Assembly: GCA_903813345.2 (NCBI GenBank)
Contig: CAIIXF020000012.1
Span: 33,494,572-33,558,571 of the forward strand
Length of the DNA: 64,000 nucleotides
Reading direction: 5' to 3'
From: Owenia fusiformis
Taxonomy: Eukaryota; Annelida; Polychaeta; Sabellida; Oweniidae
In this document: positions 1 through 64,000 of the stretch, piece by piece
Layout: every line of letters begins with the position of its first letter
Position numbering within the stretch: position 1 is the first letter of the stretch
Position numbers and translations under genes: made by a program
Notes under the pieces: model-generated
Databases searched by the model: none
The model's input: only the letters and a program-made list of their open reading frames with translations
What the model was told of the DNA's origin: nothing

Positions 1-3000
1 AACATGGCATAAGGCATAAAGCAATGATTGAAATACGTAAACTCCGATCTCAGCTCACCAATGCAGGTATGGAAGGGTCATGTTGCTATGAATGATTGTA
101 GCATTTTTTGCTCACACAGTAAGCATATGGAATAACTCGGCATCTTTCTGTCCATCAGTCCATCCATCCATTCGTCCATCAGTCTGTTCTTCTGCCAACA
201 TAGGTGGTACAAATTAAAACTGCTTTTTGTATTAAGAAGTGTCTACATTCATTTTTATGTCACCATCAGAAACGGTGACATATTTTTATAGTCTCCAAGT
301 TTTTTGTACCCTGTGTTCGGCATTTGGCATTCAAAAGTCGGCAGATTTTACAGGGTTTGGGTTGACAGATTTGATTTATATTTTATAGGCTGGTATCTTA
401 TGTATAGGAAAACTCAATATGACTGCTTAATTCAAAATGTCCCCATTTTGTGTAAAAAAAATCTTTGATGACTCAAATACAAGTAGTCGCATTTAGTTCA
501 AATATGCTGATGCCTAAGGACATAGAAGATTCAAGATGGCTGCTTATTTTCATAATTGCTCCAAATTTGTGGGTTTTTGTTAACTAGGATACCAGGTATC
601 AGACATGGTCTAAACTTAAAAAGCTGATGTCTTGTAGAAATAGGATTTCTATCCACTCAATTCAAAATGGCTGACATTTTTCATAAAAAATATAATTTCC
701 AGTATTTGTACAACGTCAATTTTTTTATATATAACAGCCGGCTGATTCTTGTTGTAATTTTTGAAAGACCAAAATGGCACATTTAGGGTTTTTTGCCAAG
801 TAGCCTACCTAGTAAATAGGTAGAATAAGATCTGAAAATGGCAATAAGTAGGACGATATTAAGGGGTCTTTGAGGGTAGGTAGATTAAAATGTGACAATA
901 AAATGGCAATTAGATAGAATAAATCACAGAATCAAAGTCACTTATAACTCCATACATTTCTATTATAGTATATATAAATTTTGAAGTCATTTATCATCCC
1001 AATATGTTCCCCTCCATCATTGCCGTGGTAGATTTTCAAAAATTTACGGTAGATTTTACGGCCGTTCGCATGGAATGAGTTTAAAAAAAAATTTGCGGTA
1101 GATTTCAAAAAAAATACGGGAGATTTTTTTACGGGAAAAAAATGGTATTTTTTACGGTAGTTTGTCATTTTTTTACGGAAAAACGAAAAATTTACGGTAG
1201 ATTCCCGTAAAAATACGGTAGGTTGGCAGGTATGAAAATGGCACATTTAGGGTTTTTTGCCAAGTAGCCTACCTAGTAAATAGGTAGAATAAGATCTGAA
1301 AATGGCAATAAGTAGGACGATATTAAGGGGTCTTTGAGGATAGGTAGATTAAAATGTGACAATAAAATGGCAATTAGATAGAATAAATCACAGAATCAAA
1401 GTCACTTATAACTCCATACATTTCTATTATAGTATATATAAATTTTGAAGTCATTTATCATCCCAATATGTTCCCCTCCATCATAGCCCAAGCTCAAGTG
1501 TTTTCTGTATATTGTATGGGGCATTTTGTTTCATATTAGAATATGCAAGATACTCTTATTTAGGACAAACTTTCATGTCAATCTTTTTAAAAGAATAATA
1601 AGCATTGTCACCTGATCCAATTTTGTTTGGCCAGTGATACCATGTCACACAAGTAGCAATAGCAGGGCACTTAGCATTAGTACTATAAAAACCAAACAGA
1701 TTTGAAACGTGGCAGGCTTTATACCACCAAGCCCCTTTGCGACTAACAGCACAATTGCTGGGCCATTTATCATGATCATGGTCCTTTGTACTAAATGCCA
1801 TACCATTATGGTAAGCAAGAGAGTCCCCTGCAGTTCCACTATAACCTCCAATTGTCAATGTGTAGTTATCGTGTTCATCACTCACATCAAATATGGAGTA
1901 TTCAGCATACCTTGTTAGACTCTGTGGGGGCCACATGGTAAGTTCAACTCTGAGTTTGTAATAACCTTGATATAATAACCCGTGAAGGTTGTCCAGGCCA
2001 ATGAAATGTTCACCTACAGGGCTACCAAACCCTCTTTGGTACTCTGTCCAGCCTCTGTAGAAATCAACACTCCCATCAAAGCGCCTTGCCATGTAGACAC
2101 ACCCACCACTACAGTACACTCTGAATGCATTTTGTCCCTGTGGTTGGATTATTCTAGCACCAGTAAAGCTTGTGTCATCACTACAGTCATGAGGCAAAGG
2201 TTCTGAAAAACAATAAAGGCATCATATAGTTAAAGTTTGAAACTAAATTTTTTTCATGACTGCATGAAGAAATAATAATAAATATTTGGTGAATGACTTT
2301 ATACTCATGTCTGGTAATCAGTAGAAATGAATGGAGGGGGAGTAGCTAATTTTCGCTAGAAAGTTCAACAAATTTTGAAGATATTAGTATTATACAATTG
2401 CCATTGTTATCCCATCGAACGAAGTTCGGAGGGATATAGGGAACGCCTCCGTCCGTCCGTCCGTCCGTCCGGGCAATAACTCAAATACCGTTGGCCCGAT
2501 TTTATTCATATTTTGTACACATATACCCTATGGAGATAGAAGTTCTGCTCGAAAGCCGATTTTCAAAATGGCCGCTCATTAAAAAATGGCGGTCATTTTA
2601 GTGCCGATTTTACAGTAATTTAAGTGCAATATGTAAAACTGTAATAGCAATATGTTTTAAATGTAAAAAAATTATTTAGGACATTGGTAAAGCTAGAAAT
2701 ATAGATATTAAAGAAGCACATGGCAGCCATCTTGAAAAATGGCGGCCTTTACTCATTATTTTACGATTTTTGCTGTAACTCAAGAAGTAGTGGAGCGATT
2801 TTGTTCATATTTGGTATGTGAATACTATAAGCATGGCACACTGTCTAATGACACTTTTGGTAGGAGGCGGCCATTTTGAAAAATGGTGGCCATTTTGAAA
2901 AATGGCGGCCATTTTAACATATTTTACTATAACTCAAAAAGTAGTGGAGCGATTTTGTTCATATTTGGTTTGTGAATACTATAAGCATGGCACACTGTCT

Positions 3001-6000
3001 AATGACACTTTTGGTAGAAGGCGGCCATTTTGAAAAATGGCCGCCATTTTAACGTATTTTACTATAACTCGAAAAGTAGTGGAGCGATTTTGTTCATATT
3101 TGGTATGTGAATACTATAAGCATGGTACACGGTCTAATGACACTTTTGGTAGAAGGTGGCCATTTTGAAAAATGGCCACCATTTAAATGTATTTTACTCT
3201 GCCTTTACTCGTTGTTTTACGATTTTTGCTGTCACTCGAAAAGTAGTGGAGTGATTTTGTTCATATTTGGTATGTGAATACTATAAGCATGGCACACTGT
3301 CTAATGACATACTTTTGGTAGAAGGCGGGCCATTTTGAAAAATTTCCACCATTTTAAAGTACTTTACTACAACTCGAAAAGTAGTAGAGCAATTTTGTTC
3401 ATATTTGGTATGTGAATACTATAAAGAAAAAAAGCATATTACTTCTTCTGATGACAACTTGGCTAGTGAGCAACCATTTTGAAAATGGTGACCTTTCTTA
3501 TGTGTGTTATTTTATGATATTTGCTATATATTTCAAAAATGCCAGCCATTTCTGTTCGATGGGATTCGCTACGCCTTGGCGTTGCCGTTGTTCTGGTTGG
3601 TTTTGTAAAATACATTTCCATATGTTATATAATAAATAATCGAAAATTATTAGAATTGAACTGAGGGGGGGGGGTAACGGAGGGGGGAGTGAACGGAGGG
3701 GGAGTATTGGAGTAATTTGTCTATAAGTCATATGATAAGAGATGTAACTTGACTTTATTTCCAATAACTCCAAATGTACCTAATTTTCACTTTCAGAGTT
3801 GTAACATCAACTTATTACTGAGTTATCGAGTTCAGTTTTCAAATACACAAATCCGTGGAGATTTATTTCACCTTAAAGACATATTACTCCCCCCTCCACC
3901 CCCTCCCTCCTCCCCCTCTGTTTCATTTCAATTATTTTTTATCTAACATATGGAAAGTTATTTTGAAAAACCAGCAATGGCATTAATTTTGTGATGAAAA
4001 CATCACTTTTAGTATATATTACAGGTCGTGTAGGCAATTGTCGCTTGATTAACATCAAAAACATTGACATTTGCATATTGGTGATGTTGCACCTTTTCCA
4101 ATAGATCTTATATCTAAGAAGCCTCTCGGTTAAAAAAAATCACAGAAGACCTTACATATTTCCCCGTGTACTGCCCCTATTAATTTAGGAATGCAATTGT
4201 AAACTTTCTGTTGAAAAAAAAATCTTGCGGACTTATTGCATTTTCTAGCAAAGATCAACCACTCCCCCTCCGTTCATTTCTTCCGATCATTGGGTGTGAT
4301 ACTACTAGACTAAAAATTGAAACAATTTATATAATAGTAGTAAGCTGTCTTACCTTCTGATTTACATTTACAATTGTCCTGTATCCTTTTCATTAAGTGA
4401 TCTTTTATAAGAATTACATCAGCTTTCATCTCATCAACTTTATCATTTACTTCTTCCACTTTATCATTTACTTCTTCCACTTCATCATTTACTTCTTCCA
4501 CTTTATCATTTACTTCTTCTACTTTATCATTTACTTCTTTCACTTCATCATTTACTTCTTCCACTTTATCATTTACTTCTTCTACTTTATCATTTACCTT
4601 TTCCACTTTTTCATTTACTGCATTCATTTGTTCTTCATCTCTTGTGCAGCAGTTTTGTGTATCAGATTTTAGTTCACTAAGCTGTGTGCTCAAGCGTGTA
4701 TCAAGGTTGTCAATATGCGTTTTCTTGCAAATTACAGGCCTCTTAGCTTTTTTCTGTAAATGAACATCCCTAACGAGGAATACTATTAACAATACTTTCA
4801 GATACATGATTGTAGCAAGATGTGTGTTGATCAGAAATTGACGGTGCTCAGTTAAAGTTGATTTACCTGAGAATGAAAACATTATTTTTACTTTGCATGC
4901 GTCATTAATTTAGCTGCTTTGCATCAAGCAGATAATTACGTGCAATATCACTGTGATTTAAAGACATACTATGCCTTCCAGAGCACCTTATCTATTGAGA
5001 AAAAGGTTATGTGAAAAGTGTGCCATTTCACTTTTGACATGAACAAATTGGGGCCGGGTCATTTGAATGTCCGCCGAAAAAACATATTTAATTTAGTAAT
5101 GGCTTTACCCCCCCCCCCCCTTCCTCCCTTCTTCTAGCGAAGGTCAAAATGTTGATTTGTACGCAGTAAAAACAAGTCAAAATGTTGATTTAAATACAGT
5201 GTTCAAGTACAAGCCCAGTATACAATATCTGCTAGTGCAATAAACAACACATATCAAGTTCACTTACATATCTGATGTGGCTGATACCTTAATTGATAAC
5301 TTATTATGTACATTTGTTTCAACATCGGGTGTATGATCCCATTCTCACACATTTTCTATATGCCCCAGGTCCTCTGATTTTTTATTACTCTGGCAACCAT
5401 TTATAATTGAGTATTTCTGTTATACCAAATATTTTTGGTGGAGTTAATCTTCATTGCATATTGTACATTTTGTGACAATAACAATAAAAAAGTTGAAAAC
5501 ACCTTTATTATTACCTGCATACGAGATATGTATTTAAATATATGCTATCGTATCATAAGGATTTATCTCAACAAATATGCTAATTAACAAGGGTAGAGCA
5601 TGTCTTTAACAGTACATTATTTAATCGATTGATTTTGCCTCATCATATTTATATATGAGGTAATACATTGAACAATAATGTTTGAAAGTATTTTTCATCT
5701 CTGATCTTAGTATGTACATATCATTTATAAAACCCATCACAACTATTTATTGCTCATTTAAAAGTATTGAATATTGTTTGAAGTTTTGTATTAAGTAATT
5801 TTCACCTCATCTCCATATTGACATATAATGAATAACATAGCAACATTGTAACTATTTATTGCTCATTTAAAAGTATTGATCTTTTTGTTTTTCATCCTTG
5901 TTAGATACCTTTCTACTTTTCATTATTTTTCATGTTGCATATCGTGACATATTGTTATATTAGTCCATTTTTTGTAGATGGTGTTTGGTGTTCGGGGGTA

Positions 6001-9000
6001 TAATATGGCATCGGTAACAAATTCTAGCAACTTCCAATAACTTAACAACCTTCAAATTTTTACTGTGAACATATATAAACATGTCATGAGTTCCAACATA
6101 TTTCTGCCAATAGCTGTTACAATGACAACATATTGAAGAAAGAGCCATCTTTCTTCAGCTTGATTATTCAAATTTTCCAATTTTTACAAAAACATCTCAT
6201 CTGTAGCAATTATTACACCTTTGTAACCATTTGCAGGTAGCAATTGGCAATTTTTTGTTTGTTTTGCTATGACTCGAATAGTAATGGTTCAATTTTGTTG
6301 AAATTTTATATGTGAATTCTTTGAAGCATTTTTTCCAATGACATGGTTAGTAGATTTTTCAAAACTGATTGTCATTTGTTATTTTACATTTTCCGCTATT
6401 CTGAGAAAGTAATAGAATGATGTTGTTGACATTTTATATATGATTACTCAGATGAATACTACACTGTCTAATGAAAATTCGGCAAATAGATGACAATTTC
6501 AAAAAATGGCAGCCATGGTCTTCTTTCTTATGATTTTTGCTGTAACTCGCAATAAAAATAGTAGGATGATTTTGTTCATATTTGATGAACAAATTTTAAT
6601 AAAAGTTTGAGGTTCAGACTTGTTAACTCAAACACTGGTTGCTGGATCTGGTTCAAATTTCATATGCTGATGCTTTAGCGACATAGGACCTCTGCTCACA
6701 AGAACATTTTTAAGCTGGCTGCTTATTTGACATTGTCACCAATTGTCACGAAGAATATAATTTTTGGTAACTTAAATGCAAGTCAAGGATTTGGTTCAAA
6801 TTTTGTGGGCTAATGTCCCATGTAATGACACCTTTGCTCAAGAACAAAATGGCTGCTAAATGTAGAATGGCTACCTTTATATACAGGGTCCAAAACTTTT
6901 CAGGCTGATGTCCTATGGACATGAAACTCTTCCAAAAGGAATTTGGAAGATTTTGCCAAAGGTAGACAATATTAGTACAGTACTCTTCTACTTCCTGCTC
7001 ATTTGTATTATGAAATTATAAAATGATGGGATTTGCTACTACAGGGAATTGCTGTTTTCTAGTTATTTATCCTTATTGTAGTAAACTCAGTTCTACCAGC
7101 AGCTAATGTTATCATGGATCCAAAGATGGCACCCCCTAGTGAACTTCAGGCAAAACTTTTACGACAAATAATCTTGACAGGGCTTTCGGATCACATTGCA
7201 AGGTATTTATTTCACATTTAAGAAAAAATTACTTAATTTCAGTAATTCCTCAAAATACTCAGTTGCTAAATTAGTAAGTTAAAGATTTGAAGACTTAGTG
7301 TGAATTTAGAAATATTATGAAGAATAGAGCATGAACAAGGACCATGCACAATTAGAGTTGAGTCATGTTGTGTTTAATTTTACTGTTTTGTTGGCAAATA
7401 TTTCAGGAAGCTTCCTGAACCAAGTACTGGAACAAATGAAGAAAAGAAAAAGTTAAAGATGGCATATCAGGTTAGTCTCATGTATTCTGTATGTAGGCCT
7501 ATCATTATTAATTTATTGTAATGTTACTCATTATACGACTTGTCAAACAGGTCACATACAGGCTCATAGCCAGGATTTGCCAGGGGGGTCACTTTTTCAA
7601 AATTTTCGGGGGTTCACTTTTGACTACTTATAGCCCAAAAAAGATCAAATCACTTGGAAAGTGCTCAGAATGGTGAAAAACTGCATGATTTTGAAAGGAT
7701 TTTTAGCCAGGGGTGTTTGCTCACCCCCCCCCCCCCCTCTGGGTACGAGCCTGACACAACAGAATTGTATTATTGTTTTCCTCTTACTTGAGAAGACAAT
7801 AGAATGTTGTTTATAGTTTGAATATTTACAACAATATTTTCAATATCCAGACTTAAGATTTAGGCCATTTTATCTGCACATACTTGAGCCTGATTAAGAA
7901 GTGCTGATATTTCCTGATCTTTGATTCATAATGTGTATGTTCAATTAATTTGCAGTTCCATTTTTTTCTCATTCTCAAGTGTGTCCAAATCAGATATAAA
8001 GTGGGTACAAACCTATTTTAAAATACAAGTGGTCACTCGGCTCACTTGCTTTAATGCTCGGGAGATCACTGCTCCATGCTCAATGGCATTGTGATTGTAT
8101 AGATTTGCATAATTGTTTTAGAGTATACACCTAGAAGAGCCTGTCTATATACATCCAAATTCTGTGCTATACAAACAAAACCATGAATATGTCGTCTTCC
8201 AAGACATCACTGAAACATCGAAACTCTACATGAGAGGTGAGATCAGCTAAATTGTATTTTCATAACTGCATATGATAAATGGGACAAACTTTGGATGAGA
8301 TGACGAGGATAAAGATAGAGAAAAGGGAAACTTCCAGAGAGAGGGTGCTAAGAAGGAAGAAAAACATCCAACACCTGGCACCATGTCAAGCGTTTATATA
8401 CTAACACATACCTATTAGTACTCACAAACTTAATGGCAGATAACGAATAGAACTGAAATGATATATACATGTAATGAATATATAAACTCGTACATGCATA
8501 ATTATATAAACCTGAAAATCATTACAGTATTCTCCAATATTGTAGGTGTTTCCGTGATAAAAGCAGAGTGGCTGCCAGTGTTTGTGCCCCATGGTTGTAC
8601 ATTTTCTAAGCCTCTTGACTCACCTCCGCCAAGATACGATAGTTCATCAGGGAATGTTCTCGCACACATGACGAGTACATTTGGTAAGTTCCCTGATATT
8701 TGTATTGGTATCATCCATAATCTTTGAAAAATCTCTTCTCTCACAAGTGGTGACATATAGTTATCTTCTCCAACTTTTTTATGGATGATATTTGCTGTTT
8801 TGATGTTTCATTGGCAGCATTCGGTGGTTAGCTATTAGCATCTGTAACAAATTGCAGATGGTGACATTATGCATGTTAATGCCTTGTTAAACTTGCCTTT
8901 AAAGATGATGCTCTGAATGATAATAATGGTAAGTGAGACATTTTGCTTCATTGGTATAAGTTGTATGTTAATAGAGACACTTTATTACAGGGGTTCGTTG

Positions 9001-11057
9001 TTTGGAAATCCCTGCAGTTGAGCTGGAGTACCCAGAGTGTATAGACCGCGTCAAGTATTTTGCTAGGTTCCAATTGGTATATGTTGTATGTTAATAGAGA
9101 CACTTTATTACAGGGGTTCGTTGTTTGGAAATCCCTGCAGTTGAGCTGGAGTACCCAGAGTGTATAGACCGCGTCAAGTATTTTGCTAGGTTCCAATTGG
9201 TATATGTTGTATGTTAATAGAGACACTTTATTACAGGGGTCCGTTGTTGGGAAATCCCTGCAGTTGAGCTGGAGTACCCAGAGTGTATAGACCGCTTCAA
9301 GTATTTTGCTAGGTTCCCATTGGTATATGTTGTATGTTAATAGAGACACTTTATTACAGGGATTCGTTGTTGGGAAATCCCTGCAGTTGAGCTGGAGTAC
9401 CCAGAGTGTATAGACCGCGTCAAGTATTTCGCTAGGATCCCATTGGTATATGTTGTATGTTAATAGAGACACTTTATTACAGGGGTCCGTTGTTGGGAAA
9501 TCCCTGCAGTTGAGCTGGAGTACCCAGAGTGTATAGGCCGCGTCAAGTATTTTGCTAGGTTCCCATTGGTATATGTTGTATGTTAATAGAGACACTTTAT
9601 TACAGGGGTCCGTTGTTGGGAAATCCCTGCAGTTGAGCTGGAGTACCCAGAGTGTATAGGCCGCGTCAAGTTTTTTGCTAGGTTCCCATTGGTATATGTT
9701 GTATGTTAATAGAGACACTTTATTACAGGGATTCGTTGTTGGGAAATCCCTGCAGTTGAGCTTGAGTACCCAGAGTGCATAGACCGTGTCAAGTATTTCG
9801 CTAGGTTCCCATTGGTATATGTTGTATGTTAATAGAGACAAATTATTACAGGGGTCCGTTGTTGGGAAATCCCTGCAGTGGAACTTGAGTACCCAGAGTG
9901 CATAGACCGTGTCAAGTATTTCGCTAGGTTCCTTTTAGAGGGACTTGTATGTCCGAAGCTGAAGTGCTTCAGAGAGGATCTGCTGTCTGTGCCTGCCACC
10001 ATGAATAAGTCATGGGCCAAGTAAGTAATTATGTAGCACATATCTTTGAGATGCATTGACAAAATATAGCTACTTAAGCAATTCATTGTGTATATTTCGA
10101 TTTGCAATTTGTATTAGTCATATTCGTTTAAGACATGTGCCATAACACATAGAGAAAAACCTGTCTAATTCAAATGCCACTTGGAGTGAGCTGAAGTGAT
10201 CTGATTGGCTGGTGTTCACATTTTGAGTTTTTAACATGGAATTATGTAACAGTATATGGGATTGAAAAAAGTGTTTAAATTGACAGTTGTTCAGATGGAT
10301 TTACTGGTTTTACTGTAAACATTTGATGTTTATTTCTTTCAGATTGCAGCCACGTACAGAGAGTCTACTGAAAGAATTATTAACAGAACAAGTTGACTGC
10401 AAAACTAAACTGTTAAAGATCTGGGAAAGTCAACCTGCATGTAAGTCACTTGATTTTGTAGCTAATGATGTTAATACTTGATTGTGAATAAAGTGTTTTG
10501 TGAATGTTGGAAGCTAGGTACTGTACTATATAAAGAGACCAAAATCAAATAAAAAAAAGACTCAATTAGGTATAATGGGACACCAAGGACAATGCTACAC
10601 TTCTCTCCTAGTTAAGAAATGTGACTTTAGATTATAATTGGATACTTATACAAAAATGGGATGTATTAAACTTGACCCTAGACTATTTTAGTAAATGGCT
10701 ATTTTCCAATACAATATGTACTGAAGCATATGCTACATCTCTTCTAAATCTGTTGATACCTAACAAGGTATCAATGTAGGTTAGAATTTTATTTCACTTC
10801 TTTAATGTAACTAGACTAATTTGGCAACAGTTGTTTCTTGTATTTGATCTAAGCCTGATTGTCCGTTGTTTGGAAACATACATGGTACACCCCTTTTTAA
10901 TGGACTCACCTGAAATAAACACTAGTCAACATAGCTATTTTTTCGTACACTTCAAGAGGATCATTTTTTTTATATTTCAGATTTATTATCTGCCTACATG
11001 CAGTGGATCCCACAATCTCGGCATTTAGAACTAGAAGCCATGTGGCCACCATTATAG
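1..11057 (+). CDS. DHX37: DHX37-like DEAH-box RNA helicase, copy A, C-terminal exons (5' part lies outside the window)
   Basis: Eight exons follow consistent GT/AG phases: 1-66, 7082-7202, 7407-7470, 8122-8236, 8546-8683, 9852-10020, 10343-10440 and 10981-11057 (stop TAG 11055-11057). The joined product matches the C-terminus of DHX37 (Dhr1 in yeast), a nucleolar DEAH/RHA helicase of small-subunit ribosome assembly. Recognisable stretches are [83 protein letters not shown] and the final MQWIPQSRHLELEAMWPPL. This is the region after the helicase core (end of the helicase-associated and OB-type domains plus the C-terminal tail). No stop or frameshift was seen in these exons, so this may be the tail of the working gene. 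A whole FReD gene lies on the other strand in the 67-7081 intron. The identification rests on recalled family sequence, not a search. Confidence 0.85.
67..1555. other. Helicase intron A, 5' part: dispersed repeat and FReD1 3' flank
   Basis: No gene seen. It begins with a GTCCATC-type microsatellite (about 150-185). A dispersed repeat head follows (from about 271: GTGACATAT, then CTCCAAGTTTTTTGT, then CGGCATTTGGCATT), and then modules that each contain an ATGGCTG-type phrase (about 420-720). Nearly the same sequence follows the equivalent exon in units B (from 20140), C (from 32110) and D (from 58782), so it belongs to the ancestral duplicated unit. A 250-bp direct duplication specific to copy A sits at 773-1485. 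The FReD1 stop codon follows at 1556. Confidence 0.6.
773..1485. repeat. 250-bp direct duplication flanking a TACGGTAGATT-rich spacer
   Basis: Bases about 773-1021 and 1237-1484 are near-identical direct copies (both begin AAATGGCACATTTAGGG and end at TTCCCCTCCATCAT). Between them lie about 215 bp rich in repeated TTTACGGTAGATTTT-like phrases. The other three units have only one copy of the 250-bp block and no spacer. Confidence 0.8.
1556..2202 (-). CDS. FReD1 exon 2: fibrinogen-related domain of a secreted lectin-like protein
   Basis: This last exon of gene FReD1 encodes a complete fibrinogen-like C-terminal domain of about 213 residues, as found in ficolins, tenascins, tachylectin 5 and mollusc FREPs. 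These are extracellular recognition proteins that often bind acetylated sugars on microbes. Visible hallmarks are MARRFDGSVDFYRGW, GFGSPVGEHFIGLDNLHGL, YKLRVELTMW, LTIGGYSGTAGDSL, YHNGMAFSTKDHDHDKW (acidic calcium-site loop followed by the NCAV cysteine) and a C-terminal SFKKIDMKVCPK. The splice acceptor AG is at 2204-2203 on the minus strand. It completes a phase-1 codon from exon 1, and the joined frame is 1101 nt (366 residues). The ATG in the PHDCSDD region is internal, not the start. The ligand is unknown. Confidence 0.93.
2323..4277. repeat. Inverted-repeat element in the FReD1 intron
   Basis: Arms of about 40-50 bp (left 2323-2367, right about 4233-4277) share ATGAAYGGAGGGGGAGT and then GCTAGAAA in inverted orientation. 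Inside are a G-rich run (about 3663-3710) and a C-rich run (about 3889-3918) that could pair. The same pair of arms occurs in the introns of FReD2, FReD3 and FReD4, so the element predates the unit duplication. Copy A is longer because it carries the insertion at about 2409-3588. Confidence 0.65.
2409..3588. mobile_element. Modular repeat insertion specific to copy A
   Basis: Units B, C and D read directly from CATTGTT into GGTTTTGTAAAATACATT here. Unit A has about 1.18 kb inserted. Its ends carry inverted TCCCATCGAAC (left about 2412-2422; right as GTTCGATGGGA about 3555-3565). Flanking TTGCCATTGTT and TTGCCGTTGTT may be an imperfect 11-bp target duplication. The interior has a CCGT microsatellite (about 2450-2470) and at least five modules of 135-167 bp, each with AGTAGTGGAGCGATTTTGTT and an ATGGCGGCCATTTTG phrase. 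No coding capacity was seen. Confidence 0.65.
4354..4807 (-). CDS. FReD1 exon 1: signal peptide and nine-heptad coiled coil
   Basis: This first coding exon starts at ATG 4807-4805 (MYLKVLLIVFLV, a short secretory signal peptide). An upstream in-frame ATG at 4882 would place 25 hydrophilic residues before the signal, so I prefer the inner one. After the signal come a basic segment with one Cys, a NCCTRDEE cysteine pair, and nine heptads of the type VEEVNDK with Val at both core positions. The exon ends in QDNCKCKSE with donor GT at 4353-4352. Valine in both core positions, with cysteines at each end, suggests a disulfide-linked parallel oligomer, probably a trimer, presenting the FReD heads as in ficolins. 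The heptad block is DNA-repetitive (21-bp units), which explains a spurious open frame on the opposite strand. Confidence 0.88.
4883..7081. other. Helicase intron A, 3' part: FReD1 upstream region and older modular repeat
   Basis: No gene seen. Bases 4883-5150 are the FReD1 5' flank (minus strand) with a C-run at about 5108-5120. I could not identify a TATA box or start site with confidence. From about 5946 to 7062 lies an older copy of the modular repeat family. It has a GTGACATATTGTTATATT head, modules with TGCTGTAACTCG and GATTTTGTTCATATTTG, and the tail GATGGGATTTGCTACT next to the 7082 exon acceptor. Units B, C and D match it closely. Confidence 0.55.
8960..9860 (+). repeat. 123-bp tandem array duplicating an intron-exon junction (8 copies)
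   Basis: The splice acceptor and first part of the helicase exon that starts at 9852 are repeated with an exact 123-bp period. Acceptor AGs end at 8990, 9113, 9236, 9359, 9482, 9605, 9728 and 9851. Each unit contains TTTATTACAG, the start of the exon as far as KYFARF, and then intron sequence TTGGTATATGTTGTATG. Upstream copies run into a stop (TTAATAG) and lack a donor, so only the last acceptor gives a working exon. The period is a multiple of three, which keeps a long meaningless frame open on the minus strand (8948-9841). Unit B has one exon plus a partial relic (27188-27240); unit C has one. Confidence 0.92.
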
Positions 11058-11720
11058 GACTGACAGTGTTGCTATGACAACACAGTTTATGCATTGGGTC
11101 CCTCAATCTCGGCACTTAGAAATAGAAGCCATGTGGCCACCATTATAGGACTGACAGTGTTGCTATGACAACACAGTTTATGCATTGGGTCCCTCAATCT
11201 CGGCACTTAGAACTAGAAGCCATGATGCCACCATTATAGAACTGACAGTGTTGCGATGGCAACACAGTTTATGCAGCATATCTCACAATCTCGTCACTTA
11301 CTAGAAGCCATGTGGCCACCGTTATATGACTGACAGTGTCACTATGGCAACAAAGTTTATGCAGCGGATCGTACAATTTCGGCACTTAGAACTAGAAGCC
11401 ATGTGGCCACCAATCACTATAGGACTGAAAGTGTCACTATGGCAACACGGTTTATGCAGTAGATCCCTCAATCTCGGCAGTTAGAACTAGAAGCAGTGTG
11501 GCCACCATTATGGGACTGACAGTATTGCTATGGCAACATGTTTTTTGCAGTGGCAAAATCTCGGCACTTAAAACTAGAACAAGGTGGTCATCAATATAGA
11601 CAAGTGGCAGTGTTGCTATGGCAACACTGTTTTTACAGTGGATCCTACAATTATGGCACTTAAAACTAGAAGCCATATGGTCAACGAAATAGGACTGGCA
11701 GTATTGCTATGGAAACACAG
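10981..11720 (+). repeat. About 91-bp tandem array of the helicase terminal exon end, copy A
   Basis: The last exon's 3' end (ATCTCGGCA...TTAGAACTAGAAGCC), its stop codon and about 35 bp of 3' flank (CTGACAGTGTTGCTATG) are repeated about eight times. The CTCGGCA phrase recurs at 11017, 11108, 11199 and 11290, a 91-bp period, with growing divergence to about 11720. The first copy is the real exon; later copies would lie in the 3' UTR. Confidence 0.88.
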
Positions 11721-12061
11721 TTTAAAACATTGTAAATAATGTTGAATGACAGGCAGTGGTTATGATTGGGTGTTGCATGTACATACTAGGCATACTAGGA
11801 AAAATTATTTGAATATGAAATGAGAAATTATTAAAAACAAATTAATGTTTCATTTGTGTTATGTAACTGTATATTAATTTTAATACTTCATACCAATCGA
11901 ACTCCTATATTTGGTAACTTAATGCCTGTCAGTTTGTCAACTAAAAATCTTCATGTTCTCATTTTCTGTCAACATGTACCAATGTTTCTTTTCATCAGAC
12001 ACTAGGATTTATATCAAAACAAAAGTGGTAATTCCATGTCACTGTTATAACTCCATGTATT

Positions 12062-12395
12062 CCTACTGATGTTCTAGGTACATAACGAGCGGGAATATAT
12101 AGTGTATCTAGGGAGCGTTCACCAAGGTCCGGGACCAGGATTGATACACGCTGTATTCATCCCGGACCCGCTTCTGAAAAGCAAACTCTATTTACATTTT
12201 ACTCAATTCACGAAATATTTATTTTATTTCAAACTTTTTTTTTTATTTTAACTTTTTAATATCAATGAAAAATATGAGTTTGAAAGTTTCACAAACTTAA
12301 AAACTACCTTTTAAGACCGTGAAAAGGCGTACTTTAAAGTACGTATTTGAATTTTGGAATTTTATGAGGTATTATGTACCAAGAACCTCAGTAGG
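12062..12395. mobile_element. MITE-like element with about 30-bp inverted ends and internal hairpin (copy 1)
   Basis: The left end CCTACTGATGTTCTAGGTAC and a right end reading, in reverse complement, CCTACTGAGGTTCTTGGTAC form terminal inverted repeats that extend to about 30 bp. Inside, 12126-12172 is a hairpin (GGTCCGGGACCAGGATTG against its complement around CGC). Related copies occur at 29580-29934, 52846-53273 and 53438-53878. There is no coding sequence. Confidence 0.7.
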
Positions 12396-12489
12396 TATGG
12401 AAAACATCTGTCACTCGGGAGATACAAAACCTCCCAGTACATAACCCTTATATATCTCTTTTAAAGTACATTTAGAGAGCATTTAAATT

Positions 12490-12745
12490 ATTTAATTCAA
12501 TCATATATCATCCCAATATCTTGTCCTTCACCATAGCTTCTATCCAAGTATTCTCTGTTTATTGTGTGGGACATTTTGTATCGTATTAAAATATTCAAGA
12601 TTATAGGAAAAACTTTCATGTCGCTCTTTTTGAAAGAAAAATAATGATTGTTTGGTGAGCCAATTTTGTTTGGCCAGTATAACCATGACACACATTGAGG
12701 ACAAGCAGCACTGATAGCATTATTACTATGAAAACCAACACAAAG
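12490..12745 (-). pseudogene. Relic of a FReD 3' exon end, copy 1
   Basis: On the minus strand this reads GFHSNNAISAACPQCVSWLY, then WPNKIGSPNNHYFSFKKSDM, then KVF. That is the last third of a fibrinogen-related domain, followed by 3' flank similar to that of the four complete FReD genes. The final KVCPK is lost by a change after KVF. Upstream FReD sequence is absent. Equivalent relics precede the linker region in the next units (30062-30325, 54000-54243). It is a truncated second FReD paralogue that was part of the ancestral unit. Confidence 0.75.
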
Positions 12746-13985
12746 AATAAAGGTATGTAAGTGCTTGTATTGATCAATTAGGGCTGGGAAGAAAGGGAAG
12801 AGGAATGGAGCAGATTTTGGAATTCTAAATTTATAGAACTAAGAACTAATTGACTTATTTCAGTTTGTAAAGATTTCCAGTCTGAAATTGTAAAATTGAT
12901 TAAAAATCATGTTATTTCGAAAGACAGCTGAACTTTTACAACATTAACTTGCAAGAAGTTGTTACGCTGATGTGAAGTAGTAAATTGTGTTCTTTATTGG
13001 ATCATTAAATAACTTTCGTTTCAGTGGTCCAGGAAAAGGACAAAGACTCTAGTCAGAAGAAAACAAAAATTCCCAGGGTGCAACTTGATGATTATTCTGT
13101 TCTCCTTGAAGATGATGAGTTGTCGGAGCAACATGGTGGTCTTGGTAACAACCAATCAGATGAAGAGCTCTCAGAGCCTGTTGACGATGATACTTTTGTA
13201 AGATTATCAATAATTTCTACAATAACTAGATTACTGATAAACGTTGAGATTATAACGTTCGTCAAAATTGGAAATGAAATTAGATAAAATTAAATTTGTG
13301 TCAAGACTTCAGAAAGTTTTCTACAAATGATAAAGATTATCTCCAAAATGAGATAATGTTCACTGGTTTGCCATCTTTTTACCCAACTGAAAATCTATGC
13401 ATTCCACTTGAAGGTTTATACAAGTCTTGTTGTATTCAATTTATTGTATTCTATGATGGTATGATCAATTATATTGCCCAAGGAATAATTCCAATATTCT
13501 GGCCCTCATAGAATAACCTCTACTTATTTTATTCTGGGATGATGTACATTTTTGTATCTTGGGAGTCAGGTGACTCACAGAACCCGATTTATGTCCTTCC
13601 ACTCTACTCCATGTTACCAACATATAAACAAGCCAAGGTAAATATCTTATCTTATTCATATTGCTTCCTGTTCAGATTAATTTTGAGTTTTTGCATTTAT
13701 TTGGGTTCGATCAATGTTTTTAGTGATTTGCTTTTTGTTTTTGAGAAAAATAGCTAGATGACCCGAATAAGTGATTCCTATATGCTGGGATTGTCGGAGT
13801 CAACAGGAAGGGCAAAGCAAGCCATATGATACAAAAAATCAATTCTGTTAAAGATAAGTTCACAGTTTCGGGATTGCTGTGCATTTGTATGAAATATAAC
13901 TACAGTATATTCTCAAAGTTATTCTGGAAAATCCTATGTATTCTGTATATTGTAGGTGTTTGAGGCGCCCCCTGATGGCCATAGA

Positions 13986-14150
13986 CTAGTAGTAGTTGCT
14001 ACAAATGTGGCAGAAACTTCACTCACAATACCAAACATTAAATATGTGGTTGACACTGGAAAGGTAGGAAAACTAGTAGTAGTTGCTACAAATGTGGCAG
14101 AAACGTCACTTACAATACCAAACGTTCACACTGGAAAAGTAGTAGATTAA
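13986..14150 (+). repeat. 87-bp duplication of the helicase motif V exon
   Basis: CTAGTAGTAGTTGCTACAAA begins at 13986 and again at 14073. The second copy repeats [16 protein letters not shown] in the same frame, loses part of the end and runs to a stop at about 14150. The donor GT of the real exon (14064-14065) lies between the copies, so the second is intronic if splicing is normal. Confidence 0.85.
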
Positions 14151-16382
14151 GTTTAAATCATTATGTCTTCAATGAAATTCCCAAATATTTCTCAGAAAGT
14201 AGATCTAGATAAATACTGACAAGAAAAATATCAAAAGTTGTTGAATATGTTCCTGGTTCAACAAGAGAGAATATTTGGTTAATAATGTTTTTTTGGTTCA
14301 TTTAGTTCCTGATTTCTTAAGCATAGATGTATAGATCCATTGTTAAAACTTGATATTTTTTGATTCTGTACTAGTAAAGCTTTTTGAATACCTGCTAATT
14401 TAAACACTTTTTGCTGGTCCCAGTGGTGGTCAGACTAGCTAGATGGGTTTTACTGTATATGAATATTAGTGGAATTATTCCATTGCTCATCTTTCAGGTG
14501 AAGACAAAGTTCTATGATAAAGTGACAGGAGTGTCCTCCTTTAAGATCACATGGACATCTAAGGCATCAGCCAATCAGAGGGCAGGAAGAGCTGGTCGAA
14601 CAGGTCCGGGTCACTGCTACAGGTAAGGTTGCATCTGATTTTGCACTTGTAAAAAGTCACAAGTGTGTAGCCTCAATTTAGGGAGGCAAAGTTAAATATA
14701 GGCGAGGCAAAGATGAATGGGTGAGACAAAACTGAATTAGACAGTATCTTAGTTTCAGTTCAGAGTTAGGCTGATGCCTCACCTGCCTCATATCTGACTA
14801 GGCCCATGCTAGAATTTAAATCCATTAAAGGTAATTGGAAGAATTGAAACTAATAGTTTGGCATAGTGGTTTCTATACAGTGACCAAGATTACAAGCCAT
14901 GTGCATATAATGTCCACCCATTTGATCTCAGATGACTGTCATTGAAATTTTCCAACTTTTCTTGGTTTTGAGATTTAAGTGATTTTGAAGTCAGTCACAT
15001 TTGTATATATCACTGAGTATGTTGTTTAGAACTCACCTTGTGAGTGGTGTATTCTTCATGTATAATTTGGCTGTACATGTTCAGTGAGTAATTTTTTCAT
15101 TGACAAATGTGTTGCAGGTTGTATTCATCAGCTGTATTCAATGACTAATTTGAACTGTTCTCTTCCCCAGAGATCACTAGACGTCCAGTAGATGACCTTC
15201 TGCTCCTAATGAAGGTGAGTATAAAGAGGGGGAAATACCCAGAATTCATAGGTGAACCTATTGAAAATCTTCTTTATTAGTATACTGAGATTCATATTTT
15301 AATATGAATAAAATTCATGGTTCATATTTTAATTCTTGGACCCTAGTATTATTCCATGATTCCATGAACACTTGAGTGAAACTTCTTTACATAGAAGTCA
15401 TCTTTTAATGATATTGTTACTGACTGTTTTGTGAAAAAATACTGTATGTCACTGTAGTTTTAATAAATCAAAACGTTTATTTAGGAGCTTTTCTTATGTT
15501 ATTGCAGGATCTCAATATTGATAAAGTGGTGAATTTCCCATTTCCTAGCCCTCCAGATAGACTAGCTTTGAAGGTAGGCTTTTTTTAATTTACAAGTTTA
15601 TTTCAAAAAATCATTGAATCTTTAAAAAAGATTGAATTACCAACGTTAATAGATTAGCATTAGTGGTATTTTCCATTTGGTAATATGTAGTGGGACTCTG
15701 AAAAGTGTTATAAATATTGAAGTGTTTCACTTTATAGGTCTCACTGCAGAATGTATCTGATATTTGAACAAAACAAACTATTGCCTTGATATTTGAGGAT
15801 ACAGATATCTTGACATTGATGTAATTCATTTCAGGCTGCTGGAAAATTACTGCTATCACTAGGGGCCTTGGAGGCCCCTGCTAAACCTCAAAAACCCACA
15901 CGAAAATCCCAGAGAGCTGAAATGGACAATCCTAGTGCAAGAATATCTCCTTTGGGGCGTACCATGGCATGTTTCCCAGTGGCTCCTCGATATGGCAAGA
16001 TGCTATCTCTTGGTACATAGACACTTAGAATACATGAAACATACTAGCTGTAATATATGCGAAATCATTGCAGAAATGTAGTTTGAATTACTGCCGATAG
16101 GTGACACCAACGTTTTTCTTTGAACAAATATTCACTCTCAAAATAATCTAAAATCTGAAATGGCATTGTTTTTTAGGCCATCAACACAACCTTCTGCCCT
16201 ATGTGATAGCCCTAGTCGCTGCCCTGTCTGTGCAAGAACCTTTTGTGGAGATAGGAGAGCCACCTATTGGTGAAGCTGAGAAGCAAGCATGGAAGAATCG
16301 GGTTGGAAAAATGGTCATGTTGAAGGAGACATGGGCTGGGCAGGTATATTATATTAGCCAACTCTTACATTTATCAACATAC

Positions 16383-16685
16383 CCTCCACTCCAAAAGTTT
16401 GGCAACAGAACGTTTTAATTTGATAGTATATCAAATACTGTCAATGAATTTAGTTCCTGAGTTACAATTGTTCAGAAATATATGACTGATGAATTGTTAT
16501 GTCCCTATTAGAAGAGGTGACATCGTGACTTGTCACATGTTGACAGGTGACATGTTGTTATGGTCTCCAACTTTTTTGTGGACTGTGATCGGCATTCGGC
16601 ATCTGTAACAAATGTCATTAAATTGCGACACAAAAACATGCTTTCATATGTGATCAATCTTAAACTTACATTTTGGGAGGGGAGT
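16383..16685. mobile_element. Degenerate Tc1/mariner-type MITE in copy B
   Basis: The left end ACCCTCCACTCCAAAAGTTT and a right end TTTTGGGAGGGGAGTGTATA are diverged versions of the clean inverted ends seen at 30730-31075. The interior contains the dispersed GTGACATGTTGTTATGGTCT motif. A truncated relative lies at about 57000-57300 in unit D. Confidence 0.55.
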
Positions 16686-16930
16686 GTATATCTTTATTTA
16701 ACCTTAAGTTGAAGAATAGAGTATTAAGGAATTGAATTGCAAGTCTGCACCTATATTGAAACCTATATATTGACCAGTTCTGAACTCACTCTGAGGGTGT
16801 CTCATGGTGTTACTGTTTTTTCATATACATACCTTTTGAAGAGAATAAATAAAATAAATAAGTAAAAAGATAAATTGATAAACTTGAGCTATTGGTCATC
16901 CAACTCACCTCTTTTTGTATTATATTATTA

Positions 16931-17315
16931 ATACATTTTCAGGGCCAAAGTGCATTGCTAGTGGACCTGATGGTGCTTTTGAAGGCAGTAGGAGCATGTG
17001 AATTCAGTTTTACTGTATTATTAATACATTTTCAGGGCCAACGTGCATTGCTAGGGGACCTGATGGTGCTTATGAAGGCAGTTGGAGCATGTGAATACTG
17101 TTGTACTGTATTATTAATACATTTCCAGGGCCTAAGTGCATTGCTAGGTGACCTGATGGTGTTTTTGAAGGCAGTTGGAGCATGTGAATACTGTTGTACT
17201 GTATTATTAATACATTTTCAGGGCCAAAGTGCATTGCTAGGGGACCTGATGGTGCTTTTGAAGGCAGTTGGAGTATGTGAATATGCTGGCTGCTCCACAG
17301 ACTTCTGCTTCCAAC
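16931..17315 (+). repeat. 93-bp tandem array duplicating an intron-exon junction, copy B (4 units)
   Basis: Acceptor CAGs start at 16940, 17033, 17126 and 17219, an exact 93-bp (31-codon) period. Each unit has the branch and acceptor sequence plus the exon start encoding [20 protein letters not shown]. There is no stop in the coding frame, so using the first acceptor would insert 93 in-frame residues before the true exon. The last unit is the true exon start (17222). Confidence 0.93.
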
Positions 17316-17749
17316 ATGGCATAAGGCATAAAGCAATAGAGACCTTAAGATATACGGACGACCTGTACGTGTACCTGTAATTACACGTACACGTACAGGT
17401 TTTTTTAAATGTTCCTTTTGAGCGCCTAAAACAAGTCCTTAGTCACTCGTCGATGTGTACGTGTACGAAACAAGGAATTAGTGATTATCTGGTGATGAAA
17501 GTATGCAATTTTAAATCGGCCTACACACATATCCATAGTGATTCTGTATGGGGGAAGTGTAATTTGCTTAAGGCATACAGATATACCAATGGGTGTTAGG
17601 TGTTTGGCTGAGGTAAAGATTTTTTATTTATTTCCAATTGTTGCTATGTAGATATTTGATAATTGTCTCTAAATAATTTGAGGAGATTTGTTTGTGTGTT
17701 AATCTGCTTGATTGCTTGTTTGTTTTATGTAGTGGTTCTTACTATAAAG

Positions 17750-18205
17750 CACGGTGGTCTGTCTGCCTGCCAACATGTCGTTCAGCCTGTTAGCCTGTCG
17801 TTCTGACTGCCAGCCTATCGTACTGCCAGCCTGTCCGTCTGTCACCCTGTCGGTCTGCCAGCCTGCCGGCATATCGGTCTGTCGTTCTGTCTGCCAGGCT
17901 GTCGTTCTGTCTGCCAGCCTGTCGGTCTGCCAGCCTGCCAACATTCTGGTCTGTCAGCCTGCCAGCATGTCGTTCTTTCTGCCAGTATGTCAGCCTGCCG
18001 GTCTGCCAACATGTAGGCCTGTAAAATTGCCGGTCTGCCAGCCTGCCGGCATCCCGGTCTGTCAGACTCCCAGCCTGTTGTTCTGTCTGCCAGACTGTCG
18101 GACTGCCAGCCTGTCGGTCTGCCAACCTGCCGGTCTGTCATGATCAGACAGTCTGTCTGTCTGTCCGCCCGTCCGTCCGTTCGTCCGTCTGTCCGCCCGC
18201 CCACC
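17750..18205. repeat. CTGCCAGCCTGTCGGT-type minisatellite and CCGT microsatellite
   Basis: Short units built from GTCTGCCAGC, CTGCCGGC and CTGTCGTTCT alternate for about 390 bp, followed by GTCTGTCTGTCCGTCCGTCC-type repeats at 18145-18200. Open frames on both strands here come from the repeat and are not genes. Confidence 0.85.
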
Positions 18206-18439
18206 TGTCTGTCTACAGCAGTTCGGCCTACTTTTTTTTCGTTCATGAAGTATTATCTTTCTAAATCCAAAGTTTTGGGCTCAAACAAATTGGAAAAATT
18301 GGATTTTTTTGTTATATTTGAAATTTTTTTTGTTTTCTTTGAATTTTTTAAAAAAGAATTCAAACAATAATTTGAAAGAAATTAAAAGAAAAAAATTGCG
18401 ACAAAAAATTTGAACAAAAAAAGGAATTTTGATTAAAAA

Positions 18440-19370
18440 GTGATATTCGATGGGTTGGGACATTTTTTGCTAAAATATGATATCTTAATCCACATATCAA
18501 ATATATATCTTCACATGATATTCGATCTATATCCTTGCAACCATGGGAAAATATAGGAATATCTTATGGTTTTATAAAAATATCATTTATATCCATGAGT
18601 GGATATATGATATCTTTATGAGCGCAGTTGATGAGTGACGATATTGATATCAATGAATGGATATAAATGATATTTTTTTAAAACCATCGGATTGTCCGTT
18701 TATCCCAGGGAAATCATTACCCATTAATGTCCATGAGTGGATATATGATAGCTTCACAAGTAAGCGCAGTGAATGAGAAAAGATATTGATATCCATGAGT
18801 GGATATAAATTATATTTTTTCAAAGCCATAGTATTGTCCGTACATATATCCCCCGCTGTATATCTCTCGCTCCAATATTCCGGGAAAACGTTTTTGTTCA
18901 GTGTAGAAACAGTCAATTTTTTATATGTTATATCTTGCAAAAGCGAAACTGTCAAAATGGATGCAGCAGACTGTAGCATTTCTTTTGATCAAAATGTTGA
19001 TGGTTTTTTTCGCAAATAATGAGAATGAGAACACTTTAAAAAACAAATCTGCACTATTGTTGTCCTAAAAAACGCACTCGTGAAATCTTACTTGTCATGA
19101 GATAAATCAGTTATACGATGCTCGGTTTTTAATATGGGGTATATCCCTCGGGAAATATGATATCTTACCTCGGACCGTCCGGGCCCTCGGTAAGATATCT
19201 ATATCCCCCTTAGCAAGATAGGATATATCCCAAATACAGAACCTCCCATAACCCTCATTCATCCCATGGTTGCAAGGATATAGATCGAATATCACCTGAA
19301 GATATATTTGACATGTGGATCAAGATATCATATTTTAGCAAAAAACAACCATCGAATATCACTTTTGAAA
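18440..19370. repeat. Long inverted repeat nested inside the 2.76-kb element
   Basis: Arms of about 110 bp (18440-18555 and 19254-19370) share GATATTCGAT, TTTTTTGCTAAAATATGATA, ATATCCTTGCAACCATGGGA and intervening sequence in opposite orientation. Between them are repeated GATATC- and CCATGAGTGGATATA-type phrases and a CTCGGACCGTCCG palindrome core (about 19170-19190). It looks like a separate fold-back insertion inside the larger element. Confidence 0.75.
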
Positions 19371-20139
19371 CCATCGAATCTCACTTTTTCATATTAGAAA
19401 TCTTGAAACCATCGAGTATCACTTTTTATATTAAAAGTGATATTCCATGGTTTCAAAAGTGATATTTGATGGTTTCGATTTTTCTAAATTTTCGTATACT
19501 TTACATCAAACAACTGATCAACAGAACAAAACAGTCTGGCATGTAAAGGAGAAAGCGAAATAGTCTAGTCTGCCGCGCCGGAACAGTATGGCTTTCACAT
19601 AAGTGTATACAATAATGGCAATACGAATTGCCATTATTTCATACTTGAAATTATCTGCAACTTTACCCATAGGATTCGTTATTTATTGAACCATAGCACA
19701 TACGCAGCTATTCGACAGATGTGTTACTTTTAAATTAATAACATAAATAAACAGCACATTGCTTTTTTAGTCATTTATCAATGGTTCAAAACTCACGTTC
19801 CAACCAACCTGTAAAGTGCCAAATTCACGTCTTGCCGCTCGTGTAAAATGAATGAGACCGTGAAATAAATAGTACATAGTTATGTAATACTGATCTCACT
19901 CACAATCTTTCGCATACAGGTTCACAACAAGACGACAAAAACGCCCGGCGCTATTGAATTTACACGTCAATGGGATTATAAAACAAGTCAGGCGTGTCGA
20001 ATGGAGCATAAAGTTACATGATTTGTTGCGCGTGCATCATGTTTCACGTACAGGTACAGGTACAGGTTACTATTTGGTGCAATCTTAAGGTCTCTAATGA
20101 TTGAAATACGTAAACTCAGATCTCAGCTCACCAAAGCAG

Positions 20140-21073
20140 GTATGGAAGGGTCATGTTTCTATGAATGATTGTAGCATTTTTTGCTCACACAGCATATGGA
20201 ATAACTAAGCATCTTTGTGTCCATCAGTCTGTTCTTCTGCCAACATAGGTGGTACAAATTAAAACTGCTTTTTGTATTAAGAAGTGTCTACATTCATTTT
20301 TATGTCACCATCAGAAATTGTGACATATTGTTATGGTCTCCAAGTTTTTTGTAGCCTTTGTTCGGCATTTGGCATTCAAAGGTAGGCAGATTTGACAGGG
20401 TTCGGGTTGACAGATTTGATTTATGTTTTATAGGCTGATATGTTATGTCTAGGAAAACTCAATATGACTGCTTAATTCGAAGTTAGCCCACTTTTTGTAA
20501 AAAATAATCTTTGATGACTCAAATACAAGTAGTCGCATTTAGTTCAAATTGGCTGATGCCTAAGGACATAGAAGATTCAAGATGGCTGCCAATTTTCACA
20601 ATTGCTCCAAATTTTTGGGTAACAGCGTTATTTTTGTTAACTAAGATAAAAGTTGTCAGATTTGGTTTAAACTTAAAACCCTAATGTCTTGGAGAAATAG
20701 GATTTCTATCCACTCAATTCAAAGTGGCTGACATTTTTCTTAAAAAATGTAATTTTTGATTTCTCAATATTTGTATAATGTCAATTTTTTTAATATATAA
20801 CAACCAGCCGATTCTTGTGGTGATTGTTGAAAGACCAAAATGGCACATTTAGGGTTCTTTGCCATTACCTAGTAAATAGGTAGAATAAGATCTGGAAATG
20901 GCAATAAGTCGGATGCCATAGGGGTCTTTGAGGATAGGTAGATTAAAATCTGACAATAAATTGACAATTTAAGATAGAATAAATCACATAATCAAAGTCA
21001 CGTATAACTCCATACATTTCTTTAATAGTATATTTAAATTTTGAAGTCATTTATTATCCTATTATGTTCCCCT
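20140..21073. other. Helicase intron B, 5' part
   Basis: No gene seen. It matches unit A 67-1555 (GTCCATC microsatellite reduced, dispersed repeat head at about 20318, ATGGCTG modules) without the 250-bp duplication of copy A. Confidence 0.6.
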
Positions 21074-21729
21074 TCACGCCCATTTAGGACAAACTTTCAT
21101 GTCAATCTTTTTAAAAGAATAATACCAATTGTTAGGTGAGCCAATTGTGTTTGGCCATCTGTACCATATCACACACACACTACCAGTAGGGCACTTAGCA
21201 TTGGTACTATAAATACCAAACAGATTTGAATTTAGGCACCTATTAAACCACCAAGCCCCTTTGGAATAATGAACAGCACAATTGTCGCCCCATTTATCAT
21301 TATCACGGTCGTTTGTGGTAAATGCCATACCATTGTGGTAACGAAGAGAGTTCCCCGCAGTTCCAGAATAACCTCCAATTGCCAATGTGTAGTTATCGTG
21401 TTCATCACTCACATCAAATTTGGAGTATTCAGCATACCTTGTTTCACTCTGTGGGGGCCACATGGTAAGTTCAACTCTGAGTTTATAGTTCCCTTGAGTT
21501 ACTAAACCATGAAGGTTGTCCAGGCCAATGAAATATTCTCCTCCTGGGGAACCAAATCCTGACTGGTACTCTGTCCAGCCTCTGTAGAAATCAACACCCC
21601 CATCAAATCGCCTTGCCATGTAGACACACCCACCACTACAGTACACTCTGAATGCATTTTGTCCTGGTGGTTGGATTTTTCTAACACCAGTAAAGCATGT
21701 GTCATCACTACAGTCATGAGGCAAAGGTA
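21074..21729 (-). CDS. FReD2 exon 2: fibrinogen-related domain
   Basis: A complete fibrinogen-like domain with the same hallmarks as FReD1: MARRFDGGVDFYRGW, GEYFIGLDNLHGL, LAIGGYSGTAGNSLRYHNGM and acidic loop TTNDRDNDKWGDNCAV. Acceptor AG is at 21731-21730. The stop differs from the other copies: after KVCPK the frame runs two residues further (WA) to TGA. Joined to exon 1 (22668-23055) it gives 1044 nt, 347 residues. Ligand-side loops (HYSKGAWWFNRCLNSNLFGI, CPTGSVCVIWYRW) differ from the other copies, consistent with diversified binding; that is inference. Confidence 0.93.
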
Positions 21730-21857
21730 CTGAAAAACATAAAGGCATCATATAGTTAGAGTTTGAAAATATTCTCCAAACTAAATTTTTTCATGACTGC
21801 ATGAAGAAATGATAATAAATATTTGATGACCGACTTTATACTCACGTCTGGTGATCA

Positions 21858-22600
21858 GAAGAAATGAATGGAGGGGGAGTAGCTGATTTTCTCTAGAAAA
21901 TTCAACAAATCTGGAAGATTTATTTTTACTATTGTCATTGTTGGTTTTGTAAAATACATTACCAAACGTTATATAATAAATAATCAAAAATTATTAGAAT
22001 TGAACTGAGGGAGGGTAACGGAAGGGGGGGGTGAACGGAAAGGGAGTATTGGAGTAATTTGTCTATAAAACATATGATAAGAGATGTAACTTGACTTTAT
22101 TTCCAATAACTCCAAATATACCTAATTTTCACTTTCAGAGTTGTAACATCAACTTATTACTGAGTTACTGAGTTCAATTTTCAAATACACAAATCCGTGG
22201 AAATTTCTTTCACCTTAAAGACATATTACCCCCCCCCCCTCCGTCCCCCCCCCCTCCCCCCTCTGTTTAATTTCAATTATCTATCTAACGTATGGAAACT
22301 TATTTTGAAAAACCAGCAGTGGCATTAAATTTGTGATGAAAACATCACTTTTAGTCGCTTGATTTACAGCAAAAACATTGACATTTGCATGTTGGTGATG
22401 CTGCACCTTTTCTAATAGATCGTATATTTTAGAAGCCTCTCGGTTAAAAAAATCACAGAAGACCTTAGATATTTCCCCGTGTACTGCCCCTATTAATTTA
22501 AGAATTCAATTGTAAACTTTCTGTTGGAAAAAATAAATCTTGCAGATTTGTTGCATTTTTAGCAAAAATCAACCACTCCCCCTCCGTTCATTTCTTCCGA
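21858..22600. repeat. Inverted-repeat element in the FReD2 intron
   Basis: Left arm 21858-21903 and right arm 22555-22600 are inverted copies (ATGAATGGAGGGGGAGTAGC against its complement). At about 740 bp this is the undisturbed form of the element that is interrupted in FReD1. A C-run at 22229-22260 and a G-run at 22016-22050 lie inside. Confidence 0.65.
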
Positions 22601-22667
22601 TCATTGAGCGTGATACTACTAGACTAAATATTGAAACAACTTATATAATAGTAGTAAGCTGTCTTAC

Positions 22668-23055
22668 CTTCTGATTTACTTTGTAAATTGTCCTGTATCC
22701 TTTTCAAGTGATCTTTTATAAGAGTTACATCAGCTTTCATCTCATCAACCTTGTCATTTACTTCTTCCACTTTATCATTTACTTCTTTCACTTCATCATT
22801 TACTTCTTCCACTTTATCATTTACTTCTTCAATTTTATCATTTACCTTTACCACTTTAACATTAACTGCATTCATTTTTTCTTCATCTCTTGTGCAGCAG
22901 TTTTGTGTATCAGATTTTAGTTCACTAAGCTGTGTGCTCAAGCGTGCATCAAGGTTGTCAATATGCATTTTCTTGCATGTACTGTTTTTTTTTAGTTTTT
23001 TTTGCAAATGAACATCTCCAACGAGGAATACTATTAACAATACTTTAAGATACAT
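22668..23055 (-). CDS. FReD2 exon 1: signal peptide and six-heptad coiled coil
   Basis: It starts at ATG 23055-23053 (MYLKVLLIVFLVGDVHL, secretory signal). Organisation is as in FReD1 but with only six heptads (VVKVNDKIEEVNDKVEE type), the shortest stalk of the four. It keeps the NCCTRDEE cysteine pair but reads QDNLQSKSE at the end, so the two cysteines seen there in FReD1 are lost. Donor GT is at 22667-22666. Splice phase 1 matches exon 2. Confidence 0.88.
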
Positions 23056-23082
23056 GATTCTAGCAAGATGCGTGTTGATCAT

Positions 23083-25133
23083 ATATTGACGGTGCTTGGT
23101 TTAAGTTGATTTACCTGAGAATGAAAACATATTTTTTACTTTGCATGCATCATTAATTTAACCGCTTTGCATCGAGCAGATAATTATGTGCAATATCACT
23201 GTGATTTAAAGACATGCTATACCTTCTGGAGCACCTTATCTATGGAGAACAAGGTTATAGGAATAATGTGCCATTTCACTTTTGACATGAACAAATTGGT
23301 AGTCAAAACATATATGGGGCTGGGTCAATATTTGAATGTCCTCCAAAAAAAGATATTTAATTTAGTAAGGGATTTACCCCCCCCCCTCCCTCTCCTCTTC
23401 TAACGAAGGTCAAAATGTTGATATCTTATTATGTACAGGTATTTGAACATCAGGTGTATGATGCCATTCTCACACGTTTTCTACATGCCAAAAGTCCTCT
23501 GATTTTTTATTACTCTGGCAACCATTTATAATTGAGTATTTCTGTTATACCAAATATTTTTGTTATATTTTTGACAATTTCAATAAAAAAGTTGAAAACA
23601 CCTTTATTATTACCTGCATACGAGATATGTATTTAAATATATGCTTTCGTATCATAAGGACTTATCTCAACAAAAATGCTAATTAACAAGGGTAGAGCAT
23701 GTCTTTAACAGTACATTATTTAATCAATTGATTTTGCGATCATCAGAAAATAGATGAGGTAATATATTAAACAATAATGTTTGAAAGTATTTTTCATCTC
23801 TGATCTCCGTATGTACATATCATTTATAAAACCCATCACAACTATTTATTGCTCATTTGAAAGTATTGAATATTGTTTGCAGTTTTGTATTAAGTAATTT
23901 TCACCTCATCTCCATATTTACATATAATGAATAACAAAGCAACATTGTAACTATTTATTGCTCATTTAAAAGTATTGATCTGTTTGTTTTTCATCCTTGT
24001 TAGATACCTTTCTACTTTTCATTATTTTTTATGTTGCATATTGTGACATATTGTTATATTATCCAACTTTTTGTAGATGGTGTTTGGTGTCGGGGGGGGG
24101 GGGTATAATGGCATCGGTAACAAATTCTAGCAACTTCCAATAACTTAACAACCTTCAAATTTTTCCTGTGAACAGATATAAACATTTCATGAGTTCTAAC
24201 ACATTTCTGCCAATAGCTGTTACCATGACAACATATTGAAGGCTGAAAGAGCCATCTTTTTCTACTTGATTGTTCAAATTTACCAATCTGTAGCAATTAT
24301 TACACTTTTGTTACCATTTGCAAGTGGTGACATTTTGGCAATTTTTTGTTATTTTGCTATGACTCAAATAGTCATCATGGTTCAATTTTGTTGAAATTTT
24401 ATATATGAATTCTTTGAAGCATTTTTTTCCAATGACATGGTCAGTAGATTTTTCAAAACTGATTGTCATTTGTTATTTTACATTTTCCGCTATTCTGAGA
24501 AAGTAATAGAATGATGTTGTTGACATTTTATATATGATAACTCAGATGAATACTACACTGTCTAATGAAAATTCGGCAAATAGATGACAATTTCAAAAAA
24601 TGGCAGACATGGTCTTCTTTTTTATGATTTTTGCTGTAACTCGCAATAAAAATAGTAGCGTGATTTTGTTCATGTTTGATGAACAAATTTTAAAAGTTTA
24701 AGGCTCAGAGTTGCTAACTCAAACACTGCATGGTTGCTGGATCTGGTTCAAATTTCATATGCTGATGCTTTAGCAACAAAAGACCTCTGCTCACAAGAAA
24801 ATTTTTAAGCTGGCCACTTATTTGACATTGTCATCAATTGTCATAAAGAATGTAATTTTTGATAACTTAGATGCAAGTCAAGGATTTGGTTGATATTTTG
24901 TGGGCTAATGTCCCATGTAATGACACCTTTGCTCAAGAACAAAATGGCTGCTAAATTTAGAATGGCTACCTTCATATACAGGGTCCAACACTTTTCAGGC
25001 TGATGTGACGTGATGTCCTATGGACATAAAACTACTATTCTACTTCCTGCTCATTTCTATTATGAAATTTTAATATGATGGGATTTGCTACTCCAGGGAA
25101 TTGCTGTTTTCTAGTTATTTATCTTTATTGTAG
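23083..25133. other. Helicase intron B, 3' part
   Basis: No gene seen. It matches unit A 4883-7081 with small deletions: FReD 5' flank, C-run at about 23376, AT-rich stretch, and the older modular repeat from about 24045 to 25115. It provides the empty target sites for the mariner (40727) and LINE (42253) insertions of unit C. Confidence 0.6.
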
Positions 25134-28100
25134 TAAACTCAGTTCTACTAGCAGTTAATGTTATCATGGATCCAAAGATGGCACACCCTAGTGAACTACA
25201 GGCGAAACTTTTATGTCAAATAATCCTGACAGGGCTTTCTGATCACATTGCAAGGTATTTATGTCACATTTTAATTTCAGCAATTCCTCAAAATACCCAG
25301 TTGCTAAATCAGTAAGTTCAAGGATTGTGCACAATTGGATTTGAGTCATGTGGTGTTTAATTTTACTATTTTGTTGACTGATATTTCAGAAAACTTCCAG
25401 AACCAAATACTGGAACAAATGAAGAAAAGAAAAAGTTAAAGATGGCATATCAGGTTAGTTTCATGCTTTCTTTAACTCATTTTAATTTTACGGATTATAC
25501 TACTTGGTCACATAGAGGCTCGTACCCAGGATTTGCCAACGGTGGGGGGGCACTTTTTGAAAAATGTCAAAGGGCTTCACTTTTGACTACTTTAGCCCAA
25601 AAAAGATCCAAATCATTTGGAAAGGGCTCAAAATGGTGAAACACTGCACGATTTTGAAAGAAATTTTGGCCAGGGGGTGTGCTTGAACCCCTCAAACCCC
25701 TCAAACCCCTCAAACCCTTGGCTACAAGCCTGATGTAACAGCATTTAATTTTGTGTTTTCCTGTGACTTTAGAAGACAATAGAACATTTTTGAAGTTTTA
25801 CAACAATATTTTCAATGTTCAGACTTGAGATTTAGGCCATTTTATCTGCACATACTTGAGCCTGATTTAAAAGTGCTGATATTTCCTAACCTTTGATTAA
25901 TAATGGCCATGTTCACTTGATTTGCAGTTCCATTTTTTTCTCATTCTCAAGTGTTTGAAAATCACCAACCTATTCCAAAATACAAGTGGGTACTCGGCTC
26001 AATTGCTTTAATGCTTGGTAGATCACTGCTCCATGCTCAATGGGATTCATTGGCATTTTGATCATTAGATTTGCATAATTGTTTTAGAGTATACACCTAG
26101 AGGAGCCTGTCTACATCCCAATTCTGTGCTATACAAACAAAACCATGAATATGTAGTGTTCCAAGACATCACAGAAACATTGAAACTCTACATGAGAGGT
26201 GAGATCAGCTAAATTGTATTTTCATAACTGCATATGATAAATCGGACAAACTTTGGATGAGCTGACGAGGATAAAGTTAGAAAGAAGGGAAACTTCCAGA
26301 GAGAGGGTGCTAAAAAGGAAGAAAAACATCCTACACCTGACACCATATCAAGAGTTTATAGAACAAAACATCAGTAACAATTTCAAACTGTTCTATTTTC
26401 ACTAAATGGGATGTCGCACAAGTACACATATGGTCAAACTCCACAGTTATCAATCATGTGTCTCACACCACTCTAAATACATATAAATATAGGGCAGTAA
26501 CAAACATGTGAGCCAATAGAAAGGCCAGTATTAAATTGAATGAAGAAATATATACTCCTGGGGATAAAATGTGTTCCCTGTTAGAAAGAAAAAATATCAG
26601 AAAGACATGAGGGAAAATTGTTATGATTTTATAAATTGATGGTCACATATTAGTACTCACAAACTTAATGGCAGATAAAGAATAGAATTGAAATGATGTA
26701 TACATGTAATGAATATATAAACTCGTACATGCATAATTATATAAAGTTGAAAATCATTACAGTATTCTCCAATATTGTAAGTGTTTCTGTGATAGAGGCA
26801 GAGTGGCTGCCAGTGTTTGTGCCCCATGGTTGTACATTTTCTAAACCCCTTGACTCACCCCCTCCTAGATACGACAGTTCTTCAGGAAATATTCTCGCAC
26901 ACATGACGAGTACATATGGTAAGTTCCCAGATATTTACTTTTCTGTATCATCCAGAATCTTTGAAAATTCTCTTCTCTCACAAGTAGTGACATATAGTTA
27001 TCGTCTCCAACTTTTTATGGATGATGTTTGGCATTTTGATGTTTCATGGGCAGCATTCGGTGGTTGGCTGTTAGCATCTGCAACAAATGGCAGGTTGTGA
27101 CATTATGCATGATAATGCCTCGTTAAACTTGCCTTTAAAGATGATGCTCTGAATGATACCATGAATTAGGCAAGTGAGACGTATTGCCAGAGTGCATAGA
27201 CCGTGTCAAGTATTTAGCTAGGTTCCCATTGGTATGTTGTATGTTAATAGAGACAAATTATTACAGGGGTCCGTTGTTGGGAAATCCCTTCAGTGGAGCT
27301 GGAGTACCCAGAGTGCATAGACCGTGTCAAGTATTTCGCTAGGTTCCTTTTAGAGGGACTTGTATGTCCGAAGCTGAAGTGCTTCAGAGAGGATCTGCTG
27401 TCTGCGCCTGCCACCATGAATAAGTCATGGGCCAAGTAAGTAATTATGTAGCACATATCTTATAGATGCATTGACAAAATATAGCAATTCATTGTGTATA
27501 TCTGAATTTGCAATTTGTATTAGTCATATTAGTTTAAGATATGTCCAATAACACATAGAGAAAAACCTGTCTAATTCAAATGCCACTTGGAGTGAGCTGG
27601 AGTGATCTGATTGGCTGGTGTTCACATTTTGAGTTTTTAACATGGAATTATGTAACAGTATATGGAATTGAAAAAAGTGTTAAAATTGACAGTTGTTCAG
27701 ATTTAGTGGTTATACAGTAAATATTTGATGTTTATTTCTTTCAGATTGCAGCCTCGTACAGAGAGTCTACTGAAAGAATTATTAACAGAACAAGTTGACT
27801 GCAAAACTAAACTGTTAAAGATCTGGGAAAGTCAACCTACATGTAAGTCACTTGATTTTGTAGCTAATGATGTCAATACTTGATTGTGAATAAAGTATTA
27901 TATGAATGTTAAAAGTTGGGTACTGTACTATATAAAGAGACCAAAATCAAATAAAAGATTGACTTAATTAGGTATAAGGGGACACCAATGACAATGCTAC
28001 ACTTCTTCCCCAGTTAAGATACCCCTCCTGAAATTTGACTTTAGATTTTAATTGGATACTTATACAAAAAAGGGATGTATTAAACTTGATCCTAGACTAT

Positions 28101-28429
28101 TTAGTAAATGGCTGTTTTCCAATATGTATTGAAGCATATGCTACATCTCTTCAAAATATGTTCATACCAAACAAGGTATCAATGTAGGTTAGAATTTTTT
28201 TTTCAATTTCTTAATGTAACTAGACTTATTTGGCAACACTTGTTTCTTGTATTTGATCTAAGCCTGATGGTCCGTTGTTTGGAAACATACATGGTACACC
28301 CCTTTTTAATGGACTCACCTGAAATAAACACTAGTCATTTTTTATATTTCAGATTTATTATCTGCCTACATGCAGTGGATCCCACAATCTCGGCATTTAG
28401 AACTAGAAGCCATGTGGCCACCATTATAG
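25134..28429 (+). pseudogene. DHX37: DHX37-like helicase copy B, C-terminal exons (broken)
   Basis: Exons equivalent to copy A: 25134-25254, 25390-25453, 26088-26198, 26781-26918, 27267-27435, 27745-27842 and 28353-28429 (stop TAG). Defects visible against copies A and C: exon 26088-26198 is 111 nt instead of 115 (a 4-bp deletion near TCTACATCCC), which shifts the frame, and the acceptor before 26781 reads TGTAAG where A and C have TGTAGG, so the AG is displaced by one base. The other exons remain well preserved. This is the 3' half of the same copy whose 5' half ends at 20139. Confidence 0.85.
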
Positions 28430-28990
28430 GACTGACAGTGTTGCTATGGCAACACAGTTTATGCATTGGGTCCCTCAATCTCGGCACTTAGAACTAGAAG
28501 CCATGAGGCCACCATTATAGAACTGACAATGTTGCGATGGCAACACAGTTTATGCCGCATATCTCGCAATCTCGGCACTTACTAGAAGCCATGTGGCCAC
28601 CATTATATGACTGACAGTGTCACTATGGCAACACAGTTTATGCAGCGGATCGTACAATTTCGGCACTTAGAACTAGAAGTCGTGTGGCCACCACTATAGG
28701 ACTGAAAGTGTCACTATGGCAACACAGTTTATGCAGTGGATCCCTCAATCTCGGCACTTAGAACTAGAAGCAGTGTGGCCACCATTATGGGACTGACAGT
28801 GTTGCTATGGCAACATGTTTTTTGCAGTGGCAAAATCTCGGCACTTAAAACTAGAACAAGGTGGTCATCAATATAGACAAGTGGCAGTGTTGCTATGGCA
28901 ACACTGTTTTTGCAGTGGATCCTACAATTATGGCACTTAAAACTAGAAACCATATGGTCAACGAAATAGGACTGGCAGTATTGCTATGGC
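28353..28990 (+). repeat. About 91-bp tandem array of the helicase terminal exon end, copy B
   Basis: Same structure as at 10981-11720: repeated ATCTCGGCACTTAGAACTAG, GTGGCCACCA and TGCTATGGCAACACAGTTTA blocks, about seven copies after the real exon. Confidence 0.86.
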
Positions 28991-28993
28991 AAC

Positions 28994-29570
28994 ACAGTTT
29001 AAAACATTGTAAATAATGTTGAATGACAGGCAGTGGTTATGGTTGATATAATTGTCAGAAGGTTGCATGTACATACTAGGCATACTAGGAAAAATTATTT
29101 CAATATGAAATGAGAAATTATAAAAAACAAATTAATGTTTCATTTGTGTTATGTAACTGTATATTGATTTTAATACTTCATACCCATCGAACTCCTGTAT
29201 TTGGTAATTTAATGCCTGTCAGTTTGTCAACTAAAATACTTCATGTTCTCATATTCTGTCAACATGTACCAATGTTTCTTTTTCATCAGACACTAGGATT
29301 TAGATCAAAACAAAAGTAGTAATTCCATGTCACTCTTATAACTCCATGTATTCCTACTGATGTTCCAGGTACACAACGAGTACAGTTTAAACACAGTTTA
29401 AAACATTGTAAATAATGTTGAATGACAGGCAGTGGTTATGATTGATATAATTGTCAGAAGGTTGCATGTACATACTAGGCATACTAGGAAAAATTATTTC
29501 AATATGAAATGAGAAATTATAAAAAAACAAATTAATGTTTCATTTGTGTTATGTAACTGTATATTGAACT
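28994..29570. repeat. 175-bp direct duplication downstream of copy B
   Basis: Bases 28994-29170 (from CACAGTTTAAAACATTGTAA to ATGTAACTGTATATTGA) recur at about 29392-29567. The duplication joins the first broken MITE left end (about 29352) to a second intact one (29580). Units A and C have one copy. Confidence 0.8.
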
Positions 29571-29579
29571 CCATGTATT

Positions 29580-29934
29580 CCTACTGATGTTCTAGGTACA
29601 TAACGAGCGGGAATATATAGTGTATCTAGGGAGCGTTCACCAAGGTCAGGGACCAGGATTGATACACGCTGTATTCATCCTGGACCTGCTTCTTAAAAGC
29701 AAATTCAATTTACATTTTATTCAATTCACAAAATAGAAATTATATTTCAAACTTATGCTTTTTATTTTAACTTTATATTATCAATTCATTGATCTGCTCT
29801 AGAAAAATATGAGTTTGAACCTTTCACAAACTTAAAAACTACCTTTTAAGACAGAGAAAAGGCATACTTTAAAGTATGTATTTGAATTTTGGAACTTTAT
29901 GAGGTATTATGTACCAAGAACCTCAGTAGGTATG
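29580..29934. mobile_element. MITE-like element with about 30-bp inverted ends (copy 2)
   Basis: Same ends as 12062-12395 (CCTACTGATGTTCTAGGTAC left; complement of CCTACTGAGGTTCTTGGTAC right) and the same internal hairpin around 29645-29690. Confidence 0.7.
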
Positions 29935-30061
29935 GAAAACATCTGTCCCTCGGAAGATACACATATTTCCCTTTGGATAAACCATGTATCCAAAACCTCC
30001 CAGTACATAACCCTTATATATCTCTATTATAGTACATTTAGAGAGCATTTAAATTACTTAA

Positions 30062-30325
30062 TTCAATTACTTATCATCCCAATATCGTGTCCTTCACCAT
30101 AGCTTCTATCAAAGTATTCTCTGTTTATTTTGTGAAACATTTTGTATCGCATTAGAATATTCAAGATACTCTTATTTAGGACAAAATTTCATGTAGCTCT
30201 TTTTGAAAGAATAATAATGATTGTTTGGTGAGCCAATTTTGTTTGGCCAGTTTAACCGTGACACACATTGAGCACGAGCAGGACAGATAGCATTATTACT
30301 ATGAAAACCAACACAATGAATAAAG
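30062..30325 (-). pseudogene. Relic of a FReD 3' exon end, copy 2
   Basis: The minus strand reads GFHSNNAICPARAQCVSRLN, then WPNKIGSPNNHYYSFKKSYM, then KFCPK and a stop. This relic keeps the terminal CPK and stop that copy 1 lost, but no upstream domain is present, so it cannot encode a full FReD. Confidence 0.75.
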
Positions 30326-30729
30326 GTATGCAGAGTGCTTGTATGGATCAATAAGGGCTGGGAAGAAAGGGAAGTGGAATGGAGCAGATTTTGGAACTTG
30401 CTTTAGGAATTTTTAATTATAGAAATAAGAACTTATTGACTTATTTCAGTTTGTAAATATTTCCAGTCTGAAATCGTAAAAATTGATTAAAAATCATGAT
30501 ATTTTGAAGTTTTATATATCATAAAAAAACAAGTGAACTTTTACAACATCAACTTTCATGTCATGTCTTAAAAATATTGTTTTATAGATTTACTAGAGGG
30601 CAATTCAATCAAAATGACAATTTTCTTTCAAAATATTGTCCATCTGTTGATGGATGTTATATCATATGTTTATTTGGAAGATTTGCTACTCTGATGTCAA
30701 GTAGTAAATCTTGTTCTTTATTGGATATA

Positions 30730-31075
30730 CGGTCCCCTCCAAAAGTTTGGCAACAGAAGGTTTTAATATGATAGCATATCAAATACTGTCAATGAATTTA
30801 GTTACTTAATTACAATTGTTCAGAAATATATGACTGATGAATTGTTTTGTTACTATTAGAAGAGGTGACATGGTGACCTGTCACATGTTGACAGGTGACA
30901 TGTTGTTATGGTCTCCAACTTTTTTTGTGGACTCTGATTGGCATTTGGCGTCTGTAACAAATGCCAGGTGGGGACATTTTGCGTGTCAATGCCTTGTTTT
31001 AAATGGCGACACAAAAAATGTCTTAATATGTGATCAACCTGAAACTTCTGTTTGCCAAACTTTTGGAGGGGACCA
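30730..31075. mobile_element. Tc1/mariner-type MITE with TA target duplication
   Basis: The ends GGTCCCCTCCAAAAGTTTGG and CCAAACTTTTGGAGGGGACC are perfect inverted repeats over at least 20 bp, flanked by TA on both sides (30728-30729, 31076-31077). It is about 346 bp long, has no coding sequence, and carries the dispersed GTGACATGTTGTTATGGTCT motif inside. Immediately to its left the helicase exons expected in unit C are missing. Confidence 0.75.
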
Positions 31076-31214
31076 TATAGCTTTATTATTAAAGTTGTAG
31101 AAAAGAGGTATAGGAAGTGAATGACAAGTCTATAACTATATTGAAACCAATTTGTTTTTATGTACATCATTTTTGAAGAGAAGCCCAGCCCACCTCATTT
31201 TGCACTATATTATT

Positions 31215-31990
31215 AATGCATTTTCAGGGCCCAAAGTACATTGCTAGGTGACCTGATGGTGTTTTTGAAGGCAGTTAGAGCATATGAATACTGTTCTTTT
31301 GTATTATTTCAGGGCCAAAGTACATTGCTAGCTGAACTGATGGTGTGTTTGAAGACAGCTGGCAAGTCTATGACTATATTGAAACCTATTTGTTTTATGT
31401 AGTACTACATAATTTTTGGAGAGAAACCCAGCGCACCTCATTTTGCAATGTATTATTAATGCATTTTCAGGGCCCAAGTGCAAAGGCAGCTGGAGCGTGT
31501 GAATTCTGTTCTTTTGTATTATTTCAGGGCCAAAGTGCATTGCTAGCTGACCTGATGGTGTATTTGAAGGCAGGTGGAGCATGTGAATACTGTTCTTTTG
31601 TATTATTGTATTATTTCAGGGCCAAAGTGCATTGCTAGGTAACCTGATGGTGTCTTTGAAGGCAGTTGGAGCATGTGAATTCTGTTCTTTTGTATTATTT
31701 CATGGCCAAAGTGCATTGCTTGGTGACCTGATGGTGTATTTGAAGGCAGCTCGAGCATGTGAATACTGTTCTTTTGTATTATTTAAGGGTCAAAGTGCAT
31801 TGCTTGGTGACCTGATGGTGTATTTAAAGGCAGCTCGAGCATGTGAATACTGTTCTTTTGTATTTTGCCAAAGTGCAATGCTTGGTGACCTGATGGTGCT
31901 TTTGAAGGCAGTTCGAGCATGTGAGTTGTACTGTATTATTAATACATTTTCAGGGCCAAAGTGCATTGCTAGGGGACCTGATGGTGCTTT
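31215..31990 (+). repeat. 93-bp-type tandem array of the helicase intron-exon junction, copy C (about 9 units)
   Basis: CAGGGCC-type acceptor starts recur at about 31226, 31310, 31470, 31526, 31616, 31701, 31786, 31868 and 31951. Units are shorter and less regular (about 83-93 bp) than in B and D, and some have lost the acceptor (TTTAAGGGT, TTTCATGG, TTTTGCC). Confidence 0.88.
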
Positions 31991-32109
31991 GAAGGCAGTG
32001 GGAGCATGTGAATATGCTGGCTGCTCCACAGACTTCTGCTTTCAACAAGCCATAAGGCATAAAGTAATGATTGAAATACGTAAACTCAGATCTCAGCTCA
32101 CCAATGCAG
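31954..32109 (+). pseudogene. DHX37: DHX37-like helicase copy C, array exon (frameshifted)
   Basis: This is the equivalent of the 157-nt exon of other copies but is 156 nt long. One T is missing in GTGCTTTGAAGG (copies B and D: GTGCTTTTGAAGG), which creates a TGA in the helicase frame. The rest ([32 protein letters not shown]) and the donor are intact. All upstream exons from the linker to ETWAGQ are deleted from unit C. The next exon is at 48359, after a FReD gene and several transposons. Confidence 0.82.
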
Positions 32110-32595
32110 GTATTGAGGGGTTGTGTCTCTATGAATGATTGTAGCATTTTTTGCTCACGCAGTAAGCATATGGAATAACTAAGCATCTGTCTGTCCATCA
32201 GTCCATCCATCTGTCCATCTGTCCATCAGTCTGTTCTGCCAACATATGTGGTACAAATTAAAACTGCTTCTTGTATTAAGAAGTGTCTACATTCATTTTT
32301 ATGTCACCATCAGAAACTGTGACATATTGTTATAGTCTCCAAGTTTTTTGTAGACTGTGTTCGGCATTTGGCATTCAAAGGTCGGCAGATTTGACAGGGT
32401 TCGGGTTGACAGATTTGATTTATATTTTATAGGCTGGTATCTTATGTATATGTATGTATAACTCAATATTGCTGCTTAATTCCAAATGTCCCCCATTTTT
32501 TGTAAAAAAAATAATCTTTAATGACTGAAATACAAGTAGTCACATTTAGTTCAAATATGCTGATGCCTAAGGACATAGAAGATTCAAGATGGCTG
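32110..32595. other. Helicase intron C, 5' part, up to the fold-back insertion
   Basis: No gene seen. It matches 67-545 of unit A: GTCCATC microsatellite, dispersed repeat head at about 32310, and the modules up to GATGGCTGCTTATTTT where the fold-back element enters. Confidence 0.6.
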
Positions 32596-32699
32596 CTTAT
32601 TTTGGTTCTTGTGCCATGCTCACCTACACGGGAATTTTAAAAATGCAAATACAAGTGTATCATTCGTATCACCCACACGGGAAATTTGAAATGTAATTT

Positions 32700-34080
32700 A
32701 CGAGTGCATTATCCGTAGTTGGCGTAGTCAACATACTATCATGTAGTTAGTTCAATAAAATACCCGTAGCAGACGTAGATATACATACGGTGGATCCTAT
32801 GGTGTGTATGTATACCTATAGACTCATGTTTTGATGTAGCAAGCGTAGTAGGCATAGTAAACATACTATGATGTGGTTATTTTCAATAAAAATACCCGTA
32901 GCAGACGTACAGATGTACCTAGGGTGGACCCTACAGTGTGTATGTATACCTATAGACTTATGTTTTGATGTAGCAAGCGTAGTTGGCGTAGTAAACATAC
33001 TAGCAGACGTAGACATACCTAGGGTGGGCCCTACAGTGTGCATGCATACCTATAGACCCCTGTTTTGGTGTAGCAAGCGTAGTTGGCGTAGTCAACATAC
33101 TATCATGTGGTTATTTGCACTAAAATATCCGTAGCAGACGTAGCTATACCTAGGGTGGACCATGCCAGTGTGTATGCATACCTATAGACCAATGTTTTGG
33201 TGTAGCAAGCGTAGTTGGCGTAGTCAACATACTATCATGTGGTTATTTTCAATAAAATACCCGTAGCAGACGTAGCTATACCTAGGGTGGAGCATGACAG
33301 TGTGTATGTATACCTATAGACCACTGATTTGGTGTAGCAAGCGTAGTTGGCGTAGTCAACATACTATCGTGTGGTTATTTGCAATAAAATACCGGTAGCA
33401 GACGTAGCTATACCTAGGTTGGACCATGACAGTGTGTATGTATACCTAGAGACCAATGTTTTGGTGTAGCAAGCGTAGTTGGCGTAGTCAACATACTATC
33501 ATGTGGTTATTTTCAATAAAATACCCGTAGCAGACGTAGCTATACCTAGGGTGGAGCATGACAGTGTGTATGTATACCTATAGACCACTGATTTGGTGTA
33601 GCAAGCGTAGTTGGCGTAGTCAACATACTATCATGTGGTTATTTGCAATAAAATACCCGTAGCAGACGTAGCTATACCTAGGGTGGAGCATGACAGTGTG
33701 TATGTATACCTATAGACCAATGTTTTGGTGTAGCAAGCGTAGTTGGCGTTGTCAACATACTATGATGTGGTTATGTTCAAAAATACCCGTAGCAGACGTA
33801 GTTATACCTAGTCTGGACCCTACAGGGTGTATGCTTGTTTTGGTGTAGCAAGCGTAGTTTGCTTAGTCAACATACTATGATCTGGTTATTTTCAATAAAA
33901 TACCCGTAGCAGACGTAGGTACACCTAGGGTGGGCCCTACAGTGTGTATGCATACCTATAGACTCATGTTTTGGTGTAGTTGGCGTAGTCAACATACCAT
34001 TCTATACTGGGCTTATTTTCAATAAAATACCCGTAGCAGACGTAGCTATACCAAGCACGGACCATGACATACCTGTATAC
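32700..34080 (+). repeat. 132-bp satellite array, left arm
   Basis: GTAGCAAGCGTAGT recurs at 33202, 33334, 33466, 33598 and 33730 (exactly 132 bp apart), with less regular units at 32836, 32970, 33070 and 33844. Each unit holds GGCGTAGTCAACATACTATC, TACCCGTAGCAGACGTAG and GTGTGTATGTATACCTATAG. Confidence 0.92.
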
Positions 34081-34489
34081 TCCTTCTTATGTGTAGCAAG
34101 TGTAGTTGTATTTTGTACATAATGTACGTTGTCAATTCTAATGTACGTTGTCTCAATGCTCGTACCTCAATTCACAGTTAACCCTAATGCAGGCAAAGTA
34201 TTTTTCATCACGTTAACTTGGAAATTAGAGCGGGGGGTGTCAGATGCATGTCATATTGAAACTTAACAATTACAGTCAGTTTACACTTGACACAAGTTGC
34301 CGCTCCCTCATCGTCAGGTTATAATTATTGTGATTTGCACCTAGAACGCATCCGACACCTTATAATTCAGTTATATTGCAAGTACGAAGCACGGATGTGG
34401 TATTTTTCATGTACGATAAATAAAATTCCTCGCAAAAAGTCTAATGACTGCGGGTCATTTTTAAACGTTATTTCTACATACACACTGTC

Positions 34490-36165
34490 ATGCTCCATCC
34501 TAGGTATAGCTACATCTGCTACAGGTATTTTATTGAAAATAACCACATGATAGTATGTTGACTACGCCAACTACGCTTGCTACACCAAAACATTGGTCTA
34601 TAGGTATACATACACACTGGCATGGTCCACCGTAGGTATAGCTACGTCTGCTACGGGTATTTTATTGAAAATAACCACATGATAGTATGTTGACTACGCC
34701 AACTACGCTTGCTACACCAAAACATTGGTCTATAGGTATACATACACACTCTCATGGTCCACCTTAGGTATAGCTACGTCTGCTACGGGTATTTTATTGA
34801 AAATAACCACATGATAGTATGTTGACTACGCCAACTACGCTTGCTACACCATAACATTGGTCTATAGGTATACATACACACTGTCATGGTCCACCCTAGG
34901 TATAGCTACGTCTGCTACGGGTATTTTATTGCAAATAACCACATGATAGTATGTTGACTACGCCAACTACGCTTGCTACACCAAATCATTGGTCTATAGG
35001 TATACATACACACTGGCATGGTCCACCCTAGGTAAAGCTACGTCTGCTACGGGTATTTGATTTAAAATGACCACTTCATAGTATGTTGACAACGCCAACT
35101 ACGCTTGCTACACCAAAACATTGGTCTAAAGGTATACACACACACTGCCATGGTGTACCCTGGGTACAGCTACGTCTGCTACGAGTATTTGATTGAAAAT
35201 GACCACTTCATAGTATGTACTGTGTTGACTACGCCAACTACGCCTGATACACCAAAACATGAGTCTATAGGTATACATATACTCTGTAGGGTCACCTTAT
35301 GTACAACTACGTCTGCTACGGGTATTTAATTGAACAAAAACAGTATAGTTTAATACGCCAACTACGCTTGCTACACCCAAACATGAGTCTATAGGTATAC
35401 CACACACTGCCATGGTGTACCCTGGGTATAGCTACGTCTGCTACGAGTATTTTATTGAAAATGACCACTCCATAGTATGTACTGTGTTGACTACGCCAAC
35501 TACGCCTGCTACACCAAAACATGAGTCTATAGGTATACACATACACTGTAGGGTCACCCTATGTACAACTACGTCTGCTACGGGTATTTAATTGAACAAA
35601 AACAGTATAGTATGTTTACTACGCCAACTACGCTTGCTACACCTAAACATGAGTCTATAGGTATACACACACACTGCCATGGTGTACCCCGGGTACAGCT
35701 ACGTCTGCTCAGGTACAGCTATGTATACTGCTACGAGTATTTTATTGAAAATAACCACATCATAGTATGTACTTTGTTGACTACGCCAACTACGCTTGCT
35801 ACACCAAAACATGAGTCTATAGGTATACACACACACTGTAGGGTTCACACACTGCCATGGTGTACCATGGGTACAGCTACGTCTGCTACGGATATTTTAT
35901 TGAAAATGACCACTTCATAGTATGTACTGTGTTGACTTCGCCAACTACGCCTGCTACACCAAAACATGAGTCTACTGGTATACATACACACTGTAGGGTC
36001 ACCCTTATGTACTGCTACGTCTGCTACGGGCACTTATTTGAAGAAAAACAGTATGGTATGTTTACTACGCCAGCTACGCTTGCTACACGGAAACATGAGT
36101 CTGTAGGTATACTCACACACTGTCATGGTTCACCCTAGGCCTACGCCAACTACGCTTGCTACACC
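34490..36165 (-). repeat. 132-bp satellite array, right arm in opposite orientation
   Basis: The complementary phrase GCTTGCTACACC recurs at 34575, 34707, 34839, 34971 and 35103 (132 bp apart). Units then become longer and more variable (about 139 bp and more) towards 36165. Several short open frames here are repeat artefacts. Confidence 0.92.
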
Positions 36166-36374
36166 AAAACATGATCAGGGTACATTACGTATGTACGCGT
36201 GATTTTACATGTTGGTTGCGCTTTCTACACATGTGCGAGCCTACCAAAGCCACATTTGTCTGCATGTTACAGAAATCATCACGAAATATGTTCACCTATC
36301 TATGGGATTGTAACATGGGCATGTTATATTGATACATGTCAAGTAGGTGATCACCGCACACGTGCCCTTATTTT

Positions 36375-36900
36375 CATAATTGCTCCAAATTTTGGGGTAA
36401 TAGCATTATTTTTGTTAACTGAGATACAAATTATCAGCTTTGGTCTAAACTTTATAAGCTGATGTCCTGTAGAAATTGGATTTCTATCTATTTAATTCAA
36501 AATATATACCGTAGCTGACATTTTTCTTAGAAAAATATAATTTTTGATTTCTCAAGTACCAATATTTGTGTAACGTCAATTTCTTTAATATATAACTGCC
36601 GGTCGATTCTTGTGGTGATTGATAAAAGACAAGAATAAGATCTGAAAATGGCAATACGTGGGACAATATTAAGGGGTCTTTGGGTAGAGGTAGATTAAAA
36701 TCTGACAATAAAATGGCAATTAGATAGAATAAATCACAGAATCAAAGTCACTTAAAACTCCATACATTTTTATTACAGTATATTTAAATTTTGAAGTCAT
36801 TTATCATCCCACTATGTTCCCCTTCATGTCCAAGCTCAAGTGTTCTCTGTACAGTATATTGTGTGGGACATTTTGTATCATATTAGAATGCAAGACACTC
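36375..36900. other. Helicase intron C between the fold-back element and FReD3
   Basis: No gene seen. It resumes the ancestral intron (CATAATTGCTCCAAATTTTG) and runs to the FReD3 3' flank, with minor deletions compared with unit A. Confidence 0.55.
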
Positions 36901-37547
36901 CTATTTGGGACAAACTTTCATGCCAATCTTTTTAAAAGAATAATACCAATTGTCAGGTGAGCCAATTATGGTTGGCCACTGAAACCATGTCACACACTCA
37001 GCAAAAGCAGGGCACTTAGCATTAGTACTATAAAAACCAAACAGATGTGCACGGTGGCAGGCATTATGCCACCAAGCCCCTTTGAGCTTAACAGCACAAT
37101 TGTCGCTCCATTTATCATGATCACGGTCCTTTGTACTAAATGCCATACCATTGTGGTAAGCAAGAGAGTCCCCTGCATTTCCACTATAACCTCCAATTGT
37201 CAATGTGTAGTTATCACGTTCATCACTCACATCAAATATGGAGTATTCAGCATTCCTTGTCTCACTCTGTGAGGGCCACATGGTAAGTTCAACTCTGAGT
37301 TTATAGTTCCCTTGAGTTACTAAACCATGAAGGTTGTCCAGGCCAATGAAATGTTCACCTAAAGGGCTACCAAACCCTCTTTGGTACTCTGCCCAGCCTT
37401 TGCAGAAATCAACACTCCCATCAAATCGCCTTGCCATGTAGACACACCCACCGCTACAGTACACTCTGAATGCATTTTGTCCTGGTGGTTGGATTGTTCT
37501 AACACCAGTAAAGCATGTGTCATCACTACAGTCATGAGGCAAAGGTA
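36901..37547 (-). CDS. FReD3 exon 2: fibrinogen-related domain
   Basis: A complete fibrinogen-like domain (MARRFDGSVDFCKGW, GEHFIGLDNLHGL, LTIGGYSGNAGDSLAYHNGM, acidic loop STKDRDHDKWSDNCAV, ending KVCPK). SVDFCKGW carries a Cys where the other copies have Tyr, giving an extra cysteine. Acceptor AG is at 37549-37548. With exon 1 ending at 39056 the joined frame is 1170 nt (389 residues), the longest of the set. Loop residues HNACHRAHLFGF and CPAFAECVTWFQW differ from the other copies. Confidence 0.92.
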
Positions 37548-38244
37548 CTGAAAAACAATAGAGGCATCATGTAGTTAAAGTTTGAAAATATTCTCCAAAT
37601 TAAATTTTTTGAATTTTAATCTTTTAATTTTCTGCGATTGAAACAAAAAACAGATTCCAGATCATCAAATACAGCATTTCACATTTCATTATTTTTTCCT
37701 TTCCAAGTAGTTGCTTTGACATGATATCTTAATTAAGGAAATTATGAATGGAAAAATTAAGATACTAAAGTCCTTTGCAAAATTCTTCTAGAATTACCCA
37801 TGGCAAAGTTTGCATGTGTTCTTTTTCTCTATTAAGTTCTCTTTTGACATCTTGAATTTCTTAGTACTCGCATAACATTTACTTGATTTTTTCATATTTT
37901 TTACCTTGCTAACGATACACTCTTGGGCTACTTTGTACAGATTTTCAGTGAATTTGGTTTCGGTTGCTGAGAAAATACTTGTCAAAAACTGTCTCATTGT
38001 CTGAGACACCCAATATATATATGTACCAATATCCTATCTTCTCTCATATTTCTTCAACTAATTATTGTAATTTCTCAACACAAAATAGATTACAATGTAT
38101 GGTATGCATTAGTGAAATTATGAATTGGAATTGGCATCTAAAATTAAATTTCTGTAATGTATTGGCCAGCCTTATTGACCCAGGCAGATACCAGCTTGTC
38201 GAAAAAGTGATATCACTTTATGATCTGATATTCGTTTTTCATCT

Positions 38245-39008
38245 GGTGATATGGATTGGAGGGGGAGTAGCTGATTTTCGCTAGATAATTCAACAAATCT
38301 GGAAGATATATTTTTACTATTGTCATTGTTGGTTTTGTAAAATACATTACCATATGTTCTATAATAAATAATCGAAAATTATTAGAATTGAACTGAAGGG
38401 GTTGAATGAGGGGAAGTATTGGAGTAATTTGTCTATAAGACATATGATAAGAGATGTAACTTGACTTTATTTCCAATAACTCCAACTGTACCTAATTTTC
38501 ACTTTCAGAGTTGTAACATCAAAATGTTACTAAGTTACTGAGTTCAATTTTCAAATACACAAATTCATGGAAATTTCTTTCAGCCTAAAGACATATTACA
38601 CCCCCCCCTCCGTTCACCCCCTCCCGCTTTGTTCAATTCTAATTATATTTTATCTAGCGTATGGAAACTTATTTTGAAAAACCAGCAATGGCATTGATTT
38701 TGTTATGAAAACATCACTATTAGTATTGATTGCAGGTCGTGTAGACCATTGTCGCTTGATTTACAGCAAAAACATTGACATTTGCACATTGGTGATGCTG
38801 CACCTTTTCTAATAGATCTTATATCTTAGAAGCCTATTGGATCAAAAACAGTCAATGAAGACCTAACACATGTAACATATTTCCCTGTGTCATGCGCCTA
38901 TTCATTTAGCAATTCAATTGTAAACTTTCTGTTGAAAAAATTAATCTTGCAGATTTATGGCATTTTCTAGCAAAAATCAACCACTCCCCCTCCGTTCATT
39001 TCTTCCGA
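38245..39008. repeat. Inverted-repeat element in the FReD3 intron
   Basis: Left arm about 38251-38291 (GGATTGGAGGGGGAGTAGCT) and right arm about 38960-39008 are inverted copies, as in the other FReD introns. Confidence 0.62.
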
Positions 39009-39055
39009 TCATTAGGCGTGATAATACTAGACTAAAAATTGAAACAACTTCATAC

Positions 39056-39578
39056 TTCGGAAATAGTGCTCTTCCAAGCGATCTCTTATACGAGTTACAT
39101 CAGCTTTCATCTCATCAACCTTGTCATTTACTTCTTCTACTTCATCATTTACTTGTTCCACTTTTTCATTTACTTCTTCCACTTTATCATTTACTTCTTC
39201 TACTTTATCATTTACTTCTTCCACTTTATCACATACTTCTTCTACTTTATCATTTACTTCTTCTACTTTATCATTTACTTCTTCCACTTTATCACATACT
39301 TCTTCTACTTTATCATTTACTTCTTCTACTTTATCATTTACTTCTTCCACTTTATCATTTACCTTTTCCACTTTTTCATTTACTGCATTTATTTGTTCTT
39401 CATCTCTTGTGCAGCAGTTTTGTATATCAGATTTTAGTTCACTAAGCTGTGTGCTCAAGCTTGTATCAAGGTTGTCAATATGCGTTTTCTTGCATGTACT
39501 AGGCTTCTTGGCTTTTTTCTCCAAATGAACATCTCCAACGAGGAATACTATTAACAATACTTTCGTAATCAGATACAT
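39056..39578 (-). CDS. FReD3 exon 1: signal peptide and fourteen-heptad coiled coil
   Basis: It starts at ATG 39578-39576 (MYLITKVLLIVFLVGDVHL; two extra residues, IT, relative to the other copies). It has fourteen heptads, two of them with Cys in place of Asn (CDKVEEV), the longest stalk of the four. The usual exon end (IQDN...KSE and its donor) is deleted. The nearest usable donor, GAAGTATGAAG (GT 39055-39054), ends the exon in the same phase 1 and keeps the gene open. If that donor is not used the frame stops at 39027. The donor choice is my inference. Confidence 0.78.
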
Positions 39579-39653
39579 GATTGTAGCAAGATGTGTGTTG
39601 ATCAGAAATTGACTGTGCTCAGTTAAAGTTGATTTACTCGAGAATGAAAACAT

Positions 39654-40726
39654 TATTTTTACTTTGCATGCATCATTAATTTAGCCGCTTTGCATCAAGC
39701 ATATAATTATGTGCAATATCACTGTGATTCAAAACATATATGGGGCCAGGTCGATATTTGAATGACCATCAAAAATGTAATTAATTTAGTGAGGGCTTTA
39801 CCCCCCCCCCTCCCCTCTCCTCTTCTAACGAATGTCAAAATGATGATTCTCACGCAGTAAAAGTAAGTCAAAATGTTGATTTAAATGCATTGTACAAGTA
39901 CAAGCCCTGTATACAATATTTGCAAGTGCGATAAACAACACATATCATATTCTCTTACATATCTGATGTGGCTGATACCTTAATTGATAACTTATTCATT
40001 GTAAATTCTCACACGTTTTCTATATGCCCCAGGTCCTCTTTTTTTATTATTACTCTGGCAACCATTTATAATTGAGTATTTCTGTTATACTAAATATTTT
40101 TGTGGGATTTAATCATCATTGCATATTATACATTTTGTGACAATTACAGTAAAAAAAAGTTGAAAGCACCTTTATCATTATGAGATATGTATTTAAATAT
40201 ATGCTATTGTATCATAAGGACTTATCTCAACAAAAATGCTAATTAACAAGGGTAGAGCATATCTTTAACAGTACATTATTTAATCAATTGATTTTGTGAT
40301 CATCAGAAAATAGATGAGGTAATATATTAAACAATGATGTTTGAAAGTATTTTTCATCTCTGATCTCCGTATGTACATATCATTTATAAAACCCATCACA
40401 ACTATTTATTGCTCATTTATAAGTATTGAATATTGTTTGAAGTTTTGTATTAAGTAATTTTCACTTCATCTCCATATTTACATATAATGAATAACAAAGC
40501 CAACATTGTAACTATTTATTGCTCATAGTATTGATATGTGCGTTTTTCATCCTTGTAAGATACCTTTCTACTTTTCATTATTTGGATGTCGTATATTGTG
40601 ACATATTGTTATATTATCTAACTTTTTGTAGATGGTGTTTGGTGTTCGGGGTATAATTGCATCGGTAACAAATTCTAGCAACTTCCAATAACTTCACAAC
40701 CTTCAAATTTTTACTGTGAACATATA
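39654..40726. other. Helicase intron C, FReD3 upstream region
   Basis: No gene seen. It matches 4883-6070 of unit A, including the C-run (about 39800) and AT-rich sequence, and ends at the TA target of the mariner insertion. Confidence 0.55.
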
Positions 40727-41742
40727 CCAGGTCGTTCAATAAGTTCATGCAATAATATTCTCATTCTTTTATTTTTCAATGTTTCTCCTTAAAACTTTCA
40801 CAAAGCATAGAAAAAATACCTACTCATTGAAAAACAAAAAAATAAATAGCTTTGTTTTGATTCGACAAAAGTTATGGTTGCTATGGTAACCCGTGTTTTG
40901 GTCACACGGGGCAATTTATGAGGTGAAAAAAGTTTAATTTTAATTGAATTCCTGTGATTTATTAGTTGCACATTAGATACACTCTATAAAACATTGTCTT
41001 TTCAAATTGAAGTTCCTATCAAGCATGTCACTACACTAAATGCATAGTTCCTGGTGCTTCACCCATTCTTCGTATTGAGCCCTAAAGCCACAATGGAATT
41101 TAGTGTGCCACCTTAAGCGAGCTCTACAAAAAGCAATAGCCTGAAATTACACCCTTCTCCAAGCTATTTCACCAAGACAATGCCCCATGTCATCGAGCAG
41201 ATATGGTTCAGGATACCATCTGAGATACCCTACAATGGAGATTTTAGACCAGGCTGCATACTCCCCTGATAAGGCTGTATTGGACTTTGGGGCGTTCAAT
41301 AGGATGAAAGATGAACTGAGGTGATTGTTATGCAAGCATGACAGAGCTCACTGCAGCTGTGCAGAGTGCAATGTGCACTGAATTCCCTTGGGGCTTTAGG
41401 GCTCAATATGAAGAATGGGTGAAGCGCCAGGAACTATGCATCCAGTATAAAGAGGAATATTTTGAGCTTTTAATGAAGTGACATGCTTGTTAGAATGTGC
41501 AACTAATATAATATCACAAGAATTCAATAAAAATTAAACTTTTTCACGTCATAAACTTGCCCCGCGTGACCAAAATACAGGTTACCATAGCAACCATAAC
41601 TTTTGACCAATCATAATAAAGTAATTTTTTTTGTTTTTCAATGAGTAGGTATTTTTTCTATGATTTGTGAAAGTTTCAAGGAAAAACATTAAAAAATAAA
41701 AAAAATGAGAATGTTTTAGCATGAACTTATTGAACGACCTGG
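40727..41742 (+). mobile_element. Palindromic mariner derivative with transposase remnant
   Basis: It begins CCAGGTCGTTCAATAAGTTC and ends with its exact complement, flanked by TA. Units A, B and D have the empty site (A and D read CATATATAAACATGTC). The single-copy middle and right part encode a decayed mariner transposase C-terminus on the + strand: QDNAPCHRADMVQD (catalytic Asp region), YSPDKAVLDFGAFNRMKDEL in another frame (third catalytic Asp region), and FRAQYEEWVKRQELCIQYKE. The left 355 bp (40731-41089) is an inverted copy of the right end (41392-41742), including that C-terminal coding piece. Stops and frameshifts make it inactive. Confidence 0.88.
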
Positions 41743-42252
41743 TATAAGCATGTCATGAGTTCCAACATATTTCTGCCAATAGCTATTACCATGGCAACAT
41801 ATTGAAGGCTAGAAGAGCCATCTTTTTTCAACTTGATTATTCAAGTTTACCATTTTTTCAAAAGCATCTCATCTGTAGCAATTATTACACTTTAGTAACC
41901 ATTTGCAAGTGGTGACATTTTTGGCAATTTTTACTTGTGTAATATTTATGTTTATTTTGCTTTAACTGGAAAAGTAATTTGGCACAATTCTGTTGAAATT
42001 TTATATTTAAATTCTTAGAAGCATTTTACACTTTCCAATGACATGGTTAGTAAGTTTTTCAAAACTGATGTATACGAACACCTTGGTAATTTTCCCATCA
42101 AAGGAACTTCAGGGGATATAGAGAACATGGCTGCCATCTTTAAAAATGGTGGCTGGTTAAAATACACACTTTTTATGATTTTTGCTGTAACTCGCAATTA
42201 AAATAGTGGGGTGATTTTGTTTATATTTGATGAACAAATTTTAAAAGTTTAA
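41743..42252. other. Helicase intron C, modular repeat up to the LINE insertion
   Basis: No gene seen. It continues the older modular repeat of units A and B (GCATTTTACACTTTCCAATG, TGCTGTAACTCGCAATTAAA). The ancestral sequence stops at AAAAGTTTAA and resumes at 48011. Confidence 0.55.
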
Positions 42253-42776
42253 AGAGATTGGGTCTCCTAAAAACACAATTAGAGTTATCCCCTGATTTTT
42301 TCGTGTTTTATGTAAAACAAGTTTGTTTATCAACTTATCAATTCTGAGGCTTGAATTAATTCGTTAACAGTATCAATTGGATGATTGTTCCTAGCCATCA
42401 ATTTCCACTTACATCAATAGAAATTCAAATTCAAATTTAAAAAGCCCGCTCAAATTTGTTCTAGTCTGATTGGCTTTTTCCTTCAGATTATTTTGGCTCA
42501 GAGAAGCCATATTAATTACTTCTAAGGGGTTACAATTTCAATTTTTCAATTTTATTTATTATACCATCACCCAAATAAAGGGTATTAGGCAAAAGTACAT
42601 ACAGTAAATAAGTATTTAACAATTAAGTATTTCATAACAAACATATTTACAATTGCTTCCCAGCCTCATTTAGAAACTTACATAATGCTAACAATACTTT
42701 ACTATCAGATTGTAACAGCTTGGCATATTTAAAAGTACTAATGTTTTTACAAAAATATTGGGGTAAGTATTGTTTT

Positions 42777-43099
42777 CTAATTATTATTATTATTATTATA
42801 TTTTGGTTACCGCCATATTTGGCGAGCAATACCTCATTGGTATATTCCGTATTTACGTATTTTACACTCGAAGATAGAGCCAGAAACCCCTCCTTGGAGG
42901 AGCCCTGTGTTATTTTATGTGCACAGGTACACAGACATACAGGTACACACCACAGCCTTTTATACGAGTCGTGAACCACTCAGTCAAACACCCAGAATTA
43001 CATAACGCACAAACAAACCTGTCTGAACCGGGAATCGAACCCGGGGCCAAGCGATATTGGTAACCTTGACTCTCTCTGCCACTGAGCCATAGCGGGTGG
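42777..43099 (-). mobile_element. tRNA-derived SINE inserted in the LINE
   Basis: On the minus strand the head resembles a tRNA. Box A is TGGCTCAGTGG (43089-43079) and box B is GGTTCGATTCC (43041-43031), the two internal RNA polymerase III promoter elements. A non-tRNA body and a TAA-type tail (about 42801-42777) follow. It interrupts the ORF2 C-terminus, whose coding sequence continues on both sides. It is not a functional tRNA gene: there is no credible anticodon arm or mature 3' end. Confidence 0.85.
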
Positions 43100-43735
43100 A
43101 CTTTTAACAGACTTACATTCTAATATAAAATGAAATTCATCTCCTAATGAATTGTTATTACATAGTTCACAAAATCTCCTATTTCTTTCTACATTTCTAT
43201 ACCTACCCCTCTCAATAGGTAATTTTGTGTTGGACATTCTGTATTTTGATAAAATAACTCTATATTTTTGAGGCAGTGAAAATAAGTAGTCTTCAAACTT
43301 GAATTCTGTTTTAAAAATTCTATAATTAAAACCTATGTTACTATTACTTACATCATTTTCCCACGATTGCCTGAACTGGTCTTCTAGCCTTAATTTTACC
43401 ATTTTAACAAATTTTGAAAAATGCGAACTACTAGGATTTAACCAAATGTTTGTCATTCCAAGATTATCTAATGACTTCTTGACATAATTCAGCCAGTCAG
43501 ACTTCACAAGATTTTTATCAAAATAACTTCTATATATTTTGTACATCTTTGCCGAGAGCGTTTTTTCATTGTTAGAGCTTAATCTATACCAATATTTTAA
43601 TATACAGAAATCAAATTTTACCCTTAATGGCATTCTCCCTAACTCACCATAAACCATAAAGGTTGGTGTTGATGCTTTGACTTTAAGGATATACTTTAAA
43701 AACTTTAAATGTAATTTTTCTATTTTGTATTGTTG
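43100..43735 (-). pseudogene. LINE ORF2 C-terminal part after the frameshift
   Basis: It continues ORF2 one frame over: IEKLHLKFLKYILKVKASTP, VYGELGRMPLRVKFDFCILK, and a zinc-knuckle-like CELCNNNSLGDEFHFILEC (C-x2-C-x9-H-x4-C). It runs into the SINE at about 43099. After the SINE the last piece resumes at about 42776 and ends at 42647 (QYLPQYFCKNISTFKYAKLL and on to the stop). Confidence 0.85.
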
Positions 43736-46452
43736 ATAAAGCCCCATACCTCAGCCCCATATAACAAAATGGGGGCAACAAGCGTATCAAAAAGATGTAA
43801 TTGTGTCTTAATTGGTAACGAATATCTATTACCCTGGCTAAGTATAGCAAACATGGCCTTTTCTGCCTGGCTATATACATTTTTAATATTTTGATTGAAT
43901 CCACCCTTTTGATCAATAATAACTCCAAGATATTTAAAAACAGTCACATTTTCCAGTTTAATTCCATCCAAAACTACATTTTGAATACCTTTTCTACCTG
44001 TTTTACTATTACTAAAAACCATAACCTTGGTTTTATCTAAGTTGATGTGGATTTTCCATTTTTTACAATATCGTGATAATTCAGAAAAGGCCTTTTGCAA
44101 ATTGGTCATAGAATTAGCAAATATCACAGTATCATCTGCGTATAATAAAACAAGCAACTTTAAAAGTACATTTAGTTGTGCGTCATCCATAAGTGGAATA
44201 GGTTCACAACTATTGTCAAGTAAAACGGCTTCTACATCATTTATAAACAAAGCATAGAGCAAAGGGGAGAGATTTTCTCCCTGACATAGCCCTAAAGATG
44301 AGCTAAAAAAATCAGACTTTTTAACATTATCATGAGATACACAACTCTTAATATTATTATACATATTCTGGATTACAGTTAAAAACCTTCCTTCGATTCC
44401 ATAACATTTAATTAGTTTGTGCCATAGGCCAGCTCTCCACACAGAGTCAAACGCAACCGAATAATCTACGAATCCACAATAAAGTTTTTGCTTCTTAGTC
44501 AAAAGAATATCAATCAAGCATTTCAAAACAAAGATGTGATCAGTTGTGGAATGAAACTTCCGAAATCCACACTGATTAATATTTAACAATTCCATTGAAT
44601 TTACGAAGTCAGTCAGTCTTACATTCAACACATGAGTGAATAATTTAGCACAACAGCTTAACAATGTTATACCTCTATAATTTTTGGGATCGTTCAGATT
44701 ACCCTTTTTCTTGAAAATCGGTTTAATAATTCCTTTCAACCAGTCACTAGGCATAACTCCACAGGTTAACACTTTATTAAACAATTTCACCCATACGTCA
44801 ATCAATAATGATTTACTGTACTTAATATACTCATTTAATATATTATCCATACCTGAAGACTTGCCATTCTTTAAGGATTTGATAGCTGAATAAATTTCAT
44901 CAGCTGTGATGTCACAATTAAGAAGTTTAATATTCAAGTCATAAGCAAAGCCTGTCTCATACTGAGAAGGCATGTCTTCTGGTATCTCATGTGATGCATC
45001 AGATGAGTACAAGCTTTCAAAATGATCCCTTAAGAGATCAAGGTTGACTTCATTGAATTCTTTTTTTGACTTTGGATTTAAAATTTTCCAATACCTTTTA
45101 CTATCATTCTTTTTGAGATTCAATAATTTTTTGTTAAATTGCCTCTTGTACTCTTTCTGTGCTTTGATGCGTTGCTTTTTGTATTGTTTGTTTTTACGTA
45201 CCATGTCTTGCTTATCTAGTTCACTTTTAGTCCTAAGATACCTATTTTTAGCATTATTATATGATCTCCTTTTTAGATGACATGTTTTATCAAACCATTT
45301 ATTAACATTTTTACCATTTTTAAAAACGTCTTGTTTACATGTTTTTACTGATAACCCTGATTTATCAGCAGCAGACAAAATACGTTCATTTAGCTTTACA
45401 TTTAAATCGTCAACAGATGTTGATGGATCATCTAACAATACATTTAGTTGCTTTATAACTTCAGTATCTAAATTTGTTTGAAAATCATCAGCCTTATCGT
45501 TAGACCATATATATTTAAAATGATTGTCATTTGCCACAAATGAGATATTCTGATCATCACAGATTAAAGTTTGATTCTTACATGTCATAGACAAGTTAAT
45601 GAAGCAATGAACGTTAGAATAATCTTGGTTAAATTGTTCTATCTCAACATTTTTCAGATCTGGTGTGCATATTAGACCTGTTGATAATATAATATAGTCT
45701 GTTACAGAACCCTTTCCTTTAAAACATGTAATATTTTCACTATTCTTTCCAAATCTCCCATTAGCAATAAATAAATTATTTGCTTTACACATTTGTATCA
45801 GTCTATTCCCAAAATTATTTACCCTGTGTGAGTCATGTGAAACTCGTTTCACTTTAACATTGTAATTCTCAAGCTGATCTATTGCATTAAAAAATTCTAC
45901 CATTTTGTCATCAATGCAATGCGTCATATACTTGTCAATTTTAGCATAATCTTCCATTGAACCTGTATGTGAATTTAAATCCCCCAAGAGGCAGAGTTCT
46001 TCATTTTCATTTTGCAAACTAAGCATCTCTGATTCAATTTTATCAAAACAGTTATAGTCAGAGTACAGTGATCCTTCAGGTGGGATATATACACCTCCTA
46101 ATAGCATTGGATGACCACATAATTGACTATCAATCCTCAACCATAGGACACAATCACATTTGTTTTCAATATATTTGATATGTTTCTTAAATTGTTGTTT
46201 TACAGCTACAAGAATCCCTCCAGATTTTTTAACAGACATCTTCTTTCTAATTTTGAAAAATGTTATATATCCAAGTTCTTTTAAATCCCTTGAAATATTT
46301 ATCTCATCAACTTTATCCAGTTTTGTTTCAGTTAAGGTAAGGATATCATACTCTGAAATTTTGACTCTGAAGTCTGGATTGGATAATTTCGATTTTAATC
46401 CACAAACATTTATATGGCCAAACTTTCTAAGAGGGAGAGACTGGGAGGATTC
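43720..46452 (-). pseudogene. LINE ORF2: endonuclease and reverse transcriptase (frameshifted)
   Basis: The frame is open from directly after the ORF1 stop (46452) to 43720. It starts with an APE-type endonuclease (HINVCGLKSK, ILTLTETKLD, LLGDLNSHTG, GSVTDYIILS), followed by a reverse transcriptase with DYSVAFDSVWRAGLW, GLCQGENLSPLLYALFINDV and the catalytic LLYADDTVIFA. The endonuclease SDH motif reads SNVH here. The first ATG, at 46239, lies inside the endonuclease, so translation from it would lose the N-terminal catalytic part. The frame ends early at EVWGFINNTK because of a one-base shift near 43735; the protein continues in the next frame. Confidence 0.88.
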
Positions 46453-47508
46453 CTATCTCATTGTGTGAGTCCCTCTACCACCTCTAGCTCCACCTCTGGC
46501 AGTAGATGCACCACCTCTAGCTCCACCTCTTGCAATAGGGGCATTTGCGCCACCCCTTCCACTTCTTCCTCTAGTCACTGTGTCAGCATCCTCATTGATG
46601 TCATCATCATCCCAGTTGTTTCTGCTCCAGTCATCTCTGTTCCAATTATGTCTTCGTTCTCGACCTGCAGGTGTCAGACGACCACTACCTGTGAATGTGT
46701 ATTGGTTACCATTGGGTATGTTTGAGAGGATTTCACGGCAATTAATTTCAATGAGCCTTTCTGCATGTGACTTAGCACCATGAATGTATATATTCTTAAA
46801 TTTCTCAGTCTGTCTTAGCTTCATTTTACTCTGGAGTATAGCGATTTTATCATCCCTTGTGGCTACCTGAACTTTGACAACACCTGGACGACCATTCCTT
46901 GATTTGGTTCTCTCTACATCTGTTATAATTTTGTGGTCCATTTTTAGACCTTCCTGCAGCAATACAGAGATTTTGCCCCTCAGATTCTCATTTTCAGAGG
47001 CTGGTACATTAGTTACTATGATAGAATTCTGAGGATCAAACCTCTGTGATGTCGCAGGGACTGCTCTAACCTCCGTTTGTTGTTTTTCAACTGTTTCAAT
47101 CCTCTTGGTTATGTCCCCCAGCTTCTTATTCATATCTAGGTCGAACCGCTGTATACCGTGTTTTATGGCATTAATTTCAGAATCAACCTTGGCAGTGATC
47201 ATCGCCTCAAATTTGGCAAATGTAGCTTCAATGGATTTTCTTGCAGATTCAATTTCTCCCTTGATCACTTCACGGATATCTGCCAGATTTAACTGATTTT
47301 CATTTTTCCCAGTGTTAGTGATTTCTGTTTCACCATTCACTTGCTTAGAGTTTTCAGTATCACTACAAGGCTCACTTTCGTTATCAGTTTCCATTGTGTC
47401 TTTAGAAATGTTTGACTCACTGTCGTCTTTGTTTGTTTTATTCTTGTTTTTCTTTTTCATCTGTTTCTTTTTCTGAGTCTTACGATTTTGGCTTTTTGGG
47501 GATGTCAT
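46453..47508 (-). CDS. LINE ORF1 protein (coiled coil, RRM-like, RGG tail)
   Basis: A 351-residue RNA-binding chaperone of the retrotransposon. The N-terminus is lysine-rich and acidic (about residues 1-70). A coiled coil follows (about 75-145, REVIKGEIESARKSIEATFA and MNKKLGDITKRIETVEKQ), then an RRM-like domain (from about 163, NSIIVTNVPASENENLRGKI), and a C-terminal tail rich in RGG (GGARGGASTARGGARGGRG). There is no zinc knuckle. It ends at TAG 46455-46453. The next frame downstream, ORF2, is in the same reading frame. Confidence 0.85.
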   Translation of the reverse strand: MTSPKSQNRKTQKKKQMKKKNKNKTNKDDSESNISKDTMETDNESEPCSDTENSKQVNGETEITNTGKNENQLNLADIREVIKGEIESARKSIEATFAKFEAMITAKVDSEINAIKHGIQRFDLDMNKKLGDITKRIETVEKQQTEVRAVPATSQRFDPQNSIIVTNVPASENENLRGKISVLLQEGLKMDHKIITDVERTKSRNGRPGVVKVQVATRDDKIAILQSKMKLRQTEKFKNIYIHGAKSHAERLIEINCREILSNIPNGNQYTFTGSGRLTPAGRERRHNWNRDDWSRNNWDDDDINEDADTVTRGRSGRGGANAPIARGGARGGASTARGGARGGRGTHTMR

Positions 47509-48010
47509 TCTGACTGTTCTTTCCTATTTTAATCAATTAGATGCATATCAAAAAAATATTTTTTCTGAATTATATAATACAAATCTTACAATGTTATATT
47601 CTATTTATCCAACTTTCATTTGGGATGCCTTACCGATTACCATTGATATTGAAATGAACTGCTTAGATTGCTTATATTCATCAACATCTCACACATGTAT
47701 CAGTAAGCTCAGAGGTATTTTAGAGGCTATCAACTTGCAAAACATAAATGCACCAAATTTTGGTTTTATGTCAGCATTGCGAACCATGAATGTATATAAA
47801 TCCCCAAATCTGTTTTCGACTTATTGCATTCAATTTGGACAGTTGGTTGTTCTTTTGGTTGTCCTGTTAATATCCTCAATATATTGGTGATATCCTGCTT
47901 ATGATTTGGTCTCAAGATATATCTAAGGTATATATGATGTTTTATGAGCAATTATATTTGGACATTGCTGATTGTCCAGAATAGAAATCTGGACGACTCG
48001 GTCTCTCGTA

Positions 48011-48358
48011 GGTTCAGAGTTGCAAACTCAAACACTGGTTGCTGGATTTGGTTCAAATTTCATATGCTGATGTGTTAGCGACATAGGACCTCTGCTCACG
48101 AGAGCTGGCCACTTATTTGACATTGTCACCTATTGTCATGAAGAATGTAATTTTGATAAATTAGATACAAGTCAAGGATTTGGTTCAAATTTTGTAGGCT
48201 AATGGTATATGAATGAGATCTTTGCTCAAGAACAAATTTTCAAAATGGCTGCTCAATTTAAAATAGCCACCTTTTTAAAAGGATATACAGTATCAAAAAC
48301 TTTTCAGTGTGCCTAATGATGATAAAACTTCTTATTTCATTATTTATCTTTATTGTAG
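48011..48358. other. Helicase intron C, last part before the C-terminal exons
   Basis: No gene seen. The ancestral modular repeat resumes after the LINE and ends at the acceptor AG 48357-48358. Confidence 0.55.
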
Positions 48359-51300
48359 TAAACTCAGTCCTACCATCAGCTAATGTTGTCATGGATCCAA
48401 AGATGGCGCCCCCTAGTGAACTACAGGCGAAGCTTTTACGTCAAATAATCCTGACAGGCCTTTCGGATCACATTGCAAGGTATTTATGTCTTATTTAAGT
48501 AAAAGATACTTAATTTCAGTAATTCCTCAAAATACCCAGTTGCTAAATCAGTAAGTTAAAGATTTGATAATTTAGTGAGAATTTAGAAATGTTATCCAGA
48601 ATAGAGTGTGAACGAGGTCTGTCAACATGAAATAATCCATATGAAATGGAAGCAATCATCGGTGAAGATGACTTGTGGATTTTAATCATATATTATAAAG
48701 TTTCCATGAATAACCACAATCGGATTTGACTCATCATTAAGTTTCCATGAATAACCACAATTGGATTTGAGTCATGTGGTGTTTAGGTTTATTGTTTTGT
48801 TGACGGATATTTCAGGAAACTTCAGGAACCAAGTACTGGAACAAATGAAGAAAAGAAAAAGTTAAAGATGGCATATCAGGTTAGTCTTCACGATGTATTC
48901 TGTATGTTGGTCTATCATTATTAATTCATTGTAATGTTACTCATTGTACGACTTGTCAAGACAGGAAACATACAGGCTCATATCCAGAATTTGCCAAGGT
49001 TTACTTTTTAAAAAATTTCAGGGGGCTCATTTTTTACTACATTGTCCCAATTAGGATCAAAATCACTGGAATAGTGATCAAAATGGTGAAAAACTGCATG
49101 ATTTTGAAAGAATTTTTGGCCAGGGGCGTTTGCTCGAACCCCTCAAACCACGCCCCCCTGGCTACTGACGTAACAGAATTGTATTATGTGTTTTCCTCTT
49201 ACTTTAGAAGACAATAAAACGTTGTTTATAGTTTGAATATTTACAACAATATTTTCAATATCCAAACTTAAGCTTTAGGCCATTTTGTCTGCACATACTT
49301 GAGCCTGATTAAGAAGTCCTGATATTTTTAATCTTTGATTCATAATGTCCATGTTCACTTGCTTTGCAGTTCCATTGTTTTCTCATTCTCAAGTGTGTGC
49401 AAATCGGATATCAAATGGGTAAAAACCTATTTCAAAATACAAGTGGTTACTTGGCTCACTTGCTTTAATGCTCAGGAAATCACTGCTCAATGCTCAATGG
49501 GATTCATTGGCATTGTGATCATTAGATTTGCATAATTTTTTTAGAGTATACACCTAGAGGAGCCTGTCTACATACATCCCAATTCTGTGCTATACAAACA
49601 AGACCATGAATATGTCGTGTTCCAAGACATCACCGAAACATCGAAACTCTACATGAGAGGTGAGATCCGCCATATTGTATTTTCATATATCGGACAAACT
49701 TTTGATGGGGTAATGAGGATAGAGTTATATAGAAGGAAAACTTCCAGAGAGAGGGTGCTAAAAAGGAAGTTGTCACAGAGAAAGGTTTACATGTGGGCCA
49801 ATAGAAAGACTAGTATTCAATTGGATGAAGAAATGTACGCTGGACTTATAATCCTCCTTTCTGGGGGTAAAATATGTTCCCTGAGAAAGACAAAATATCA
49901 GAAAGACAAAGAATGAGAAAGACATGAGGGAAAATTGTTATGATTTTATAAATTGATGGTCACATATTAGTACTCACGAACTTAATGGCAGATAAAGAAT
50001 AGAATTGAAATGATATATTCATGTAATGAATATATAAATTCGTACATGCATAATTATATAAACCTGAAAATCATTACAGTATTCTCCAATATTGTAGGTG
50101 TTTCTGTGATAGAGGCAGAGTGGCTGCCAGTGTTTGTGCCCCATGGTTGTACATTTTCTAAGCCTCTTGACTCACCCCCTCCTAGATACGACAGTTCTTC
50201 AGGAAATATTCTCACACACATGACGAGTACATTTGGTAAGTTCCCAGATATTTACTTTTCTGTATCATCCAGAATCTTTGAAAATTCTCTTCTCTCACAA
50301 GTAGTGACATATAGTTATCGTCTCCAACTTTTTTATGGATGATGACGTTTGGCGCATTCTGTGGTTGGCTGTTAGCATCTGTTACAAATAGCAGGTAGTG
50401 ACATTTTGCCTGTTAATGCCTTGTTAAGCTTGCCTTTAAAGATGATGCTCTGAACGATACCATGAATGAGGCAAGTGAGACGTATTGCCTCATTGGTATA
50501 TGTTGTATGTTAATAGAGACACTTTATTACAGGGGTCCGTTGTTGGGAAATCCCTGCAGTGGAGCTAGAGTACCCAGAGTGTATAGACCGTGTCAAGTAT
50601 TTCGCTAGGTTCCTTTTAGAGGGACTTGTATGTCCTAAGCTGGAGTGCTTCAGAGAGGATCTGCTGTCTGCGCCTGCCACCATGAATAAGTCATGGGCCA
50701 AGTAAGTATTTATATAACACATATCCTCCAGATGCAGAATAAGTCATGGGCCAAGTAAGTATTTATATAACACATCCTTGAGATGCATTGACAAAATATA
50801 ATTATTTAGCAAGTGTATATCCGGATTTGCAATTTGTATTAGTCATATTAGTTGAAGACATGTCCCAATAACATAGAGTAAAACTTGTCTAATCCAAATG
50901 CCACTTGGAGTGAGCTAGAGTGATCTGATTGGCTGGTGTTCACATTTTGAGTTTTTTAACATGGAATTATGTAACAGTATATGGGGTCGAAAAAGTGTTT
51001 AAATTGACAGTTGTTCAGATTTAGTGGTTTTACTGTAAACATTTGATGTTTATTTCTTTCAGATTGCAGCCTCGTACAGAGAGTCTACTGAAAGAATTAT
51101 TAACAGAACAAGTTGACTGTAAAACTAAACTGTTAAAGATCTGGGAAAGTCAACCTACATGTAAGTCACCTGGTTTTGTAGCTAATGATCATGTTCATAC
51201 ATTGTGAATACTAAGTAATATGCATATGTTGGAAAACAGGTGCTGTACTATAAAGAGACCAAGCCAAATAAAAGATTGATTCATTTAGGTATGACATCAA

Positions 51301-51766
51301 GGACAATGCTAAACTTCTCTCTTAGTTTAGATCCTCTCGAAATGTGACAGTCTCTAAATTAGTAGATTACTCATATATAACAGGGACGAAACTTGACCTT
51401 AGACTCTTTAGTAAGTGGTTGTTTTTCATTACAACATCTACTTGGGCAAAAGCTAGAATTCTTCAAAATCTGTTAATACCTAACAATAGGTATCAATATT
51501 GATAAAATTAGATTTTTCAATTCTGTATCGATCTGACTAGATAATTTGGCAACACTTGTTTCTTGTATTTAATCTAAGCCTTGGCATACCCCTTTTTAAT
51601 GGACTCACCTGTAATAAACACTTTGGTCAGTTGGTCAACATAGCTATTTTTCTCGTACACTTCAAGTGGATTATTTTTTTATATTTCAGATTTATTATCT
51701 GCCTACATGCAGTGGATCCCACAATCTCGGTATTTAGAACTAGAAGCCATGTGGCCACCATTATAG
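48359..51766 (+). pseudogene. DHX37: DHX37-like helicase copy C, C-terminal exons (open, but upstream exons lost)
   Basis: Exons 48359-48479, 48816-48879, 49545-49659, 50098-50235, 50533-50701, 51063-51160 and 51690-51766 (stop TAG) have the same lengths as in copy A and no visible stop or frameshift. They encode DPKMAPPSELQAKLLRQII, EEPVYIHPNSVLYKQDHEYV, PVFVPHGCTFSKPLDSPPPR, PECIDRVKYFARFLLEGLV and the LELEAMWPPL end. The copy is called a pseudogene because its linker and RecA2 exons are deleted and its array exon (31954) is frameshifted. A 52-bp duplication repeats the donor after 50701. Confidence 0.82.
50684..50780 (+). repeat. 52-bp duplication of an exon end and its splice donor
   Basis: GAATAAGTCATGGGCCAAGT with the following AAGTATTTATATAACACAT occurs twice, 52 bp apart (GGGCCAAGTAAG at 50696 and 50748). 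Unit C therefore has two candidate donors for this exon; A and B have one. Confidence 0.88.
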
Positions 51767-52040
51767 GACTGACAGTGTTGCTATGGCAACACAGTTTATG
51801 CAGTGGATCCCTCAATCTCAGCACTTAGAACTAGAAGCCATGTGGCCACCATTATATGACTGACAGTGTCACTATGGCAACACAGTTTATGCAGTGGATC
51901 GAAAAATTTCGGCTCTTAGAACTAGAAGCCTATGCTATGGCAACACGGTCTTTGCAGTGGATCCTACAACTATGGCACTTAAAACTAGAAGCCATATGGA
52001 CAACGAAATAGGACTGGCAGAATTGCTATGGCAATACAGT
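51690..52040 (+). repeat. About 91-bp tandem array of the helicase terminal exon end, copy C
   Basis: A shorter version of the arrays at 10981 and 28353: three to four copies of TTAGAACTAGAAGCC, GTGGCCACC and CTATGGCAACACAGTTTATG blocks. Confidence 0.85.
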
Positions 52041-52194
52041 TTAAAACTTGTAAATAATGCTGAATGGCAGGCAATGGTTATGATTGATATAATTGTCTTA
52101 GAAAAATTATATAAATATGAAATAAGAAATTATAAAAAACAAATTAATTTTTCATTTGTGTTATGTATACCATAAAACTGTATATTGATTTTAA

Positions 52195-52497
52195 CCTCTT
52201 GACTACCCAGAATGACGAGATTTCTCGTCACCTCAGAAATGACCTTGAAACCCAGAGGGACGAGAAAATCCGTCACAAAATTTTTCACAAAAATTGCTCT
52301 CATTTGAACAATTTTCATCCAATTTACACAAAAATTGTTTTAAAACGTGTAGAAATGATCTCTGCCGTCCAATTTTACTAAGCTGAACATCTAAAGTTGT
52401 ATAGGTATGTAATAAAATGTCAAAAGGTGGCAAAAAATGAAAAATTATCTGGTTTCATGCCAATTTTAGAGCCTGGGATTCAAGAGGTTAATACTTC
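52195..52497. mobile_element. piggyBac-like MITE with TTAA target duplication
   Basis: The ends CCTCTTGACTACCCAG and, in complement, CCTCTTGAATCCCAG are inverted repeats directly flanked by TTAA (52191-52194, 52498-52501). Units A and B have a single TTAA in the empty site (ATTTTAATACTTCATACC). It is 303 bp with no coding sequence. TTAA duplication is the mark of the piggyBac superfamily. Confidence 0.87.
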
Positions 52498-52845
52498 ATA
52501 CCTTCAGTATGAATGAAATGTCCCTTGGTGTTCTGGTCCTGGATTGTGATATTGGTTCTCGATTGGAGGGGGATGTTAGACACTGTTTCTTTTCACGTTA
52601 GATTATGGTTTTGGGATATATAGGGTCTACTTTTCTTATGACAGATTTACACTTACAGTTTGTTTTTTTCTTGTTGGGTTTCTTTAAAGCTTTTAGTCAC
52701 CCTTCCCTTTGGCATTTGTGCTTATATATTCATGTTCTCATATTCTGTCAACATCTACCAAAGTTTTTTTTCATGAGACACTAAGATTTAGATCAAAACA
52801 AAAGTAGTAATTCCATGTCACTGTTATAACTTAATGTATTTCATA

Positions 52846-53273
52846 CCTACTGAGATTCTAGGTACATAACGTGCGGGAATATATACTGTATCTAGCCAAG
52901 GCCCAGGGCGGGATGGATACACGCTGTATCCATCCTGGTCCCGCTCCTGAAATTTTTTTTCACAATTTTTTTTTCAAATTTTTTCTTGAATTTTTTCAAA
53001 TTTCTTTGGCAAATATTTTTTTAAAAATTTTTTTCACATTTTTTAAAATTTTTTAAAATTTTTTTCACATTTAAAAAAAAAATATTTTCCCATTTTTCAC
53101 ATTTTTTTCAATTTTTCTTTCAAATTTTATTTTTCAAAATATGAGTTATATGAGTTTGAAAATCTCACAAACTTAAAAAAAACACTTAATAACACCAAGA
53201 AAATGCGTATCTTAAGTATATTTTTGAATTTTGGAACTTTATAAGGTATATGACGTACCTAGAACATCAGTAG
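52846..53273. mobile_element. MITE-like element with about 30-bp inverted ends (copy 3)
   Basis: The ends CCTACTGAGATTCTAGGTAC and its near complement (GTACCTAGAACATCAGTAGG) match the family at 12062 and 29580. The internal hairpin at 52913-52953 (GGATGGATACA CGC TGTATCCATCC) is more perfect than in the other copies, and a T-rich tract follows (about 52950-53130). Confidence 0.72.
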
Positions 53274-53289
53274 GTATGAAATAGATCTG

Positions 53290-53425
53290 TTATGTACGAT
53301 CGGTTTTGGATACAGGGTTTATCCCTCGGGAAATATGTGTATATCCCTCGGCCCCTGCGGTCCTTCGGGATATACACATATTTCCCTTGGGATAAACCCT
53401 GTATCCAAAATCGCCCAGTACATAA
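53290..53425. repeat. 136-bp near-perfect palindrome
   Basis: Arms of about 60 bp (TTATGTAC..., GGTTTTGGATACAGGGTTTA, TCCCTCGGGAAATATGTGTA) are followed by their complement with few mismatches around a short CCCCTGCGG centre. Half-arm relatives (TCCCAGTACATAACCCT) follow the MITE copies at about 12430, 30000 and 53940. Confidence 0.85.
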
Positions 53426-53437
53426 CCCTTATGTATT

Positions 53438-53878
53438 CCTACTGATGTTCTAGGTACATAACGAGCAGGAATATACAGTGTATCTAGGGAGCGTTCAACA
53501 AGGTCAAGGACCAGGATTGATACACGCTGTATTCATCCTGGACCCGCTTCTTAAAAGCAAACTCAATTTACATTTTACTCAATTCACAAAAAAAAGAAAT
53601 TATATTTCAAACGTATGCTTTCTATTTTAACTTTTTATTATCAATTCATTGATCCATTCTGATACTCAGACCATCTCTGCTATGCACAAGAATTCTAGAA
53701 GGACACTGAGAGAAGGCTGTGATATCTCACGATGTCATTGATCTGGTCCAGAAAAATATGATTTGAACATTTCACAAAACTTAAAAACTACCTTTTAAGA
53801 CCGAGAAAAGGCGTACTTTAAAGTACTTATTTGAATTTTGGAATTTATGAGGTATTATGTACCAAGAACCTCAGTAGG
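53438..53878. mobile_element. MITE-like element with about 30-bp inverted ends (copy 4)
   Basis: Same family as copy 3 and in the same orientation, immediately after the palindrome. Between CAACGTATGC-like and GATCTGGTCCAG sequence it has about 80 bp (CATCTCTGCTATGCACAAG and on) not present in copy 2. Confidence 0.68.
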
Positions 53879-53999
53879 TATGGAAAACATCTGTCCCTCG
53901 GGAGATACACATGGTTCCCTTGGGATAAACCCTGTATCCAAAACCTCCCAGTACATAACCCTCACATTTAGAGAGCATTTAAATAATTTAATTCAATTA

Positions 54000-54243
54000 T
54001 TTATCATCTCAATATCGTGTCCTTCACCATAGCTTCTCAGTTTTTTTTGTGTGGGACATTTTGTATTGTATTAGAATATTCAAGATAGTCTTATTTAGGA
54101 CAAAATTTCATGTTGCTCTTTTTGAAAGAATAATAATGATTGTTTGGCGAGCCAATTTTGTTTGGCCAGTATAACCATGACACACATTGAGCACGAGCAT
54201 GAAAGATAGCATTATTACTATGAAAACCAACACAAAGAATAAA
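54000..54243 (-). pseudogene. Relic of a FReD 3' exon end, copy 3
   Basis: The minus strand reads GFHSNNAI, then AQCVSWLYWPN, KIGSPNNHYYSFKKS and a CPK-like end. Third copy of the relic seen at 12490 and 30062, in the same place relative to the helicase linker exon. Confidence 0.72.
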
Positions 54244-55929
54244 GGTATGTAAATGCTTGTATGGATCAATTGGACCTGGGAAGTGGAATGGAGCAGATTT
54301 TGGGACTTGTCTTCGGAATTCTAAATTTATAGAAATAAGAACTTATTGACTTATTTCAGTTTGTAAAGATTTCCAGTCTGTTATCATATAATTGATTCAA
54401 AATCATGTTATTTTGAATTTTTATATATCATGTAATTCAAGTGAACTTTTACAACATCAACTTTCATGTCATATCTTAAAAATATTGTTTTATAGATTTA
54501 CTACCGCTCTCAAGAGGGCAATTCAATCAAAATGCCAATTTTCTTTCAAAATATTGTCCATCTGTTGATGGATGTTATATCATATGTTTATTTAGAAGAA
54601 TTGCTACTCTGATTGGGAGTACGTAAATTTTTCACTTCATCGAATTGTAAAATAACAGGTTTCAGCTGTCCAGGAAGAGGACGAAGAATCTAGTCAGAAG
54701 AAAACAAACATTCACAGGGTGCGACTTGATGATTATTCTTTTCTCCTTGAAGATGATGAGTTGTCGGAGCAAGATGGTGGTCATGGTAACAACCAATCAG
54801 ATGAAGAGCTCTCAGAGCCTGATGACGATGATACATTTCTAAGATTATCAATAATTTAATACTGCTACAGGTAAGGTTGCATCTGATTTTACACTTATAA
54901 AAAGTCACAAGGGTTTAGCCTCAATTTAGGGAGCCAACGTTAAATATAGGTGAGGCAAAGATGAATAGGTGAGACAAAACTGAATTAAAGCGATACTATA
55001 CTTAGTTTCAGTTGAGAGAATGTTAGAAATATTAATGATAATCTTTGGCAAGGCTGTTGCCTCATCTGCCTCATATATGGCTAGGCCCATGCTAGAATTT
55101 AAATCCATTAAAGGTAATTGAGAGAATTTAAACTAATAGTTTGGCATAGTGGTTTCTATTCATTGACCAAGATTACAAGCCATGTGCATATAATGTCGAC
55201 CTATTTGATCTTGGATGACTGTCATTGAAATTATCCAACTTTTCTCGGTTTTGGGAATTAGGTGATTTTGAAGTCAGTCACATTTGTATATCTCTGAGAA
55301 TGTTAAGTATGTTGTGTAGAACTCACCTTGTGAGTGGTGTATTCTTCATGTATAATTTGGCTGTACATGTTAAGTGAGTAATGTTTCTGTATTTTTCATC
55401 GACAAATGTGTTGCAGGTTGTATTCTTCAGCTGTATTCAATGATTAATTTGAACTGTTCTCTTCACCAGAGATCACTAGACGTCCAGTAGATGACCTTCT
55501 GCTTCTAATGAAGGTAAGTGAAAGAGGAGGAAATACCCAGAATTCATAGGTGAACCAATTTCCGTACATGTAAAAATGAACATACAGAAAATCTTCTTTC
55601 TACTGAGATTGGTTCATATTTTAATTCTGGGATATTTCCCTATTATTCTATGATTCCATGAACACTTGAGTGATTCCTCTTTATATAGATGTCATCTTTT
55701 ACTGACTGTTTCTTGAAAAAATACTGTATGTCACTGTAGTTTTAATAAATCAAAAAGTTTATTTAGAAGCTTTCCTTATGTTTTTGCAGGACCTCAATAT
55801 TGATAAAGTGGTGAATTTCCCATTTCCCAGCCCTCCAGATAGACTAGCTTTGAAAGTAGGCTTTTTTTAATTTCCAAGTTTATTTCAAACAATCATTGAA
55901 TGTTTAAAATAGATTGAATTCCCAAGGTT

Positions 55930-56345
55930 AATAGATTAACATTAGTGGCAAGAAAGTGAAATGATTTTATAAAAATGTATTGAGTCATTTCATCGTAGAT
56001 TGTATTACATTTTTGAGCTCAATGTTTTCTGTGTTTGAGTATTATGAATAAATGTAGTTCATTTTAGTGATGAAAAGCTGTTCCTCCCATGTTGTTATCT
56101 GCCAATTTTGCATAGATATGATGTACCAATACAAGTCACTTATCAACCAATCAAAATAGGACAGAAATGCTACCAATTCATGCAAAATACCAATCACAGT
56201 TAAACCTGTGCAATTCAAACACTTTTTTGCTACCCCTTAAAGGTGTTCCACTTGGGAGGTTCTCTCCACTTGCAGACGTTCATTTAACATTATGCATCGC
56301 ATGAAAATACCCTTTCACATTCAACAGTATTAAGTATTAAGTCAT
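55930..56345. other. Sequence in helicase intron D absent from copy B
   Basis: Copy B runs from ATTAGTGGTATTTTCCATTT to GGTAATATGTAGTGGGACTC. Copy D has about 400 bp between the equivalents. No inverted ends or coding sequence were recognised, so it may be an insertion in D or a deletion in B. Confidence 0.5.
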
Positions 56346-57529
56346 TTGGTTATATGTAGTGGGACTCTGAAAAGTGTTATAAATATTGAAGTGTCACTTT
56401 ATAGGTCTCACAGCAGAATGTATTTGATATTTCAACAAAACAAACTATTGATATTTGAGCATACAGATACCTTGACATTGATATAATTCATTTCAGGCTG
56501 CTGAAAATTACTGCTATCACTAGAGGCCTTGGAGGCCCCTGCTAAACCTCAAAAACCCACACGAAAATCCCAGAGTGCTGAAATGGACAATCCTAGTGCA
56601 AGAATATCTCCTTTAGGGCGTGCCATGGCATGTTTCCCAGTGGCTCCTCGATTTGGCAAGATGCTATCTCTTGGTATGTAAACACTTAAAATACATAAAA
56701 CATACTAGCTGTTATATATGCAAAATCATTGCAAAAGTGTAGTTTGAATTACTTCCGATAGGTGACACCAAGGTTTTTCTTTGAACATTCTAAACTAAAA
56801 AAGGAAAATTTGAACAAATATTCACTCTCAAAATAATTTTAAATCTGAAATGGCATTTTTTTAGGCCATCAACACAACCTTCTGCCCTATGTGATAGCCC
56901 TAGTCACTACCCTGTCTGTGCAAGAACTTTTTGTGGAGATAGGAGAGCCACCTATTGATGAAGCTGAGAAGCAAGCTTGGAAGAATCGTGTTGGAAAAAT
57001 TACAATTGTTCAAAATATATATGACTGATGAATTATTATGTCACTATTAGAAGAGGTGACATGGTGACCTGTCACATGTTGACAGGTAACATGTTGTTAT
57101 GGTCTCCAACTTTTTTGTGGGCTGTGATCGGCATTCGGCGTCTATAACAAATGCCAGGTGGGGACATTTTGCATGTCAATGCCTTGTTTTAAATGGCGAC
57201 ACAAAAACATGCTTTAATATGTTGTTATGGTCTCCAACTTTTGTGAACTGTGTTCGGCATTCGGCGTCTGTAACAAATGTCAGCTGGGGCCATCGTTGTA
57301 GAATAGAGTGTATGGGAAATGAATGGCAAGTCTACAACTATATTGACACCTATATTTTAAACCAGTTCTGAACTCACTCTTAGCCTTGTGATATATCCTG
57401 GTAATTATTTTGCTCTTGTAAAATGCTTATGGTTTTTTTTCTGTGCATAATTTTTGTAAAATAAGTAAAAAGATAAAGTAATAAACTTGAGCTATCAGTC
57501 ATCCAGACCACCTCATTTTGTACAATATT

Positions 57530-58715
57530 ATTGATACATTTTCAGGGCCAAAGTGCATCGCTAGGTGACCTGATGGTGCTTTTGAAGGCAGTAGGAGCAT
57601 GTGAATACTGTTGTACTGTATTATTAATACATTTTCAGGGCCAAGGTGCATCGCTAGGGGACCTGATGGTGCTTTTGAAGGCAGTAGGAGCATGTGAATA
57701 CTGTTGCACTGAATTATTAATACAATTTCAGGGCCAAAGTGCATTGCTAGGGGACCTGATGGTGCTTTTGAAGGCAGTAGGACCATGTGAATACTGTTGT
57801 ACTGTATTATTAATACATTTTCAGGGCCAAAGTGCATTGCTAGGGGACCCGATTGTGCTTTTGAAGGCAATAGGAGCATGTGAATACTATTGCACTGTAT
57901 TATTAATACATTTTCAGGGCCAAAGTGCATTGCTAGGGGACCTGATGGTGCTTTTGAAGGCAGTAGGAGCATGTGAATACTGTTGTACTGTATTATTAAG
58001 ACATTTTCAGGGCCAAAGTGCATTACTAGGGGACCTGATGGTGCTTTCGAAGGCAGTAGGAGCATTTGAATACTGTTGGACTGTATTATTAATACATTTT
58101 CAGGGCCAAAGTGCATTGCTAGGGGACCTGATGGTGCTTTCGAAGGCAGTAGGAGCATGTGAATACTGTTGTACTGTATTATAAAAACATTTTCAGGGCC
58201 AAAATGCATTTGAGCATAGGAGCATTTGATTACTGTTGTACCGTATTATTTCATGGCCAAGGTGTATTGCTAGGTGACCTGATGGTGCTTTTGAAGGCAG
58301 TTGATGCATGTAGATACTGTTGTACTGTATTATTAATACATTTTCAGAGCCAAAGTGCATTGCTTGGGGACCTGATGGTGCTTTTGAAGGCAGTAGGAGC
58401 ATGTGAATACTGTTGTTTTGTATTATTAATACATTTTAGGGCTAAAGTGCATTGCTAGGGGACCTGATGGTGCTTTTGAAGGCAGTAGGAGCATGTGAAT
58501 ACTGTTGTTTTGTATTATTAATACACTTTGGGGCTAAAGTGCTTTGCTAGGGGACCTGATGGTGCTTTTGAAGGCAGTAGGAGCATGTGAATATTGTTGT
58601 ACTGTATTATTAATACATTTTCAGGGCCAAAATGCATTGCTAGGGGACCTGGTTGTGCTTTTGAAGGCAGTAGGAGCATGTGAATACGCTGGCTGCTCCA
58701 CAGACTTCTGCTTCC
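57530..58715 (+). repeat. 93-bp tandem array of the helicase intron-exon junction, copy D (13 units)
   Basis: Acceptor-like starts recur at about 57541, 57636, 57729, 57822, 57915, 58008, 58101, 58192, 58250, 58345, 58436, 58528 and 58622. Most units are 93 bp and encode [20 protein letters not shown] without a stop. One unit (58192) is internally deleted and several have lost the CAG (TTTCATGG, TTTTAGGG, CTTTGGGG). The long open frames on both strands (for example 57499-58209 minus) are products of the 31-codon period. Confidence 0.92.
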
Positions 58716-58781
58716 AACATGGCATAAGGCATAAAGCAATGATTGAAATACGTAAACTCAGATCTCAGCTCACCAATGCAG

Positions 58782-59823
58782 GTATTGAAGGGTCATGTTT
58801 ATATGAATGATTGTGGGATTTTTTGCTCACACAGTTAGGCATCTGTCTGTCCATCAGTCCATCCATCTGTCCATCAATCCATCTGTCCATCTGTTCTTCT
58901 GCCAACATAGGTGGTACAAATTAAAACTGCTTTTTGTATTAAGAAGTATATACATTCATTTTTATGTCGCCATCAGAAGTGGTGATATATTGTTATAGAC
59001 TCCAAGTTTTTTGTAGACTGTGTTTGGCATTTGGCATTCAAAAGTCGGCAGATTTGACAGGGTTCGGGTTGACAGATTTGATTTATATTTTATAGGCTGA
59101 TATCTTATGTATAGGAAATCTCAATATGGCAGCTTAATTCAAAGTGTTTCCCATATTTCGTAAAAAAATAATCTTTGAAGACTCAATTACAAGTTGTCAC
59201 ATTTAGTCTAAGTATGCTGATGCCTAAGGACATAGAAGATTCAAGATGGTTGTCAATTTTCATAATTGCTTCAAATCTTTGGGTAATAGCTTTATTTTTG
59301 TTAACTAAGATGCAAGTTATCGGATTTAGTCTAAACTTAAAAAGCTGATGTCTTGTGGAAATAGGATTTCTATCCACTGAATTCAAAGTGGCTGACATTT
59401 TTTCTAAAAAAATATAATTTTAGATTTCTGAATATTTGTATAATGTCAATTGCTTCAATATATTATAACAACCAGCCGATTCTTGTGGTAATTGTTGAAA
59501 GACCAGAATGGCACATTTATGGTTCTTTGCCAAGTACCTAGTAAATAGGTAGAATAAGATCTGAAAATGGCAATAAGTGGGACGACATTAAGAGGTCTTT
59601 GAGGATAGGTAGATTAAAACCTGACAATAAAATGGCAATTTGAAAGAATAAATCTCAGAATCAAAGTCACTTATAGCTCCATACATTTCTATTATAGTAT
59701 ATTTAAATTTTGAAGTCATTTATCATCCCAATATATTCCCCTTCACCATCGCCCAAGATCAAGTGTTCTCTGTAAAGTATATTGTGTGGGACATTTTGTA
59801 TCATATTAGAATGCAAGATACTC
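58782..59823. other. Helicase intron D, 5' part
   Basis: No gene seen. It matches 67-1555 of unit A: GTCCATC microsatellite (58845-58890), dispersed repeat head (about 58980), ATGGC modules and FReD 3' flank. It has the empty site for the unit C fold-back element and no 250-bp duplication. Confidence 0.6.
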
Positions 59824-60473
59824 TTATTTAGGGCAAACTTTCATGTCAATCTTATTAAAAGAATAATAGTTATTGCTAGGTGAGCCAATTACGTTTGGCC
59901 AATGATACCATGTCACACACTCAGCACTAGCAGGGCACTTTGCATTAGAACTATAAAAACCAAATAGATTTGAATTGTGGCAGGCATTATACCACCAAGC
60001 CCCTTTGTTAATAACAGCACAATTATAGCCAGATGATTTATCATGATCACGGTCCTTTGTGGTAAATGCCATACCATTGTGGTAAGCAAGAGAGTCCCCT
60101 GCAGTTCCAGTATGCCCTCCAATTGTCAGTGTGAAGTTATCGTGTTCATCACTTACATCAAATATGGAGTATTCAGCATACCATGCTAGACGATGTCTGG
60201 GCCACATGGTAAGTTCAACTCTGAGTTTGTAATAACCTTGATATAACAAACCATGAAGATTGTCCAGGCCAATGAAATGTTCACCTACAGGGCTACCAAA
60301 CCCTCTTTGGTACTCTGTCCAGCCTCTGTAGAAATCAACACTCCCATCAAATCGCCTTGCCATGTAGACACAACCACCGCTACAGTACACTCTGAATGCA
60401 TTTTGTCCCAGTGGTTGGATTATTCTAGCACCGGTAAAGCTTGTGTCATCGCTACAGTCATGAGGCAAAGTTA
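59824..60473 (-). CDS. FReD4 exon 2: fibrinogen-related domain
   Basis: A complete fibrinogen-like domain (MARRFDGSVDFYRGW, GEHFIGLDNLHGLLYQGYYK, LTIGGHTGTAGDSLAYHNGM, acidic loop TTKDRDHDKSSGYNCAV with one extra residue compared with the other copies, ending KVCPK). Acceptor AG is at 60475-60474. Joined to exon 1 (62148-62577) it gives 1080 nt, 359 residues. LLYQGYYKLRVELTMWP is shared with FReD1, while FReD2 and FReD3 share LVTQGNYKLRVELTMWP, suggesting two sub-lineages or gene conversion. Confidence 0.93.
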
Positions 60474-61310
60474 CTGAAAAACAATAAAGGCATTGTATAA
60501 TTGAAGTTTGAAAATATTCTCCAAATTAAATTTTTTCATGACTGCATGAAGAAATAATCCAGGCATGTACAGTGGAAGTTGTTTTTTGAAAACTATGAAT
60601 TTTCATTTTAATTTTCTGCGATTGAAACAAAAAATCAGTTTCCAGGTCATCAAATGCAGCATTTCACATTTCATTATTTTTTCCTTTCCAAGTAGTTGCT
60701 TTGACATGATATCTTAATTAAGGAAATTATGAATGGGAAAATTAAGATACTAAAGTCCTTTGCCAAATTCCTTCTAGAATTACCCATGGCAAAATTTGCA
60801 TGTGTTCTATTTCTCTATTAAGTTCTCATTGCGTTGCTCTGGTATTAGGATCTTTAATTTTAACATCTTGAATTTCTTAGTACTCTCATAACATTCACTT
60901 GATTTTTTCATATTTTTGTACCTTGCTAATGATACACTATTGGGCTACTTTGTACGAAGTTTTAGTGAATTTGGTCCATCAGTTGCTGAGAAAATAGTTG
61001 TCAAAAAGTGTCTCATTTTTTGAGACACCCAATATACTATATACTCGTATGTACCAATATCCTATATTGTCTCATATTTTTTTAAAAATAGATTAGAATG
61101 TTTTTTAAGCATCAGTGAAATTATGAATTGAAAATTGGAATTGGCATCTAAAATTAAATTTCTGTAATGTATTGGCCAGTCTTATTGACCCAGACAGATA
61201 CCAGCTCATCGATAAAGTGATATCACTTACATGATCTGATATTCTTTTTTCATCTGGTGATATGGATTGATTGTCAACAATGACCGACTTTATACTCACG
61301 TCTAGTGATC

Positions 61311-62084
61311 AGAAGAAATGAATGGAGGGGGAGTAGCTGATTTTCGCTAGATAATTCAACAAATCTGGAAGAATTTTTTTTTTTACTATTGTCATTGTTG
61401 GTTTTGTAAAATACATTACCATATGTTGTATAACAAATAATCAAAAATTATTAGAATTGAACTGAGGGGGTTGAATGGAGGGGGAGTATTGGACTAATTT
61501 GTCTACAAGGCATATGATAAGAGATGTAGCTTGACTTTATTTCCAATAACTCCAACTATACCTAATTTTCACTTGCAGAGTTGTAACATCAACTTGTTAC
61601 TAAGTTACTGAGTTCAATTTTCAATTACACAAATCCGTGGAAATTTCTTTCAGCCTAAAGACATATTACACCCCCCTTCGTTCACCCCTCCCTGCCCCCT
61701 TTGTTCAATTCCAATTATATTTTATCTAACATATGGAAACTTATTTTGAAAAACCAGCAATGGCATTGATTTTGTGATGAAAACATCACTATTAGTATTG
61801 ATCACAGGTCGTGTAGACCATTGTCGCTTGATTTACAGCAAAAACATTGACATTTGCACGTTTGTGATGCTGCACCTTTTCTAATAGATCTTATATCTTA
61901 GAAGCCTATTGGATCAGAAACAGTCCTAGAAGACCTAACATATGTAACATATTTCCCTGTGCCATGCGCCTATTCATTTAGCAATTCAATTGTAAACTTT
62001 CTGTTGAAAAAATAAATCTTGCAGATTTGTCGCATTTTCTAGCAAAAATCAACCAATCCCCCTCTGTTCATTTCTTCTGATCAT
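61311..62084. repeat. Inverted-repeat element in the FReD4 intron
   Basis: Left arm 61311-61357 and right arm about 62035-62084 are inverted copies over about 50 bp (GTGATCAGAAGAAATGAAT, GGAGGGGGAGTAGC and GCTAGA). This is the best preserved pair of the four introns. Confidence 0.67.
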
Positions 62085-62147
62085 TGGGCATGATACTACT
62101 AGACTTAAAATTGAAACAACTTATATAATAGTAGTAAGCTGTCTTAC

Positions 62148-62577
62148 CTTCTGATTTACATCGTGAATTGTCCTGTATCCTTTTCAAGTGATCTTTTATA
62201 AGAGTTACATCAGCTTTCATCTCATCAACATTATCATTTACTTCTTCCACTTTATCATTTACTTCTTCTACTTTATCATTTACTTCTTCCACTTTATCAC
62301 ATACTTCTTCTACTTTATCAGTTACTTCTTCTACTTTATCATTTACTTCTTCCACTTTATCATTTACCTTTTCCACTTTTTCATTTACTGCATTCATTTG
62401 TTCTTCATCTCTTGTGCAGCAGTTTTGTGCATCAGATTTAAGTTCACTAAGCTGTGTGCTCAAGCGTGTATCTAGGTTGTCAATATGCGTTTTCTTGCAT
62501 GTACTATGCTTCTTGGCTTTTTTCTGTAAATGAACATCTCCAACGAGGAATACTAAGAACAATATTTTCAGATACAT
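62148..62577 (-). CDS. FReD4 exon 1: signal peptide and eight-heptad coiled coil
   Basis: It starts at ATG 62577-62575 (MYLKILFLVFLVGDVHL, secretory signal). Eight heptads include TDKVEEV and CDKVEEV variants, and the last reads NDNVDEM. It keeps the NCCTRDEE pair and ends QDNSRCKSE, so one of the two distal cysteines of FReD1 remains. Donor GT is at 62147-62146, phase 1, matching exon 2. Confidence 0.88.
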
Positions 62578-62652
62578 GATTGTAGCAAGATGTGTGTTGA
62601 TCTGATATTGACGGTGCTCAGTTAAAGTCGATTTACTCGAGAATGAAAACAT

Positions 62653-64000
62653 TATTTTTACTTTGCATGCATCATTAATTTAGCCGCTTTGCATCAAGCA
62701 GATAATTATGTGCAATATGACTGTGATTTAAAGACATGCTATACCTTCCGGAGCACAGTATCGACTGAGAACAAGGTTATGTGAATAGAGTGCCATTTCA
62801 CTTTTAACATGAACAAATTGGGGCCGGGTCAACATTTGAATGTCCGCCAAAAAAACATATTTAATTTAGTAATGGCTTTACCCCCCCCCCTCCCCTCTTC
62901 TAGCGAAGGTCAATATGTTGATTCGTACGCAGTAAAAACAAGTCAAAATGTTGATTTGAATACAATGTTCAAGTACTAGCTCAGTATACAATATCTGCTA
63001 GTGCAATAAACAACACATATCAAGTTCACTTACATATCTGATGTGGCTGATACCTTAATTGATAACTTATTATGTACATCGGGTGTATGATCCCATTCTC
63101 ACACATTTTCTATATGACCCAGGCCCTCTGATTTTTTATTACTCTGGCAACCATTTATAATTGAGTATTTCTGTTATACCAAATATTTTTGTTGGATTTA
63201 ATCTTCATTGCATATTGTACATTTTGTGACAATTTCAATAAAAAAAGTTGAAAACACCTTTATTATTACCTGCATACGAAATGTGTATTTAAATATATGC
63301 TTTCGTATCATAAGGACTAATCTCAACAAATATGCTAATTAACAAGGGTAGAGCATGTCTTTAACAGTACATTATTTAATCGATTGAATTTGCTTCATCA
63401 TATTTATATATGAGGTAATACATTGAACAATAATGTTTGAAAGTATTTTTCATCTCTGATTTTCGTATGTACATATCATTATTAAACCCATCACAACTAT
63501 TTATTGCTCATTTAAAAGTATTGAATATTGTTTGAAGTTTTGTATTAAGTCATTTTCACCTCATCTCCATATTTACATATAATGAATAACAACGCAACAT
63601 TGTTACTATTTATTGCTCATTTAAAAGAATTGATCTGTTTGTTTTTCATCCTTGTAAGTTACCTTTCTACTTTTCATTATTTTTCATGTCGCATATTGTG
63701 ACATATTGTTATATTATCCAACTTTTTGTAGATGTTTGGCATCGGTAACAAATTCTAGCAACTCCCAATAACTTAACAACCTTCAAATTTTTACTGTCAA
63801 CATATATAAACATGTCATGAGTTCCAACATATTTCTGCCAATAGCTGTTACCATGGTAACATATTGAAGGCCGAAAGAGCCATCTTTTTCAACTTGATTA
63901 TTCAAATTTACCAATTTTTACAAAAACATCTTATCTGTAATTACACTTTTGTAACCATTTGCAGGTGGTGACATTTTGGCAATTTTTACTTGTGTAATAT
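62653..64000. other. Helicase intron D after FReD4, to the window end
   Basis: No gene seen. It matches 4883-6280 of unit A closely: FReD 5' flank, C-run (about 62881), AT-rich stretch and the start of the older modular repeat (about 63690). The TA site used by the mariner in unit C is empty here (CATATATAAACATG at about 63800). Confidence 0.6.

Follow-up and report, generated by a model that had tools for sequence, protein, structure and literature searches.

The DEAH-box helicase DHX37, known in yeast as Dhr1, has a role in the small-subunit processome. Nested genes with additional copies are exemplified by F8A, which lies within intron 22 of the factor VIII gene and has extra copies outside it. 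Among immune gene families, the two-exon Sp185/333 genes of sea urchin are described as segmental duplicates lying in tandem, with tandem repeats at their borders as possible promoters of exchange (PMC3091723), and mollusc FREPs are described as carrying one or two Ig-superfamily domains beside a fibrinogen domain (PMC7588048). The locus reported here lies in a window of 64,000 nucleotides, the whole stretch of DNA that was analysed (C12:33494572-33558571 of a 498-Mb assembly), to which 40 kb on the left and 140 kb on the right were added for analysis. It holds an array that is best read as a diversifying set of fibrinogen-related (FReD) lectin genes nested in a helicase gene, the duplicated halves of which have not been mere baggage for most of their history.

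Self-comparison of the window reveals units with long stretches that are ~80-90% alike. The original prediction was right that these tandem units are real, but it counted four of them, whereas the array, followed through the flanking assembly as had been proposed, runs beyond the window and has ten (A-J). They extend over ~197 kb (window coordinates about -5738 to 191547), and the window covers the left third. Each unit combines a DHX37 3' half (or less) with a two-exon antisense FReD gene in one intron, in the order E9 with its fragment array, antisense FReD gene, E10-E15, FReD 3' relic, E1-E8 (the "linker") and the next E9. The expectation of one order in all units is borne out, except that the linker is missing before C (and also before F, G and I) and incomplete in D and H. 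With copy A included and at least 70% of exon length required, E9, E10, E11 and E12 have ten copies each (E9 being cut in B and E), E13 has eight and E14 eight, one of them partial (D); E15 is present in A, B, C, D, F, G, H and I, and E1-E8 have four to seven matches each, including extra E3 fragments in J. Both exons of the FReD gene, coil and fibrinogen, occur in all ten units. Eight of the nine spacers contain FReD 3' relics, nine in total, and none was found in the G/H spacer.

Table 1. Features of units A-D, in window coordinates.
Feature	Position	Strand	Evidence or remark
Unit A DHX37 E9 (end)	1..66, exon start at window -90	+	phmmer to 6o16/7mqa; splice, frame
FReD A fibrinogen-domain exon with stop	1556..2202	-	Pfam Fibrinogen_C E=2.4e-49; open
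FReD A first coding exon: hydrophobic start, heptad-repeat coil, phase-1 donor	4354..4807	-	
A DHX37 E10	7082..7202	+	DHX37 match; splice, frame
A DHX37 E10b, small frame-closing exon	7407..7470	+	alternative end 7488 also in frame
A DHX37 E11	8122..8236	+	DHX37 match; splice, frame
A DHX37 E12	8546..8683	+	DHX37 match; splice, frame
123-bp array, 8 copies, of E13 acceptor and exon start (unit A)	8949..9932	+	TRF
A DHX37 E13	9852..10020	+	DHX37 match; splice, frame
A DHX37 E14	10343..10440	+	DHX37 match; splice, frame
A DHX37 E15 with stop, end of intact gene	10981..11057	+	DHX37 match; splice, frame
91-bp array, 8 copies, of E15 coding end and 3' flank (unit A)	10998..11724	+	TRF
FReD 3' relic, A/B spacer; right edge is tandem junction with DHX37 sequence	12604..12738	-	
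Unit B DHX37 E1-E8	13024..16343	+	starts 13024, 13548, 13956, 14498, 15118 (stop), 15508, 15835, 16177
B E9, cut after nt 116	17222..17337	+	remainder near 20082-20165
FReD B fibrinogen-domain exon	21074..21728	-	
FReD B coil exon	22668..23055	-	
B DHX37 E10-E15 (E11 4-nt deletion, E12 acceptor lost)	25134..28429	+	
FReD relic, B/C spacer	30172..30311	-	
Unit C E9 with 1-nt deletion	31954..32109	+	E9-fragment array on its left
FReD C fibrinogen-domain exon	36901..37546	-	
FReD C coil exon, usual donor lost	39076..39570	-	
C DHX37 E10-E15, all open	48359..51766	+	
FReD relic, C/D spacer	54091..54230	-	
Unit D DHX37 E1, E5 (stop), E6, E7 (1-nt deletion), E8 (truncated)	54665..57000	+	
D 93-bp array of E9 acceptor and exon start	57518..58687	+	TRF
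D DHX37 E9, open	58625..58781	+	
FReD D fibrinogen-domain exon	59824..60470	-	
FReD D coil exon	62148..62577	-	

The host gene was identified through its exons. In phmmer searches the E9 peptide matches mouse DHX37 (6o16, 7e-18) and human DHX37 (7mqa, 2e-16) best, the next helicase following at 0.26, and frame-by-frame searches place further DHX37 exons in order across 5001-20000; 6o16 or 7mqa is the best match throughout the exon searches, and copy A aligns with both exon by exon. The cassette of copy A encodes Helicase_C, HA2, OB and the DHX37-specific C-terminal domain (PF23362 DHX37_C, E=1.6e-30), and from this C-terminal domain and the best matches copy A is predicted to be the orthologue of the DEAH-box helicase DHX37. 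Given the small exon E10b, its exons E2-E15 join in frame up to the stop. The 10 kb that precede the window on the left contain the DHX37 5' core, with Walker A, the DEAH motif and sequence up to around mouse residue 323, its exons in order; the proposed inspection of the flanks for a full-length helicase gene recovered these 5' core exons, and the in-frame joining covers E2-E15. Within the array the 5' core exons were not recovered again, and a tested 143-residue 5' stretch reaches 83-96% identity at C12:33487670-33488843 only, with 39-58% elsewhere in the genome. No DHX37 with 5' exons was found other than the one to which copy A contributes the 3' half. A second full-length DHX37 was considered and rejected, since scoring of 19 of 19 candidates gave no other high-identity copy of the tested 5' exons in an assembly that may hold gaps; a processed-pseudogene origin of the helicase copies was likewise rejected, because introns and most splice sites are retained.

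Helicase copies B, C and D had been described as broken, and lesions are found in all three. Unit B has lost the acceptors of E2 and E12 and carries a stop in E5, the cut in E9 and the deletion in E11; C lacks E1-E8 and carries the deletion in E9, with E10-E15 open; D lacks E2-E4, carries the lesions of E5, E7 and E8 and, in addition, a stop in E13, and is missing the start of E14. Across the array, B, C, D, E, F and J are each damaged somewhere in E9-E14; J has a stop in E9, and E13-E15 were not found in it. Unit I has lost the AG of its E12 acceptor. Unit H has a broken E7 and no E1-E5, and is open over E9-E15 with canonical splice sites, and G, which has no E1-E8, shows no lesion in E9-E15 and has canonical splice sites as well.

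Substitutions between the helicase copies were counted as nonsynonymous and synonymous changes (N:S) by NG86 with kappa-weighted binomials, not under a site model. E10b was excluded from all N:S counts, E15 of unit I was counted without its last 9 nt, and the non-homologous tails of D (E8, E14) and of B and E (E9) were masked in the private-change counts and all later tests. The all-pairs dN/dS values among A, B, D, E and J took E1 in the wrong frame, which gave spurious stops and some extra counts; private-change counts and later tests use the correct frame. Computed separately for the helicase exons, as the original prediction had recommended, dN/dS is 0.17 in the true frame, against 1.05 and 1.50 in the shifted frames, for nine pooled pairs that we selected from the 45, a value that is a description rather than a test, as the pairs share branches. 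In the pair counts synonymous changes predominate (G-H 13N:31S, with P = 1e-9 for neutrality; F-H 18:33; H-I 17.5:25.5; A-J 22:51), and P values against neutrality run from 9e-4 to 7e-15 in the 13 pairs tested, which we selected from the 45. Among C, F, G, H, I and J, dN/dS lies at 0.11-0.26 in 14 of 15 pairs, I-J standing at 0.39. If the interior halves had been dead since birth, every interior pair would hold a neutral branch as long as its split, and its dN/dS would be ~0.5 or more. The observed values therefore exclude decay since duplication for those 14 pairs, and imply that at least two 3'-half lineages remained functional during their divergence. As a cause of the low dN/dS, conversion of the interior copies by A was considered and rejected by reasoning, because it would leave only recent neutral differences.

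Private changes, with stops counted as N, amount to 6N:12S in A, 8:12 in J, 3:4 in I and 1:1 in G, against 5:1 in B, 3:0 in C, 18:5 in D, 1:0 in E, 4:1 in F and 8:4 in H, with a further 8:4 common to B and E only. Pooled over B, the changes common to B and E, C, D, E, F and H, they come to 47N:15S, which is neutral, and within E9-E15 the broken units have 19N:3S, so that the broken helicase copies now evolve neutrally, in keeping with the decay that had been claimed. In the same exons G, H and I together have 7N:9S (P = 0.01; Fisher P = 0.012 against the broken units), in a grouping that was set after the lesions were known and that, without I, leaves 4N:5S for G and H. In J, the private changes divide into 2N:1S in E1, 1N:10S in E2-E8 and 5N:1S in E9-E12, and A and J have diverged by ~0.10 per synonymous site in E2-E8; given the E9 stop and the failure to find E13-E15, exons E2-E8 of J are unlikely to be used in cis and were recently working elsewhere. 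Shared variants in E11 and E12 are 19S:5N, labelled by A's codon only. Many of them split A and D (with F or G) from B, C, H, I and J, and others cut across this grouping, as is expected under recombination among units. The helicase 3' halves diverged largely under protein-level selection and began decaying only recently.

As one 5' half was found, the diverging 3' halves could have been in use in two ways, on separate haplotypes or as alternative 3' ends, and the constraint on E2-E8 of J, in a unit unlikely to work in cis, favours the haplotype route. The explanation that we favour overall, and to which we would give a little under an even chance, is that the helicase 3' halves were captured by unequal exchange from diverged working haplotypes. 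The founding copy would have ended in a second FReD gene downstream of the ancestral gene, the putative source of the relic. Unequal crossing-over or conversion would then have captured diverged working first cassettes of other haplotypes, possibly aided by the exon-fragment repeats at E9, E13 and E15, with selection favouring a varied lectin set. The differences among the halves would record old allelic divergence and not decay in place, and the non-first halves, having no 5' half, would now be mostly passengers. Several observations sit uneasily with haplotype capture. Only in a hyperdiverse species, or with old haplotypes, would a divergence of ~0.10 or more per synonymous site between working alleles not be extreme. 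Intron medians of 0.047-0.108 across the unit form no island of divergence around the FReD gene, unlike the prediction of long-term balancing selection, and this speaks against a simple balancing-selection peak. The private changes of G, H and I in E9-E15 also fit present use. No second haplotype was seen.

The main rival, which we regard as unlikely, takes the other route: a single DHX37 5' half would be spliced to several units (for instance A, G and H), each of them kept by selection. It accommodates the open frames and canonical splice sites of G and H over E9-E15, the contrast in private changes between G, H and I and the broken units (7N:9S against 19N:3S, Fisher P = 0.012) and the synonymous nature of the deep differences. 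Redundant cassettes, however, should each be weakly constrained; E9 of G and H lies ~106 and 130 kb past A's stop, and splicing would have to skip A's last exons; unit I is without its E12 acceptor; and E2-E8 of J were once constrained, yet are unlikely to be usable in cis now. A broader proposition, spanning capture from haplotypes and alternative 3' ends and to our mind only somewhat unlikely, is that the 3' half of this essential helicase is an exchangeable cassette, of which several diverged working versions coexist, kept on old haplotypes tied to the nested, diversifying lectin or used as alternative 3' ends; the immune array would thus, much as in the MHC, be rewriting the terminal part of a housekeeping gene.

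The array retains marks of both its founding and later exchange. As read in B, the tandem junction has the relic on its left and DHX37 sequence from A's -5738 on its right, so that a relic of the fibrinogen exon adjoins DHX37 sequence next to where the exon preceding E1 ends. Eight relic spacers were compared in 28 pairs, in all of which the alignment crosses this junction, and A's match begins at the relic edge in seven of the eight (the exception being J); the units thus share a single founding junction. In the longer blocks beside the junction, A is 69-79% identical to the interior copies, which are 81-99% identical to one another, whereas farther from the junction the introns of A differ from those of the other copies by only 0-15%, indicating sequence exchange between first and interior cassettes after the founding. 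Units C and H differ by 0-6%, mostly 0-2%, to the right of a breakpoint inside the fibrinogen exon; across the remainder of the exon and the flank to its left they differ by 5-23%, evidence that units recombine, and B/E, B/G, B/I and C/H share blocks that are 96.8-99.5% alike. E9, E13 and E15 each lie within arrays of fragments (93, 123 and 91 bp, respectively) that span either the coding end or a splice acceptor together with the start of its exon; H has as many as 71 E9 fragments, and the Walker-A exon has 16 local matches. These exon-fragment arrays may be start points of exchange.

Similar blocks could also arise if diverged haplotypes or collapsed repeats had been placed in tandem by the assembly, an artefact that we consider quite improbable. 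Blocks ~58 kb apart are 96.5-98.3% alike and the C/H blocks 97.4-99.5%, and both values would suit a pair of haplotypes from a diverse species. On the other side, the tested 5' exons were found a single time, and the arrangement of the similar blocks is a mosaic instead of one colinear second copy; it is therefore unlikely that two haplotypes were simply concatenated. An unplaced contig (C138), examined as a possible measure of heterozygosity, yielded no allelic partner.

The interpretation first put on the locus, that selection acts on the FReD genes and that the helicase 3' half was duplicated only along with them and has been decaying ever since, holds in its first part and fails in its second, which is highly improbable. 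The lesions in B-F and J, in E7 of H and in the E12 acceptor of I agree with mere baggage, as do the neutral private changes of the broken units and the less skewed pairs that involve B, D or E (dN/dS 0.30-0.49, and 0.74 for B-E, some of these values carrying wrong-frame counts of E1). Baggage predicts dN/dS of ~0.5 or more for pairs without A, however, and the much lower values in 14 of 15 such pairs, the wrong-frame control, the mainly synonymous differences among non-A copies and the open E9-E15 of G and H do not support it.

The FReD genes have two exons, for a heptad coil and a fibrinogen domain (FBG), and lie antisense in the DHX37 intron between E9 and E10. FReD A is fibrinogen-related (Fibrinogen_C, 168.6 bits against a cut-off of 22) and has, by eye, a hydrophobic start after the ATG; a Pfam scan at E<=0.001 found no Ig domain in it, with coil-type matches below the cut-off only, and its assignment as a FREP was rejected accordingly. 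Four open FReD genes with consistent phases had been predicted. The fibrinogen exons are open in all ten units (642-651 nt), all with an AG acceptor and in one intron phase, but the usual coil-exon donor, kept in eight of ten units, is lost in C and H, which makes the splice of FReD C, and likewise that of H, uncertain. A simple motif count gives 7, 3, 11 and 7 coil heptads in A-D and up to 13 in J, and the copy number of the 21-bp coil repeat varies among the genes.

The FReD genes of B, E, G and I are nearly identical (0-4 N and 0-1 S differences), and N:S counts were made on seven distinct copies, with E, G and I left out. The separate dN/dS that had been called for rises along the domain, from 0.33 (codons 1-85) through 0.74 (86-140) to 1.37 (141-218). 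Segregating changes are 91N:13S in the last 78 codons (141-218) against 76N:36S before them (Fisher P = 6e-4), and relative to the kappa-weighted neutral share the former show an excess of N (P = 0.008) and the latter a deficit (P = 0.04). Alignment columns with at least four residues concentrate in the same region, 10 of 13 falling between 147 and 202, where they surround a segment aligning with the CHVSNL stretch of ficolin-2, which we take to be its acetyl-binding pocket. Selection on the FReD genes, as originally proposed, is thus upheld by ten of ten open FBG exons, a constrained first part and a diversified ligand-face part, and the sequences support selection for a varied lectin set. 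That the copies evolve without selection, their frames open through youth, is scarcely credible: whole-domain dN/dS between distinct copies is 0.36-1.09 and the codon-position spectra of whole-domain differences are near flat in four pairs, which alone would look neutral, but the ten FBG exons hold no stop or frameshift despite 216 segregating changes in the seven distinct copies, and dN/dS rises along the domain as given above. A further 19 FReD relatives (65-81% identity, 17 of them matching across the full domain) are scattered over nine contigs, most of them standing alone, and the FReD family has at least 150 matches in the genome.

The array suggests that, when a nested gene is under diversifying selection, half of its essential host gene can be carried along as it duplicates again and again. 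What is unexpected is that the helicase copies diverged mostly while under protein-level selection and decayed later. If the synonymous divergence stems from linked haplotypes, it would provide, in a slow housekeeping protein, a clock for the separation time of immune haplotypes; if it stems from alternative use, the gene would be one with interchangeable 3' halves. Among the titles listed in searches of open-licence PMC papers, none concerns a FReD array nested in a host gene or a tandemly duplicated DHX37. Relative to DHX37/Dhr1 elsewhere, the 3' half is here present ten times, in part or whole, and E9, E13, E15 and the Walker-A exon lie in local tandem arrays of exon fragments. As in the case of F8A, a nested intronic gene has been duplicated with flanking intron sequence, but to our knowledge no half of the host exons has been amplified in tandem in that case. 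With invertebrate FReDs, FREPs (those of Biomphalaria: PMC7588048) and ficolin-like lectins, the genes share a fibrinogen domain, a large family and diversity at the ligand face. They differ in the heptad coil with its variable number of 21-bp repeats, in that no Ig domain was found in FReD A, and in their position on the opposite strand of a housekeeping gene, part of which was multiplied along with them. The array also resembles Sp185/333, likewise tandem two-exon genes of immune type with tandem repeats that possibly promote exchange; the abstract on that family mentions no host gene, whereas the array here has one, and the repeats there are microsatellites at the edges, whereas here they are exon-fragment minisatellites inside the host gene (PMC3091723).

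The intron immediately 5' of E1, the first DHX37 exon of the tandem unit, was compared in copy A, the 3' half of the only DHX37 gene found with 5' exons, with the spacers between units, and showed 69-79% identity to the interior copies. Because divergence between copy A and the interior copies is far higher in this intron than across the remaining unit, its sequence may still record how long ago the founding duplication took place.

Tandem arrays whose repeat comprises a partial exon plus a splice acceptor or 3' end occur at no fewer than four exons of DHX37, namely Walker A, E9, E13 and E15; smaller arrays are seen at E3 in unit J and at the exon that corresponds to mouse residues 118-149. 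The LINE-like element in unit C contains a reverse-transcriptase frame of 910 residues and a second frame, and the block around it is 99.5% identical to unit H. The 132-bp minisatellite left of FReD C runs in two opposing orientations, and a related copy lies at ~201-204 kb (window coordinates).

Nineteen relatives of the FReD subfamily of the array (65-81% identity) are spread over nine contigs, several of them within ~3 Mb of a contig end, and blastn detected coil-exon similarity to unit A in three of the four dispersed loci examined. The usual coil-exon donor is lost in both FReD C and FReD H, where a nearby GTATGA would preserve intron phase.

Features and their positions (window coordinates unless a contig is given; C12 holds the window)
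Feature	Position	Strand	Remark
Pre-E1 intron, copy A	-5738..-5026		
DHX37 exon-fragment array	-11329..-9161		L003/L004, left of window
E13 array, unit A	8949-9932		
E15 array, unit A	10998-11724		
E9 array, unit D	57518-58687		
132-bp minisatellite	32714-36139	both (opposed)	
FReD C coil exon	39076-39570		
FReD H coil exon	144699-145196		
LINE-like element, unit C	43720-47523	-	RVT_1 match
FReD relatives	C1:2083785, C6:2335496, C8:1197142, C11:35477459, C12:2729824		examples; others exist
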